64,000 bases of DNA from Colletotrichum lupini (Eukaryota; Ascomycota; Sordariomycetes; Glomerellales; Glomerellaceae), in contig NC_064678.1 of assembly GCF_023278565.1 (NCBI RefSeq), positions 5,394,001 to 5,458,000 of the forward strand, given 5' to 3'. Below the pieces are notes generated by a model. That model saw nothing but the letters and a program-made list of their open reading frames with translations. It did no database searches and was not told where the DNA came from. The position numbers were made by a program, and so were the translations under genes. Every line of letters starts with the position of its first letter. Positions within the stretch are counted from its first letter, which is position 1. Below are positions 1-64,000 of the stretch, piece by piece.

Positions 1-586
1 GGCCACACCAACGCCCAAGCCAACCCACTTCCCAGTTCAATCGCGGGTGCTTCCATACCTGAAGAGGAGGCTAAGTTGTCAACGAGGTAGCTTCGGCCCT
101 TCGCTACCTCGCATCTTGGACTTAGCTCCGAGATCATATATGGCAGCCTGGAAGAAACTCGAAGCCATCCATGTCGCTTTAGACTCGATAAGAGTCACGA
201 CGAGGAGGATGATGACGAATAATGGCATATAGAGCGCTCCGAGCCCCGGCGGGCTTGCCGTACCCCGTTAACCGTCCGTCTCGGCCGGCCTCCGCGCTCT
301 TGAACCAATAGGTCTCCCTTTATCTCCTGGCGCCACATAGGGAGCCACATGGGCAAACATAGGAGCTTCGTTTTTATGGCCCTCTTTAAGACTACGAATC
401 TCCCCATTGTTAAATTCAGCCCTACCCCTTGGCACATTACCAGTTCTTTTCCTTTCACACGACGTCCTCAGGAGATCGACTACCCAACTACACTTGATTC
501 GGCTCTCAGCATATCTAACCCAGCTGGGCGATATCGACCCTCAATTATAACTTGCCAGACGAATCAGAACGAAAAACTCGATAGCC
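1..586. other. Left-edge intergenic sequence
   Basis: I see no supportable gene here. Short open frames exist, but none shows a domain, a splice structure or a convincing start. The last ~100 bases are presumably the 5' leader of the DUF3533 gene that starts at 587. Confidence 0.5.
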
Positions 587-1960
587 ATGTCACCCAACAA
601 CGTCCCACAAAGGACACCACTCTCACAATGGAGCGCTGCTCAACGGAAGGGTATCATCATACCTATGGTCATGTCATCGATACTGATCTTGGTTCTCGTC
701 CTTGCCAACATGTCATATCTCTTTGGAGCAACATTTGAGCAAGGGAAGCGCACACATGCACTCAAGATTCTGGCCGTTGACCTGGATGGGGGCGCCATTG
801 GTTCAGCAATTGCAGGCGCATCCAAGAGCCTCCAAGCTGCCAACTTCCCAACCATCGAGTTTGGTTCCGCCTCGAAATACTCAAATCCCGCAGCGGTCAA
901 GAACGCGGTATGCAAAGGAGACTATTGGGGAGCCATCTATATCAACGTGGGCGCGTCTGCGAAGCTCGCCAGTGCCATCAACGGCACCTCGACCGCAGCC
1001 TACAATGCCGCCGACTCAGTCACATACACCTACAACCAGGCCCGATACCCTGCGATCGCCGATTCCACCATTAACAGCAACATTCAAAAGGTCGTCGGCG
1101 CATCGAGGGCCTTCTACTACCAGTCGCCCAACGGCACGGCTGCCCTCCGATCCCTGAATACTACCAACCCGGCAGCCATCGCCGCCTACCTGAACCCGAT
1201 CTCGTCCACCCCCGACCTCATTGGCGCCCAGACGCAAGCGAGTCGCGTCTTCTTCAACACCGTCAACATCATCGTCCCCACCCTCGCCCAGTTCTTCTTC
1301 ATCTTGGCCCTGAACGGCATCGGCATGAGCTCCGGCCTCCTCGCCAAGATGAGAGTCCGCGACGTCTGGCTCATCCGCTTCACAATTGGCAAGATCTACG
1401 GCTTCCTCACCGCCGTCACTGTCACGGGGTATCTCTGGGCTTTTAGGGAGAACTGGGCCGTCGGTGGCCCCGAGTTCGGCAAGACTCTCCTCGTCTTCTG
1501 GCTCTACATGGATGTGCAGTGGCAGGTCCTCGAGTCCCTCATCGGATCCTTTGTGCCCATGCAGCTCATCCCGTTCTTCTTCCTCACCTGGATGCTCACC
1601 AACGTCGCGAGTAGCGTGTTCCCCTTCGAGATCATGGCGGGCTTCTACAGGATCGGCTACGCCTTCCCGGCGCACGAGATCTACTCTCTCTTGGTGCAGG
1701 CGTGGACTGGTTGCGCTGATCAGACGCGCGTGGCCCTGCCTGTTCTCTTCTCCTGGTGGCTCGTGGGCCACGTCGGCTCTGTCTTCTCCATCCGCAAGCG
1801 TTGCGCTGACGCCGCGGCCATTGTTGCGGCCGGTGCTGCCGCTGCCGCTGCTGCAAAGGCGCCGGCCCAGCAAGACGACACCGTCTCTATCCCTCCTCGC
1901 TCTGCTAGCACGGAAGCGACTTTGCAGTCCGATGAAGAGCAAGTCAGAAACGAGAAATGA
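587..1960 (+). CDS. DUF3533 / SNG1-like multi-pass membrane protein
   Basis: Single-exon gene of 457 aa. The N-terminal ~20 residues are followed by one hydrophobic segment (about residues 25-46). A soluble, Asn-glycosylatable region follows (about 55-215, with several NGT/NTT sequons). The C-terminal half holds about five to six membrane segments (about 225-400), and an Ala-rich cytosolic tail ends the protein. This layout, one TM then an extracytosolic loop then a TM cluster, matches the fungal DUF3533 family that includes yeast Sng1, implicated in nitrosoguanidine resistance and plasma-membrane lipid asymmetry. The start is the first ATG of the open frame and sits in a good context (agccATGtc). 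No frame break is seen. The substrate is unknown; the family assignment is by recognition of architecture and sequence style, not by search. Confidence 0.8.
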   Translation: MSPNNVPQRTPLSQWSAAQRKGIIIPMVMSSILILVLVLANMSYLFGATFEQGKRTHALKILAVDLDGGAIGSAIAGASKSLQAANFPTIEFGSASKYSNPAAVKNAVCKGDYWGAIYINVGASAKLASAINGTSTAAYNAADSVTYTYNQARYPAIADSTINSNIQKVVGASRAFYYQSPNGTAALRSLNTTNPAAIAAYLNPISSTPDLIGAQTQASRVFFNTVNIIVPTLAQFFFILALNGIGMSSGLLAKMRVRDVWLIRFTIGKIYGFLTAVTVTGYLWAFRENWAVGGPEFGKTLLVFWLYMDVQWQVLESLIGSFVPMQLIPFFFLTWMLTNVASSVFPFEIMAGFYRIGYAFPAHEIYSLLVQAWTGCADQTRVALPVLFSWWLVGHVGSVFSIRKRCADAAAIVAAGAAAAAAAKAPAQQDDTVSIPPRSASTEATLQSDEEQVRNEK

Positions 1961-3161
1961 ATGATGGAGCCGCAAGAGATTTCTTAGAAACGGATTCGAA
2001 TTTGGCTGCTGATGTAATTGAAGATTTATGCGACGTCACAGCGGACGGCACGCTTGATACCCAGCATAACATGGAGTTATTGGATTCTGCATCGAGACCA
2101 TTGTATAGTGTGTTATGTTTGCTTTGAATGTTCAGATGATATAGACTCAACTTAGACATAGCATCTTCTCTTACAAGGGATTAATCCAACTCGTCTTAGT
2201 CTCTTAGACGTGGCCTTCTTGACGCCGAATCGTTGTGAGTAATTGAATGCGGGAGATGCTTATCTCAGTCCCAAAGAGTCTACAATCGACTTGATCATCG
2301 GGGCATGTCTCTTGTTTCATAGAACAAATAGGGGTCTCATTCCCAAACTATCTAGCTGCGATAAATTCCTTCACTTCTTATGCTAAGAATAGATATTGAC
2401 TAACTGATAACGGTATTTTATGGACAGATACCTCAGTGTTCTATCTGGATGAAAACGCCTCTTCCATAAGTAATATGTTTGTTGAGTAGATTTAGAAAGT
2501 CTTGGTGAAAGAGAGATAAGGATGGTCGCTGTGATAGCAAAAGAGGGGTTTATAAGTAAATGCATCACCTACTTTTTTGGCTATCATCGCCTCAGTGCGT
2601 GTCCGTTATTTCGAGTCGTTGGGCCTGGTCAATGTTACCACTTCGACACCTACATGGTCTCGTTCATCCAGATTTCGGTCTTCAAAGCAGTTCCGTAGTG
2701 AGGAAGATCGGCCGGCTCGGCACGGGCGCCTGTTCGTCCGTTCTTTGTTTGTTAGCAAAACAGCATACGGAGGCAAACCGGAAGCAGAGATGCATCAACA
2801 CAGACCCGGCGACGTCAACGAAACATCCAACAATGAAGAAAATTCAAATTGTAGCCTAATTCAAAGACGTTCAGAGACGTAGTGCTGCCCTACAAGGCTA
2901 TCCATTGGCGATATCTTGCGGGGTAATGTTAAATATCGTGGCCGACGTCTGTGTGGATGCATTGTTCTGAACGCGTTCCGTGTTTCGCTGCGCCATAGCG
3001 TCTTCGTCTGTGTTCAAATCAGGGTTCCAACATGGCCAGACCCGTCGTGGCTTTTGCATGTTATTCAGAGCCATTCCTCTGAGTTGCTTCAATGTGAAGC
3101 TGTCTTCCGACTTTTGGATCTGGTCACTATTTCCTGCCTACTCACACAATCAAGGCCCAAC
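1961..3161. other. Intergenic region between DUF3533 gene and MFS gene
   Basis: 1.2 kb with no supported gene. An open frame continuous with the MFS gene runs from 2916, but its predicted residues before 3162 look like translated leader (no domain, no membrane segment). I treat them as 5' UTR or promoter. Confidence 0.5.
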
Positions 3162-5105
3162 ATGGAGCTCAACGCTACAGCCACACATAATTCTCGACAG
3201 GTCAACCAAGAAAGTATGGACTATCAGCCACAAGAAGCCACGCAACCCGCTCCCGTGCAGGCCGCGAGATCATCAGCGGGTTCCAGCTTCTTCGAACCAC
3301 TCTGGCGACGCAACGACGAGAAGAGTGGCAACCGAGGCTTCGAGGGGAACCAGAAATCCCACTTCAGCAGCCGCAGCAGCTCGGTGACAGACATTGACAG
3401 GAGGGCAAAGCATGGAGAGACTTTCCAGACGAGCTTTGAAGTGGATGCACCAGAGGGTATCCTGTATAGAAATGGACAGCTTATCCTCCAGCCGGCGCCG
3501 ACTAAGGATCCGCGGGATCCCCTCAATCTACCTATGTCCCGCAAAGTCCTAGGATGCTTCTGTCTCTGCTGCTTCGGCGCGCTGGCCGCTGCCGCTGAGC
3601 TGATTCTCGGTGCCATGTTGCCCGTCTTTGCTCTCGAATACGCCGGCCTCGATCCGAAGATCCTCAAGCCCCTGACCGACAGCGGTGGTCTTCCGGCGGG
3701 CCTCGACCCCCTAAAGGTCCTTTCGAATCTGCCGAGTGCGCCGCCAATCTTTCAAATCTACCTCTTGGCTTCACTACCGGTCCTGGTCATTGGTTTGGCC
3801 AACTTGGTTCTCGTTCCAATGGCCATCTCTGTCGGCCGCCGTCCAGTTGTTCTCAGCACTGGTGTTGTTGCCATCATTGGATGTCTCTGGGCAGGCAGCA
3901 GTCAGTCGCTGCAGTCACATCTTTTCGCTCGTTGCGTCCAAGCTGTTGGCGCTGGCACGGTTGAGAGCTTGATTCCGTTCATTATCCAGGATATGGTCTT
4001 TGTGCACCAGCGCAATGCGTGGATTTCCAGCATCTTTGCCGCTCAGCGTCTCATCATCATTGTTCTTGGGATCGCGGCGCCATACATGATTATCGACTTG
4101 AGCTGGCGGTGGATGTACTACATCACGGCCATTGGCGCGGCATTCTTCCTCGTTGGTGTTTACTTCTTCATGCCTGAGACCAGATGGCAACGAACGCGTG
4201 CCGAGATGAGTAAGTCAGAAGCATTCAGATTCTTTGGGGGTATCGGCTGACCATGAACTTTTAGATGGCATTCCCCGCAACGAGATCGGCCATGAGCGCA
4301 GTCCTAGGACGTTCCGTTACAACATTGCTCTCTTCCATGGCAAGATGGACTGGCGCAAGGGCTGGAATGCTTTTGTTGACACTCTTCGCACGTTTTTCTA
4401 CCCTCAAATCTTCTTCATCACCATGCTTAACAGTGTGATGATTGCGTGCGCTTTTGCTGCTGGTTATACCGTGGCCCCAGCTCTCTTGACAGCGCCCTGG
4501 TCGTAAGTTTTGAATTCTCAAAGTTGGTGGAGAGACCCGACTAACGCCGATATAGATGGGACTTCATGAACCTTGGTCTCTGCCTCGTGCCGGTCCTCAT
4601 CGCCGCTATCGCTGTTGCCTTGGTCACTGGAAGTGCTGCCGACTGGATGGCGAACCGCATCGCGAAGAAACGGGGAGTCCGCGTCCCTGAAAACCAACTT
4701 GTGAACCTCATCATCCCGACCCTCGCCGGTATTGTGGGCTCCATCATCTTTGGTCTGGCTGGCTCGAACCAGGCAGAGTATTCTTACTTCACGTTCCTCA
4801 CAGGCCTTGGCCTGATGGCGTTCGGCTTTTTGGGCGCCAACACCATTGGCGCGGTCTACGTTCTTGAGTGCTACCCTCACCTCGCGGGCCCAGCACTGGT
4901 CAACATCGCCTCGTTCAGAGGTTTGCTGGCTTTTATTCTGTCATTCAAGATCTCCGACTGGGTGGTGGATATGGGCTACTTTGACGCGATGATGATTTAC
5001 ACCGGGCTGATCAGCGCCTTTGCTGTTTTCGTTCCCGTGGTGTATTTCTACGGGCCTGCTTGGCGCAGGAGATGGCCAGCCGAGCATTTCGGTGATCACA
5101 TTTGA
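3162..5105 (+). CDS. MFS transporter, DHA1/multidrug type
   Basis: Three exons by hand splicing: 3162-4209, 4265-4502 and 4556-5105, giving 611 aa. Both introns have GTAAGT donors and TAG acceptors, and the frame is kept across both joins. The first ~130 residues are polar and cytosolic. The phrase 'DPRDPLNLPMSRK' (exon 1) is typical of the leader just before TM1 in fungal DHA1 drug:H+ antiporters. Twelve membrane segments follow; 'SVGRRPVV' matches the MFS loop 2-3 signature, and a 'PETRWQRTR' loop follows TM6. The likely role is plasma-membrane efflux of drugs or metabolites by proton antiport; the substrate cannot be told. The start at 3162 is chosen because upstream residues look untranslated; 3216 is a possible alternative Met. 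The gene lies just left of the accessory island and lacks the island palindrome. Confidence 0.85.
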
Positions 5106-5683
5106 CAAATGATATGTGCCAACTAAGATGGACTTTACGGACAGGGGATTTGTATGAGTACTAATGACTTGGGAAGGAGTTTTGCGTTTGTTTGACTTGC
5201 TATTTATGTTTAATATTGTACTACTCCTCGATGCTCGATGATTGATCGCCCTGGGCGTGGGGACCCAAAGAAAATTACAGAGACAAAACGGATGGGGAGA
5301 AGCTCCCTGTGTATAATCAGGTATTCGTGAAATAAAAAGGCATGCAAGCCCGGTAATCCACCTCATCTCTTCTCCCTTCACTCACTCGTCGAATACGTCA
5401 GACGTGAAAAAGCTCCGAAGAGCCAAGTACCATAAGCTGCAGGAAAGGGCGACCGGTTGCCAGTTGGCAGCAGCGCCCGGGCCACATGCAGAACTCCCAA
5501 CTTCTCACCTACACCACCTTGCTCCAAAAACTCATGATCACCACCCTCTCATCACAACTCATCATCGCCACCCTCTCTTCATAACAACTCAAAAAATAAT
5601 GAGACAGAGCAAAAGAGAGACTCCTCGACGGATCCATCCGTCTAGTAGCATGACTGCCCATGAGGCCAACTTATCGCGGCTAA
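5106..5683. other. Intergenic region; left flank of the accessory island
   Basis: No supported gene. Around 5,515-5,600 there is CA/TC-rich simple sequence with repeated 'catca' and 'ccaccctctc' words. The transition from ordinary genes to island content falls here, but I could not find a direct or inverted repeat that would fix the exact boundary. Confidence 0.4.
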
Positions 5684-6744
5684 TCAAGTCTCGTCGCCCT
5701 CAACGGCGGCCGCCTGCGCCGCCTCCGCCATTCTTCTCTTCTTGGCGAGCTTCTCCTTGTTGTCATATGCCCTCTCGGCGGACCGCTGGCGCTTCTTCAA
5801 AGCGAATTCACTGCCCATCTCCGCAAACATCATCTCCGAATTGGTCACGTCCAGTATCTCCTCGGCCAATTCTCCACCGTTAATGCTTCCGCCAGAATCG
5901 ACATGGAGAAGAGTCGCTGCATTGGTAACTCTTTCCGGAGTTCTCGTCGTCGTCATCCAACACCTCCATCCAGAGGACCTCGTCTTCGTCAGAATTCTGC
6001 TCGCGGGCCAAAAAGGCATAGCCTTTCTGGTCTGCGAGGTCATCTTTGAAGTCCTCGAGCTCCTCGGCCGTGCGAAAGTCACCTTCTTCCAAGGGGGAGA
6101 GCTCTCTTCCATAGTCGGTATCCTTGCCACTGTTGTCGGACGACGAGAAGGTGACGCTGTCGTCCTCATCTCCTGCGCCATCTTCCTCGTCTTCGTAGTC
6201 CACGCTCTGCTCCACATAGTTGACTTGGGTCGTCGCGGCTCGGACACCTCGAGCGCTCTTGTTGCCCTCTGTGGACAGCAGCGCGGCCCTAGACTCCTTG
6301 GGCAGATCACTCTCGCAAGTCGGGTTGGATCATTCCCTGCATCTCCTCGAAAGTGTGAAGTCTTGCGCAGGTGCGGGTGATTGATTCCGCCTCGCGCTGA
6401 AGCTTGCGCCTCATGAACTCCTTGCCGGCCTAGAGATTCATTAGTCGGTGTCGCTTTGAGACCTGGGTAATCAAGGCGCCTCGTACCTCCGTCTCCGCAA
6501 CCCATGCCTTTAACATCTTGCTGCGAGCCTCGACGGCCAGTCTGAGCTTTTTGTTGACTGGTATGTTGGCGCTGTAGGGCAATGTCCTTTTGTAAACTAT
6601 TGTCGTGTTCAAAGACGAGTGTTGTGACTTGGGAAAATACGAGAAAGCGCAAGAAGCTCGAGAAGCAAAAGGACCTCCAAAGGACCTGGCGTGCAACAGG
6701 TTCCCCGTGAGATGGTATGGCGGCGTAAAAAAGGTAAGGCGCAA
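5684..6744 (-). pseudogene. Island gene remnant: acidic/basic protein of unknown function, frame-broken
   Basis: Unrecognised protein. Read 3'-ward from about 6,744, one frame gives '...NKKLRLAVEARSKMLK...'. A good intron follows, about 6,485 to 6,432 (donor GTACGA, branch ACTAAT, acceptor CTAG), and the frame continues 'GKEFMRRKLQREAESI'. At about 6,325 the frame must shift by one base to continue into a strongly acidic stretch ('DYEDEEDGAGDEDDS', ending at 5,880). A further shift near 5,925 is needed to reach the C-terminus, a basic 'KKRQRSAERAYDNKEKLAKK' region ending at 5,684. Neither shift can be explained by a plausible GT-AG intron, so I call it broken. The acidic middle and basic tail suggest a nuclear protein. 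A perfect copy of the island palindrome lies at 6,577. The N-terminus is uncertain. Confidence 0.55.
6577..6587. repeat. Island palindrome GGRCAWTGYCC, exact copy
   Basis: Reads GGGCAATGTCC, in the 5' part of the broken acidic-protein gene. This is the leftmost exact copy in the window. Confidence 0.7.
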
Positions 6745-7240
6745 AATCGCGAAGCTGTTGATTGTATGAGGTAAGAATTCTCAAGACGTAAGAAAGGTAG
6801 GTAAACAAATCAAAATGAAAAGATTTCTGAATCCCTCGTGCTGCGTAAGGGCGATTAGCCGCGAAGGTAAGCTTCCATCGGGGAAGGTTAGAAGAAAGAA
6901 AAGAAGCTCGTGAAGTGAGATGCGCCGCTGGGATGGACTGCCTCCTGTAATATCCAGTCGGGCAGGAAGGCGCCAGCAGAGCATCGCGCCTCCCCCTCGT
7001 GCCTTCCCTTCTACCAAGGGTACTTCGGGGGTGCAACTTCGGAACATTGACGACTCTGATACGTATCGTCTCGACTCGGCTAATCCCACAGAAAGAGTAT
7101 TTCACTCTTTAAGAAACAAATTCGTAACTTTCGTCTTTGTGACGAGCCTCCAACCCACTTCTTCTCCTTCTCTCGCGAGAACTTCCACCTTTTCAGAACA
7201 CGGAACTACTGAATCTCATCCGTCAATCTTCAACTGATAA

Positions 7241-7251
7241 GGACATTGCCC
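7241..7251. repeat. Island palindrome, exact copy
   Basis: Reads GGACATTGCCC, 167 bases upstream of the start codon of the 208-aa gene, in its probable promoter or leader. Confidence 0.7.
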
Positions 7252-7407
7252 TCAGGACCGTATTTACTCCTTTTCAACTACATTAATTTGTCTCGTTCTG
7301 CCACGCGGCTACTCCCCCCCCCCCCCTCCCCCAGACGTAGCAAAGGCGTTCGGATCTTCCAAAAGGCGTTGTCCTTTCTTGTTCTCAATTCCGAAACCAC
7401 ATTCGAG

Positions 7408-8147
7408 ATGGCTCCCTCCACTTCGAAGGAACTCCCTGATGTTGAGATTGATCTTCTGAGAACGGAGATCTGGGCTCAACCAAAGGACGCTTCACTACTC
7501 AGTGTGACCGAGCAGATCATTTTAAACAACCTTGAAGTGATTGCGCGTCAGAACACGCTGATCTTGCAACTGTTCATGAAGAACGACCAAGAGACGTCCA
7601 AGGCCAAAAAGTTTGTCTTCTGGTTCTTTGTTCCTATCTTGCAAGAGAGCTGACGCTGTATAAAGCATTTCAAGGGCAAAGTCCACACGTAAGAGCAAAA
7701 GGAGAAGATTAGACTCCTCAGAGGACGAGGGAGAGTCGGACGATAATGAGGACCAAGCTGCGACAAAGGTGTTGCACCAGCGCTTCTCGGAAAAGATGCT
7801 GGAAAAGTATCGTAAATTTATCCGTGAGACCGGCTATACACCTTATGTGAAAAAGGGCAAATCCATTACCATGGCGAAGAACGCTGTGGAGTTCCGAGAG
7901 GCGTTGGCCGATGGGGTTGAGTCAGACGACGACTCTGATGGTAAGTACAATGCCCTTCACTACTATACCATTACTGATCTGCCACGCAGCCGGCTCGATG
8001 TATGCCCATTTCCAGAAACTCTCAGAGGATGCGTTGCAAGCGGTATACTTGTCGCTTGGCCAGCGCCTGAAAACCAAACCCGCTTCCTCTGGCAACGGAG
8101 ATGGATCTTCGAGGGCCATGAACTCTGACGAGGCCCTTTCGTCGTGA
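7408..8147 (+). CDS. Small island protein of unknown function (208 aa)
   Basis: Three exons: 7408-7610, 7675-7940 and 7990-8147. The introns are GTTTGT...AAG (with a gctgac branch point) and GTAAGT...CAG, and the frame is kept. I do not recognise the family. Residues about 10-70 look helical and amphipathic ('VTEQIILNNLEVIARQN'). A basic, NLS-like run follows ('KSTRKSKRRR'), then an acidic stretch and a Lys-rich helical region ('RFSEKMLEKYRKFIRETGY'). The tail is low in complexity. The second donor site overlaps a one-mismatch copy of the island palindrome (7945-7955), and a perfect copy lies 167 bases before the start (7241-7251). It is transcribed away from the remnant at 5,684-6,744 and towards the recombinase gene. 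A nuclear role is inferred from the basic/acidic composition only. Confidence 0.6.
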
Positions 8148-8744
8148 GGCCTGACCGGTCTGTGGTCTTTCCAAGACTTCTTCCTGCGTTTCTGCTTCGT
8201 TGTTTTTCCAAAGTTTCTTTTAGCGAGCGCAATTTGAGAGGGGGGGGGGCGGGAGGAACGGGTCCATGTCCGCACAAGACCACTTAGATCTTGATGTGTA
8301 TATCGACCTGAAGGGCATTGACCTCGGTGGATCTACAACTTGCAAATAAACATAGATTAGATGGCTACATTCAATGAAGACGAACAACATTTGCTGATGA
8401 ATTTAATCGGTGTCGCGACTTCAATCGGCTGAATTAACAAGGATGATCACGAGACTGAGCAAGGGTATTGAGTTGCATGGTAGAGTGGTGATGCCACTTA
8501 GTACATAGTATTTCATTTCATAAAGAAGCCAGTGTCAGCAATAAAGCAAGCATCTGTGAGCCACAAGGAAAAGGGCAGAAATCAAAACCCTCCCACTACT
8601 CCCCCCTGGTCTCTCGTATCGTCCCTCTACTCTGGACTCGCAAATAGTCTCTTCTCTTACAAAACATAGATAAGAAAGAAACATCCGAAACGCCCCCCAT
8701 CTCTTCAAGGGTCCCCAAAGGGCCCCAAAGGGCATTGTCCCCTG
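8148..8744. other. Intergenic region between the convergent 208-aa gene and the recombinase gene
   Basis: No gene seen. The region holds a one-mismatch palindrome at 8,313-8,323 and a perfect copy at 8,730-8,740, which is 4 bases beyond the recombinase stop codon. A poly-G run lies at about 8,240-8,250. Confidence 0.5.
8730..8740. repeat. Island palindrome, exact copy
   Basis: Reads GGGCATTGTCC, 4 bases downstream of the recombinase stop codon. Confidence 0.7.
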
Positions 8745-11558
8745 TCAGATCGTACCTGGTACCGAAGAGAGAGTTGTGCTGCGCGTGCCCAAAGGTTTGT
8801 ATGGCCTCGCCGAGAGATTCGTCAAAGACTGGATGTTATAGAGCCTGGTTCCAACCCCTTCGTGAGCCTTGGGGATTTTGGTGCAGGGCACGAGAAGGAC
8901 ATTGCCCCCTTGGCGGCCGATGGCCGGCAAGGGCGTCTTGGGGCCGCCCATTACGACGCCAGGGAGGTCGGGATTGTAGCGTGCTTCCTCGAGCTCTTGG
9001 ATGCCCGACAAGTTCCAGCCACGAGACTTGCGCTTTCGGGCCCGGTCGTTTTTGTTGCGCTTCTCCACTACATCAGAAACTCGGAAACCGGGGCCATTCC
9101 AGCCCAGCTCCTCCTTGAGGACATCGTGCCGCTCGATGGCCTCCGGCTCCTCCGCCCAGGAATAGTCTACACCAGTCAGGCCAGTGGAGCTTGACTCATT
9201 AACATGATCTTCCAGCTCCTTGATTGTCTCGAAAACCTGGACAGGGGACCCGGCCGGCGCACAGCTAACGTATAACTCGCAAGCGAAACCAGGTGCCCTC
9301 TCCGCCTTCATGACGTGGTTGGCTCGTCGGAGCCAGGACTCGTACCCTACGTGGTACTTAGTGGCTTGGTGCCTGGTGAGATGGGCCAGGGAGGGCCAGA
9401 TCCGATCCTTCATTTTCTGACTTGCCGTGATGTCATTTGCGCACAAGTGACACTTGTATACGGGAACGTCATGGGGCCGATGGTCGAGCAGCATCTCCAG
9501 GACATGACGGACTGCATCCAGGAACGGGACCTCGGCGGCCGCTTCTCCGTAGTTAGGCTCCTCGGCAACGGTCATGGCGGCTGGGCGGGGCTGGTCGTCG
9601 GCGTCCGGCTCCGCGATTGCGTCTTGGCGTACAAACAAGTCATCATCAGGATCTTCGTTGCCGTCTTCAGACGTAGACTGCCCAGGAGGGCAATGCCCTT
9701 GTGTGCGCATGGATGCTCTGGCTCTGTCTACCAAGCCCATAGTAAATCGGTCCATTCGGTTGACAATCTCACGCTTTCTGGCATCTACATCTTGGTTCGT
9801 GATCTGATACGATTGCTCCTCAATGACCTGAGAACGCGCCGTTTCGTTGGCGACTCGGCGGAGACATCGCTTCCGGGACTTGATGGCGGCCGGATCATCC
9901 AACTTCAGCAGAAGGTCGTCCTCGGCAGCAAGCTTGTGGTATAACGCATCGGACGCCGGCCCGATGATTGTCTTCATTACGGACTCGGATAGTCGGAAAA
10001 GGACATTGCCATTTAGGTCACGTTCCATCTCTTCCTCTCTCTGCTGGTGATTTTCGTTTAGCCCAACTGCCGTCAGGTCGACACGGCGCCGGAGGTCAAG
10101 ATACGAGCGCTCGAGCGTTGCGCTCTCCGCGTCGTGGCCCATGATTTGTCTGGCCACGTCCAAGCCGTACGTTTGCGCGATTGTGTCGGCGGCGGACCTT
10201 CTGAGAGAGTAAAAGGTAATGGCTTCGGTCATGCCAATTTCCTTTGCCCTGGTCTTGATGTAGTCGGTCAAGGCCCCCGAGGTTGCTGGCTTCTCTGTGA
10301 TCCCTAGTCCTCGCGGGGCCCCAGCGAGAATGATGGGCTTATGAAGAAACTCCTCTTTAACCCGGATACGATTGGAGTCGCCAGTAAGGAGTTCTTCAAT
10401 CGTCGAAACTCCCTCCAAGGCCTGTCGCCGAAGGGCAATGACCAAAAGGCGTAACGCCGGAGAGAACGGAAGATTTGCCTGTTGGCGCGGAGATCGGAAC
10501 TCGCTGTAAAAATCCATGTCAGCTCGGACTGGAGAACGGGCAACAAAGTGTACTTACAAGTCCGTGAAGGAAGAGGTGAGGCCCTTTGCATTCTGGGCGA
10601 CGCCCTTGTCGAGTTTGGACTGCAGACTAGAGTCCTTGATGTTGCGGATCCTTAATTTCAAGGTGAACTCTCCGAGCTGCTCTCCTCTGATGAAATGGAC
10701 GTCGTCCCATACGATGAATTCTGGCCCGTTGTCCTTGAGGATCGTGGCGCCTCGGTGTTCTCTGGGGGCCCCAAGAGATCCGGGGCGCAGCGCGCAGCAT
10801 CTCGCAACCAGCCATGCCCAATGATGAGCCTCTGCCAGCTCGTAGCAGCTTGTTCTTGTTGCGTCTTGGTCTATGAGATAAATCACCTCGGCGTACGTCA
10901 AGATGGACTTCTTGATGCCTCGGTCAGACAACAGCCCCAACTCTTGACCGATGTAGGCGCACGCCTCGTTCAGTCTCTGTTTAATTTGCCACGTCGGAAT
11001 TTTGGCTCCAATGACTATTCGGAAGTGTTTAGATTAGTACAGTGTACTTTTGGTTGGTCATGAGCAGATGGAAGACGTACCAGGTCGGGATTGAAACTTG
11101 TATTTGATCCAGAAGATGAGCTTGTCAACTTTGGCGCGAAGGGTGCTATAGGCGATATAGTTGTGAGAGGAATTTCGAGAGGGGGTGAACTTGGCGGCAA
11201 ACATGATATACTCTCGCATCAACTGTGTGACCTCTTCCCAGCTGCCATTCACGGGGTCCGGAAAGCTGGCTGCTTCGAGCTCTTCGTCTGTGCAGTCTCC
11301 GAGCTTCTTGACGAGCTTGACGAATCTCTGATAGGAGTCCAGAATCCTGTTCTCGTCTTGCTGAGTTTTGATCGAATGAGTCCTGTGGCCCACTGATCCC
11401 GCAGCGAGCCTCTGTGCTTCGGCGACAGCACTCTCGACGTTGAAGGATTCCCCCTGCCCGTCGTCGGCGACGTTCTCTAGCAACGCAGCGAGTCCTCTTC
11501 CGCTGGTACCTCCTCGAGCCCGAAGGCGCTGCAACGAACTACTGCTTCTAGAGGCCAT
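8745..11558 (-). CDS. Tyrosine recombinase, DUF3435 / Starship-captain-like
   Basis: Three exons on the minus strand: 11558-11081, 11014-10558 and 10503-8745. Both introns are GTACGT/GTAAGT...AG and the product is 897 aa with no frame break. DUF3435-type tyrosine-recombinase features can be read in order. The N-terminal helical core-binding region is about residues 100-230. The box I arginine is in 'ALRPGSL' (about R236). Box II is 'FYSLRRSA', with Tyr in the HxxR histidine position (about Y410/R413). 'IMGHDAES' supplies about H435, and 'ERSYLDLRRR' supplies the nucleophile (about Y446). The C-terminal half holds a likely Cys/His finger ('YKCHLCANDI' followed by HLTRH and later His) and a Lys/Arg-rich region. 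Such proteins are often auto-annotated as 'FluG domain'. The predicted reaction is strand exchange at specific DNA sites through a 3'-phosphotyrosine link. An island palindrome overlaps the start codon (11553-11563) and another lies just past the stop (8730-8740). A Crypton-type recombinase is the main alternative. Confidence 0.85.
8897..8907. repeat. Island palindrome, exact copy, in coding sequence
   Basis: Reads GGACATTGCCC inside the recombinase C-terminal region. On the coding strand it supplies codons for G-N-V. Confidence 0.7.
9688..9698. repeat. Island palindrome, exact copy, in coding sequence
   Basis: Reads GGGCAATGCCC inside the recombinase gene. The codon register differs from that of the 8,897 copy (it encodes G-H-C-P on the minus strand), so protein conservation alone does not explain it. 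Confidence 0.7.
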
Positions 11559-11563
11559 TGTCC
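11553..11563. promoter_or_regulatory. Island palindrome overlapping the recombinase start codon
   Basis: On the coding strand this reads GGACAATGGCC, so the ATG of the recombinase lies inside the palindrome core (one mismatch to GGRCAWTGYCC). The flank AAAA before it matches the extended AARGGRC form. A protein that binds the palindrome here could block recombinase transcription or translation initiation; that is inference. Confidence 0.5.
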
Positions 11564-12033
11564 TTTTGGTGTATCTAACAACTATGCGTCCAGGAAGACT
11601 CGAGAAAGGGGACTGAGACGCGTTCCGAATGAAGAAGTAAAAGCGGGCGAAACAGAGGAGAAGATGACCCCGGAGAGGGACAAGCGGTCTCAAAAGTCCA
11701 ATGGCGTTTTGGAGAATCCCAAGTCGCGGGAGGGAAAATATAATAGTCCTCAAAAGTTGAAGAACATCCAGAGAAGAAAAACGAGTCTCTTGAGAGCAAA
11801 TAATGACGTTGTCAAGAGGAAAACCAAGCTTTGAAGGTCGAGAACGGTTGAGAAAGAATGGCGTTCTCTACAGCCAAAGGGCAATGCCGTACGAGACAGT
11901 CGCACTTCCAGAGAGTCGAAGGACAATGTCGTACTCGCGAGGATGGGCGATGAAAGTCAGAATTGTCCCTGAGGGCAAACCACGAGCGATGAAAATAAAT
12001 CGGGAGAGCAAACGACCTTCTGAAGTGCCGCAA

Positions 12034-12044
12034 GGACAATGTCC
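12034..12044. repeat. Island palindrome, exact copy, in the 40-bp array
   Basis: Reads GGACAATGTCC; core of one array unit. Confidence 0.7.
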
Positions 12045-12467
12045 CACAAGCGAGTCTCGTAGAAGAAAGAGATGGCTCGAAGAGTCTCAAAGAAAACAGT
12101 CGAGGAATGATCCCTAATCGAAACGGTCCTTGAGGGCGAGAAGGCTCCTTGAAAGTCAAAGAAAGACCCGCAAAGCAGTGGACGAGTCCAGGGCGAGTAA
12201 AGAACGGTCTCAAAGACGGTCAGGAGTACAATGTCGCCAGATAGAAGAGCAGCTCCGGAAGTCAAAGAGGGCAACGCCGTATGAGAGAAGTAGTCTCCAG
12301 AATCGAAAAGACACTGTCGTACAAGAGGACGATTCTCGGGAGTCGGAATGGTTCTTGAGACAAACCGAGAGAGCAGTGGACGAGTTCACTTTGAAAGGCG
12401 TGATGACTATCTCAAGGAGGTGAGAAGTACAATGCCGTAGGAGGGAGAACAGCCTCTGGAGTCGAAA

Positions 12468-12478
12468 GGACAATGTCC
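12468..12478. repeat. Island palindrome, exact copy, last unit of the array
   Basis: Reads GGACAATGTCC and is preceded by GAGTCGAAA, the conserved end of the previous unit. Confidence 0.7.
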
Positions 12479-12510
12479 TGCGAGAGAAGTGTAGCCTCTG
12501 AGTTGAAAAG

Positions 12511-14217
12511 ATGAGTCGTTTTCTTTCTTGGAAAAGAAAGCTACGCGGCCTCAAGTAGCCCGAAGAGAAAAGGAGATCTTGGAGGTCTCCCGAGATGACA
12601 GTGACAATAAAGAGCCGGAGGCAACGAGAGCACGACTGCTTTCGAAAGAAATGAAGAGAATCGCGATCGGACAGAGCACACAGTTTTATAAAAAGAGCCG
12701 GCGGTCTGCAGAGAAGCGAGGCTATCGAGCGTATCTCTCACGAGTTAAAGTTGCATCACGTCGGGAGATGCTTTTTTTCTCTCACGCCAGAATTTCTTAC
12801 AGGCCACGCAGGGCACACAAAAGTTGTGTGCCCTGAGTGTGCCGATATGGCCCATGTACAAAGGTACCCCCCGACGGTGACTTGCGACAGCACGAGGTAC
12901 TTGGAAGACTTTGTGACGATGAGTCGGGAAGGAGGGCACTGTACATCTCGTGCCTGCCGGGGCTATCGAGCTCGCCAGAAGAGGGAGGAGTGTGTGAGCG
13001 TGGCTGTCGGCCGATAATGTTCCGCTCACGACGTCATGGCGATGCTCGTCCGTGCCTGCCATGGCAGCGGGCAGCAACGAACCACTCCTGCCTCAAGCAG
13101 GAGGGTCCCAAACCAGAACTCTCCGCCGCTCTCTGCAGAGGAGATCTCCTGATCGCCAGTAGAAACGATTAGGCATCACGGATGAAGGGGCTGATGGGAG
13201 AGGGTGACTTATGATTGGTAAACTATTCATTCTTAAGAAAAGGGCATTGTCTTTGCTGCCCCTGAGTACCTGGCAATGAACTGAGGGCTTGCGTCATGAT
13301 TGACCCTCATCATCCGCACTAGTAATGAAACTTGCCACGACAATGCTTTGGTGATGGGAATAGCTTCAAGTGTAAGGTTGTGGCATGGCGGCAAGGTACT
13401 TCTGCATGGTGGTGGTCTGGGTGTGGCGCAGTGGTATCTGTGAGGGGTATCACGAGCGAGCAGCCCGGTCGACCAGACCATCGGCCGTTGGCCTGGTGGG
13501 TGACGAGCCGAAGGGGTGGAGTCCGCGACATTGCAGATTCCCCGTTCAAGAGACAGATCCTGCAAAAGTCCGTCGAAATTTGAACGTGGTCGGGACGTGT
13601 TTGCGGCGAACCATGGTGCTTCCGTCGGGCGTGTGCCTCGATTCCCCAATGAGGAGAAGAGAGGAAATGTTTCTTCGGGCGTTCCTCGTCGAGATCACAA
13701 ACTTGTCTCGATCCTGGGATTTCCCCGTCGAGATTGGGGTGGACGTGGGAATATCTCGACACCCAGCTTCCGGGGAGAGGGTGCGCCACACCTCGGCGCG
13801 GTGTTGAGTGCGCACGGACTCTTCGGCAGAGCGACGTACCTTTTCTGGTGCCCACATCTCCGATTCCGCTCGACTACACCTCACCTTCCTCTTGCCTGAA
13901 CAGATCGACAACGATTCCTTCTCACCCCTTTGCGAAGACATTGACGACAGTCGAGCGTGCCGTCTTACCTGCCTGCCGTTCTGTCGTACGTCCGCAGACA
14001 GACAAGCCAGGTCCTTCCTGCACCAGAGCTTTCAGCCACAGCCCCTTCACCCGCTTCGACTTTGATGGACATGTCACTTGGTCAAGTCTCTGGAGGAACA
14101 TGTCATTGTCACTTTCTGAATAATCATCTACATTGTCCTATAGCCATAGGCCAGCAACGATGCGCGATGGACTCGCGCAAGGTACGCACGCCATCTAAGG
14201 TAGAGAGAGGCCAGAAG
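12511..14217. other. Non-genic or decayed stretch of the island
   Basis: About 1.7 kb without a gene I can support. Several overlapping open frames occur on both strands (for example minus 13,546-13,941 and minus 12,745-13,077, the latter with a CVPCVACKKFW run), but none has a start, splice or domain I trust. It holds a perfect hairpin at 12,811-12,833 and a one-mismatch palindrome at 13,242; weaker palindrome copies lie at 13,338 and 14,128. It may contain the remains of further genes. Confidence 0.4.
12811..12833. repeat. Perfect inverted repeat with 10-bp arms and 3-base loop
   Basis: Arms GGGCACACAA and TTGTGTGCCC flank AAG. It lies about 300 bases beyond the 40-bp array, on the side away from the recombinase. 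It could form a hairpin in DNA or RNA; its function is unknown. Confidence 0.6.
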
Positions 14218-14261
14218 GGCATTCCCCCTTTCCTCTGAGAATCTCCTCGAGGCACTGAGGC

Positions 14262-15534
14262 TCAAACTTCCATATCCTCGTCATCGCCATCATCACCGTC
14301 CTCTACGCCGCCCTTCTCATCGCCCTCGTCCTCTTCCTCAATCTCCAGCTCGTCAACATGTCCCTCGCAGGCATGGACCGCGCGGATAATGACTCCGCCG
14401 TACAGGCGCTCGTAGTCCTGCGCAATGTTCCGATAAATGGCCTCGATGTAGGCCCGGGTCGCATTGTATTCGTGACAGTTGGCGAGCTTGTTGAGGGTCT
14501 CACCTAGGGGGATGGGATGAGGCGGGGGAGGAACTTGTAATCGAACGCGCGGGCAGCGCCCTGGTTGATCGAAGTGGCCGCATCCTTGAGGAGCTTTCGA
14601 AACGACTCCAGGTCTCTCTTCACCATGGTGAGGGCGGCTCAAACGGCTCGTCGACGCAGAGAAGTTGAATGATCCCATGGTTGGCCGCAGTCGCTTCATG
14701 GCCCAGCGCCAGGCCCTCGACTTCGGCAATGATCTCCTTGATGATCGAGGGGTCGTCGACGGGAGCCGAGTCGAGCTTGGCCGCAAGACGCGCCAGGCGC
14801 GCCTCGGTCGAAAAAGTCTCGCACGGAATGGGCTGGTAGATGAAATTTGACTTGTCGGTACCGTTGTCCTTGGCCTCCTCTTGGACCTCTTGGGCCCACG
14901 ATGGATCGGTGACAGCGCCGATACGGGCACCCAGAGACCGCTCTCGCACTTTCTTGGTGCCTTCTTCCAGGTCCATGAGATGCTGATTGAAGAAGACGCG
15001 ACCCTTGCTGCTGGGTATATTCATCGACATACACACGCCCTCCTTGTCAGGCTTGACGAGACAAATGGCCTTGGCCGCCTTGCCATGCCGGTCAATCTCG
15101 TAAGCCACGACAAACACCTTGTCCTGAAAGTCGCTCGCCAGCAAGGGCTTCTCGCGCATCTCGGCCGGCTTGCCGAGCGAGACTTGTGCCTTGAGCTGCG
15201 GGATGAAATATGGAGCAGCAATCACCAGACTCTCCTTGGCCTCGATGGCCTCGATTATACGCTTGTTCGTGGCCTCGAGGTTATGGGGGTCCATGGTGAA
15301 GACGGGCTCCAGGCCGAGCCCAAAGATGGACTGAAGCGTCTCGTACTTGGCCTTCACTTCTTTATCTGACTTGCTCTGCATGTGCGTAAGGCCCGACCTG
15401 ACGCGGTACACCTGCATGACCGAGCCAGAATCTTCGAGGCCGTCGTCAAAAGCCGCACCTCCGGTGGAGAAGGTGTAGTTGGACTTGACGTCCATCTTCT
15501 CGCCATTTGCTAGCTGCCTTCCAGGCCTCACCAT
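14262..15534 (-). pseudogene. Truncated, frame-broken paralogue of the 558-aa island protein
   Basis: The 5' part (15534-14620) is open for 304 aa. It aligns by eye along its length with the intact gene at 39,286-41,015: 'STGGAAFDDGLEDSG' versus 'TSGRSFDDEIAGG', and 'IIKEIIAEVEGLALGHEATAAN' versus 'TIIQEIEALGLEHPGTASN'. After 'VDEPFE' about 130 codons present in the intact paralogue are missing. Homology resumes in another frame near 14,626 ('KLLKDAATSINQGAARAFDYK'), then in a third frame to a stop at 14,262 ('LANCHEYNATRAYIEAIYR', acidic tail). Two frame changes without usable introns make a functional product doubtful. It is divergent from the SNF2 pseudogene that starts at 16,338. Palindromes flank it: 14,218 (one mismatch, past the stop) and 15,685 (one mismatch, upstream). 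Confidence 0.6.
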
Positions 15535-16337
15535 TATGTCGCTAGAGTACTATGCCCTATCGCGTCAGTTACGTCTTCTTCCGGGTCTCTTTATAGATTT
15601 AGGGTGTCGCCTTTCATTGCGCCAGTGCTCCATAGATTGAAGACGTGAGGAGGAGGAAGAAGAAGAAGAAGAAGGGACATCAAAGGACATTGCTCTTACC
15701 GGTCGGTCGTGTATGATGTCCTCGTGTGTCAACTAGTCGCTGAGAGAAAGCACTTATTGTTGCTATGGAGGCCTGCCCGGGATGGAGTGGACAGCTCTGA
15801 TGATTAGCGAAGACGTGAATCTTCTGCTTGTATCGGGCGAGGTGTGTTGAGCGAGGGGTCTAGTTCTTCTGAATCAGATTGACCGAAGAAACGATACACT
15901 TCCTGAGAGGCGTCCGGTTACGCCGTGCTAAGCGAGCTGCGAATCACTCTATGGGAGGTCTCTCGGTACAACGCGTCTGCTGGTGCCGAAGGTTTGTCAA
16001 TCTCACTTCACCTCGCGGCCTCGAGGCTTTCAATCCTTTCATCCTTCACCCTAAGAGCACACGCGCCAACTTCACATATTTTCTGTCCCTATCACTTTAT
16101 CTTACACTCAACTTCGTGGGCGTCGCTTTCAGTCGTACCTTTGGTCACTATCTGGCCTCCACGTCCTAAGAGTCGACGAGAACCTTACCCTCCCTCTCAA
16201 CGCTCATAGCTACATCCCGCCGACTCCGTACCGACCTTGTGAGTGTCGCCAAATTCATCAACCTCTCAAAAAGAGACCACCCATGTCACATCGATCTTGC
16301 TAATGTATATTGTCCTCAGCCCCCCAGACCTCCGATC
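15535..16337. promoter_or_regulatory. Shared intergenic/promoter region of the first divergent pair
   Basis: About 800 bases between the divergent starts of the unknown-family gene and the SNF2-like gene. It contains an AAG-rich microsatellite at about 15,648-15,675 and a one-mismatch palindrome at 15,685-15,695. A two-mismatch palindrome at 16,305-16,315 lies just before the SNF2 start. Pyrimidine-rich leader sequence precedes 16,338. No other gene is seen. Confidence 0.45.
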
Positions 16338-17803
16338 ATGAGACCCAAGAAGAAAGCGGGCACATTATCGAACGCGCCCCGACAACCCAAGAGCGCCTTC
16401 GATACCCGTCTGCCTTCACAGGATGGGCTTCCAGCGCGCGTGGTCTTCGACGCCAAGAAGCTGCTCGCCCTTCAGATGGGCTTGGAGTTTGATAATTCGA
16501 GCGAGAAGGTCGAAGCAGTCGATTCGCAGGCAGGTCGTGTTGCCCTTTTGATACACGAGGCCGACACCCATCATGAGCCCGCCACGTCGTACTTGACGGC
16601 GACCGACAGTCTCCAAACTTGAATCCTTCGTCGAAATGCTTCGGTCAAGCTGTACAAGAAAGGGCTTTACCCTTTGGGTCCGAGCCCTACCGTCAGCAAC
16701 GACGAGGTCATTGCCCTTCCTGACAAGAGCATCCACGAGACCTTCAGCTTCGAGTCAGCGGCGAGAGACATGACCACACTGGCCACTGGCTTGATGCAGG
16801 ATTTCAAGCCAGGAACCGCGATAGTTCATTCACAAGCGATGGAGGAGGACAGAGACGCGTTCAGGGACACTTTCGAGATGGCCATGGGACACGCGGCAGG
16901 TCTGGTGAGGGCCCGCCGGTCGACATCATCTCGCAGAGCCGTCAAGGGGTTGACAGACTCCGACGTTGACTCTAACGAAGATGTCACCGACTATGATACC
17001 GAAGAGGAGGCCGAGTTTGACTCAGGTGATGGCGACGATGACGCTGATGGTGAAGACGACCCCGATGAAGCCGATGATGAAGATGATGAAGATGGAGATG
17101 ACGTCGAGCCACAACAGACCTAGAGCGCTGCAGACAGTCTCAAGGTCGTTGAGGAAGACTTCGTGAACTTGGAAGAGCGAAACGGACCAGCAGGTCAACC
17201 CACTGAGAAGCTGGTAATTGGGAACGTTTCTGGACAAGGCTTCGACGAACCATTCGTATCTGTCACGGAACCCAGCTTTCTAGTCAAGTACATTGCCCTC
17301 GGAGTACGTTTTCTGGCCCAAAGGAACTTGGTCTTGTTGCTAATTCTTACTTGTGGTTAGGTCTATATCCGCGAAGACTTCCAAGAGAGGGACAAGTTCC
17401 GCCCCAGCCCCAATCTCGAGACCGTCTTGCGACCGTGGCAGCAGGAGGGCGCCGAGCTGCTGAGCCACATGCTCAATGGACCTCTACGAGTCGCGGTCCT
17501 AGGTGATGGAGTGGGACTGGGCAAAACCTTGACCAGCATCAATGTCGCTTTACGCGACCCAAACGAACCATACGAAGGACCGATTCTAGTTGTAGCGCCC
17601 AAGGCCGTTCAGTCCACGTGGTTGGACGAACTCTCCTTTCACTTCCGACAGGTAAGGTGTTTCCATCGCGCGACAAAGCCCAGAGACAAGTGTCCAGTTG
17701 CTGACACAATGGCAAATCAGCTCAAGGGGCCAAAGGTATTTGTTCTCAAGGGCAGGAATGTCTCTGCGGCCGAGATTTCCGGCAACGAACACGACTTTAT
17801 TAT

Positions 17804-18008
17804 TGTCGGATTGGAAGTCCAATTCGACCGCGGCATACAGCCGACTGCGCAGGGGCCAATTGGGGGCCCTATTTACGATTATCATAGCCAGCCTAACCTA
17901 CGGTTAGAACCTCTTTTTTATACCTACTACGCAGATATTTATATAGTTTAATTAAACTCTTCGTTAACTACGGTTCGAACTAACTACTCTATAATAAGGA
18001 TATTAATA
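17804..18008 (+). repeat. 5' LTR of copia copy 1
   Basis: 205 bp. It aligns with the LTRs at 24119-24323, 26326-26527 and 32969-33173. It is the least degraded at its 5' end, retaining TG and GC-rich words such as CGACCGCGGCATACAGCCG. Confidence 0.85.
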
Positions 18009-21000
18009 TTAATTAGTAATTAAACTCTATTATTATAAATCGGTAAGGTATCTCGCTACGTAAAAAAGATAACTTTTTAATACTACACGGGATAGGAGAT
18101 TTATATTAATTAACCTTATAGAAATAGACGAAAAAGGAGGCGATTCTTAAATACCGCACAGAATTAAGTAATTATAGCCCTTTATTATTTATAAAAAGTT
18201 AACGTTTACTATATTAAACTACGTTAATTAACGGAACTACTTAAGTAACTAGCCTTTTACTATCGCCCTGAGTAGCTTTTTTACTAAACGACTTTTCTAT
18301 AACCGGCCCGTAATTAGAAATTAACTAAGGAAGCTATTTAGAGACCATAAAGAGTACGAGGCTTAAGAGGCTAGAAGTATACGGGATAGCGGAAATCGGT
18401 AACTAATAAAGATCCCGAGACTAATTACTATATCTTCCTATAGTAATATAAACGTTTACCGCTACTATTATTAAAAAGAACTATTAAAACCTACCCTTTT
18501 TTATTAAATAAAAAAGAGGATCTTAATAAGTACGATAGCTAGCGATCTAGAAAGGTAATAGTAATTATTAAAAATAGTAAAAACGAGAGTAATAGTAAGA
18601 CGGTAAGAGGAAGTAGGAATTTCTTAGACCCTAATAAATTCGTTAAGTAGTAAAAGTACGGATTTATTAGGACCTGCGCACGGATTAAATATATCCCTAT
18701 TAAGATTAAATACGCTAACGACTACTAATATAAATATAAGCTAAAATAAGCCCCTTAGCGAGTTAGGGTAAGGAAGAAGAGGACGAAACCCGATCTTAAA
18801 TAGAATCCTAATCCCTTATAAATAAGTAAATATTAACCCGGACTATTAGGGGACGTAGATATATAGAATTATAGATTAGCCTAACGATAAGTAAATTAAC
18901 GTAATATTAATCTATTTAACTAAGGTTTATAAAAAAAAGGGGCTATAGGGGCAACCCCTATTTTATAAGATCGTAAACGACTTTAATTACTAACTAAACG
19001 AATAGTTTACGAGCGTAAGCCTAAGAATTATAAAAGTAGTTAATAAATTCCTCTACGGGCGAGGGGTATTATTAACGTAATTATAATCGCGAGAGCTATA
19101 TAAAATACTAATAGTAATAATTATAGAAAAGGAATTCGTACTATAGAACTAAGTATAGGTTAATAGAGCGTATAATCGCTTTAATAAATTTAGAAAAAGG
19201 GTAAATAACCTAGATTTCCTCCCTATAATTACTAACGGAAATCTATCGTTATAAAAAGATATACAGGGGTAAAATATAGTATTAGAAGTACGATAATCGA
19301 TAATTCTACTTATTTTAATCTATAACTTATTACTATTATTAATACGAAATTCGGCGCCGATCGGCTAATAAAAAAGGAAGTAAACGACCCGAAGTTATTA
19401 ATAGTACGTAGTAACGTAGGGTTCGTATATAAATACTAAAAATCTAGTAGCGAATACGAGGTAATTTATAGACTTTAAAAAGATCTTCCTAAAAGAGAAA
19501 TTATACTCTAGGGGGAAGTATAAGGTCTTATAAAAAACCCTAATAATGTTTTATAATTATTACGAAAAAGTCGGAATTAGGGAATACTAGTACTATTTAA
19601 TAATTAATATCGTACTCGTAGGTAAAGCCTCTAATTACTATTACGAAGTGGTACGTAATCTCGATCAAAACGACTTTTTTAATATAATTAACGTAATCTA
19701 AAGCCGCTTCGAGACCTACGATAGGAACCTAAAGCTCCTATTTAAACTATGAGCGATTTTTTTTATATTTATAGCTAGGATAATAGAGGATAAATTGTAA
19801 GTAAAGATCTTTAAAGAGATTATTAATCGAATCGATAAGCTAGTAAAAACCTAGCTAAATAAGAGGATAAACGAGTAAAAAGTCGGATATTTTTATACCG
19901 TAGTTTAGCGTATATTAAAAGTAAAAATTACCCTATACTAAGTACCCAAAGACTACGAGACGCTCTACTCGAGGCTAAGATCTAACTTTAATATTAAAAT
20001 AAGAATACTATACTAAACCTACCTCTAGGTATACGACGGCCCTTATTAATAATATTAGGTCGATCGAACGTATAATAAAAAAAGAAAAGAGGCTAGATAC
20101 GGCAATTACTAATAAGGAGGCCTAGATTTATTAAATAGGTAGAGATTTAACTTATAAGTAGGGTAATAGAAAAAGTAATATTATATTTATAAAAAGGATA
20201 GATATTAGTTAAGTAACTATTCTAAAGAAGAGCGTGCTAAATCGTACGAATAATATAAAAAGTCGAGGGTAATAGATAGTAAAACTAGCCCTCGTTAGTT
20301 TAACTAATTCCTTATTATATATAAGGGTAAATCCGGGGGTATAGAACTTAGTAACGGTAGTTAAAATAGCGGCCTAAAATATATACCCCCTATAAGAGAT
20401 TTAGAAAATAAAGAAGATCTTACCCCCTATACTAACGAATTAGATTATAACGAAATTAACGATATTAAGTACTCTTTTTCGCCCTATTAGCCTCTAGAGG
20501 ATATACGAGGTTAAATAAATAAAAAGTAGTAAAAGCTCTTAATAAGTAGGCTTTTATTTATAAATAGTAAGGGAAGGTCCCTTAGATAACGAATATAGAA
20601 GTAGCCAAAAGGGCGAATTTAATAAGGCCAAAGCCTATTTTCTTAATAATTAAAGAGAAGACGCTATTTTTCTTAATATTTAAAAAAAAGGAATATAATA
20701 CTAAGTAAATTTAGGGGTAGCTAGAGGGGTCCTTTTTATACTACTTAGATCCCTCGAATACTAAGCTCGTATAAGTATTCTATATAAGCAAAAGGTACGG
20801 CCTAGATAATTTCTATAGGATTATCCTAAATACTAGAGTATCGTAATAATTAACTAAAAGAAAAGGGTAATTCTAGGCGCTATAAAAAATCGCGCTAATA
20901 ATACTTAATATATTAACGGCGGGTATTACGAGGATTAGTTTCGGCCTAGGTAAGGAAATCGTCGCCCTAAGTATAATAAAAATAAAGACGCACTTCGGAA

Positions 21001-24000
21001 CGATAACTTTCTATATTTTGCCCGTTAATACGCTATTTCTCTTATATTTAAAAGATATAGATTAACTAAGTATTATATTCGATAACACGAGGAATAAAAT
21101 CTTTAGTAATAAGCACTTCGAAATAGTTAAACGATAATAGGGGTATACGTTTATAAAGCTTACTAACGACACGAAGTCGATTAATTACTTAATAAAAAGT
21201 AAGCTTAGAAAACTATACTAGAGATTCGGGTACCCGTTAGTTACGAGGCTATATAACTTCCTAAAGTAATTAAATAATAATAATATCGAAATAGGGGCGC
21301 TAGAGTAGTTAACGAAAGTATATTACTAATACTAAATAAATACGTAGAGCTTACGCAGATTTAAGTTTAAATTATATAATAAGCTTAACTTTAACTAGGA
21401 AATAGTTATCGATATTTTTTACTTAAATAGTCGGCTAGTACTATATATAATCGACGTATTTATATCTTTTTAAATAAGGTAATTCCTCCGGGATCTATAA
21501 GTAAAGATAGTATAAGTAGCCCTATAAAAAAGCTAGATCGATATATACTAAGGACCGCTAGACGGCATTAGAACTAACGTTAATACTAGCTTTAAGTTAG
21601 TAAAATTTAGGGATAATATAACGGCCTACGGTATATAGCTAAAAGTCGTACCTATTAAAGCGCACTATAGTATTAAAAAGGTAAAAAGGGCATACTAGTA
21701 ATTAAAAAGGGCGTTTAAAATTATTAAAAAGGAAAATCCGGATTCTATTAACGACGAATACCTTTAAATAGTACTTAAATACTATAACGATACTATAGGG
21801 CCTAACGGACTTATACTAACGCTATTAGTATTTAGAGTATATTTAAAAACGACTTTAGCCTCGCTACTATTACTAAATATAAGCTAACGAGCCCGAGTAG
21901 TTAAAAAAATAATATAGGCACTGCGCGAGGTAAGCGTAAAAAGGCAAGTTAACGAGGTAATTACTATATATAATAAGCCCGATATAGGGGATAATCTAAA
22001 TATACTACTAAATTCGGATATACGAGTATAATATAAAATCACCTAACAGTAGGCTAGGCTATATAAGTTAATTTTTATTAACGAGCGCTCTTATATAGTT
22101 ATAAAAGATCGTAACTAGCTACTCGAAATATTAATTATAATAATTAAACCGTACTATATAGATCCTAACGAGGTAATTTCTAACCTATAAAAAGAAAAAG
22201 AGCTAGGGGAAACTATATAACCCGCGGCAAAGGCATAAGAAATTATCCTTAACGAAATCGTCGTAATAGTACTAATAAATAACGAAAAAGAGGATATTAC
22301 TAAAAGGGTACTAATACTACTAGCGAGACGTCGCAAAAGACTACGACGGCAAGCCCTAACGTAGGAATTTATTACTAGTAACGAGGTAATTAATACCTTT
22401 TATATAGTAAAAAAGAAAGCCGATTTCGAGCTAGTAATTAAACTACATAAAAAAAGCATAATTATAACTACTAAAAAGCCGTATAAGGGATTAAATCTTA
22501 TTAAAATAAATACTCTTTGCGATCGAGGGGTCTATCGATTTATCTTATATAACTTAGAAAAATATACAAACCTCTATATATTTAAATTACGAATAGTTCG
22601 TAAAATTAAAGGGAAAGGAATACCCTAGCCGTATAAGAAGTCTAGATACGTAATTTAGGGGTACGGCGACGTTAAAAAAGTAACGCTACTTATATAATCG
22701 CCTATTATATAGCGCTATAGCTAACGATTAATAATAGTATTAATAATATCGCTACGGAAGAAGGGATACGAGATTTAGAGCCGTAATACTACCTAGGCCT
22801 ATACTTAATTAGCCACAGGGCTTATAAGGAAAATCCTAGCCTATTTACTAAAGGAAATGGCTAGTAAGTACTTAGAAAGTACGATTATTAAAGTGCTTAA
22901 GCTACTATATAGGCTCGTAGAATCGGGCACTTATTAGTAAGCTACTTATTACGATTTTTATATTAATTAACTATTAATAATTACCTCTATATACGACCCG
23001 AACTTACTAGTCGCGGAGTATAAAAGTAACTAATTTAGGATCGTCGGAATATAGACCGACGATATATTAGGCTTATTTAATATTAACTTTATAAAAAAGG
23101 AGGATAAGGAGCTTTAGAAAGCGGGCTTCGTAGCGAAACTAAAAAAGGTTTTTATAATAAATACCCCCCTAGTATTTAATAGTAGGATTCTTATAATTAA
23201 AAGGGAAACTATTGTTTTTTAATAAAAGGGGTAGGGTAAGAAGATTAACCTTATCGATCTAAATATAACTAACGTTAAGAAGTAGTATAAAGCTAAGCTT
23301 GCGCGAGGGGTATATATTATAAGTATTTATTAACCTAAAGCGACTTTTAATTACGCTAAAGTAGCGTAGGCTATAGATCTAACTAAATAAGACGTCGAGG
23401 TACTTAATAAGCGGCTTAAATAGTAATAAACGAATCTCGATCGAGGTCTTATTTACTACCTAATTAACCTTGCGACTAGTAAGCTCTACGTCTTCGTTAA
23501 TAAGTTATTTATAAATAATAACGACCTTATTTCGTAATTAGGGTATATTATTATCCTAGCTAACGAGAGTATAAGCGAGAGCGAATTTACTATATACGGT
23601 AATATAATCTACTACTTATTAACTAAAAATAAGTAAGTAACGAGAAGTATATTAGTATTAAAGGTCTATATTATAATTAACGGCGTTAACTTCTCTTACG
23701 TAATTTTAATAACGCTAAGGAAGATTACTAATCGAATTAGCTTTTTACTTATTCTAACGGTTATTTATATAGATTCTTACTCGCTATACGAATACCTCGT
23801 TAAATTAGGAATAATAAAGGAAAAGAGGCTTATAATCGATATTATAGCCCTTAGGTAATCGTACGAAAGGCGCGAGATACTTAAGATCTGTTAGATTAAT
23901 AATAAAAATAACCTCGTAAACGCTTTTATAAAAGTAGTACTGAATAAAGGATTAAAGTAATTCGTAAGTAATAGAAAAGTTATTATATAAATAGAGGGAT

Positions 24001-24118
24001 AGGTTATATAAAAAGAGTAGAGAAAAGGGGAAAAAGGAAACGACTTAGTAAACGGGCCCGAGGTCGAATTATACCTCTAACCGTAGTAGTTAAATTAATA
24101 AAAGAAAAAGAAAGTTAG

Positions 24119-24323
24119 TATTAAATTAGAAGTCTAATTCGACCGCGGTATATAGCCGACTATATAGGGGCTAATTAGGGGCCCTATTTATAATTATTAT
24201 AGCTAGCCTAACCTATAGTTAGAACCTCCTTTTTATACCTACTACGTAGATATTTATATAGTTTAATTAATCTCTTCGTTAACTATAGTTCGAACTAACT
24301 ACCCTGTAATAGGGATACTAACA
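24119..24323 (+). repeat. 3' LTR of copia copy 1
   Basis: 205 bp, ending GGGATACTAACA and followed at once by the target duplication ATTAT. Its start is RIP-altered (TATTAAATTAG in place of TGTCGGATTGG). Confidence 0.85.
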
Positions 24324-26146
24324 ATTATACTTAGCTATAACTATGTTATAGTCGCCAGCCAGGATCTCGACTTCGCCGAGAACACTGCACAAATTCTCAA
24401 CATTGAAAGAAGACAGCGGCGTATGGCAAAGGGCATTGTTCTTCCAGTCAAGTACCGGCGGCCTTAGCGAGTCCGGTTTCCACTCTGTGCCGAGGCGATG
24501 GACGCATTCGGGCTCTAATTCCCTATTATTGTGTTGGAAGAGGCGCATAAAGTGAAGAACCGTTCCTCAGAGACGCATATTGCGATACGCAATTTGAAGT
24601 ATTTAAAAGTCCTGGCGGTCTCTGGAACGGCCTTTACTAATAAATGGCACGACATCTACGGCATAATAGACTTCCTTCCTGGTAACCCGTTTGAATCTTT
24701 TGGCGACTTCGTCAAGTGCTTTTCAACACTGATCAACGGGCGCCCCGGTAACACTTGCGAGACGGATGAGATTTTGGCCTTCTTGGATTCATTCTTCGTT
24801 GCGAGGCCCCAGAGCGTTATGAATCTCCGAGGCTTAGAGGAGCATCTAGTCGAGGCTCCTTTGAGCACTGGCAAAAGCATCTCGATCGCTCTTCTCGCCG
24901 ACGAATCTTACCGCTTATCGCGAATACGCTCCGACAACGACCAAGACACTGATAACACGGCGGCCTTCGCAAAGGCGGTAGAAGCAGAGACGTTGGCGGT
25001 CTCTGATCTCCTATCCCGTGAAGGCGGCGAAGAGGATACAAAGGCTTACGAGGACTGGTGCGAGAAGAAGGGCATTGTACCCGCCGACGTGAGCCCTGAC
25101 CAGAGTAGCTGGAATGGGTCGAACGAGCGGGACGTAGACCTAAATTGAAGCGCAAGCCTCGCAAGGGTAGAAAGACGGCCCCAAAGAGCACCCCGGCAAG
25201 CGAGGACGGCGGCAATTCTGACGACCCAGACTATGTCGCCGGACAGACAGAGTACCATGAAGGCCATGACAATGACGAGATGGAGGAGAATGACAAGGAG
25301 TACTGCGAAGAGCAGACAAAAGGCCGCGGAGGCCCCAAGCGTGCGCTCTGGCTTACCCGCCTGCGACAGACGCCTCCCTCGGAATTCGTTGACGAACCCC
25401 GCATCAAGGCGGTCATGGATACAGTCGTACACGTGCTCTGGGACGACGCCTCGGACAAGATTACGATCTTCTCCAAATAATTGACTGTCCTCGACATCAT
25501 CGAGAGAGCCCTGGAGGAGGCCGAAAAGGACAATGCCATTGGAGTCCGGGTGCTCCGGTTCGACGGTACAATGTCTCATGCTAAGAAAGACAAGGTGCGC
25601 CACGAAGTGCAAAGCAACAGCACTACACCCTGCGTCATCCTACTCACTGCGGGAGCTGGGGGTGTTGGACTGACTCTCACTGCGGCCAACCACGTGATAC
25701 TCTGCGAGTACTGGTGGACGCAGTCGGAGGAGCTTCAAGCCCTGTCGCGCTGTTATCGGCAGGGTCAAGAGGCAACGGTACACGTTTGGCGCGTGCGATC
25801 GCTCAACTCCGCCATGGAACTTAATGTGCAGCGGACGGCGAAGGCCAAGGCCACGGTCACGGGAGACATCGCTAAGTGGCTCGTTAGGGATCTTGCGTGG
25901 AACTCCATCGTCGAATTCAACCGAGACCCTGGGTTGTTTTGCCGCAAGAGTCACTTGGGCTCTCTTGCGTATGCCAAATTTAATTGGGGATGCGGACAAG
26001 CCCGAAATTCAATGAACGAGGGATGTGTGGTGGGCAGAACTTTGTTAGTTGCTTCAATTAGTATACGCGAAATCATTGACGTCTCTCTTGATGATGAGAA
26101 GGAATGCCACTTGGTCCTCGGTGTCACATCGTTGCCATGGATGTGA

Positions 26147-26320
26147 ATTGGTATGAATGGAAGAAGAAGAAGAAGAAGACTTGCTCGTGAGTCCTATGAT
26201 AGATGGCACTTCCATCCGCAGGGGCCGTGTATCTAGATATTGCTTGATGTAATGATGATTTCTGCCTGCCAAAAAAAAAAAAGAAGGAAGAAGAAGAAGA
26301 AAAATGATTCCGTTTCCGCT
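26147..26320. other. Spacer between SNF2 pseudogene and copia copy 2
   Basis: Contains AAG/GAA microsatellites at about 26,160-26,178 and 26,270-26,303. No gene. Confidence 0.5.
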
Positions 26321-26325
26321 GTATA

Positions 26326-26527
26326 TATCGGATTGGAAGTCCAATTCGACCGCGGCATACAGCCGACTGCGCAGGGGCCAATTAGGGGCCCTATTTACGA
26401 TTATCGTAGCCAGCCTAACCTACGGTTAGAACCTCCTTTTTATACCTACGCAGATATTTATATAATTTAATTAATCTCTTTATTAACTACGGTTCGAACT
26501 AACTACCTTATAATAGGGATACTAATA
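26326..26527 (+). repeat. 5' LTR of copia copy 2
   Basis: 202 bp. Begins TATCGGATTGG (the expected TG changed to TA) and ends ACTAATA. Confidence 0.8.
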
Positions 26528-29500
26528 CTAATTAGTAATTAAACTCTATTATTATAGATCGGTAAGGTATTTTATTACGTAAAAGAGACGACCTCTTAAT
26601 ACCGTACGGGATAAGAGATTTATACTAATTAACCTTACGAAAGTAAATAAAAAAGGAGGCAATTCTTAAATACCGCACGGAATTAAGTAATCGTAGCCCT
26701 TTATTACTTACGAGAGGTCGATATTTACTACGTTAAACTACGTTAATTAATAAAACTACTTAAATAACTAGCCTTTTACTATCGCCCCGAGTAGCTTTTT
26801 TACTAAACGATTTTTTTATAGCCGGCCCGCGATTAAAAATTAACTAGTTAAATTAGTAAAAGTACGGTATAAAAGAGCATTACGTAATTAAAAAAGGGGA
26901 TCTCTAAATATAAATATTCTTACTTAGTAATAAAGGTAACCTTATAAGAATTATTAAGCTAAGAAATTTATAGTATATAGAAAAGTCTATTATTACGAAG
27001 ATCTTATAAGTACGACTTTAAGCCCGCGATCTAAACGACCTCTTTATAACTCCCTTAACTACTCCCCGGGTATTACTTAGGAATATAATATAGGGGACGG
27101 TCTAACGAGAGAGGAAGGGATTTAGAGGTCTTAATAGTATCGAGCTAAGAGTATTATAGATCTTAGAAATTAATTAAAGAAGCTATTTAGAGATTATAAA
27201 AAGTACGAGGCTTAGGAAGCTAGAAGTATATAGGATAGCAAAAATCGGTAACTAATAAAGATCTTAAGACTAATTACTATATCTTCTTATAATAATATAA
27301 ACGTCTACTACTATTATTATTAAAAGGAACTACTAAAACCTACCCTTTTTTATTAAATAAAAAGGAGGATTTTAGTAAGTATAATAGCTAGCGATTTAAA
27401 AAGGTAGTAGTAATCGCTAAAAATAATAAAAACGAGAGTAGTAGCGAGATAGCGAGAGGAAGCGGGAATTTCTTAGACCCTAATAAATTCGTTAAGTAAT
27501 AAAAGCACGGATTTATTACGACCCGCGCGCGGATTAAATATATCTTTATTAAAATTAAATACGCTAGCGACTATTAATATAAGTATAAGCTAGAGCACGA
27601 CCCTTAGCGAGTTAGAGTAAAAAAAGAGAGGACGAAACCCGATCCTAAATAGAATCCTAATCCCTTATAAATAAGTAAATATTAACCTAGACTATTAAAG
27701 GATATAGATATATAGAATCGCGGATTAGCCTAATAGTAAGTAAATTAACGTAGTATTAATCTATTTAACTAAGGTTTATAAAAAAAAGGGGCTATAGGGG
27801 CAACCCCTATTTTATAAGATTATAGATAACCTTAGCTACTAACTAAATAAATAGTTCGCAAACGTAAGCCTAGGAATTATAAAAGTAGTTAATAAATTCC
27901 TTTACGGGCAAGGAGTATTACTAGCGTAATTATAATCGCAAGAGCTATACGAAATACTAATAATAATAATTATAGAGGAGGAATTCGTACTATAAAACTA
28001 AGTATAAGTTAATAGAGCGTATAATCGCTTTAACGAATTTAAAAAAAAGGTAAACGACCTAAATTTCCTCTTTATAGTTACTAACGGAAATCTATTATCG
28101 TAAAAGGATATACCGGGGTAAAATATAATACTAAAAATATAATAATCGATAATTCTGCTTATTTTAATCTATAACTTATTACTATTATTAATACGAAATT
28201 CGGCGCCGATCGGCTAATAAAAAAGGAAGTAAACGACCCGAAGTTATTAATAGTACGTAGTAACGTAGGGTTCGTATATAAATACTAAAAATCTAGTAGC
28301 GAATACGAGGTAATTTATAGACTTTAAAAAGATCTTCCTAAAAGAGAAATTATACTCTAGGGGGAAGTATAAGGTCTTATAAAAAACCCTAACAATGTTT
28401 TATAATTATTACGAAAAAGTCGGAATTAGGGAATACTAGTACTATTTAATAATTAATATCGTACTCGTAGGTAAAGCCTCTAATTACTATTACGAAGTGG
28501 TACGTAATCTCGATCAAAACGACTTTTTTAGTATAATTAACGCAATCCGAAGCCGCTTCGAGACCTATAATAAGAACCTAGAGCTCCTATTTAAGCTACG
28601 AGCGATTTCTTTTATATTTATAACTAGGATAATAAAAAGTAAATCGCGAGTAGAGATCCTTAAAAAGCTTATTAATTAAATTAATAAGCTATCGAAAACC
28701 TAGCTAAATAAGAGGATAAACGAGTAAAAAGTCGGATATTTTTATACCGTAATTTAGTATATATTAAAAATAAAAATTACCCTATACTAAGTACCTAAAG
28801 ACTACGAGACGCTCTACTCGAGGCTAAGATCTAGCTTTAATATTAAGGTAAGAATGCTACGCTAAACCTATTTCTAAGTATACGACGGCCCTTATTAATA
28901 ATATTAGGTCGATCGAACGTATAATAAAAAAGGAAAAGAGGCTAGATATAGTAATTGCTAGTAAAAAGGCCCAGATTCGTTAAATAAGCAGAGATTTAAC
29001 TTATAAGTAGGGTAATAAAAAAAGTAATACTATATTTATAAAAAGGATAAATATTAGTTAAGTAACTACTCTAAGGAAGAGCGTACTAAATCGTACGAAT
29101 AATATAAAAAGTCGAGGGTAGTAAATAGTAAAACTAGCCCTCGTTAGTTTAACTAATTCCTCGTTATATATAAGGGCAGATCTAGGGGTATAAAACTTAG
29201 TAATAGTAGCTAAAGTAGCGGCCTAAAGTATATACCCTCTATAAGAGATTCGGAAAATAAGGAAGATCTTACCCCCTATATTAACGAATTAGATTATAAC
29301 GAAATTAAAAATATTAACTACTCTTTTTTTACCCCGTTAGCCTCTAGAGGATATATAAAGCTAAATAAATAGAGGGTAGCGGAAGCTCTTAATAAATAGG
29401 CTTTTATTTATAAATAGTAAGGGAAGGTCCCTTAAATAACGGATATAGAGGTAGCTAAAAAGGTAAATTTAATAGGGCCAAAGCTTATTATCTTAACGAT

Positions 29501-32500
29501 TAAAAAGAAGACGCTATCTCTCTCGATATTTAAAGAAAAGGAATATAATACTAAGTATATTTAGGGGTAGCTAGAGGGGTCCTTTTTATACTACCCAGAT
29601 CCCTCGAATACTAAGCTCGTATAGGCATTTTACGCGAGCAAAAGGTACGGCCTAGACGATTTCTATAAAGTTATCCTAAATATTAGGGTATTATAATAGT
29701 TAATTAAAAAAAAAAAGCAATTCTAAGCGCTATAAAAGATCGCGCTAGTAATACTTAATACGTCAACGGTAGGTATTACGAAGATTAGTTTCGGCCTAAG
29801 TAAGGAAATCGTCGCCCTAAGTATAATAAAAATAAAAATATACTTCGGAACGATAACTTTTTATATTTTACTTATTAATACCCTATTTCTCCTATATCTA
29901 AAAAATATAGATCGACTAGGTATTATATTTAATAATACGAGGAATAGAATCTCTAGTAATAAGCACTTTGAGGTAGTCGAACGACGATAGGAGTATACGT
30001 TTATAAAGCTTATTAATAATACGAAGTCGATTAATTACTTAATAAAAAGTGAGCTTAGAAGACTATACTAGAGATTCGGGCACCCGTCGGTTATGAGGCT
30101 ATATAACCTCTTAAAGTAATTAGGTAATAATAATATCGAAATAGGGGCGCTAGAGTAATTAACGAAAGTATGCTATTAATACTAAATAAATGCGCAAAGC
30201 CTACGCAGATTTAAATTTAAATTACGTAATAAGCTTAACTTTAACTAAGAAATAGTCGTCGATATTTTTTATTTAAATAGTTAGCTAGTACTATATATAA
30301 TCGACGTATTTATATTTTTTTAAGTAGGGTAATTCCTCTGGGATCTATAAGTAAAAATAGTATAGGTAGCCTTACGAAAAAGCTAGATCGATATATACTA
30401 GGGATTGCTAAATAGTATTAGAACCGACGCTAGTACTAGCTTTAAGTTAGTAAAATTTAGGGATAATACGACGGCCTATAGTATATAGCTAAAAGTCGTA
30501 CCCGTTAAAGCGTACTATAATATTAAAAAAGTAAAAAGGGTATATTAGTAGTTAAAAAGGGCGTTTAGAATTATTAAAAAGGAAAATCCGGATTTTATTA
30601 ATAACGAATGCCTCTAAATAGTACTTAAATACTATAACGATACTATAGGGCCTAACGGACTTATACTAACGCTTTTAGTATTTAGAGTATATTTAAGAAC
30701 GACTTTAGCCTCGCTACCGTTACTAAGTATAAGTTAACGAGCCCGAGTAATTAAAAAAGTAATACGAGCATTACGCAAGGTAAGCGTAAAAAGGTAAGTT
30801 AACGAGGTAATTATTACGTATAATAGGCCTAATATAGGGGATAATTTATATATACCGCTAAATTTAGATATACGAGTATAGTGCGAAATTACTTAATAAT
30901 AGGCTAGGCTATATAAGTTAATTTCCGTTAACGAGCGCTCTTATATAGTTACGAGAGATCGTAACTAGCTACTCGAAGTATTAATTATAATAGTTAGACC
31001 GTACTATATAGATCCTAACGAAGTAATTTCTTATTTATAAAAAAAAAAAGAGCTAAGGGAAACTATATAACCCGCGGTAGAGGTATAGGAAATTATCCTT
31101 AACGAAATCGTCGTAGTAGTACTAATAGACGACGAGGAAGAGGATATTATTAAAAGGGCACTAATACTATTAGTAAGACGTTATAAAAGACTATAATAGT
31201 AAGCCTTAACGTAGTAATTTATTATTAGTAACGAGGTAATTAATACTTTTTATATAGTAAAAGAGAAAGCTAATTTCGAGCTAGTGGTTAAACTACGTAA
31301 GGAAAGCGTAATTATAATTATTAAAAAGCTATATAAGGGATTAGATCTTATCGAAGTAGATACTCTTCGCGATCGAGGGGTCTATCGATTTATTTTATAC
31401 GACTTAGAAAAATATATAAACCTTTATATATTTAAATTACGAATAGTTTATAAAATTAAAAAGAAAGGAATACCCTAGCCGTATAAGAAGTCTAAATACG
31501 TAATTTAGGGGTACGGCGACGTTAAAAAGGCGACGCTACTTATATAATCGCCCACTATATAGCGCTATAGCTAATAATTAATAATAGTACTAATAATATC
31601 GTTACAAAAAAAGGGATATAAGATTTAGAGCCGTGATATTACTTAGGCCTATACCTAATTAGCTATAGGGCTTATAAAGAAAATCCTAGCCTATTTACTA
31701 AAGGAAATAGCTAATAAGTACTTAGAAAGCACGATTATTAAAGTGCTTAAGCTACTATATAGGCTCGTAGAATCGGGTACCTATTAGTAAGCTACCTATT
31801 ACGATTTTTATATTAATTAACTATTAATAATTACCTCTACGTACGACCCGTGCTTACTAGTCGCGGAGCACGAAGGTAACTAATTTAGGATCGTCGGAAT
31901 ATAAACTAATAATATATTAGGCCTATTTAATATTAACTTTATAAAAAAAGAGGATAAGGAGCTTTAAAAAGCGGGCTTCGTAATAAAGCTAAAAGAGGTC
32001 TTTATAATAAATACCCCCCTAGTATTTAACGGCGGGATTTTTATAATTAAAGGGGAAACCGTCGTTTTTTAATAAAAGGGGTAGGGTAAGAAGATAAACC
32101 TCGTTAATCTAAACGTAATTAATATTAAAAAGTAATATAAAGCTAAGCTTACGCAAGGGGTATATATTATAAATATTTATTAGCCCGAGGCGACTTTTAA
32201 CTATACTAAAGTAATATAAGCTATAGATTTAACTAAACGAGACGTTAAAGTACTTAATAAGCGGCTTAAGTAGTAATAAACGAATCTCGATTAAGGTCTT
32301 ATTTACTACCCGATCGACCTTACGACTAGTAAGCTCTACGTTTTTATTAATAAGTTATTTACGAATAATAATAACTTTACTTCGTAATTAGGGTATATTA
32401 TTATTTTAGTTAATAAGAGTATAGGCAAGAGCGAATTTACTATATATAGTAATATAATTTATTACTCATTAATTAAAAATAAGTAAGTAACGAGAAATAT

Positions 32501-32968
32501 ACTAGCGTCGGAGGTCTATAGTATAGTTAATAATATTAACCTCTCTTACGCAATTTTAATAACGCTAAAAAAGATTACCGATCGAATTAGCCTTTTACTT
32601 ATTTTAACGGTTATTTATATAGATTCTTACTCGCTATATAAATACCTCGTTAAATTAGGAACGACGAAAGAAAAGAGGCTTATAATTAATATTATAGCCT
32701 TTAGGTAATCGTACGAAAGGCGCGAAATACTCGAGATCTATTAGATTAATAATAAAAATAACCTCGTAGACACTTTTATAAAAATAGTATTAAATAAGGG
32801 ATTAAAGTAATTCGTAAGTAGTAAAAAAGTTATTATATAAATAGAGGGATAAGTTATATAAAAAGAGTAAAGAAAAGGGGGAAAAGGAGACGACTTAGTA
32901 AACGGGCCCGAGGTCGAATTATACCTCTAACTATAGTAGTTAAATCGATAAAAAAAAGAGAAAGTTAG

Positions 32969-33173
32969 TATTAAATTAGAAATCTAATTTAACTGCGGTA
33001 TATAGCCGACTACCTAGGGGCTAATTAGGGGCCCTATTTACGATTATCGTAGCTAGCCTAACTTATAGTTAGAACCTCCTTTTTATACTTACTACGTAGA
33101 TATTTATATAGTTTAATTAATCTCTTCGTTAACTACGGTTCGAACTAACTACCCTGTAATAGGGATACCAACA
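32969..33173 (+). repeat. 3' LTR of copia copy 2
   Basis: 205 bp, ending GGGATACCAACA and followed by GTATG. Confidence 0.8.
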
Positions 33174-33178
33174 GTATG

Positions 33179-33403
33179 TCTTCGATCGAAAGGAGCACAC
33201 TTTGCTCCCGCCGAAACCGCCTCCATAGGCTCTCCCTGGCGTCAAATGAACTCCTGTAATGAAATGAAACCAATCTGCATAAAAACTCCAATCTATAAAG
33301 TGCCAAAAAATATTCGCCCTTTTCTCTTCTTCAGATCGATGAACTACGTGGCGAACTCTGTGGGGTGGGCATGATATTTGTGTAAATGCTGGGTGCGGCG
33401 CAT
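33179..33403. other. Spacer right of copia copy 2
   Basis: No gene recognised. Base composition returns to normal abruptly at the end of the retroelement. Confidence 0.5.
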
Positions 33404-34378
33404 CTAGCTCACGATGCACGACGATGGTCTGCGTGTATTGTTAGACGGCGGGTCTTCGTCTTTGTCTTCGTCATCGGCCTCGGGCCTCACTTTCTTGTCG
33501 TCTGTCTTGTCCCCATCGACTGGGACAATGTCCTTCTCTTCGGCCGGAACAACTTTGTCTGTCTCGGTTTCGGCGTCTTTAACCGTCTCGGGTTTGGCGT
33601 CTTGAACCGTCTTGTCCCCATCGACTGGGACAATGTCCTTCTTTTCGGCCGGAACAACTTTGTCTGCCTTGGTTTCGGCGTCTTTAAGTTTGGCGTCTTG
33701 AACCGTCTCGGGTTTGGCGCCTTGAACCACTTCGGGTTCCACCGTTGTGACTACTCGAGTGACGTGGTCTGCGTCTGGCTTCAGGCCCTCGTCTTTGGCT
33801 CCTTCTTGGGTCTTCTTTGCGGTGAGCTCGTCCTCGGCGCCCTCCTCTTCCTCTTCCTCGATGGTCTCAAGCTTCTTCGACACATGTTTTTGCTTCATTT
33901 TTCTATTGCCCTCTTGTCCGTTGACCTTTTTCTTGCTGCCCTCTTGTCCGTTGGCCTTTTTCTTGCTGCGAGTGGAATACCGGGCTCCGGAACGTTGAGA
34001 GACTGAGGCGGATGTTCCATTGTATCTCGAAAGCAATTCTTCATTCGGAGGCAAGATCACTCTCGACATGGAAGACGCTCGGTTCTCCTGAAGAAGCGAA
34101 ATGATTCGAGCTCGAGCCGCAGCGCGACGTTGCTTGACCTCGTCGATCATCTGAGGGTCGTGCAGTGGGTCAACATCCCAACTCTTGCGAACTTCGTCGG
34201 CATGTTGCTGCTCTCTTCTTCTCTTTCGTGCCTGACCTTGCTATTTGATCACATTAGACAATATGCAATTAAAATTGTTCATGATTCAACGTACCGGAGT
34301 CTCAACGAAGGCTTTCATGAAGCCGTACGCCTCGTCCAGAGTTGGCAACTCTTTGCCCTTGTCTTTCTTCGGAGGCAT
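33404..34378 (-). CDS. Lys/Glu-rich repeat protein of unknown function, 306 aa
   Basis: Two exons: 34378-34295 and 34240-33404, with a 54-nt intron (GTACGT...AATAG) and the frame kept. The start is the ATG of MPPKKDKGKELP. I do not recognise the family. The N-terminal third is basic and helical ('QARKRRREQQHADEVRKSW', 'EVKQRRAAARARIISLLQ'). Next is a duplicated NLS-like unit (SKKKANGQEG / SKKKVNGQEG), then an acidic run. The C-terminal half has a tandem repeat of about 30 residues whose core is 'DKVVPAEKKDIVPVDGDKT'. The two repeat units each contain an exact island palindrome (33,523 and 33,628), used as codons for D-I-V. The low-complexity charged make-up suggests a disordered nuclear protein; no enzymatic motif is seen. 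Confidence 0.6.
33523..33533. repeat. Island palindrome, exact copy, in coding repeat
   Basis: Reads GGACAATGTCC (plus strand), in the second protein repeat unit of the 306-aa gene. Confidence 0.7.
33628..33638. repeat. Island palindrome, exact copy, in coding repeat
   Basis: Reads GGACAATGTCC (plus strand), 105 bases from the previous copy, in the first protein repeat unit. Confidence 0.7.
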
Positions 34379-35344
34379 GGGGAGCCACGACTGCGAGTAC
34401 CTGGTTGGGTTCTAGTGAGGCCTCAGAAAAGGTCAGTGTAAAGATTTCGAATAAGAAAGGACGGAAGCCAGGTAGAATAGAAGAATGGAAATAATGCAAG
34501 GGAAAAGCAATCCCGATGGGCTTTGTTGAGAAGCTAAGCAAAGCAGAGCCCGAGGAAAGGGTTGACAAATGAGAGTTCGGGATATCGATGAATCGAGGGA
34601 GTAGATTTAAAAGAGTAATAACACTGGAAACGATTTATATTTCGAGGGGACAGGGAAGGAGCAAGAATTTGATATCGAGATCTCCTCGTGGAAGGAGAGA
34701 CGTGGGGAAGAAGAGACGTGGGGAAGAAGAGACGTGGGGAAGGAGAGACGTGGGGAAGAAGAGACGTGGGGAAGGAGCAACAATATACAAAGAGAATAAT
34801 AATTGAACATGAATCTCGAGAAGAATTGAAGTACAGCTACGTAAAAGCAAGGTATACGGCTGGTAGTATGTGTCACGGAATGTGTGTCTCGGATCAACGA
34901 CACACACACACTGACGGCCATATGACACAACCACTGAACTATACAACTGAGTGCCAAACAATTGCTGTAGGTGCTCTGATAGAAGGGCATTCAAGGGCTT
35001 AGAATAGTTGGATCCCAGATAGCAGAGTATTCCTCGGTTTTGGTGACTCTGCAAAGGTCCCAGGGACTTTTCGGGTCACATGGTTGAGGGAGGGCGAACA
35101 GGAACAAGACAGCACAGATTCATATTGGACTTCGAGATAGTTTTCACATGGAGGAACCAAGACTTCTTCATTCATTTGATCGAAAGGGCGACGTCATCAT
35201 CGGGATGATCAATTGACCTATCTGCCTATATGAAACTCTGACAACTCTCTCAAGACGATTTCACGTGCTCCGGAGCAGATGAAGCTTGATCGGAAACTGT
35301 TGAGGGTGATTTGAATACGGTCTCTTCCCTCGTCCCCTCCTTCC
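34379..35344. other. Intergenic region with minisatellite
   Basis: About 960 bases between two minus-strand genes. Apart from the 16-bp minisatellite (34,699-34,778) and CA-rich sequence near 34,890-34,910, I see no gene. The recognisable subunit stop of the SNF2 gene marks its right end. Confidence 0.45.
34699..34778. repeat. Minisatellite, 16-bp unit x 5
   Basis: Unit GACGTGGGGAAGAAGA with phase starts at 34,699, 34,715, 34,731, 34,747 and 34,763. Variants have GGAG for AAGA. It is purine-rich on the plus strand and adjacent to no clear promoter. Confidence 0.8.
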
Positions 35345-38300
35345 TCAAGATAGGTCTGTCGAATTCAGCATGTAACCATGAGACTGATGAGTGAACTCCA
35401 AGAATGGGCCACTGCCCTTCTTATCCTGTACGAAATCGGGAACGTCGACAAAGTCAAGGTCCAGTTTGAGTGCCTCTTCCTGCTCCACGCGGGAAAGCAA
35501 ATCCATGATCTTGCTCACTGTCTGAAACTTGAAGTCTGAACAGCTTCTAATGTACTGTTCAATGGCCGAATTAGGAGAGGTTATCCGATAGACGTGGACT
35601 GCCTCAACTTGACCCTGTCTGTAGCAACGAGAGAGAGCTTGGAGCTCCTCTGCCCTTACCCAGGACGACTCGCACAAAATGACATTGTGCGCTGCAGTGA
35701 GCGTCAAGCCGACTCCACCGGCTCCCAAAGTGATCAGGACGGTAGCGGCCTTGTCGTCGTTCTGTACTTGGAGGCGGACCTCGTCTCTGTACTTCTGCGA
35801 TTTCGTTCCATCGAAACGGAGAACATCTGGCAGTAAAGTGCCGTTGCCCTTTTCGTAGCGATGTTGAAGGGACTTCTCGACCACGTCGAGGACCTTCGTA
35901 AAGCGAGAAAACACAAGAACTTTGAGACCAGGCTTGTCGCTATGAATTGTGAAGATCTGGTCCACGATAGCCTTGACTCGAGGCTTGTTGACGTACTCCT
36001 CCGGGTCGGCGTCGTTGAGCTTCTTGAGCCACTCGTTGCGCTTCTTGAAAGAACTCTCGTGATCCTCGTCTTCTGCGTCGTCGTCGTCGTCGTTGACGTC
36101 TAAGTCGTGGTCTTTGTCAGTGGTGACGTCGCCTTGTTCGCTTGGCAAGCTCTCGCTCTCTAAGTCTTCCATCTCATCAGAATCGTAATCTGTCTTTCCT
36201 GAATCGTGCGGAAGCCATTCGGGGTCGTCGGGGTCCGAGTCACTGTCTTCGGACTCGTCAGGGACGTAATCGTTCTTCTCGTCATCCTCCCAGTCCTCTT
36301 CTTCCCCTGATGTTTCACCACTGCCTGATTCATTGTTTCCAGCCGCGCCTCCTTGACCCAGTGCTTCAATGGGGGTCTGTCGGTTCTTGATCTTTGACTT
36401 TCTTCCACTGCCCTTCTTCACCCACTCGATAAGCTGAGTAGCATCAAGCCGGTCAATGTCAAAGCCCTTTTCCCGGCACCAGCCTTCGAAAGCTTCAGTA
36501 TTTAGATCCTTCAGAGGCTCTTGGTAGAAAAGGTCGCAGACGGATATCAACTCTGCCTTGGTCGCCTTCGCTAACGCTGCGGCGTGTCCGGCGGGAGTGA
36601 CTGGTCCTGGGTCCTTCTTCTTCATCCTTGCGAGTCGATAGAATTCGTTGGCCAATTCTGCTACTTCTAAGCAGGTCGTTCGAGACAAATTGGCAATGAC
36701 GTCGTGCTCAATAAGACCGGGAAGGTCCAGAACGCTTTGAGGACGAGCGACCAGGAACGCATCCAAGACAATCGCGAGACTTTCCGCGTCACATTCCCGG
36801 GAAGGGGCTCCGTTGATGATGGTGCCAAAGCAGGCAACAAATGACTCGAAAGAGTCGAACGGATTTCCTGGCATGAACTCCAAGATGCCATAAATGTCAT
36901 GCCACCGATTTGGGATAGGTGTGCCCGAAAGCCCCAAAAAGGCATCGTACTTGAGGCTAAGAACGGCCTTATGGGAGATGGACTTGATGTTTCGGAGGCC
37001 ATGGACCTCGTCAACAATGAGAAGAGGTATAGTTAGACCAAACAGACTCATGGCGTGTCCATCAAGAGGGTGGTTGACTCTGTAGGGCCTCCACTGCGAC
37101 TTCTTCACGCCACGGACTTTGAGATCTTGATCCTCGCTGAAAAGGTATCCAATCTTTGTCGCAGCCTGGAGCTCTTTGTACCTTCTCATGAGGAACTGCG
37201 TGCCAACGATTACAATGTCAATTCTTCGGGAGAGAATGTTATCCATGGTAATTTGTGGGTTTTTTAGCACCAAGATCTTGACTTGATGGGTCTATGAAAC
37301 GAGGTTAGCTTCAGAAACGGAACATTTCCAGCAAAAAAAAAGGCTCACATCTTGAAGATGGAAGCGGATCTCATCCTTCCATGTCGAATGTAGGCCTGGC
37401 GGTGCCACAATGACGACGGGTCCCTGGTATCCGTTGCCCTTACGAAGGGTGACCGTGATGGCTGTCAGCGTTTTGCCGAGGCCCATTCCGTCGCCGAGAA
37501 TGGCCCCCCTTCCCGGGCCACGCAGCATGGTACGCAGTAACGGCGCAGCAACCTTTTGCCATGGACGAAGTTCCGTGGCGAGGGCCTCCATAGTCTCGCT
37601 GCCCAAGGCATCAGGGTTTCCTCTTATATAATGCTGCACAATCATCGTCAGTGTCTGGAGCAGGAGACCCATTAAGAAAGAAAAATTGATTGTAAGACTT
37701 ACAGACAGAGCTCGCCATTTGAAAAGGAATCTCCGCATCAAGATCTCTTGGTTGTCCCTGGTCCCGAGGAGCAGTTGGTCAGCGGGACGCTTGTTGAGCC
37801 AGTCACAAATCGTGTCGATGTCTCTGTCCAAATCGAGCTCTCCAGAGTCTAGCTTGGCCTGGATGGCGAGCCTCAATTGAGGATCCTCTCGCTTGGACAG
37901 CAAGTTCTTTTGCTTTGAGTTTCTCGGTTGCTTTGCGGCGAAAGCTTGGAGATAATTGTCCGGCCCAATTTGGCCATTTCCGGGAGCCTTGTGTTGCGAT
38001 TTGACGAGAGCTGAGCCGCAAAGACCATCCAAGTCCATATCGAGTACAAACTCGTACAGGGATGATGACCAATGGCTCTTGAGGTTCTCAAGGTCTTGCT
38101 CCGATGTCGAAGCGAGAGATTGATCGGACATGGGTCGTTGGAAGCCTTTCGAGAGGGCCTTTTGCGTGATCGATCTCTTTAGGAGATCAATCTCCAAGGA
38201 ACTTGTGCAAGATTCTCTTCTTGTGGTCTCGCGGGAGTACACTTCGTCTAGTGCCTTTCGAACATTGTCTATTCTGGCTTCGATCTTGCTGTCAGATCCT

Positions 38301-38482
38301 TCATCCTCCGCTAAGGCGATGGTGTGCTCCAGAATCTTGGTCTCGTGGTAAAGTGAATAGAGGTGACCGTCGTTGGTGGACAATTCGCGGTCGAAGATGC
38401 GGGGATTGGTAACGCGACGCTTCTTACGAGCACCTTGGCGCTTACGCCGCAGCTTTCTCTTCTTGGCATCATGAGGCGCCAT
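35345..38482 (-). CDS. SNF2-family DNA-dependent ATPase (Rad5/Rad16-like lobe motifs), intact
   Basis: Three exons: 38482-37703, 37633-37349 and 37291-35345, giving 1,003 aa with no frame break. The N-terminus is very basic (KKRKLRRKRQ...KKRR, nuclear localisation likely), then a helical region of unknown role. Lobe 1 has Walker A 'GDGMGLGKT' (about 307-315), 'VIVAPPGLHSTWKDE' (motif Ia), DEVH (about 449-452) and 'LGLSGTPIPNRW' (motif III). A highly acidic insertion of about 130 residues follows. Lobe 2 has 'VLVFSRFTKVLDVVE', 'ITLGAGGVGLTLTAAHNVI' (motif V) and 'ALSRCYRQGQ' (motif VI) about 88 residues from the C-terminus. The family uses ATP to translocate on DNA and remodel nucleosomes or DNA-bound proteins. 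No RING or bromodomain is seen. It is divergent from the 558-aa gene at 39,286, a pairing that mirrors the decayed pair at 14.3-26.1 kb. Confidence 0.85.
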
Positions 38483-39285
38483 GAGGGAGGTTCGTGAGCT
38501 TGAGTGTCGTTTGGTTGCAATTCAGGAGACTCGTGTATTGACAGTGCCCAAGTCACACTTGGGATTCGGAAATGGTGTGTGAGGTACTAAATGGAAATCC
38601 CAATTAGTCATGTAAAGTCGCAAGAAAGCAAAAAAAAAAAAAAAAAGGAAAGAAAATTGCGAAAAGAGAATGGCTCTTCTTCATTCGTTTGAATGAGATC
38701 AAGCCGATCAATCAAACGTACCTTGAGTCTGATGTACGTGTTGCAATCGAAATCTCTAGAGGTCTCGGGGCTGAAAAGATGTAACACTTCTTTCTAAGAA
38801 GACGTGGGAGCATGGAGGTTGTATGAGGAAAAGGAAAGGGCCCATTAGATAACTACCTTGCGAGGGGTCAAGGGCAAGTCAAGTGAACTTTGGGAAGGCG
38901 CGACCAACAACAATTGTTTATTCGTGGTCCTTCTCTCTTTCACTCTTTGGTACCCAACTCACTTTCTTTTTCTTCAAGGAAAAAACAAGGCCATTCACCT
39001 TTTTCCTTTTTCCTTTTTTACTCTTTTCATTCATTCCCTTTCCACCACCGCCTCGATCTGGGAAGCTTTCACCCATCTATACGCTCCTCCCCAAAGGTAT
39101 GTCAAAAGTATCAAAACAGCTGATATGGCCACTCCCTCATTGATTTTGTTTCAAGGTACTCAATTTCTCGCGAGTCATCTGCCTTCGCTCATAAAGGCAA
39201 GGCCCGGTGCGTCTTCATTCGATTACTCAAGCTCCCCCTACACGTCCTTACTTCGATAAAGGACAACGCCCTCGCTCGAGACAAC
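38483..39285. promoter_or_regulatory. Shared intergenic/promoter region of the second divergent pair
   Basis: About 800 bases between divergent starts, the same size as in the first pair. It contains an A-tract at about 38,630-38,646 and pyrimidine-rich leader sequence at about 38,930-39,080. GGACAACGCCC, a one-mismatch palindrome, lies at 39,261-39,271, 14 bases before the start of the 558-aa gene. An intron in the 5' leader of that gene is possible. Confidence 0.45.
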
Positions 39286-41015
39286 ATGGCCGAAGGACGA
39301 GTCGCGTGGACGACTTCAGGAAGGTCTTTCGATGATGAAATCGCTGGAGGAACGAAGTACCAAATCTTCGAGGTACGCCCCGGAATGATCGGCTGGCAGC
39401 TTGGAAAGGCCAAGACCAACAACGAAGACGAGGTGATGAGCCAGTTCATGTCCGCCCACAAGTGCGGTCCATGGCCCGTCTCTGCCGACGCCGCTTACGA
39501 CGTGTCGATTGATGACACCCTTGTTCACCCTGACAACCTTACCAAAGACCTTCAAGCTGGCAAGAAGAATCTCGTTCTTCATGTAGGGTACTTTATCCCC
39601 GGCGAGACGGCAGATGGACCCAAAGGCTCGATTTCGGAAATGAAAGTGGCCGGCCACCAAGCGGCGTTGAAGCGTTCGGATATTTCCGATGATCAGATCT
39701 ATCAGGTCGTTTTCCAAATGGGCACATTTGGAGGGGCGGCAAAGGCCTGTGTCCTCGCCGATCCTGATGGAAATGGAGTCTGCAATCAGGTTGTCCTCCC
39801 GTCCGGACTCAAGCACGTCTTTCTCTTTGAGGAGTTCCTCGACCTCGAGACCAAAAACAAGAAGATCAGAGCCCGCGGCGTCGGCAACTTGATTGGTAAA
39901 GTCACCGATCCTGCGGCATGGAACAAATGGGAGAAGTCATCGGGCGTTTCGCGGAAGAAAGCGGGGGAAAAGAATCCCATTCCTGCGGATGGCCTTGAGG
40001 CGGACAATGAAGATGCACCCAGCGACGAGACGGGCAGGGTTATCAAGCTCATTTTCGAAAATGAGCACACCCTAAAGGCCAAATTGGCGAGCCTTGACGC
40101 GAGAATGAGTACAGACTCGCTCGAGCCTGAGACCGTGGAGACCATCATCCAAGAAATCGAGGCTTTGGGCCTAGAGCACCCAGGTACAGCATCCAACAAG
40201 AATTTGGTCCGGATGCTCTTTCCAGATCAGCCGTTCGAAATCCATCAAGCAACCGAGGCCCTCAATGAATCCAAGGTACGATATTCAAGGTCCATTGTAC
40301 AAGGGACAAGAACTGACATCGTGAACAGAAGCTTTGGCCGAACCTTTTCAAGCTCCCTGTTGGTCCGCAGCCCACCCCCGAGCTACTGTTTCGAGTGGGC
40401 CATGCCCTCCGCAATGCCTTGCGTAACCGCACCATCGTCAAGTACAACAACTTGGAGACTTTCTTGTGTCTTCTTGTGCTCATGGACCCGGACAAGTCCA
40501 TTGCCAATGCTTCAGTGTCGAGCCCCGAATGGACGAACTACGTTGACCAGGCGTACACAGCTGCGAAGCTGTTGCCACCTTCTTCTTCGGAGGGTGAGAG
40601 AAAGTCGGTTACGGGGGGAACCCCACTCCGTCGTAGAGACGTCGTGACGAACCTCGTACTGCACAAGCTTACCGAAGTATCAAAGGTCATCGACCTAGCC
40701 AGTGCTCACATTGAGCAGCAAGCCGCCAGGACCTTCGGGTTCAAATCCCTACCGCCTACTATGACGGCATCGGCTGCTCTCAGAGGCTTGGCTAATGAAC
40801 ACGAGTACGGCGCCGCCCGGGTCTATGTTGAGGGCCTCTATCGTACCATTGCAAAGAAGTTTTCTCTTCTTTATGGTACAGTCATCGTTGAGGAGATTAC
40901 GAAGCTTAAGAACGAAATTGAGGGTCTTGAGGTAGAAGACAACGAGGACACCACCCCAAGTGATAGTGGGACGAGCGAGGCAAGCGAGAAAGACGTCGAG
41001 ATGGGGGGCAACTGA
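39286..41015 (+). CDS. Island protein of unrecognised family, 558 aa, divergent partner of SNF2 gene
   Basis: Two exons: 39286-40275 and 40329-41015. The intron is GTACGA...ACAG and the frame is kept. I do not recognise the family. Residues 1-240 look like a globular mixed alpha/beta domain ('FDDEIAGGTKYQIFEVRPGM', 'GTFGGAAKACVLADPDGNGVC', 'GLKHVFLFEEFLDLE'). The middle and C-terminal parts are helical ('LEPETVETIIQEIEALGLEH', 'GHALRNALRNRTIVKYNNLE', 'EYGAARVYVEGLYRTIAKK'). The last 35 residues are acidic. No transmembrane segment, signal peptide or metal cluster is seen. Its truncated paralogue at 14,262-15,534 also sits head-to-head with an SNF2 gene, so the two proteins probably act together. 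A one-mismatch palindrome lies 14 bases before the start and an exact one 22 bases after the stop. Confidence 0.75.
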
Positions 41016-41037
41016 TACGGCCTAGTTCAATGAGGGA

Positions 41038-41048
41038 GGGCATTGCCC
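41038..41048. repeat. Island palindrome, exact copy, rightmost
   Basis: Reads GGGCATTGCCC, just past the stop codon of the 558-aa gene. It is the last exact copy in the window; none occurs in the following 23 kb. Confidence 0.7.
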
Positions 41049-41986
41049 ATTTGCCGGTCAATACCGAGAATTGTATGAGTAATTACCAGTCAATCAATCC
41101 ACATTCATAGGACTTCTTTCCTCTGCCCTTTCATAATATCGTGGGATTTCCCAGTGACAAGCAGATATCCTCACCACTAGACTATCGGGGATGGGTGGAT
41201 GTTGACATCCAGTGATAGTTGGTTGGGGGCAGGACTGAGTTGAGGCAATAAGTAACGTAGGGCACGACCCACCGCTAACCTGAGGGCTCGGGCGGGACTT
41301 GGTCGGCGACGACTGCCGTCCTACTGCCTCATTCTGGCTGCAATTCGGGTCGACGGTGCGTCCTGTGCGTCTGCTAGCCATTTCTATGCCGGGCAACCCG
41401 TCTTGACGTCTTCTTTAAACGATCAATCATCCGGTGCGATCATTTGTGAGTATGGTGTGAGGTTACACAGAAGACTGGATGAACCCGTGAAAACGTTGTC
41501 TAGAGACTTGGCAGACAGAGGCCTAATTTGGCAATCGGCACTGTTCCCATTCGCTGAGCGCGCCGAACAGGGATTTCGTGGCGGCATTAATGCAAACCTA
41601 ATTACTTCTTACTACGGTTCCCTCCTCTACTTTCTGTCATCTTTTTATATGCCCTGATCCAACGCCAGGGCGAGCTGATGCGCATCCTACACATAGATTA
41701 TGGATTGTAAGCAGGAAGATCCAAGGCGCCGGGGCCTATGAATTTGGATGAATCATTCAATACAGAGACTTGGCGGACCTCATCACAGGCTGCAGTTGAC
41801 GCTTTCATGGGATGGTTTACCCGCAAACACTTCAATCCTTCGATCTATTTTTGCACCCGACTACTATCTATGTACCTGAATTGAAAAAAGTGCGACGAGC
41901 ACCCTCGCAGATGAGATGCCGGCTAATCCTTGCTTGGCGACTTCCAGCTCTCACGCAGGGCGTCCCCAGCTTCAGGAGTTATAAGC
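41049..41986. other. Intergenic region; right flank of the island
   Basis: No supported gene. The island palindrome ceases here and the next gene is an ordinary secreted protease. I found no terminal repeat that defines the junction. Confidence 0.45.
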
Positions 41987-44900
41987 TCAGCCGTGTTGTA
42001 AACCAACATCTGGGACTGAACTGTCAGGCGATGTTTGATTGCCAACAACCATGAAGTCTCGCCTCCAGATATCCCAGTGATCGCTCTTCGTCGGGTCTCC
42101 AAACGGACTCAGCGCAGCAACTCGCATACTGTCGACGCCTCGTTAGATCTCTACACCGAGAAATGTTGCAGTCTGAGAGACTTACGTGTAGTTTCCAGTT
42201 TTGATCTTCGAGCCGTCAGAGAACCTACCAAGCCACCAAGCCCTCCAGGGTGCATAGTTGTAGTCTTCCCTCGAGAGCTCTCCCATGGGACCCCGGATGA
42301 GGTCGAATTCGTTGTCGTTATCGGGGTCAAAGACGGTAGCGTGCCTTTCGTTGTCCTGTGTACAAATAAGCGCTATTCAGGTGCGAATGTGCCGCATAGT
42401 GAAGGCGTGGTATTATCAGATGAGATGAACTTACCCAGGTCGCAGCATGTCCAACAAATCCACCTTTTCCAGGAACAGGCGGATACGTCCCCCAGCTCTT
42501 CTCTTCCCATCCGCGCTCAAAGATATCCCAGCGTAGAACAGAGCAACCCCATCGGAAGTTCATGTAGAGTTTCGGAAAATCCTGTGATTCCAGGGAAAGG
42601 TCAAAGGAGAAGCTAGTGAGCAACACATCAGCAAGGTTACTGGAGGGGGTATATCAGCGGGGTCTTACTTGGTCTTGTATACCATAGGAGTGTCATCCGT
42701 TCCCGAGTTGATATACGGGTATTCGTCCACAAACATCTTCTTAAAGGTCTTGCGTAGATCGGAGGCGATGCCCATGTAAGGCACCGAGAGCTGCTCCCCG
42801 TTGGAGCCGTGGATGCGAATCTTGCCGCTGTAAAGGGGCATGGCTGAATGGTTTCCGCCTTTGGGGTGTTCGAATGTGAATCTGGACCAAGGCATTAGTT
42901 GACGGTGGTAATAAGAGAACGCGACGTAGTGTACCTACTTTGCCTCTTTGGTCTCTCCTGGACCAACGGTAAACTCCTTGGGAAACGTCACGTTCGGGAC
43001 CAACGGCGTAGCCAATGGAACCAACCCCGTATACTGGGGGCCCATCTTGATGTTGTCCCTATCATCGAGGACCTCGTACGTCCCTGCAGTCTCGACGCAA
43101 AAGCTGTACGTAATCGGACCAGTGCAATTGTTCGTAATCATGAGAGAGTGCAAAGCACGGAAGTTTGTTGTGTCGTTGAGCGCAAACTTGGCGTACGAGA
43201 GCTCGGTCCGGTAGTCCAGAACCTTGGTAGCGTTGACCAAGCCGTTGCCTAGTTGGAAGATTGGGGCCCGCGTCGTCCCATAGTCTGTCATGTTCAGCCC
43301 ATTATTCCACGGAAGCGAATCGCCACTGGACAGGATCCTGGCTGAGAGCATCTTGCCGAACCCGGTGCCGTGGACCTTTCTGCCGCCGTGCTTCGAGATG
43401 AAGAGTGCAGCTATACCTGCCACGTACGGCGTAGCCATTGACGTGCCCGACTTTAAGCCATATTTCCCCTGCGGGATGGTGGAAAAGATGTTGCTTCCTG
43501 GAGCTGCGATATCTGGTTTGATCTGGAGATCGTACAGTCCACCCATGGAAGTGAAGTAGGAGCTGACAACGGCGGGGTTCTTCAAGTTAACCAGACCCGA
43601 ACCGGACTCGTTGAAGAACCGGGCCGTAACCCTAGCCCCTTTTGCGAGCGCGGCAAGGATCTCGACCCCAACAGCATGCTCCGTGATGCCCTCTGTACGA
43701 TAAACGTCATAGCTGTTGGGCATCGGGAAAGTTTCGTTGTCGTTGAACAGCAGCATGTACTTGGCGCCGGCAGACTGAAGGGCATATCGTTTGTTGAAAC
43801 CGTTACAGCCACCACGGGGAACCATAGCAAGAGCACCAGTCAAGTTTACCGTCCCCGGTGGCAAGAAGCGGCATCCGATTGTGGTGTTGAGAGGGTCAAA
43901 GGACAGCGCGGTTATGGGAAGACTCGAGTTGAGGGGGAAGTTATGTGTGAGGCCACCATAGAAGAATCCGTACCTCGACTTGTTGACGTCGCCGTTTCCG
44001 TAGTCAAATGTCACCTCAAAGGGCATCCCAGGGACGTATGAGGGCTCAGTAGACGCCACTGAGAGTACGCTTCGTCCGGCTTGACCGTTTTCCCCGAGGA
44101 AAGCACCGCCTTCACCCGTGTTGCCCGCGGAAATCGTCACGACAACGCCTTGGTCCACGAGACGGGAAGCAATCTCGGCCCAGGCGTTGGACGAGAACCC
44201 TCCACGACCTCCGATCGAGGCGGTGATGATGTCGGCCTAGCATGGGGTCAGATGAGAGAACAACCGGTTGATAATTGTGACCAAATTTACGCCATCATTA
44301 TGAGCCATTAAGAACGCCTCAATCAGCGTCTCTTCATCTGTATCGCCACTCTGTAGTCACAGTCAGCATGGGCCTGAAAGCCAGGGTCTTGTTCTTACCG
44401 TCCCGGAAAAGACCTTGTAAGACAAGATGTTAGCTTCAGGAGCGACTCCCTGCCAGCTGTGACCTTGTTAGTCTCCTGCTCCAAGCATCGCAAGCGCTTA
44501 CTAACGTATCTGACTGTCCGGCAACGATCCCAGAGACATGGGTGCCATGCCCGCCGAGAGAATCTTGCTCGTATGGGTCCTTGTCAGGCCGTTTGGGTCC
44601 ATCACCACTAGGCCAGTCTTATCACATTTCCTTGTAAGCCCACGCTGTGTGAAGACGTGCTGGTCATCCTGATCTCACCTGAGTCGCCGACGAGATCATA
44701 TCCGCCCATGACCTTGAAGCCCTCACCGAAACCACCACCAAGCTAAGATGTCAGCTGGCAATCGCTAGTCAGGAAGGGAACCGGAACTCACAGCGGGATG
44801 TGTATAGTCAACACCAGCATCAACAACAGCCACTTTGACACCCTTGCCTAGAATTCCTCTCTCATGAAGCCTTTGAACACCAGTGATGCCGTGAATGTTG

Positions 44901-45320
44901 TAGTTGTTCCCCGAGACACCTCCACTGAACTCCTGGCCATTCTCGACCATGGCCCTCTGGACTCTGCGCGATGGCCAAACGTTGCTCGCACCGCGGAGAA
45001 AACGCAGGTCCTCCTCGTCGTTGCCCGTCAACTCGACGCTGACTCCGGTAAAGACAGGACTGCGGAAACTTTTGTACACTGTCGCACCGGCGAAAGCGGA
45101 TAACTCTGTCTCGAGCTGCTTGAAATCCGAGTCCTGTGATGATTGACCTCAGCGATGTCTCGGAGCCACCAGAACAATTACACCTTACTTTCGCGAGCTC
45201 CACGATGAAGCGTCTCGTTCCGGAGGATCGATTCTCGCTCAGGGTCTGCTGCTGTCGTCCAAAACGAGCCAGACTCGCGCCCGTGAAGGACAAGATCGCG
45301 ACTGCAGTTGTCAGACGCAT
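41987..45320 (-). CDS. Secreted subtilisin-like serine protease (S8, Vpr/C5a-peptidase-like)
   Basis: Eleven exons by hand splicing: 45320-45189, 45133-44792, 44742-44679, 44617-44506, 44456-44399, 44350-44291, 44236-42939, 42881-42669, 42612-42435, 42355-42186 and 42128-41987. This gives 922 aa with the frame kept throughout. There is a signal peptide (MRLTTAVAILSFTGASLA), then an I9-type propeptide. The catalytic triad is D149 ('AVVDAGVDYTHP'), H203 ('GGHGTHVSG') and S522 ('SGTSMATPYVAG'), with oxyanion N295 ('SAGNTG'). A protease-associated (PA) insertion lies between His and Ser ('VPRGGCNGFNKRYALQSAGA'). The C-terminal ~300 residues resemble the Fn3-like DUF1034 domain of large subtilases. 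It is predicted to be exported and autoprocessed, and to degrade extracellular protein. Some introns have non-standard donors (GTTAGT), so exon edges may move by a few bases. Confidence 0.85.
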
Positions 45321-46479
45321 GATGGCTAGCTTGGAACGAAAAGTAGCTCTTGAAGTTGTCAAGTAGAGGACTGAGAGATTAGGTGGAGGAGAAGGCCTTA
45401 CTCTCATCATTTGTATTGCTGAAAGTTCTGCTGCGCCCTGAAAGGTGAATGGGCATGCTGTTCTAGCAGACCCATGTGAGATACCGGGTGCGAGGGCACC
45501 TGCATGCTCGCCTCGTTCAAGATCCATATTGAAAACAAACATAATACCCGTTTACACGGCAAACAGGTTCTCCGACACTTTCTTTGTCCGGTCCGGAGCG
45601 GTGAGATGGTGATAAACGTGCCACCAGTCTCAAGACATGCCTCAGAGGGGGTTTCAAGTGGCTCTGCAGCTGGAGTATTTCAAGAGGCAGCGGGTCAATT
45701 CAAAAGTTTGGCAGTAAGGTACATTCTTGTTCTTCACGTTGACCATTGGTGGTCAAGCGGCACTTGGTGATGGACTTCGGTTCACAAGACACGAAGATAC
45801 GGCAGCCTATCTTTCGCATATCCTTCCGTGTGCAGTATGGGGCAGACAGCCTGGCAGATCTTGGCTACCCGCATGACCTGTTCTGTTCACAGCATTCGTG
45901 TGGAACAGGCGATGATGAGTAGCAGTGAGATCCTCTAGCAGCACCACGTACCTCATCCAAATGAATATCAGTAGGCGGCAATGAACCTGATTCAAGCGGT
46001 TAGTCGGGCACCAGCAGGGGCAAACAGGTAGTAAGGCAAAGACATCGATGAGTTTGCAGGTACGGCCGAAGGTAAGAAGATCATGCCGTTTTTGGAGTCA
46101 CGATGCCGACGGGTATAATTGACAGGGTTTGGCTGAGCGACTGAATCCGCCGGGATGTCGCCTAACCTGTTTATGTGCCTATCATTTTGTGGTCGGAGAG
46201 CATGGCAGCAGTTGCAGACGCCAGGTAATCGATAGAGATAGCAGAGCCTAGGTTTCACGGCGGGAAGAGGATGTTCCACAGCCCCCGGATCAAGTCCAAA
46301 TTTCCGTATTGCAAACCTCGTGGCAGACGAAGTCGGGACGGAAAGTACAGCAAACGGACTGTAAGCTTGGACAGCAATCATTACACGACACGCGTCTACC
46401 TGAACGAGAAGACAACCATACGAGTAAACGGGAAGGCTGACAACGTGAACATCGGAACGAATAACACAAACACATCTCT
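45321..46479. other. Intergenic region between subtilase and gpi16
   Basis: About 1.15 kb with no supported gene. It presumably holds the subtilase promoter and the 3' flank of gpi16, both transcribed to the left. Confidence 0.5.
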
Positions 46480-48280
46480 TTATTTCTTGGCTGACCGAAT
46501 GCCCTTGAGCTTCGCCAAGAGACCAGCTATTTTGGCCTTGAGGACTGGACTGGGGCCTTCATCAGCGCCAACCAGTCTTCGAACTAGGATATTATACATG
46601 CCGCCGAAAGCGAGTGCGATCGCCGTCGAGGTGAAGATGATGACATTGTAAGGCATGCTAAAGTCTGGTGTGGGCAGATTCAACAGCAGCGTGGTAGTGC
46701 GTGTACTTTGCGTACGGGGGCTGAGAGTAGTAATGACTGCCGCGGCAATGTCGAAACCGCGATTGGCGTCGGGTGGGTACTCAGTGTAACGAAGAATCGA
46801 CTTTTCAAAGTCGTAGGTGAGAAAGACTGTAGAAGCGGGAGGGATACGCATCCGCAGCTCAAGCTGTGTGCCTCTGGCACGGTCGACAGCCGGGCGGTAG
46901 TAAATGTCCTCGACAATCGACGGCTGCGAACCTGACGATCCCTCGATGCGCGCGTTGAGAGTATGGAGGTAAACTCGCATAAACCAGGGAAGCGATTCCA
47001 TGTAGATGAACTCGACCTCCGTGTCCTTGCTTGGGTTCGTAAGAATGGCTTGCATACCGCCATGCTCTTGTCCGTGTCCAGTGAAACTGCGCTCAGCGTA
47101 GATGAGAGGAGTGGGCGGTTCGACCAATTCCTTGGTAGGATCCTGTCCCTCCTTGTCTTCCAAGGGGAGAACAATTTCTAGCTCTGAATCTGCACCAATT
47201 TTGAAGCAGCGCGATGCTCCATTGGGGTTCAAGATCTCCGTAGCTCCGCCAGACGTATACACACCTCGGGTGTGGGGAACCTCAATACAGACTGGAGGCA
47301 CATCCTCGTCTGTCAGAGGGCATGTGCCTTTGATCGACTTTCCGAAAATTTGGGACAGTGTCCATTCCTGACCAGTGGTAAGGCCGGTAGGATAGCATGT
47401 TTCGTCGTTGTGATACGGCTTGGAGGTATCGCACTTCAACTCGTGTCCAGGGGGTGGACGGGGAATCGGGTTGTCTCTTGGTCGCTTGGATCGGTCAATG
47501 TCGAGAACCATGTCAATAGTCTGCTCGATTTGTAGAATACACTCCTGGCCCTCGGGGCAGACAGGCTTGATATCGATGGCCATGCTTTGGAAGGAGGAAT
47601 CGAAGAGCTTGTGGCCGTCTAGCAGACTCGAGATGCCCGCCTTTCCCTTGCAAGGGAGCAGCTTCAAGAAGGGTGTCAAGTTCTCTGTACACACCACCTC
47701 CTTTGGCAGAACGCCATGGAGGAGCTGCATGTTCGGGATGGATGCTTCGGGGTGGTCACCCTCGGGTTGGAATGACATGACCGGTCGGGTGGTTCGGGTT
47801 CCGTCGACGAAGTTAAGCGATGCGCAGAAGAGTCCTGAAAGAGCATTGGTGAGGGTCAACCACTTCTGATCCGCCCTGCATGCGTGTAAGTATAATCCAT
47901 CTACAGTATGACAAGTGAGTGACATACTCCTCGTCCGTCTCGGCCTCAAGCCATGCCCATAGCTCCACGCCCGTCCCGCCTTCGCGCTGACCATCCCAAG
48001 GCCGACTTCCCCAGCTCTCGGCATCCCATCTTCCCAAGCTGAATCTCAGATGAAGCTCTCTCGTCCCGGCATATTGAAGAATCTGACCCAACGACCGGGG
48101 GAAGTATCGGAAGTTTTGCAAGTCGAAATCAGATAGCGATGTATTGGACCGGAAGTTGAAGCTCGCAAGGAGGGCGGACAGGGGCAGCGGGCGGAGGTTC
48201 AGCTGCTCGTGGTAATCCGCAGCCAGGCCAAAGGAGGCGAGGCAAGAGAAAAGAATGGCCGCCAGAAATTGGCGCATCAT
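46480..48280 (-). CDS. gpi16: GPI transamidase subunit Gpi16 / PIG-T
   Basis: Two exons: 48280-47928 and 47875-46480, 582 aa. The intron is GTATGT...GCAG, 52 nt. The signal peptide begins MMRQFLAAILFSCLASFG; a large ER-lumenal domain follows. Family hallmarks can be read: 'YHEQLNLRPLP' near the N-terminus, 'FNFRSNTSL', 'FPRSLGQIL', 'ELHLRFSLGRWD', 'LFCASLNFVDGT', and 'GGMQAILTNPS' with the following membrane-proximal region. One C-terminal TM segment (about 532-552, 'VIIFTSTAIALAFGGMYNIL') precedes a short basic tail. Gpi16 is disulfide-linked to the catalytic Gpi8 and holds the complex that attaches GPI anchors in the ER. Two adjacent Met codons could start it; the upstream ATG at 48,301 is also in frame. 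Confidence 0.9.
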
Positions 48281-48627
48281 GAAGGGAGTGTCGCAGCGCA
48301 AAAGAACGAGATTCGCGTCTGCTGCGGTCTCTCCCCTGCACGGCGGCGCATGTAATGCCGTTGGAGGTGGTCGTGAGGGATGTCTGGGCGGTGGAGCCTG
48401 GCAGAATCCCTCTTATGTAACCACATCTCGGGGAAAGTACCTTTTACAGCTCTCCACATTCCGCCCATGGTTCATCCCGCGCGACACGCCTTCTTCCCCA
48501 GAACTTCGCGAATTTCCTTACCTTCAATTTAAGATACCCAATTGACCCGTCCACAAAACTCCACGCCAAGCCACGATATATCGTATACTCAACAAATCTC
48601 GACAGACATCATCGAGCATCACATACA

Positions 48628-49504
48628 ATGGCAGCAGAACAGAGAAAGCTGCTGGAGCAGCTCATGGGCGGCTCGGCTAGTACGCGGGCAGCCTCGCTCT
48701 CCATGACAGATCCTAAAGTCTGCAGATCATTCCTCGTCGGCACATGCCCCCACGACCTCTTCACGAATACCAAGCAAGATCTCGGCCCTTGCCCAAAGCA
48801 GCACTCTGAAGCACTCAAGGCCGAATACGAGGGACTGTCAGATAAGGAGAAGCAAAAGTACGGCTTTGAGTACGACTACATGCGCGACCTTCAAAAGTAC
48901 ATCGACGACTGCAACAGGAGGATAGACTCAGCACAGCGCAGACTCGAGAAGACGCCCGACGAGATCCGCCAAACAAATGCCTTGGTATGGCCTCAACACT
49001 CCCTCGCACTGCACTAGTTAATAGCTAACGATGTCACAGCTGAAAAGCATCGCTGAACTCTCCTCCACAATCCACAACGGCACCCTCGAAGTCGAAATCC
49101 TCGGAGAAATGGCCGAAGTATCCCGCGCGATCGACGAATTCTACCGAGTACGCCAAGCACAGCAAACAAAATTGGACCGCGAGAAGGAACTCAAGGCCCT
49201 GTCAGACACCTCGGGCCCATCCGGCCACCAGAAGCTGCAAGTTTGCGACGTTTGCGGCGCCTACCTCAGTAGGCTGGACAACGACCGCCGTCTAGCGGAC
49301 CACTTTTACGGAAAGATGCATCTCGGCTACGCCCAGATGCGCAAGACCTTTGACGCGTTCCCCAAGGAGATGCGCCACCGCCAACGCGGACCGATGGACG
49401 ACGACAACATGGGACCCGGCGGTCCCAGAGGTCCCAGGAGCGGTGGAGGGTACCGCGGGCGTGGTGGCAGGGGATACCGTGGCGGTGGCGGCGGTGGATG
49501 GTAG
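48628..49504 (+). CDS. luc7: Luc7-like U1 snRNP splicing factor
   Basis: Two exons: 48628-48984 and 49040-49504, 273 aa. The intron is GTATGG...CACAG. The N-terminal 'EQRKLLEQLMG' helix is the family's opening signature. A CCCH finger follows ('CRSFLVGTCPHDLF...GPCPKQH'), then a coiled-coil region (about 85-185). A C2H2-type finger comes next ('CDVCGAYLSRLDND' ... 'HFYGKMH'), then an RGG/Gly-rich tail. Luc7 proteins bind the U1 snRNP and help select 5' splice sites. The tail with repeated GGYRGRGGRG suggests RNA binding or arginine methylation. The gene is divergent from gpi16, with about 350 bases between them. Confidence 0.93.
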
Positions 49505-50175
49505 GCCCATCCGGGGAGTGGAACGCTTTGAAGATGATCGCAGCTCAACCCGAACCAGAGGATGAAGAGTTGATGGGCGGCAATCCGAATTAGGAGCCTA
49601 TATCGACGTTGACCGTCAGATCTCGAAAAAGAGCAGCATGCTACCCTGAGCCCTTGGAATATGACTGAGTATTGCGAAAGGAACCGACCGCCAATACTCT
49701 TCGATCCACGAGCCAAGCTTGTGTAACCCAAACACACAGACATTCAGCATGATACTTGAAGGATGTAAAACGTGGGTGACGATACCACTGGAGGTTGATT
49801 TGCTTCATACTAAGTCTTTTAGGCCTACGATCACAACTGATCCAGTCGGCAACGGCATTGATTCCACGATGGCCAGCATCACGGGTCAAGATAGTGAAGG
49901 ACCCAACTCAAGGGAACATAGACGGCGGCGTTGGGCAGTCCCGGACGGCATTCTGTATTCACGCTCGTAACGGTACCTGCTGAAGACGAGACTCGCAAAC
50001 CCTAGATGCCCACTAAGTGAGGAACCATGCTTAGAAGCGAACTATAATGTACTCCAATTCCTCTTCATTCCCCTCGTAGTGGCGTATTTAAAATGCGTCG
50101 TCGCTGTAATTTTGTGATCCAATCCGTGATGCTTCTCCTCGTCGTAAAGCTTTACTGTCCGCTCAGGCATAGTCC
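49505..50175. other. Intergenic region between convergent luc7 and RGG-protein genes
   Basis: About 670 bases of 3' flanks. No gene or repeat seen. Confidence 0.5.
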
Positions 50176-51549
50176 TCAAGAAGAAGACTGCGCGGCGGCG
50201 TTCTTGAGCTTCTCGTCAAAGGCCTCCATCTCGTCGTCCCACCTACCAAGAGGCGACAGGACAGGGGGCGAAATGGCACCGCTCGTAGCCTTACCAGGCA
50301 GGGCAGGGAATTCCTCGGTGCTGATGACCGGCGCCGGTGCGGGAGCCTGGGCGGCAGGAGCCTTAGCTTCCCGAGCGCCATTCGAATCCCCCCGTTCATG
50401 GTCATTCCCATACCCGCCACGACCGCCGCGTCCACCCCGCCCCTGCCCACGACCTCTTCCACGGCCCCTACCACCTCTCCGCTCTTCACCACCACCAGCA
50501 TACCGATCACCCTGCGGCGCCTCATCCTCCCTCGAAGCAAACCGGCTCCCGGCAAGCCCCGCAGACCTCGTCCCCCGAACCCCGCCATTCGCGCCCCGGA
50601 ACCCCCTCCTCTCCTCCTCAGCAGCGAGCGCCTCCTTGCCCTCGTCCCACCCGCCCTCCTTGATACTCATCGCCTTGAGCTTCCTCTCGCGGTTCTTGGC
50701 GCGCTCGTCGTCCATGCGCCGACGCTCCTCCTCGCCGCGCCGCCGCCTCTCCTCGTCGGCTTTCTTGCGCTGCCGCGCCTCCTCCATGCCGCGCGCGTAG
50801 GCCTCCGCGTGGCTGCGCTCGTCCTGCTCCGCCTGCTCGAACTTGCGCGTCTTTTCGGCGTTGAGGATGCGCATCTGTTCCATTTTGGCGGCGAGTTGGG
50901 ATTCGCTTAGTTTGGTACGTGGGTTCGCGCCCGAGCCGAGGCGGGCTTCTGCGTTGAGGGCTGTGTTTGCGCCGGGAGCGGCGGCGGCGTTCTTTTCGCG
51001 GGGTGCGTGAGGTACTGCTGCCGGAGCGGGCGAGTTGCTCTTGGGAGAGGCCGCGTCGCTCGGGGCTGCGGCCGCCGGGGGAGGGGCGACAGCAGCATCA
51101 TCGGCGGCAGGGGCAGTCGGTGCAACGGCCGGGGCAGGTGAGTTTTGCGCCGCGGGACCGGTGGGCGGCTTGGTCGCGGTCGCGGTCGCGGCCGGAGGGG
51201 GAGTCGAGACGGCGGCGGGGGCTGCCTGGCGAGGGCCGCGCGGGGCAGCAGGGGCCGGCTTGGGGTCGGCGAATCTGGAGTTTGCGAGACCACCCCTCGG
51301 CGCCGTGGGGGGTTTCTTGTTGGCCGGGGCTTGCTTTTGCGGCTTCTGCTGCTGTTGCTCTGCAGCCTTGGGCGCGACGGGCGCGGGCGCTGGTGCTGGT
51401 TTTGGTGGCTCGACTGGCGGCGTCGCGACAGCGGCGGGAGGAGGGGCGACGACGGTTTCGACTGTCTCGATGGCCTGGGGATTGCTTACAGGCTCAAAGT
51501 CGTCAAAGAAGAGGTCGTCGTCTGTGCGGCCTCCAAATTGGTCGTCCAT
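50176..51549 (-). CDS. Pro/Ala-rich, RGG-box RNA-binding-type protein
   Basis: Single exon, 457 aa, from the ATG at 51,549 (MDDQFGGRTDDDLFFDDFEP). Further upstream codons in the same frame lack an ATG. An acidic N-terminus is followed by about 200 residues of Ala/Pro-rich disorder. A strongly charged helical segment follows (about 210-300, 'KMEQMRILNAEKTRKFEQAEQDE...EERRRRGEEERRRMDDERA'). A Gly/Arg block comes next ('GGRGRGRGRGQGRGGRGGRGG', about 380-400), and the C-terminus holds 'STEEFPALPG'. The last motif and the RGG box resemble fungal proteins bound to translating ribosomes or mRNA (Stm1/Habp4-like), but I cannot assign it firmly. It is highly G+C-rich, with no intron. Confidence 0.75.
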   Translation of the reverse strand: MDDQFGGRTDDDLFFDDFEPVSNPQAIETVETVVAPPPAAVATPPVEPPKPAPAPAPVAPKAAEQQQQKPQKQAPANKKPPTAPRGGLANSRFADPKPAPAAPRGPRQAAPAAVSTPPPAATATATKPPTGPAAQNSPAPAVAPTAPAADDAAVAPPPAAAAPSDAASPKSNSPAPAAVPHAPREKNAAAAPGANTALNAEARLGSGANPRTKLSESQLAAKMEQMRILNAEKTRKFEQAEQDERSHAEAYARGMEEARQRKKADEERRRRGEEERRRMDDERAKNRERKLKAMSIKEGGWDEGKEALAAEEERRGFRGANGGVRGTRSAGLAGSRFASREDEAPQGDRYAGGGEERRGGRGRGRGRGQGRGGRGGRGGYGNDHERGDSNGAREAKAPAAQAPAPAPVISTEEFPALPGKATSGAISPPVLSPLGRWDDEMEAFDEKLKNAAAQSSS

Positions 51550-51930
51550 TGTGAAGGATATGTGTTCTGACAATTATACTAGACAAAAAGGTATGAAGGA
51601 GAGAATGTCGGTAAGGAGCTATAGCAAGGGAAGCTAAGATATTTGGAGCAGATGCACGAGGTTGGTTTGCGAAGGAGTTGCCCTCGAAGCTCTGGGTGTT
51701 TGGAGGGCCTGCGAACCATGTCGGATTAGGCAAGTGGGGTTGCCAAGCGCAAGTCGAGTCTGGAGGCACTGGAAGGAAATACCTTCGGCCCGCCATATCG
51801 GAGAAAGGCAGTCGAGTATCGGAGTTAGTGAGGCTGTTCCTCCCCAGTGTTTGGTACATGAATGGCGTGAATCATCTTGGCCGCACATCACGGCGCGAAG
51901 TGATTCTCAAAACTGATCAAAGTATTTTCC

Positions 51931-52425
51931 TCAAGCCTCAACATCGGTTGCCTCTAATTTCTGGATCAGCTTCTCAAGCAGCTCTTCATAGCTCTCCACG
52001 AATGGAATCTCATATCTCGAACAGACGACTTGAACATTGCCCCTCTTCTTGTACCCTTCAGAACAAGCGACAATGACCTTTCCCTTTGAGCGAGCACAAA
52101 GTCCCAACTCGAGCAAGCTGATGTGGCCTTCTGTCTCCGGTTCAAAGTAAACAACGATGATGTCGGCCCTCTCTTGCATATCCAGCTCCCAGTTAACCTG
52201 GTTGCTGAATCTCTCATCCGAAATATCCTCCTTCCAGGTGCTGTCCCAGTCCGGCCGGAAGGGATCAAATATGACCACCGGCAGATGAGCCAGTGAGTCG
52301 GCGACATCCTTGCGCCAGTCTCTCTTGCTTGTTGTGCCTGCGAGGAAGATTGTCCTTTCGCGGATTGTCTGTTCCCTCGTCAGAGGATGGATGACCCTGC
52401 TCTTCCTTTGTGTCGCGGTGCTCAT
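51931..52425 (-). CDS. Nucleoside 2-deoxyribosyltransferase-like protein
   Basis: Single exon, 164 aa, from the ATG at 52,425. An in-frame ATG at 52,530 is the alternative, but its extra residues look like leader. Visible motifs are 'TIFLAGTTSKRDWRKDVADSL' (Rossmann-like first strand and loop), 'VVIFDPFRPDWDSTW', 'VNWELDMQERADIIVVYFEP' and 'LLELGLCARSKGKVIVACSEGY'. These fit the Nuc_deoxyri_tr2 family, a small alpha/beta fold that cleaves or transfers N-glycosidic bonds of nucleosides. The conserved Glu of 'HISLLELG' is the probable catalytic residue. The substrate is unknown. Confidence 0.8.
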   Translation of the reverse strand: MSTATQRKSRVIHPLTREQTIRERTIFLAGTTSKRDWRKDVADSLAHLPVVIFDPFRPDWDSTWKEDISDERFSNQVNWELDMQERADIIVVYFEPETEGHISLLELGLCARSKGKVIVACSEGYKKRGNVQVVCSRYEIPFVESYEELLEKLIQKLEATDVEA

Positions 52426-54658
52426 GGCGGCAACGGGCGTGTCCCGAGACAACGTCGGCAAGACTCCAGACTCTTGACTCAAGCTTGTCGGTGGCTGCGT
52501 GTAAAGTGAAGGCGATCTTCCAGGATACACTTGGATTTGGTGACTCTGTCTTCTGGAAGAAGTTGGTGTGTGAGATATCTCTATCCTGCTAGTCAGCCTT
52601 AAGACGGATGACAGTCATCATGCAGCTCGGTCATTGGCCACTGCTGTATTGGGCTCCCAAATGAAGGCAGTTCAAAGCAACGAGTACCTTGGTCTTGTTT
52701 GCCGCAATTACCCAAACGCCTTTTCAGCCACGACTTCTGCCCAGGCCGACGCCCATGTTTCTTCCTGGTCTGCTGTCAACATGACGGTTTCGCATTGCTC
52801 AATTTCCCAAGATCCCTTGCATGCCCTGAATAGTTGATCGATGGTGAAAACTTTAGGGAGTAAGGCGAAAGTTTGAGCCCCATATTCAGCTATTGCTCCA
52901 CCACCCAGTCGTACTGCAATATAGCTGTGCGCCTTAACATACCTTGGGTAAAAATGTTGGTGCAGTGATATCTCGTCCCGCCGTCTGTTCAACCAAACAA
53001 TGATACACGGCTTACGGCAGACTCCTACCCGACGGATCTGCAGGTTGCTTGAGACCACGGGTGAGAAGTGAGGCCTATCGGGTTAATCCAACGGACAGCT
53101 ACTTCGATAACACCCTTGCCGGCCTGTGTCCCCTTGTTTGGGCACACTTGGCCGTTCACCGGTGCTCCGTTTTCGTCGCCGGGAGCGTGGTGCCCTCCAA
53201 TAGGACAGAACACAGATTGCTGGGGACCGTGGCTTCGGAAGATCACCACGCGCACCCTGGATGTGGATTTGGGGGTCTGCCAGTCTGGCACATCTGGACA
53301 CCAATCTTGCGGTGAGCTACGCTGCTGCCCGCTGCTGCCCGCTGCTGAGGCCTTCTTCCTCCATATCTCACAGGCTCACAGGGAGGTCGGCGACCATCCC
53401 GGGCTGTCTCAGCTAGGTGTCACTTGCTGAGAAGGATCATGGCTGGCTTGGATGGATGGATGCCGAAGCGGACAGACTCCACGTCCGTAAGGATTGGAAG
53501 AGGTCCAGGCGATGGTAGTGCTTGGCACCCACCTGACGGCTCGTAGTTTGTACGAAGTTGTGAAATGTGAAATCACGCAACCGATCTCGGCCCTGCGGAC
53601 AGTTCTTCCTTCATGCTTAAGGTCACTCCCGGCCGCCCGGTTTTTCTTAATCTCGTTTCCTTCAACTGAATCATACCTAATCATACCTGCGTTTTTGCAG
53701 TCTCCTATATTTGCTATCACGGGCCTATGATACCATCCCCTCCAATGTTGCGTCATGAAGCGGTGAGAGAGTCAAAGCCATCAGGACTTCCGTACAAATA
53801 CAGAAAACCCCCCCTCCCCACCTTTGGCTTGTGGCAAGTTACCCCAGGATCGAAGCGGATTCAGCCCGTCTACGAGCTCTTATCCTTCCGTGGCGTACGG
53901 ATACTCCGAGTCAGAACCGCGGACGCTATCGTTCCCATCTCGAGGAGATGGCCGTGGTCTACAAATCTGGTGAGCCCCACGCCCCGGGCGAGGACGACTG
54001 CGAAGGGTGCCGGAAGATACACCGGGATCTAGTCGAACTATCCATTGGCTCCGAGTCTTCTGAAGAGTATGAAGATGGTGAGTTCCCTCTGTCTCTTATC
54101 GTAACTTGATCAAACTTGCTGGGCTTCGAGGAAAGTTCAAAAGGGGACAAGTGTCACAAGACGTGGGCGGGATGCTTCAGAGTGACAATTCGTGTCACAT
54201 TGGTCCCTGTAGTTCCCCTGAGAAAACAGCAGTGGACCTTGTAGCTACGGGAGCTAGAGCACTTGGGCTGGCAGCAACTGCACCTAGGGACGATCCACTC
54301 AGCCCAAAACCTTGGGACGTCCACAGTGTCCACCCCTAAGGGAGAGGTCCCTTACGGGGAGATCCACGCTGCCTGGGGGAATGGTGGGCGGAGTGACTCC
54401 CTTTTTAGCGCATTTCGTCATTCGCCATTTTCGTTGCGAGTTCGCAGCCAATTTGGCCGATTCATCTTGGGAAATGCGTCACAATCCAACATCTGCTTGT
54501 TGCTTTCCTATCTCAACACGCCACATAACGTTTCCCTTTCCTTCAACCTCGATCGACCCATTCCATTCTCTCTGTTGGGTCGACCGGTCACATTCTTTCG
54601 CCTGAGCACCTCCGCTGACAAGCTGTCCCCCCTCCCTTCTCGCGCGACAGAAGACACA
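52426..54658. other. Long intergenic region with two doubtful ORFs
   Basis: About 2.2 kb. Two frames deserve mention. Minus 52,708-53,058 encodes up to 116 aa ending 'ETWASAWAEVVAEKAFG'. Plus 53,831-54,109 encodes up to 92 aa with 'EDDCEGCRKIHRDLVELSIG', and a possible donor at its 'GAAGATG|GTGAGT' edge. Neither has a recognisable domain. A TGCCCGC triplet-like duplication lies near 53,325-53,345. The last ~500 bases lead into dug2. Confidence 0.35.
53831..54109 (+). CDS. Hypothetical small protein (doubtful)
   Basis: Open for 92 aa with a believable composition: an acidic C-terminal half and a CEGCR pair of cysteines. A consensus donor (GTGAGT) lies near its 3' edge, so it could be the first exon of a small gene. 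No homologue is recognised and no downstream exon can be assigned with confidence. Confidence 0.25.
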   Translation: MASYPRIEADSARLRALILPWRTDTPSQNRGRYRSHLEEMAVVYKSGEPHAPGEDDCEGCRKIHRDLVELSIGSESSEEYEDGEFPLSLIVT

Positions 54659-57369
54659 ATGCCCTCCGCCATTGCGGCCTCCGACCTGTCCACGAACCTG
54701 AGCGACACGGACGACTGCCCCCAGGTCGCCCCCGAACTGCTCCACAACCTCAAGCACGACAGCTCCGTCCTCGCCCTCGCCGTCAGCGCCGAGAACGAAC
54801 GCATATACGCCGGCACCCAAGATGGCGAGATTGTCGTGTGGTCGCTGGCCACCTTCCACCAGGAGCGCATCGTCCAGGCTCACAAGCGCAGCGTGCTGAG
54901 CCTGTTCCTTACCCCCGACGGCTCCATGCTGTTCTCGAGCGCCGGAGATCCCCTCATCAACGTCTGGTGTCCCAAGACGATGAAACGCCTGTACGAGATT
55001 TACAGCACATACGACGTTGGCGACATCTTTTCCGTGGCCTACAGCGCCCAGCACGAGACGGTGTACATTGGGGCGCAAAACACCTCGATTCAATGGGTCA
55101 GCCTCACCGACCCGAATAACCGTACCACTCACGACTCATCACAACACCCCGACCGTCGGAATCACAGGTTCTTCGACTCCCGAGCTGTAGGAGGGACAAC
55201 GACGCCGCGCCGTAACGATGAGAGGTGGACATTGATCCCGCGATCTGAAAAGGTGGTGGAAATTCATCCGGGGGCTGTGCAGATGTTTGCCCACTACGGC
55301 TACGTCTACTCGATGCTCATGGCCAAGGGCCCTACCGTTCTAGTGGAACCTGAAGAGGATGTGCTCATCTCGGGCGGCGGAGACGGCACCATCAAGTTGT
55401 GGAAGCTTGGTGCTGAGGGAGACGATCAGGCGGCTGATAACGACCGCGAACCTGGCCTTCAAGAGCTTATGTCGCTCGGCACCGACGATGCGGAGTCGGT
55501 CATGTCTCTTGCGATTGATGGGTCTTTCTTGTATGCTGGGAAGCTGCAAGGAGTCATTGAACTGTGGGACCTCGATACAAAGTCCAAGTTGCGAGTGATC
55601 AAGGGGCATAGGGGCGATGTCATGACACTGCAAATGGGTTGGGGCTATCTCCTCAGCGCCTCTCGCTCTGGTTCTGCGAGTGTAAGGTCTTTGGTTTCCT
55701 CATTTCGTTCATCGCTAATAACTCTTAGAAACACACCACTGCCCACTACGGCCAGTACCAAGACAAGCAGGTGGCGAATATTAGCCAGAAGTACCAATGC
55801 GTGGCGCGCTGGAAGGCTCACGAGGGCAAGATTCTCTCGTCAGCAGTGACAACATACAACAACAGACAGTACTACATTACCGGCGGCAACGACGATGATG
55901 TTGCCATCTGGAACATTGACTGTTCGTCCTACGAGGACCAACAAAAGGAGGTAGAGGAAGCCAACGACGTGATGATTAAAACACTAGGGGAGTTCGTGTC
56001 CTACCGGACAGTGTCGTCACGCCCAGAATTCGCAGAGGACTGCCGAAGAGGTGCAACGTTCCTTGGGTCCTTGTTCAAGAGGCTTGGCGGCCATGTTGAG
56101 ATGCTGAGCACCGAGAGCAGCCCCCACAACCCTGTTGTTCTTGCCAAGTTTGATGGTGTTTTGGAGCCGGCTGAGAAGCGGAAGAAGATCCTATTCTACG
56201 GCCACTACGATGTCGTCCCGGCAGATACCAAGAAGGGCAAGTGGGAGACTGACCCATTCCAAATGAAGGGCGTCAACGGATACCTCTACGGCAGAGGCGT
56301 CAGTGACAATAAGGGCCCGATCATGGCTGCGTTGTTCGCTGTGACAGACTTGCTGCAAGCTAAGAAACTTGCCAACGACGTCATCTTCCTGATCGAGGGA
56401 GAGGAAGAATCGGCTTCTCGCGGATTCAGGGAGATTGTTCGCAGGAACAAGGACCTCATCGGCGACGTCGACTACATCCTGCTTGCCAACAGTTACTGGC
56501 TCGACGATGAGGTCCCCTGCCTGACCTACGGCCTGCGTGGCGTTTTGCATGCCACTGTGTGCGTCGACTCACATCTACCTGACCAGCATTCTGGTGTAGA
56601 CGGCTCCTACATGAACGACGAGCCCCTGTCAGATCTAACCTCCACTCTGTCAAAGCTGAAGGGGCCCGGTAATAAGGTGCTCATCCCCGGCTTCTACGAC
56701 GATATCCTTCCCGTCACAGCCGAGGAGGAGACGCGCTACGACGACATTGCAGCCACGCTCATGCGCCAGAACCCAGAAAAGGGGCCCGCCGACAAGCTCA
56801 AGGCCGCACTGATGGCGCGCTGGAGAGAACCCAACTTGACGATCCATCGATACAAGGTATCAGGACCGGACGGCAGCCTAGTCAGCAGCCACGCGAGTGC
56901 TAACATCAGCTTGCGTCTGGTGCCGGGCCAGGAGGTCAACGACGTCATTGCCTCGCTGGGCTCGTACCTCGAGAGCGAGTTCGCGCAGCTCGAGTCCAAA
57001 AACTCGCTGACCATCAAGATTGATAACAAGGCCGAGCCGTGGCTGGGCGATCCCACAAACGCCATTTTCCAGACGCTCGAGGAGGCTATTATGCAGTCGT
57101 GGTCGTCCGTGTTTGCGGGTGAAGGTAAAGGGGCGGAGTCCGCGGAGACAACGGATAAGAATACGCAGAAGCCCAAGAAGCCTCTGTACATTCGTGAAGG
57201 CGGCTCTATTCCCGCGATCCGCTTCCTCGAGAAGGAGTTCGGCGCCCCGGCCGCGCACCTCCCTTGCGGACAGTCGTCGGATTCCGCCCACTTGGACAAT
57301 GAAAGGTTGAGGGTTCTGAACCTCCTCAGGAGCCGGGAAATCATTGGGTCCGTGTTTGCTCGTTTGTAG
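54659..57369 (+). CDS. dug2: Dug2-type WD40-peptidase M20, glutathione degradation
   Basis: Two exons: 54659-55681 and 55729-57369, 887 aa, close to the usual Dug2 length. The intron is GTAAGG...CTTAG, 47 nt. The N-terminal ~440 residues are WD40 repeats ('GTQDGEIVVWSLA', 'SSAGDPLINVWCP', 'SGGGDGTIKLWKL', 'GGNDDDVAIWNID'). The C-terminal part is an M20/M28-type metallopeptidase, with 'FYGHYDVVPAD' (His/Asp metal ligands), 'LYGRGVSDNKGP', 'LIEGEEESAS' (catalytic and metal Glu), a dimerisation domain and 'IREGGSIPAI'. With Dug3, Dug2 forms the cytosolic complex that cleaves glutathione; Dug1 finishes the Cys-Gly dipeptide. The start chosen follows a pyrimidine-rich leader; the longer open frame upstream is UTR. 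Confidence 0.9.
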
Positions 57370-57886
57370 ATTGCGAGACATTCCGGGCGCTATCTACAGT
57401 ATTATTCGGGAGGCGTTTTGGGTAGTGGGCAGCGGCATGTCCAAGGGCACATTGTACAAATAAACAGAAAAGTAGAAGGATACCCCAAAAATCAAAGCAT
57501 TTCTAGACATTGCATTGTTCACCAGTATGTCATTAGTAAAAGTATCTCCGTCGGTCATGTGCAGGACCTGACTCGTTTATAACATGGGAAAAGATGACAC
57601 TTTCAACCCCTCCGTTGACGTGATCCGACCATCGGCAAGCAGGAGCCGAGCGTCGGCCGTTGGAGCTTCCCCATTCGGCACGCCGGTTCGGGCAGTTCTT
57701 ATCTTATCATTCACGACGACTCTCTCCCACCTCACGTCTCACATGAGAGGGCACTTTGAATTCGCATCACAAACCATCTCATACGGAATACTTGCAAGAG
57801 GTCAATTCTCGGAAGCTTACTGGGTGTACACCGTCGGGCTTTGGAATCGAGAAGACAGACAAAGGACCAGACAGTGAGAAAGGAAG
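57370..57886. other. Intergenic region between dug2 and the asparaginase gene
   Basis: About 520 bases, both genes on the plus strand. No repeat or gene seen. Confidence 0.5.
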
Positions 57887-59409
57887 ATGGAGTACAAGCG
57901 TCAGTCTCCGGCCGCCGTGAAGGTGAAGCCGCGCCTCATCATCCACGGCGGCGCGGGTAACATCAAGCCGTCGAATCTGCAGCCGCCAGAGTATGCGGAG
58001 TACCGCCACGCCCTGCTGACGATTGTAAGTTCAAACATCACAAGCTCTCCCTTGCTTCTAGTTTGAGAATCCCATAGAGACCCTCTCACACCTCTCATCG
58101 ACAACACTTCAACTCCTCCATACATGGTCCTCACACAACAACACAGGTCAGCAAGACAAACGCCTACCAAAACACTCCCTCCCCCACGGGCACATCCACC
58201 AGCGCCCTCCCCACAGCCCTAGAAACGGCAACCCACGCCGTCACCCTGCTAGAGAACAATCCCCTCTTCAACAGCGGCCACGGTGCAGTCTTCACCCGCG
58301 ACGGCATCAACGAGCTCGAGGCCTCCGTCATGGTCTCCCGCGGCTTCGCGAAGCGCGGGGTCGGCGTCACGGGGCTGAGGCACGTCCGGAACCCGATTTT
58401 GTTGGCAAAAGCGATTTTGGAGCACGGGGATGAGGATTTGGGGGGCAATCCGGAGAGTAGTCACCCTTCTTCATCCTCTGAAACTGATGCTGCTGCTGCT
58501 GCCGGTATCGACGCTCCCTCGGCACAAGGCCACACCCTCCTCCACGGCCCAACAGCAGAGACCCTCGCGAAAAGGTACGGGCTGGGCTTGGTATCTACGG
58601 ACTACTTCTTCACCCAGCGGCGGTGGGACGAACACATCCGCGCCCTCGAACGGGAGAAAGCGGGCCAGGGCTCGAGCACGTACAGCACGACAGAGTTCCT
58701 CCCGCAAGGCACCGTCGGCGCCGTAGCCCTGGACGAAGACGGGGTCGTCTGCGCCGCGACGAGCACAGGCGGGCTGACGAATAAGTTGACGGGCCGTATC
58801 GGGGATACGCCTGTCGTCGGGGCCGGGTTCTGGGCCGAGGAGTGGGTTGAGGAGGGGGATCCGACGGGGGCGTTTGCGCGTGCTGGTGGTGCTGGGGACG
58901 GGTTCCTTGTGCTGAGTGAGAGTCTGAAGGGGTTGATGGCGGATTGTCTCCCCTCGCTGAGAACCTACTCCCCCGTACCTGGCGGCATGGCTAGTCTGCG
59001 CGAGGGTGTCAAGACGACGAGGGCGATTGCGGCCTCCGGGACGGGTAACGGGGACTCGTTCATGCGCGTCGCCGCAGGTCGGACCGTCGGCGCCGTGACG
59101 AGGTGGAAGCCGCTTTCCGGGGCCGACGCCGTGTCGTTTGTTTCTGGTCCGGGCGGGGAGTTGCAGAGTAGTGCGGGTCCGCGATGGAAGGTGACAGGCG
59201 AGGGTGAGGGCGGTATTATCGGGATCGAGGTTGCGGTTACGAGGGACGAGGGAGGGGAAGTGGTGGGTGTAAGGTCGGAGATTCTGCAGGATTTCAACTG
59301 TAATGGGATGTACAGGGCTTGGATCGCCGATGATGGCAAGGCGTATGCCAAGATTTATCGGGATGGTGTTGAGGGGGTTGATGTGAGGGAGTATTCTGAG
59401 AAGTGGTGA
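57887..59409 (+). CDS. Isoaspartyl peptidase / L-asparaginase (Ntn-hydrolase, T2 family)
   Basis: Two exons: 57887-58024 and 58147-59409, 466 aa. The intron (122 nt, GTAAGT...CACAG) is the longest confirmed in the window. Motifs: 'PRLIIHGGAGN' at the N-terminus, 'FNSGHGAVFTRDG', then a poorly conserved Ser/Ala-rich linker. 'FLPQGTVGAVALDEDG' follows, in which T235 should become the N-terminal nucleophile after autocleavage, and then 'AATSTGGLTNKLTGRIGDTPVVGAG'. The last two are the family signature. It hydrolyses L-asparagine or beta-aspartyl dipeptides. It is larger than the ~330-residue plant and bacterial enzymes because of inserts near 150-200 and in the C-terminal half. Confidence 0.9.
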
Positions 59410-60026
59410 GCCCCAAACCGGATACGACATTTCCAGATTAGAAATGTTCTAGAGTCAGTCGAGGAGATTCAAGATACGGTATAGAACCAAGATTTTGAGA
59501 AGAAATCAGTGAGTTGATGGTACAATTATGAACACCTCTATCCCACACAGGGTCAGTACTCGTGTCAAAAAAGGGAGAAGAGAGACTGCCTCTCTCCTCG
59601 AATCCAAAACCCCAGCCATATCGAGAACGAATGCAGGTTTTGCCCCTGACCATGCTGCCTAGTCGGAAGCCGCCTCTCGTCTTTGGTGAGTTGGAAACCC
59701 CCCTCTAAGATCATAATGGCTGTCCACCCCTCATCTCCAGTCCAGTCTCCGGCGACTGGTGCAGACTTTTTGCCCCTATTCTACATATAACGCCACCCTC
59801 TCCGATGTTGCGATTTTTTCAATGAATTACAAAAATAGGATCAAATTACTTCGCTCCCTTGGGTTGTGGAAAACAAATTGTCGAGCCCTCGTCAATATGA
59901 CGAATAACAGACTTCGAGCGTTGAGGAGTAGAGAGGGGTCCGAGTTATTCTTTTCGTCGGCAAAGCGGTCGCCTCGATCACAAGCCGTTCGTCGGTAAAA
60001 TGGATGCTTCGTGAAGGATCGATCGT
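59410..60026. other. Intergenic region between convergent asparaginase and tim17 genes
   Basis: About 620 bases of convergent 3' flanks; no gene seen. Confidence 0.5.
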
Positions 60027-61234
60027 TTATGCAAGAGCTCTCTCGTCGGAAGGAGGAGGCGCCGGCATCTATCACAGGAATTGTCAGCTTCGTTTCGCCG
60101 GTCGAGCGCCTGCGACTGTTTCAACTCACCTCCAGCTTTGTGCTACCCGCGAACATCTTCTGGAAACCGATACCGACACCCTCGATAACGGCAAGAAGTA
60201 GCGCGCAACCAATGGCACCGTTTCGGGCGGCCTAATAAGTCAAGTTAGCGACATATAGGAATCGGCCGTATATGCAAGTTGGCTAACCCTGTATCCTCCA
60301 CGGATGGCTAGCGCACCACCTGTGAGGAAACCAGCGGCGATACTGTTCCAAGGATCCTCCTTGTGTCCACGAAGACCTGAACATAGAATGTTAGCGCCCA
60401 AGACATAGATAGCGCCATAAGATGCAAAGGAATATTGCCGGCCCTGCGAGCGCTGGCGTTTCGAGGTGATAGCTCAGGCTAATGCGCCATTTTGCAACAC
60501 CATCTTCGCCAGTGCGAGGCCTAGCGATTTCCCCTCGTATCTTAGGGCTTTACGGAGTTTGAGGAGACGGTTCATACTTTTTACGGAGCAGTCGAATGTT
60601 CTGTTTTTCATCAAGTCAGTCAGTAAGTTACTCAAAATCTCCAGGAGGGTTTGTAACGGTTTGGCATTCGGGATCGAGATTTCGAGTTTCGGCATAGGAG
60701 TCCACTCACGAGAAAAGACCTCCCCAAACTAGAGAATACCGTGTTAGCGTTTTCTACGAGATCAAAAGTCTCCCGAAGAGTCGTATGCTTACCTCCAAAG
60801 TTTCCTCCCAGTACGGGAGCGCGCATCTTGATGGCTGAGATGGCACCAATTCTTCTTTCACCTGATGCGCTGTCAATCATCACCGCCATCTCCGAGATCG
60901 CGCAGAGGGGTGTCATTACCATAAGGCGAGTTACGGTAGCCCTTGATACCGTGCCATACCGTTCCACCGATAGCTAGGCATGTGTCAGAATGCAAGTTTC
61001 GGGGCGAGGTTGATCGATTCGGGAGCTTGAGGTTCGAAATGGAGTTGTATTCGGGATTCGAGGAGTGCATCGATGTTCGTGATCGCAAATGGCTAGATTA
61101 CTCACCTCCCATAGCAAAAGCACCGCCAAAGTCTACAAGATCGTTAGTCTTCTGCTCCTAGGGGGTGATGATGGTCGGCTGAGGACGTTACCATTGAGGA
61201 TGACCCAGGGGCAGGGATCGCGGGTGTGGTCCAT
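60027..61234 (-). CDS. tim17: Mitochondrial import inner membrane translocase subunit Tim17
   Basis: Nine small exons, easily missed by ORF scanning: 61234-61192, 61132-61106, 60973-60920, 60861-60793, 60728-60710, 60600-60578, 60376-60288, 60231-60130 and 60068-60027. Together they give 468 nt, 155 aa, with every junction GT...AG and in frame. The protein begins [15 protein letters not shown] and contains '[19 protein letters not shown]', 'YRNSP', '[20 protein letters not shown]', '[16 protein letters not shown]', '[19 protein letters not shown]' and '[19 protein letters not shown]'. These are the hallmark segments and four TM helices of Tim17. It forms part of the TIM23 presequence translocase in the mitochondrial inner membrane. 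The tail [11 protein letters not shown] is short. Length and order match the family. Confidence 0.95.
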
Positions 61235-61693
61235 TGTGAAAAGTTTGATGTGCGGTCGAGAGGTCGTATGATGGTTGGCGTGAAGCTTGGAGCTTTGAGA
61301 CGCGACGGTTCGACGTGGATTCGCTGGGTGATGGTTGACGTGGGTGGTGAAAAACCAGGTTCGAGATGCGATTTTGGTGATGCTTGGGTGGCTACGGCGG
61401 GTCAGGATGCGACGGGTGTCGTGAATGATTTCTCCGACGGCGGACTTTTTCGTCTGATTTGTTATCTTATCGCATGTCGCCTGCTCCGATTGGCCAGTGG
61501 GGTCAGAGGTCTCCGCTGTCGGCGTTATCTCGTCATTGGCCCAATTCGGAGATGTACCTCCCGTCTTACCTGACAGCAGGAAGTGAGAGTCACCTAAAGT
61601 GACTAATTGAACGTGATATCTCGTGCGAAGAGATAAAATGGTGAACTGAGGTATCTGCAACTCAATCTTGTATGTTTTCATCAATCCTGTGTC
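61235..61693. promoter_or_regulatory. Intergenic region between divergent tim17 and GNAT genes
   Basis: About 460 bases that must hold both promoters. A GC-balanced sequence with no clear repeat. Confidence 0.45.
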
Positions 61694-62197
61694 ATGCGTC
61701 AACAATTCGAACCAATCTCATCTCTCAAAGGCTGCACTCTCGCGAGAGCCAATGCGGAACATGTACCTCACATTCAATCAATGACCAGAGCAGCGTACTC
61801 CAAGTACATCGACCGCATCGGCAAAGAACCAGCACCCATGAAAGCCGACTACCACGAGCTCATCAAGACGCAGCTGGTCTACATACTTCACGATGATGAG
61901 AATGACACAGTAGTAGGCGCCATTCTACTTCGCCTTGATCCTTCAGCGAGTGCACTGCACATCAACAACCTTGTCGTAGCCCCAGAGGCTCAAGGCCGCG
62001 GATACGGTCGAGTCTTGATGAAATGCGCCGAGGATGTGGCGAGAGATTCGCAATGCACATCTCTCCAACTCTACACCAATGTCAAAATGTATGAAAATCT
62101 CATTCTGTATCCCAAGATGGGGTTCGTCGAGACAGAGAGGAGGACGGAGGATGGGTACGAGAGGGTGTACTTTCGTAGGGAGCTGGATGTTGCATAG
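61694..62197 (+). CDS. GNAT-family N-acetyltransferase
   Basis: Single exon, 167 aa. The GNAT fold is readable. There is an N-terminal strand and helix ('LARANAEHVPHIQSMTRAAYSKYI'), then 'DDENDTVVGAILLRLD' (beta2-beta3). 'LHINNLVVAPEAQGRGYGRVLMKCAEDVA' follows, containing the acetyl-CoA pyrophosphate loop Q-G-R-G-Y-G. 'SLQLYTNVKMYENLILYPKMGFVETER' is motif B, with the usual Tyr and the YxKxGF-type end. It transfers an acetyl group from acetyl-CoA to an amine. The substrate is unknown; the size is typical of small-molecule or N-terminal acetyltransferases. The start is the first ATG after a stop-rich leader. Confidence 0.9.
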   Translation: MRQQFEPISSLKGCTLARANAEHVPHIQSMTRAAYSKYIDRIGKEPAPMKADYHELIKTQLVYILHDDENDTVVGAILLRLDPSASALHINNLVVAPEAQGRGYGRVLMKCAEDVARDSQCTSLQLYTNVKMYENLILYPKMGFVETERRTEDGYERVYFRRELDVA

Positions 62198-62698
62198 ACT
62201 CCACCGCAATCTGTCTTGTTCACACTCATTAACGAGGAAGGGCCCACGAGCGCAACATCAGGAAGAAAATAGCCGCCGTACACTCGACTATATCTCATTC
62301 CAGGTTGTTCAGAGTAGGAAGAAAAATCAACAATCGAGGCACGGCTTCAATCTGCGGTTGTAAGATACCAGCTGAACCCGGATGCTGGAGGCCTTCAGTG
62401 AGCTAAACTCGATTGACACACTGGAAACTGAGACAGCCCAACCAATGAGAATCCACACTGAGCTTCCGTTCCGTCAGCGGAACAACTCATGTGGCGCACG
62501 TCATGCTACCTTGACGCACTCATCTCATCACTGTACAGTACAGATAATCCAACTTCATCTCAGTGAAAGCGACGACAGCTTCTCTATATCTTAAAACTTG
62601 GATCCCTTCGATTCCTTCGATCGAAGTCTGCATAGTCATTGGCCCGTCTCACTTTTTCTACTCAGTTACGCCAGTGCCATCACATCATTCGGGCCATC
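62198..62698. other. Intergenic region
   Basis: About 500 bases, no supported gene or repeat. Confidence 0.45.
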
Positions 62699-63223
62699 AT
62701 GGCCTCCCAAGACAAGCACGACGACACAGGCTCTGATACAGCTTCAGAGTTCCACACCCCAATCTTGACGCCTGCAACAACATCCGTAGCAGGCGAAGAT
62801 GTCGAGGACGATCATGTAAGCGACATACCGTGGCCCGGCAAGCACTTCTACATCATCGAAAAGGAGACCGGCAAAGCCATCACACTCGTCGAGGACAGGC
62901 CAGTTCTCATGGACCTCCAAGGCGTCCGCGATCCCGCCACCATGTGGTATTGCGTCGAGAAGCAAGGGTATTTTGGGTTCTTAAACAAAAGCTGGGGGAA
63001 GTTCATTGGTCATGACAGCAAGAGCGACGTAGGTGCGTGGGCCGGGGAGATGAGAGAGTGGGAGTCGTGGATTCCTAGGCAGCATCCCGATGGGGGCTAC
63101 CAGTTGCTGTCGCCGTATTGGACGCATACTATGATGCAGCTTTGTGTATGTCCTGACAGGATCAACCTGTGTAGGCGGTCTCATGGGCCAACGTTGTGGG
63201 AGTTCATGCAGGTTCCATGGTAG
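62699..63223 (+). CDS. Small beta-trefoil/fascin-like protein of unknown function
   Basis: Single exon, 174 aa, from the ATG at 62,699. The N-terminal ~50 residues are polar and disordered (Ser/Thr/Asp-rich). The rest, from 'PWPGKHFYIIEKETGKAITL', reads as repeats of short strands with aromatic turns: 'MWYCVEKQGYFGFLNKSWGKFIGHDSK', 'WESWIPRQHPDGGYQLLSPYW', 'GPTLWEFMQVPW'. That pattern resembles fungal fascin- or ricin-type beta-trefoil folds. No signal peptide or membrane segment is seen. The fold call is by appearance only. Confidence 0.6.
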   Translation: MASQDKHDDTGSDTASEFHTPILTPATTSVAGEDVEDDHVSDIPWPGKHFYIIEKETGKAITLVEDRPVLMDLQGVRDPATMWYCVEKQGYFGFLNKSWGKFIGHDSKSDVGAWAGEMREWESWIPRQHPDGGYQLLSPYWTHTMMQLCVCPDRINLCRRSHGPTLWEFMQVPW

Positions 63224-63860
63224 GTCTGGATTACGCATGGACGGGAGTCGCAGGTCTTATTACCGGTGATTTAGCGACTGTGGGCAAGTCGGAGGCGTTG
63301 AAGATTTCGATTAATAGGACGGATCCGTGACTGAATGTCATAACTCGACGTATTGCAGAACAATAAACAATACTAGAAACTTAGCTGAGCTGTTTCCTCT
63401 CACCTGCTTGAGGTGCAGCAGCACGTTGGATGGCAATGCCAGCAATAACACGGTCGCTGTCTCAATGGCCAAATGAGGCGAACCAGCTTCATATGCCTCT
63501 CATACCAAGGCCATTTCTTGCGATGTTTGGCATGAGTCTCTGGATATCCCAGCCTAGCATGGACTTCCCGTCCATTGTGAGAGTCACCAATGATCAGAAA
63601 AATCAGTAGAGCAAAAGTCGGTGTGTGTACGGAATGCTGCCTCTTCTGACTAACTTTGAGTGTGTTCATCGTACTTGGGTCAGGACTCACGACTTCAAAC
63701 ATTGGAGAGCAAAACATATGTGATTATGGGAGAATTATTGATTGTCTATTACATCATTATGATATTTCGTTCTAAAAATCCAAGTCATGGCCATCTTCAT
63801 AGCATCAGCTGTGGAGGTCTATTCGTGCCACGTCCATATATACATGTATCTTCATACGCT
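63224..63860. other. Intergenic region
   Basis: About 640 bases with no supported gene; the right end is the 3' flank of the minus-strand partial gene. Confidence 0.45.
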
Positions 63861-64000
63861 TTACAACAAGGCGGCGCCGATAGCAACACCAGCCATCAAT
63901 CCAAACAGCTCGCGAGACGCGCCGGTAGGAACAGCGGCGTTAGGGCTGTTGGTAGTAGCAGCAGTAGTCGCAGCAGAACCAACAGCCCGCGTGCTACGAG
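63861..64000 (-). CDS. C-terminus of a probable GPI-anchored or secreted protein (partial)
   Basis: The stop codon is at 63,861 on the minus strand and the frame stays open to the window edge. The visible 45 or so residues run Ser/Thr/Ala-rich ('SAATTAATTNSPNAAVPTG') into a hydrophobic end ('ELFGLMAGVAIGAALL'). That is the usual shape of a GPI-attachment signal preceded by a Ser/Thr-rich stalk. The protein's main domain lies outside the window, so its function cannot be told. Confidence 0.65.
   Translation of the reverse strand, partial: RSTRAVGSAATTAATTNSPNAAVPTGASRELFGLMAGVAIGAALL

What the first reader, a model, noticed from the sequence alone, without database searches (positions are those of the whole stretch)
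6577..41048. Island-restricted 11-bp palindrome GGRCAWTGYCC dispersed through coding and non-coding DNA
Reading the whole window I find ten exact copies (6577, 7241, 8730, 8897, 9688, 12034, 12468, 33523, 33628, 41038). A further ~16 have one mismatch: 7945, 8313, 10001, 10433, 11553, 11879, 11921, 13242, 14218, 15685, 16706, 17288, 24431, 25070, 25528 and 39261. With equal base use an exact match is expected about once per 524,000 positions, so about 0.1 per window. None of the exact copies and only one single-mismatch copy (52,033) lie outside 6.5-41.1 kb, and none fall in the two retroelements. Many copies extend to AARGGRCAWTGYCCYTT. They occur in introns, UTRs, intergenic DNA and in more than one codon register, so shared protein sequence does not explain them. 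This suggests binding sites for a protein encoded by the island (recombinase, unknown-family protein or the Cys/His finger) or a very small dispersed repeat.
Basis: partly seen in the sequence, partly recalled or inferred. Interest (0 to 1): 0.88.

Follow-up and report, generated by a model that had tools for sequence, protein, structure and literature searches.

The report
Palindrome tags a tRNA-splitting fungal transposon
One 17-letter near-palindromic DNA word recurs about 30 times inside a single 35.5-kb stretch of a fungal genome that splits a tRNA gene in two, clusters nowhere else in that genome, and is likely a landing site for a protein that the inserted, probably mobile, stretch would itself encode.

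Summary
The motif is real. GGRCAWTGYCC occurs 10 times exactly and 20 times with one mismatch in the window. All 127 exact copies in the 63.4-Mb genome were placed: 10 lie here, and no other stretch of this length holds more than 2. The 'island' has hard edges: its flanks are the two ends of an intron-containing tRNA-Asp gene (5631 | 5632 and 41137 | 41138). All 10 exact and 18 one-mismatch sites lie inside. The two retroelements inserted into it have none. It encodes a DUF3435 tyrosine recombinase open in its exons, two SNF2 ATPase genes and two copies of an orphan protein. The half-sites do not covary, sites lie in coding, intron, UTR and intergenic DNA, and coding copies exceed a synonymous-codon null (4 exact against 0.43, 0 of 5000; weaker but present when the tandem pair or the richest exon is left out). 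Relics lie beside two other tRNA-Asp genes; one has a two-mismatch version of a site at the matching position. Best reading: element-wide dimer binding sites for an element-encoded protein, most likely the recombinase. No binding evidence exists and no second full copy was found. Two tested Starship features fail.

The parts
5621..5631 (-). last 11 nt of the 3' exon of a tRNA-Asp gene; host 3' flank lies to the left
   Evidence: matches 13 other tRNA-Asp loci; in 12 of the 13 the match ends at 5631, in one at 5630
5632..41137 (.). inserted element (35,506 bp; about 22.1 kb without two retroelements)
   Evidence: flanked by the two ends of one tRNA-Asp gene
41138..41191 (-). tRNA-Asp intron (most) and complete 5' exon; 25 nt between the two tRNA pieces are missing
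5684..6780 (-). possible small gene at the left end, no Pfam family
   Evidence: open frames only
7409..8128 (+). possible small gene, no Pfam family above cut-off
   Evidence: open frames only
8745..11558 (-). DUF3435 tyrosine recombinase, three exons as read, Cys/His C-terminal region seen by eye
   Evidence: Pfam PF11917 E 4.1e-6 over its cut-off; matched piece has no stop; homologues
14262..15534 (-). orphan protein B
   Evidence: paralogue of B', about 30-33% identity
16170..26146 (+). SNF2-family ATPase gene, interrupted by a retroelement
   Evidence: PF00176 and PF00271 in pieces
17804..24328 (.). AT-rich LTR retroelement inserted into the element; no motif
26328..33178 (.). second AT-rich LTR retroelement; no motif
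33404..34240 (-). possible gene C; two exact motif copies in its internal 105-bp duplication
35345..38521 (-). second SNF2-family ATPase (SNF2')
   Evidence: PF00176, PF00271; best solved matches RAD5 and DDM1
39286..41015 (+). orphan protein B' (558 aa spliced)
   Evidence: no relative in protein search
6577..6587 (.). motif, exact
7241..7251 (.). motif, exact
8730..8740 (.). motif, exact, just past the recombinase stop codon
8897..8907 (.). motif, exact, in recombinase CDS
9688..9698 (.). motif, exact, in recombinase CDS
12034..12044 (.). motif, exact, upstream of recombinase
12468..12478 (.). motif, exact, upstream of recombinase
33523..33533 (.). motif, exact
33628..33638 (.). motif, exact (tandem duplicate of 33523)
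41038..41048 (.). motif, exact, about 90 bp from the right edge; two-mismatch counterpart in a relic on C3
7674..7684 (.). motif, 1 mismatch
7945..7955 (.). motif, 1 mismatch, overlaps an apparent 5' splice site
8313..8323 (.). motif, 1 mismatch
10001..10011 (.). motif, 1 mismatch, recombinase CDS
10433..10443 (.). motif, 1 mismatch, recombinase CDS
11553..11563 (.). motif, 1 mismatch, overlaps the recombinase start codon
11879..11889 (.). motif, 1 mismatch
11921..11931 (.). motif, 1 mismatch
13242..13252 (.). motif, 1 mismatch
14217..14227 (.). motif, 1 mismatch
15685..15695 (.). motif, 1 mismatch, between the divergent B and SNF2 genes
16706..16716 (.). motif, 1 mismatch
17288..17298 (.). 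motif, 1 mismatch
24431..24441 (.). motif, 1 mismatch
25070..25080 (.). motif, 1 mismatch, SNF2 CDS
25528..25538 (.). motif, 1 mismatch, SNF2 CDS
39261..39271 (.). motif, 1 mismatch, just upstream of the B' start codon
40397..40407 (.). motif, 1 mismatch, B' CDS
7361..7377 (.). extended 17-bp motif, 2 mismatches
16659..16675 (.). extended 17-bp motif, 2 mismatches
35836..35852 (.). extended 17-bp motif, 3 mismatches (could be chance)

Best explanation
The palindrome AARGGRCAWTGYCCYTT recurs about 30 times across a 35.5-kb stretch that splits a tRNA-Asp gene and carries a tyrosine recombinase gene, and its copies are likely binding sites for a homodimeric protein that this stretch encodes, most probably the recombinase itself through its predicted Cys/His C-terminal region. 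Shown: the sequence, its confinement to the stretch, the split tRNA, the genes, the DNA-level excess in coding sequence. Inferred: the stretch is a mobile element; each half-site AARGGRCA would hold one subunit; the dense group of sites upstream of and across the recombinase start codon would give self-regulation; the sites spread over the whole body would let the protein tell element DNA from host DNA and gather it into one folded complex for excision or integration, perhaps opened by the two SNF2 ATPases. It would thus work like TNPA on the repeated sites of En/Spm, but over the whole element and not only near its ends.
For: Ten exact sites against 0.066 expected at the rate in the rest of the genome, P 4e-19; no other stretch of that length holds more than 2. 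17-mer with up to 4 mismatches per kb: 2.30, 2.00 and 1.51 in three element segments, 0.00 and 0.39 in the flanks, 0 and 0.15 in the retroelements. A scan for any palindromic 6-bp half-site picks out this word in the left and middle part of the element: 22 hits; the best word that is not a variant or frame shift of it has 8. Information lies within about 16-17 bp. Across the 27 sites the +/-3 positions do not covary: A-C 9, A-T 4, G-C 5, G-T 5, other 4 (counted by eye), as expected for two independently read half-sites. Synonymous-codon shuffles of 11.8 kb of CDS: 4 exact and 10 with up to 1 mismatch observed, means 0.43 and 3.09, 0 of 5000 reach either; with one copy of the tandem pair left out 3 and 9, reached by 7 and 1 of 3000; without recombinase exon 3, 2 and 6, reached by 48 and 26 of 3000. 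Sites are densest in the 940 bp upstream of the recombinase (6.4 per kb) and one overlaps its start codon. Like the cluster, the recombinase has no second copy in the genome. A relative 95% identical over 65% of the recombinase (P0001) could still encode both exact sites of exon 3, one with a residue change that could lengthen the match. A relic on C3 has a two-mismatch version of the site at the place matching 41035.
Against: No binding, expression or mobility data. One full element only; no second full copy, and no DNA of the homologues could be read. The distant recombinases P0002-P0004 show no excess of positions able to encode the motif: 1, 0, 0 against shuffled means of 0.53, 0.48, 0.43. 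AlphaFold models of the recombinase (P0002) and of B' are poor (pLDDT 44 and 32), so no DNA-binding fold is shown. Pfam finds no zinc-finger family in the C-terminus; the Cys/His pattern is read by eye. The SNF2'/B' part has few strong sites (island2), although it belongs to the same insertion; there the palindrome scan does not rank this word first. Without recombinase exon 3 or gene C the coding excess is much weaker. A 1-bp centre does not fit a tyrosine-recombinase crossover site (recalled: 6-8 bp), so these could not be its cutting sites.
Confidence: 0.45

Rival explanations
1. The sites are bound by the orphan protein B (and B'), a DNA-binding partner, with the SNF2 ATPases as its remodellers, so the element marks or silences its own chromatin.
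For: B/B' have no relative in two searches of a 5.8-billion-protein collection, each scoring about 8,000 candidates, and are each paired head to head with an SNF2 gene, two such pairs in opposite order. Sites flank both B genes (14217, 15685, 39261, 41038). The B' relic on C3 carries a two-mismatch version of the site.
Against: No DNA-binding domain found in B'; model of B' unusable; the SNF2'/B' half has the fewest strong sites.
Confidence: 0.25
2. The sites are operators for a host or element transcription factor that co-regulates the element's genes; copies in coding DNA are by-products or decoys.
For: Sites upstream of or at the start codons of the recombinase, B' and the small gene at 7409, and between B and SNF2.
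Against: Many sites lie in CDS and 3' ends, where operators are not expected, and coding copies exceed a synonymous null. A host factor's sites should recur elsewhere, but no other group of more than 2 exists.
Confidence: 0.15
3. A very small repeat (about 17 bp) spread through the element by copying or insertion.
For: High copy number and a sharp boundary. One pair (33523, 33628) is a true tandem duplicate, and the purine-rich stretch 11.9-12.5 kb contains degenerate repeats around the motif. The distant homologue P0004 has gaps of 5 and 3 residues at sites 9685 and 9998.
Against: No shared flanks beyond isolated positions +11 and +13. Site 10430 falls in a gapless segment conserved in all four homologues; at 9685 and 9998 the nearer P0002 and P0003 show at most one gap residue. 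None entered the retroelements or flanks.
Confidence: 0.08
4. RNA hairpin: the palindrome acts in the transcripts.
For: Most sites are in or near genes.
Against: A-C at the +/-3 pair in 9 of 27 sites (counted by eye); the stem would close on a triloop; sites also lie between genes.
Confidence: 0.03
5. Chance or composition, or shared protein sequence.
For: Genome-wide the pattern is 3.7 times its reversed control, partly from one dispersed AT-rich repeat (9 of the 35 outside RGGRCAWTGYCCY copies). 10 of 14 coding-labelled sites share a register.
Against:: the excess survives dinucleotide, codon and genome-wide nulls.
Confidence: 0.01

Closest known systems
En/Spm (CACTA) subterminal repeats bound by TNPA (passages of PMC2613891)
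   Same: Many copies of a short motif inside a mobile element; in En/Spm an element-encoded protein binds them and they act in excision and in transcription control
   Different: There they lie near the ends (159 and 732 bp in soybean Tgmt*) of a transposon with TIRs; here they run through the whole body, coding DNA included, of a tyrosine-recombinase element without found TIRs
Starship giant transposons with a DUF3435 'captain' (passages of PMC12153272 and PMC12134995)
   Same: Recombinase family, fungal host, size above 20 kb; some Starships target a small RNA gene (5S rDNA)
   Different: Recombinase is not the first gene and points outward, no TIR or direct repeat found, target is a tRNA-Asp gene, dispersed palindrome
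tRNA-integrating bacterial islands and prophages (recalled)
   Same: Tyrosine recombinase, insertion within a tRNA gene
   Different: Eukaryotic; the tRNA is left broken here, not restored
Dispersed sequence tags such as DNA uptake sequences, Chi or parS (recalled)
   Same: Short words spread through coding and non-coding DNA and read by a protein as a mark of identity
   Different: Bacterial; none known to me from a eukaryotic transposon

Membership tests
Starship superfamily | DUF3435 tyrosine recombinase | tested here: met
   PF11917 26.4 bits, cut-off 25.8, a narrow pass; R, K, R, H and Y positions shared with homologues, by eye
Starship superfamily | Captain is the gene at the 5' end (inward orientation is recalled) | tested here: not met
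   Recombinase 8745-11558 on the minus strand, 3.1 kb from the left edge, two possible genes between, transcribed toward the edge
Starship superfamily | Short direct repeats at the ends | tested here: inconclusive
   25 nt of the tRNA target are missing at the junctions, so a repeat cannot be judged
Starship superfamily | Terminal inverted repeats (18 of 20 in PMC12153272) | tested here: not met
   400 bp at the right end against the window give no inverted match at the left edge; a TIR lost with the missing end cannot be excluded
Starship superfamily | Shown to move; empty site in another strain | not testable with these tools
   No related fungal genome held; only other intact tRNA-Asp genes of the same genome
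En/Spm-like TNPA site system | Repeats confined to subterminal regions | tested here: not met
   Sites from 6574 to 41051 in an element from 5632 to 41137
En/Spm-like TNPA site system | Element-encoded protein binds the repeats | not testable with these tools
   Needs EMSA or DAP-seq
Crypton | Tyrosine recombinase with GCR1_C-type DNA-binding domain (recalled) | tested here: not met
   No such domain listed for the scanned recombinase exons or P0002/P0003
tRNA-gene integrating element | Insertion lies within a tRNA gene | tested here: met
   3' end at 5621-5631 and intron plus 5' exon at 41138-41191 in matching order and strand
tRNA-gene integrating element | The element restores the tRNA it enters | tested here: not met
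   25 nt of the tRNA missing; no whole copy at either edge

The most novel reading that the evidence does not exclude
The element writes its identity into its own DNA: an element-wide palindrome, kept by selection across genes, introns and spacers, is read by an element-encoded protein that packs or protects the whole element during tRNA-targeted integration and transfer. It would be a eukaryotic counterpart of DNA uptake sequences or parS, in a tRNA-Asp-targeting branch of the DUF3435 elements.
Probability: 0.3. Interest if true: 0.88.

Novelty: new variant of a known kind. Interest (0 to 1): 0.72.

Why it matters
How giant fungal transposons tell their own DNA, often tens of kb long and full of foreign cargo, from the host's is open as far as I know. 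A dispersed, selected recognition word would give a handle: a computable signature for finding and bounding elements without knowing their cargo, and a direct binding assay. A tRNA gene as the target, left split, would add a target class to the 5S rDNA and short motifs reported for Starships. Searches listed no open-licence paper that reports it (one search listed 10 of 13 papers); subscription papers and preprints are not held.

Tried and rejected
Small inserted repeat: disfavoured by flanks and protein alignments. RNA hairpin: disfavoured by A-C pairs. Shared protein sequence: rejected by synonymous shuffles. Regular spacing: CV 1.0 over all gaps of 31 sites, P 0.61; the first 25 sites alone give CV 0.70, P 0.04, too weak to use. 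Other DUF3435 loci in the genome: eight matches in all; the seven outside the element, at five places and most of them AT-rich and full of stops, have no site with up to 1 mismatch in about 1.5 kb on each side. The 19-kb region around the best of them is too AT-rich (GC 0.36) for the palindrome scan, so whether other captains have their own word stays open. Structure models were too poor to search. Viral contigs: no relative. The protein search with B' found nothing. Rfam and tRNA scans of the window were empty; the split tRNA was found only through genome similarity. Sites at a splice site and at start codons were noted but do not explain the set. The background set included loci fetched because they hold the motif, so its 10 exact background hits are not used. 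The logo uses 27 of the 31 element sites; 7671, 33625 (duplicate), 35836 and 40394 were left out as weak or duplicate.


Full report
1. The observation. GGRCAWTGYCC occurs 10 times exactly and 20 times with one mismatch in the 64-kb window; dinucleotide shuffles give 2.69 on average. The window is C5:5394001-5458000 of a 63.4-Mb genome in 12 contigs. There are 127 exact copies in the whole genome. I placed all of them: 44 of the form RGGRCAWTGYCCY, 74 more listed with a pyrimidine before the core, and the last 9 by splitting that search. Ten lie in the island. No other stretch of the same length holds more than two (for 118 sites; for the rest, by eye). Outside the island, 9 of the 35 RGGRCAWTGYCCY copies belong to one AT-rich dispersed repeat. 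At the outside rate 0.066 exact copies are expected in the island (P 4e-19).

2. The island's edges. The DNA just right of the last site matches 14 other places in the genome. I read these as tRNA-Asp(GTC) genes with an intron after the anticodon. The name is my reading of the sequence: ARAGORN reports 'tRNA-???, anticodon gtca' at 7 of the 14, 'tRNA-???, catt' at one, tRNA-Thr at one and nothing at 5, which I put down to the intron. The window holds the intron and 5' exon of such a gene at 41138-41191, and the last 11 nt of its 3' exon with the usual 3' flank up to 5631. Order and strand are those of one tRNA gene cut in two. So the island is an insertion of 35,506 bp (5632-41137), about 22.1 kb once its two AT-rich LTR retroelements are set aside. 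Twenty-five nt of the tRNA are missing between the pieces, so the exact insertion point and any direct repeat cannot be read. All 10 exact and 18 of the 20 one-mismatch sites lie inside these edges; 47353 and 52032 lie outside.

3. Relics. A search with the C-terminal exon of B' finds only the two copies of the island and one relic, at C3:847671-847954. The aligned part ends 0.3 kb from the 3' end of an intact tRNA-Asp gene and is colinear with the right end of the island; at the place of site 41035 it has AAGGGGCATTACACATC where the island has GGAGGGCATTGCCCATT, two core mismatches. That it decayed from a full site is inference. The 8.5 kb to its left hold no more of the element and no motif cluster. 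A relic of the SNF2 gene lies about 0.6 kb from another tRNA-Asp gene on C1. A chance relic falls within 1 kb of one of 14 such loci with probability 4e-4. A third relic, of the first part of B' (C3:911174), is not near a listed tRNA-Asp gene (63 kb away). One tRNA-Asp copy (L063) lacks about 17 nt of its 3' exon, with a breakpoint within 1-2 nt of our right junction, and another place (L078) has only about the last 16 nt of the gene. Recurrent tRNA-Asp targeting is therefore likely, not shown.

4. The genes. The recombinase (8745-11558, minus) matches DUF3435 (PF11917, E 4.1e-6, 26.4 bits against a cut-off of 25.8), has no stop in the matched piece and no second copy in the genome. Four relatives were found: one 95% identical over 65% of it from an unnamed source, two from Colletotrichum (41 and 44%), one from Fusarium xylarioides (29%). 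The host is thus a fungus, probably Colletotrichum (inference). The rest are two SNF2-family ATPase genes and two copies of an orphan protein, B and B', about 30-33% identical, arranged as two head-to-head B/SNF2 pairs in opposite order. B' has no relative among the roughly 8,000 candidates scored in each of two searches of a 5.8-billion-protein collection. AlphaFold models of the P0002 recombinase and of B' are unusable (pLDDT 44 and 32).

5. The motif itself. Aligned on their centres, 27 sites share AARGGRCAWTGYCCYTT. Beyond it information is low, except one isolated position at +11 (0.54 bits oriented, 0.47 unoriented) and a weaker one at +13 (0.46, 0.25), which I cannot explain. The positions at +/-3 do not covary: A-C 9, A-T 4, G-C 5, G-T 5, other 4 of 27, counted by eye; a stem would avoid A-C. 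This is the pattern of a protein dimer whose two subunits each read one half-site (inference). Unbiased scanning of 6-bp half-sites at spacers 0-8 finds this word at 22 hits in the left and middle part of the element; apart from its variants and frame shifts the next word has 8. In the right part it has 4 hits, no more than other words there, and in the flank tested it is not among the top words. Density of the 17-mer (up to 4 mismatches) is 2.30, 2.00 and 1.51 per kb in the left, middle and right parts, 6.4 per kb in the 940 bp upstream of the recombinase, 0.00 and 0.39 in the flanks, 0 and 0.15 in the retroelements. The right part, with SNF2' and B', has few strong sites: three exact, two of them a tandem duplicate.

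6. Selection on DNA. Shuffling synonymous codons over 11.8 kb of CDS leaves 0.43 exact and 3.09 sites with up to 1 mismatch on average; 4 and 10 are seen, and 0 of 5000 shuffles reach either. Two of the four exact sites are the tandem pair. With one copy of that pair left out, 3 and 9 are seen and 7 and 1 of 3000 shuffles reach them; without gene C, 2 and 8 (74 and 1 of 5000); without recombinase exon 3, 2 and 6 (48 and 26 of 3000). Tested one exon block at a time, only recombinase exon 3 stands out strongly (4 against 0.94, about 1 in 300); four other blocks fall between 1 and 9% and the rest hold no site or show no excess. Of 14 coding-labelled sites 10 are in one register, 2 and 2 in the others. 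In the recombinase alignment site 10430 falls in a gapless segment conserved in all four homologues; sites 9685 and 9998 align with P0002 and P0003 with at most one gap residue, while P0004 has gaps of 5 and 3 residues there, and 8894 lies in a poorly aligned tail. So insertion of a 17-bp unit is excluded at one site, unlikely at two, and untested at the fourth. The 95% identical relative could still encode both exact sites of exon 3, and at one of them a glycine-to-lysine difference could extend the match; the distant relatives show no excess.

7. Reading. The best account is that the sites are bound by a protein of the element and let it regulate itself and gather or recognise its own DNA. 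I favour the recombinase because the cluster and the gene share one unique home, and because the densest sites are at its own start. B/B' is the main rival. Binding, mobility and regulation are all untested. A site with a 1-bp centre is not a tyrosine-recombinase crossover site (recalled), so I do not claim that the recombinase cuts there.

8. Known kinds. From passages read in PMC12153272 and PMC12134995, Starships have a captain at the 5' end, mostly direct and inverted terminal repeats, and target short motifs or 5S rDNA. This element has the recombinase family but not the captain's place or found TIRs, so I do not file it as a Starship. From passages of PMC2613891, En/Spm has subterminal repeats bound by TNPA: the nearest working model. 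Paper searches for a tRNA target and for a palindrome listed no report for such elements. In some searches the Starship papers listed have 0 occurrences of 'tRNA gene'; the one paper holding all five terms, PMC13373834, mentions tRNA only in an enzyme name (passages); the two papers were seen as a listing only. The library holds open-licence papers only.

Against the calls I corrected the gap count at two recombinase sites, the runner-up of the palindrome scan, the isolated +11/+13 positions, the lengths of the two tRNA scars and the papers cited for novelty, and added the leave-out codon tests.

Noticed in passing
window 14262-15534/16170-26146 and 35345-38521/39286-41015: Two head-to-head pairs of an orphan gene (B, B') and an SNF2 ATPase gene, in opposite order, diverged to about 30% (B) and 45% (SNF2) identity: an old duplicated cassette.
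   Followed up: partly
C5:5962322 (L063) and C5:4772799-4772869 (L078): One tRNA-Asp gene lacking about 17 nt of its 3' exon with a breakpoint within 1-2 nt of the island's right junction, and one left with only about its last 16 nt: possible excision or insertion scars.
   Followed up: partly
window 17804-24328, 26328-33178; L057; L058: The same AT-rich (GC about 0.30) LTR retroelement family sits twice in the island and again in the 10 kb on either side of the window; one copy interrupts the first SNF2 gene.
   Followed up: partly
window 11600-12500: Purine-rich stretch upstream of the recombinase made of degenerate repeats around the motif, several resembling AAGGRCAATGYCGTACGAGA, an asymmetric variant.
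   Followed up: partly
motif sites, position +11 from the centre: An isolated G preference (0.47 bits even without orienting the sites) outside the palindrome; unexplained.
   Followed up: no
window 34690-34774: 16-bp minisatellite GGAAGAAGAGACGTGG, 5.3 copies, between gene C and SNF2'.
   Followed up: no
window 8700-8730 and elsewhere in the island: CCCAAAGG is also over-represented (7 against 0.3 expected), perhaps a second element word or extended half-sites.
   Followed up: no
C2:1756240-1757536 (L059, L060): The best other DUF3435 match in the genome has three stops in its two matched pieces and lies in AT-rich surroundings.
   Followed up: partly
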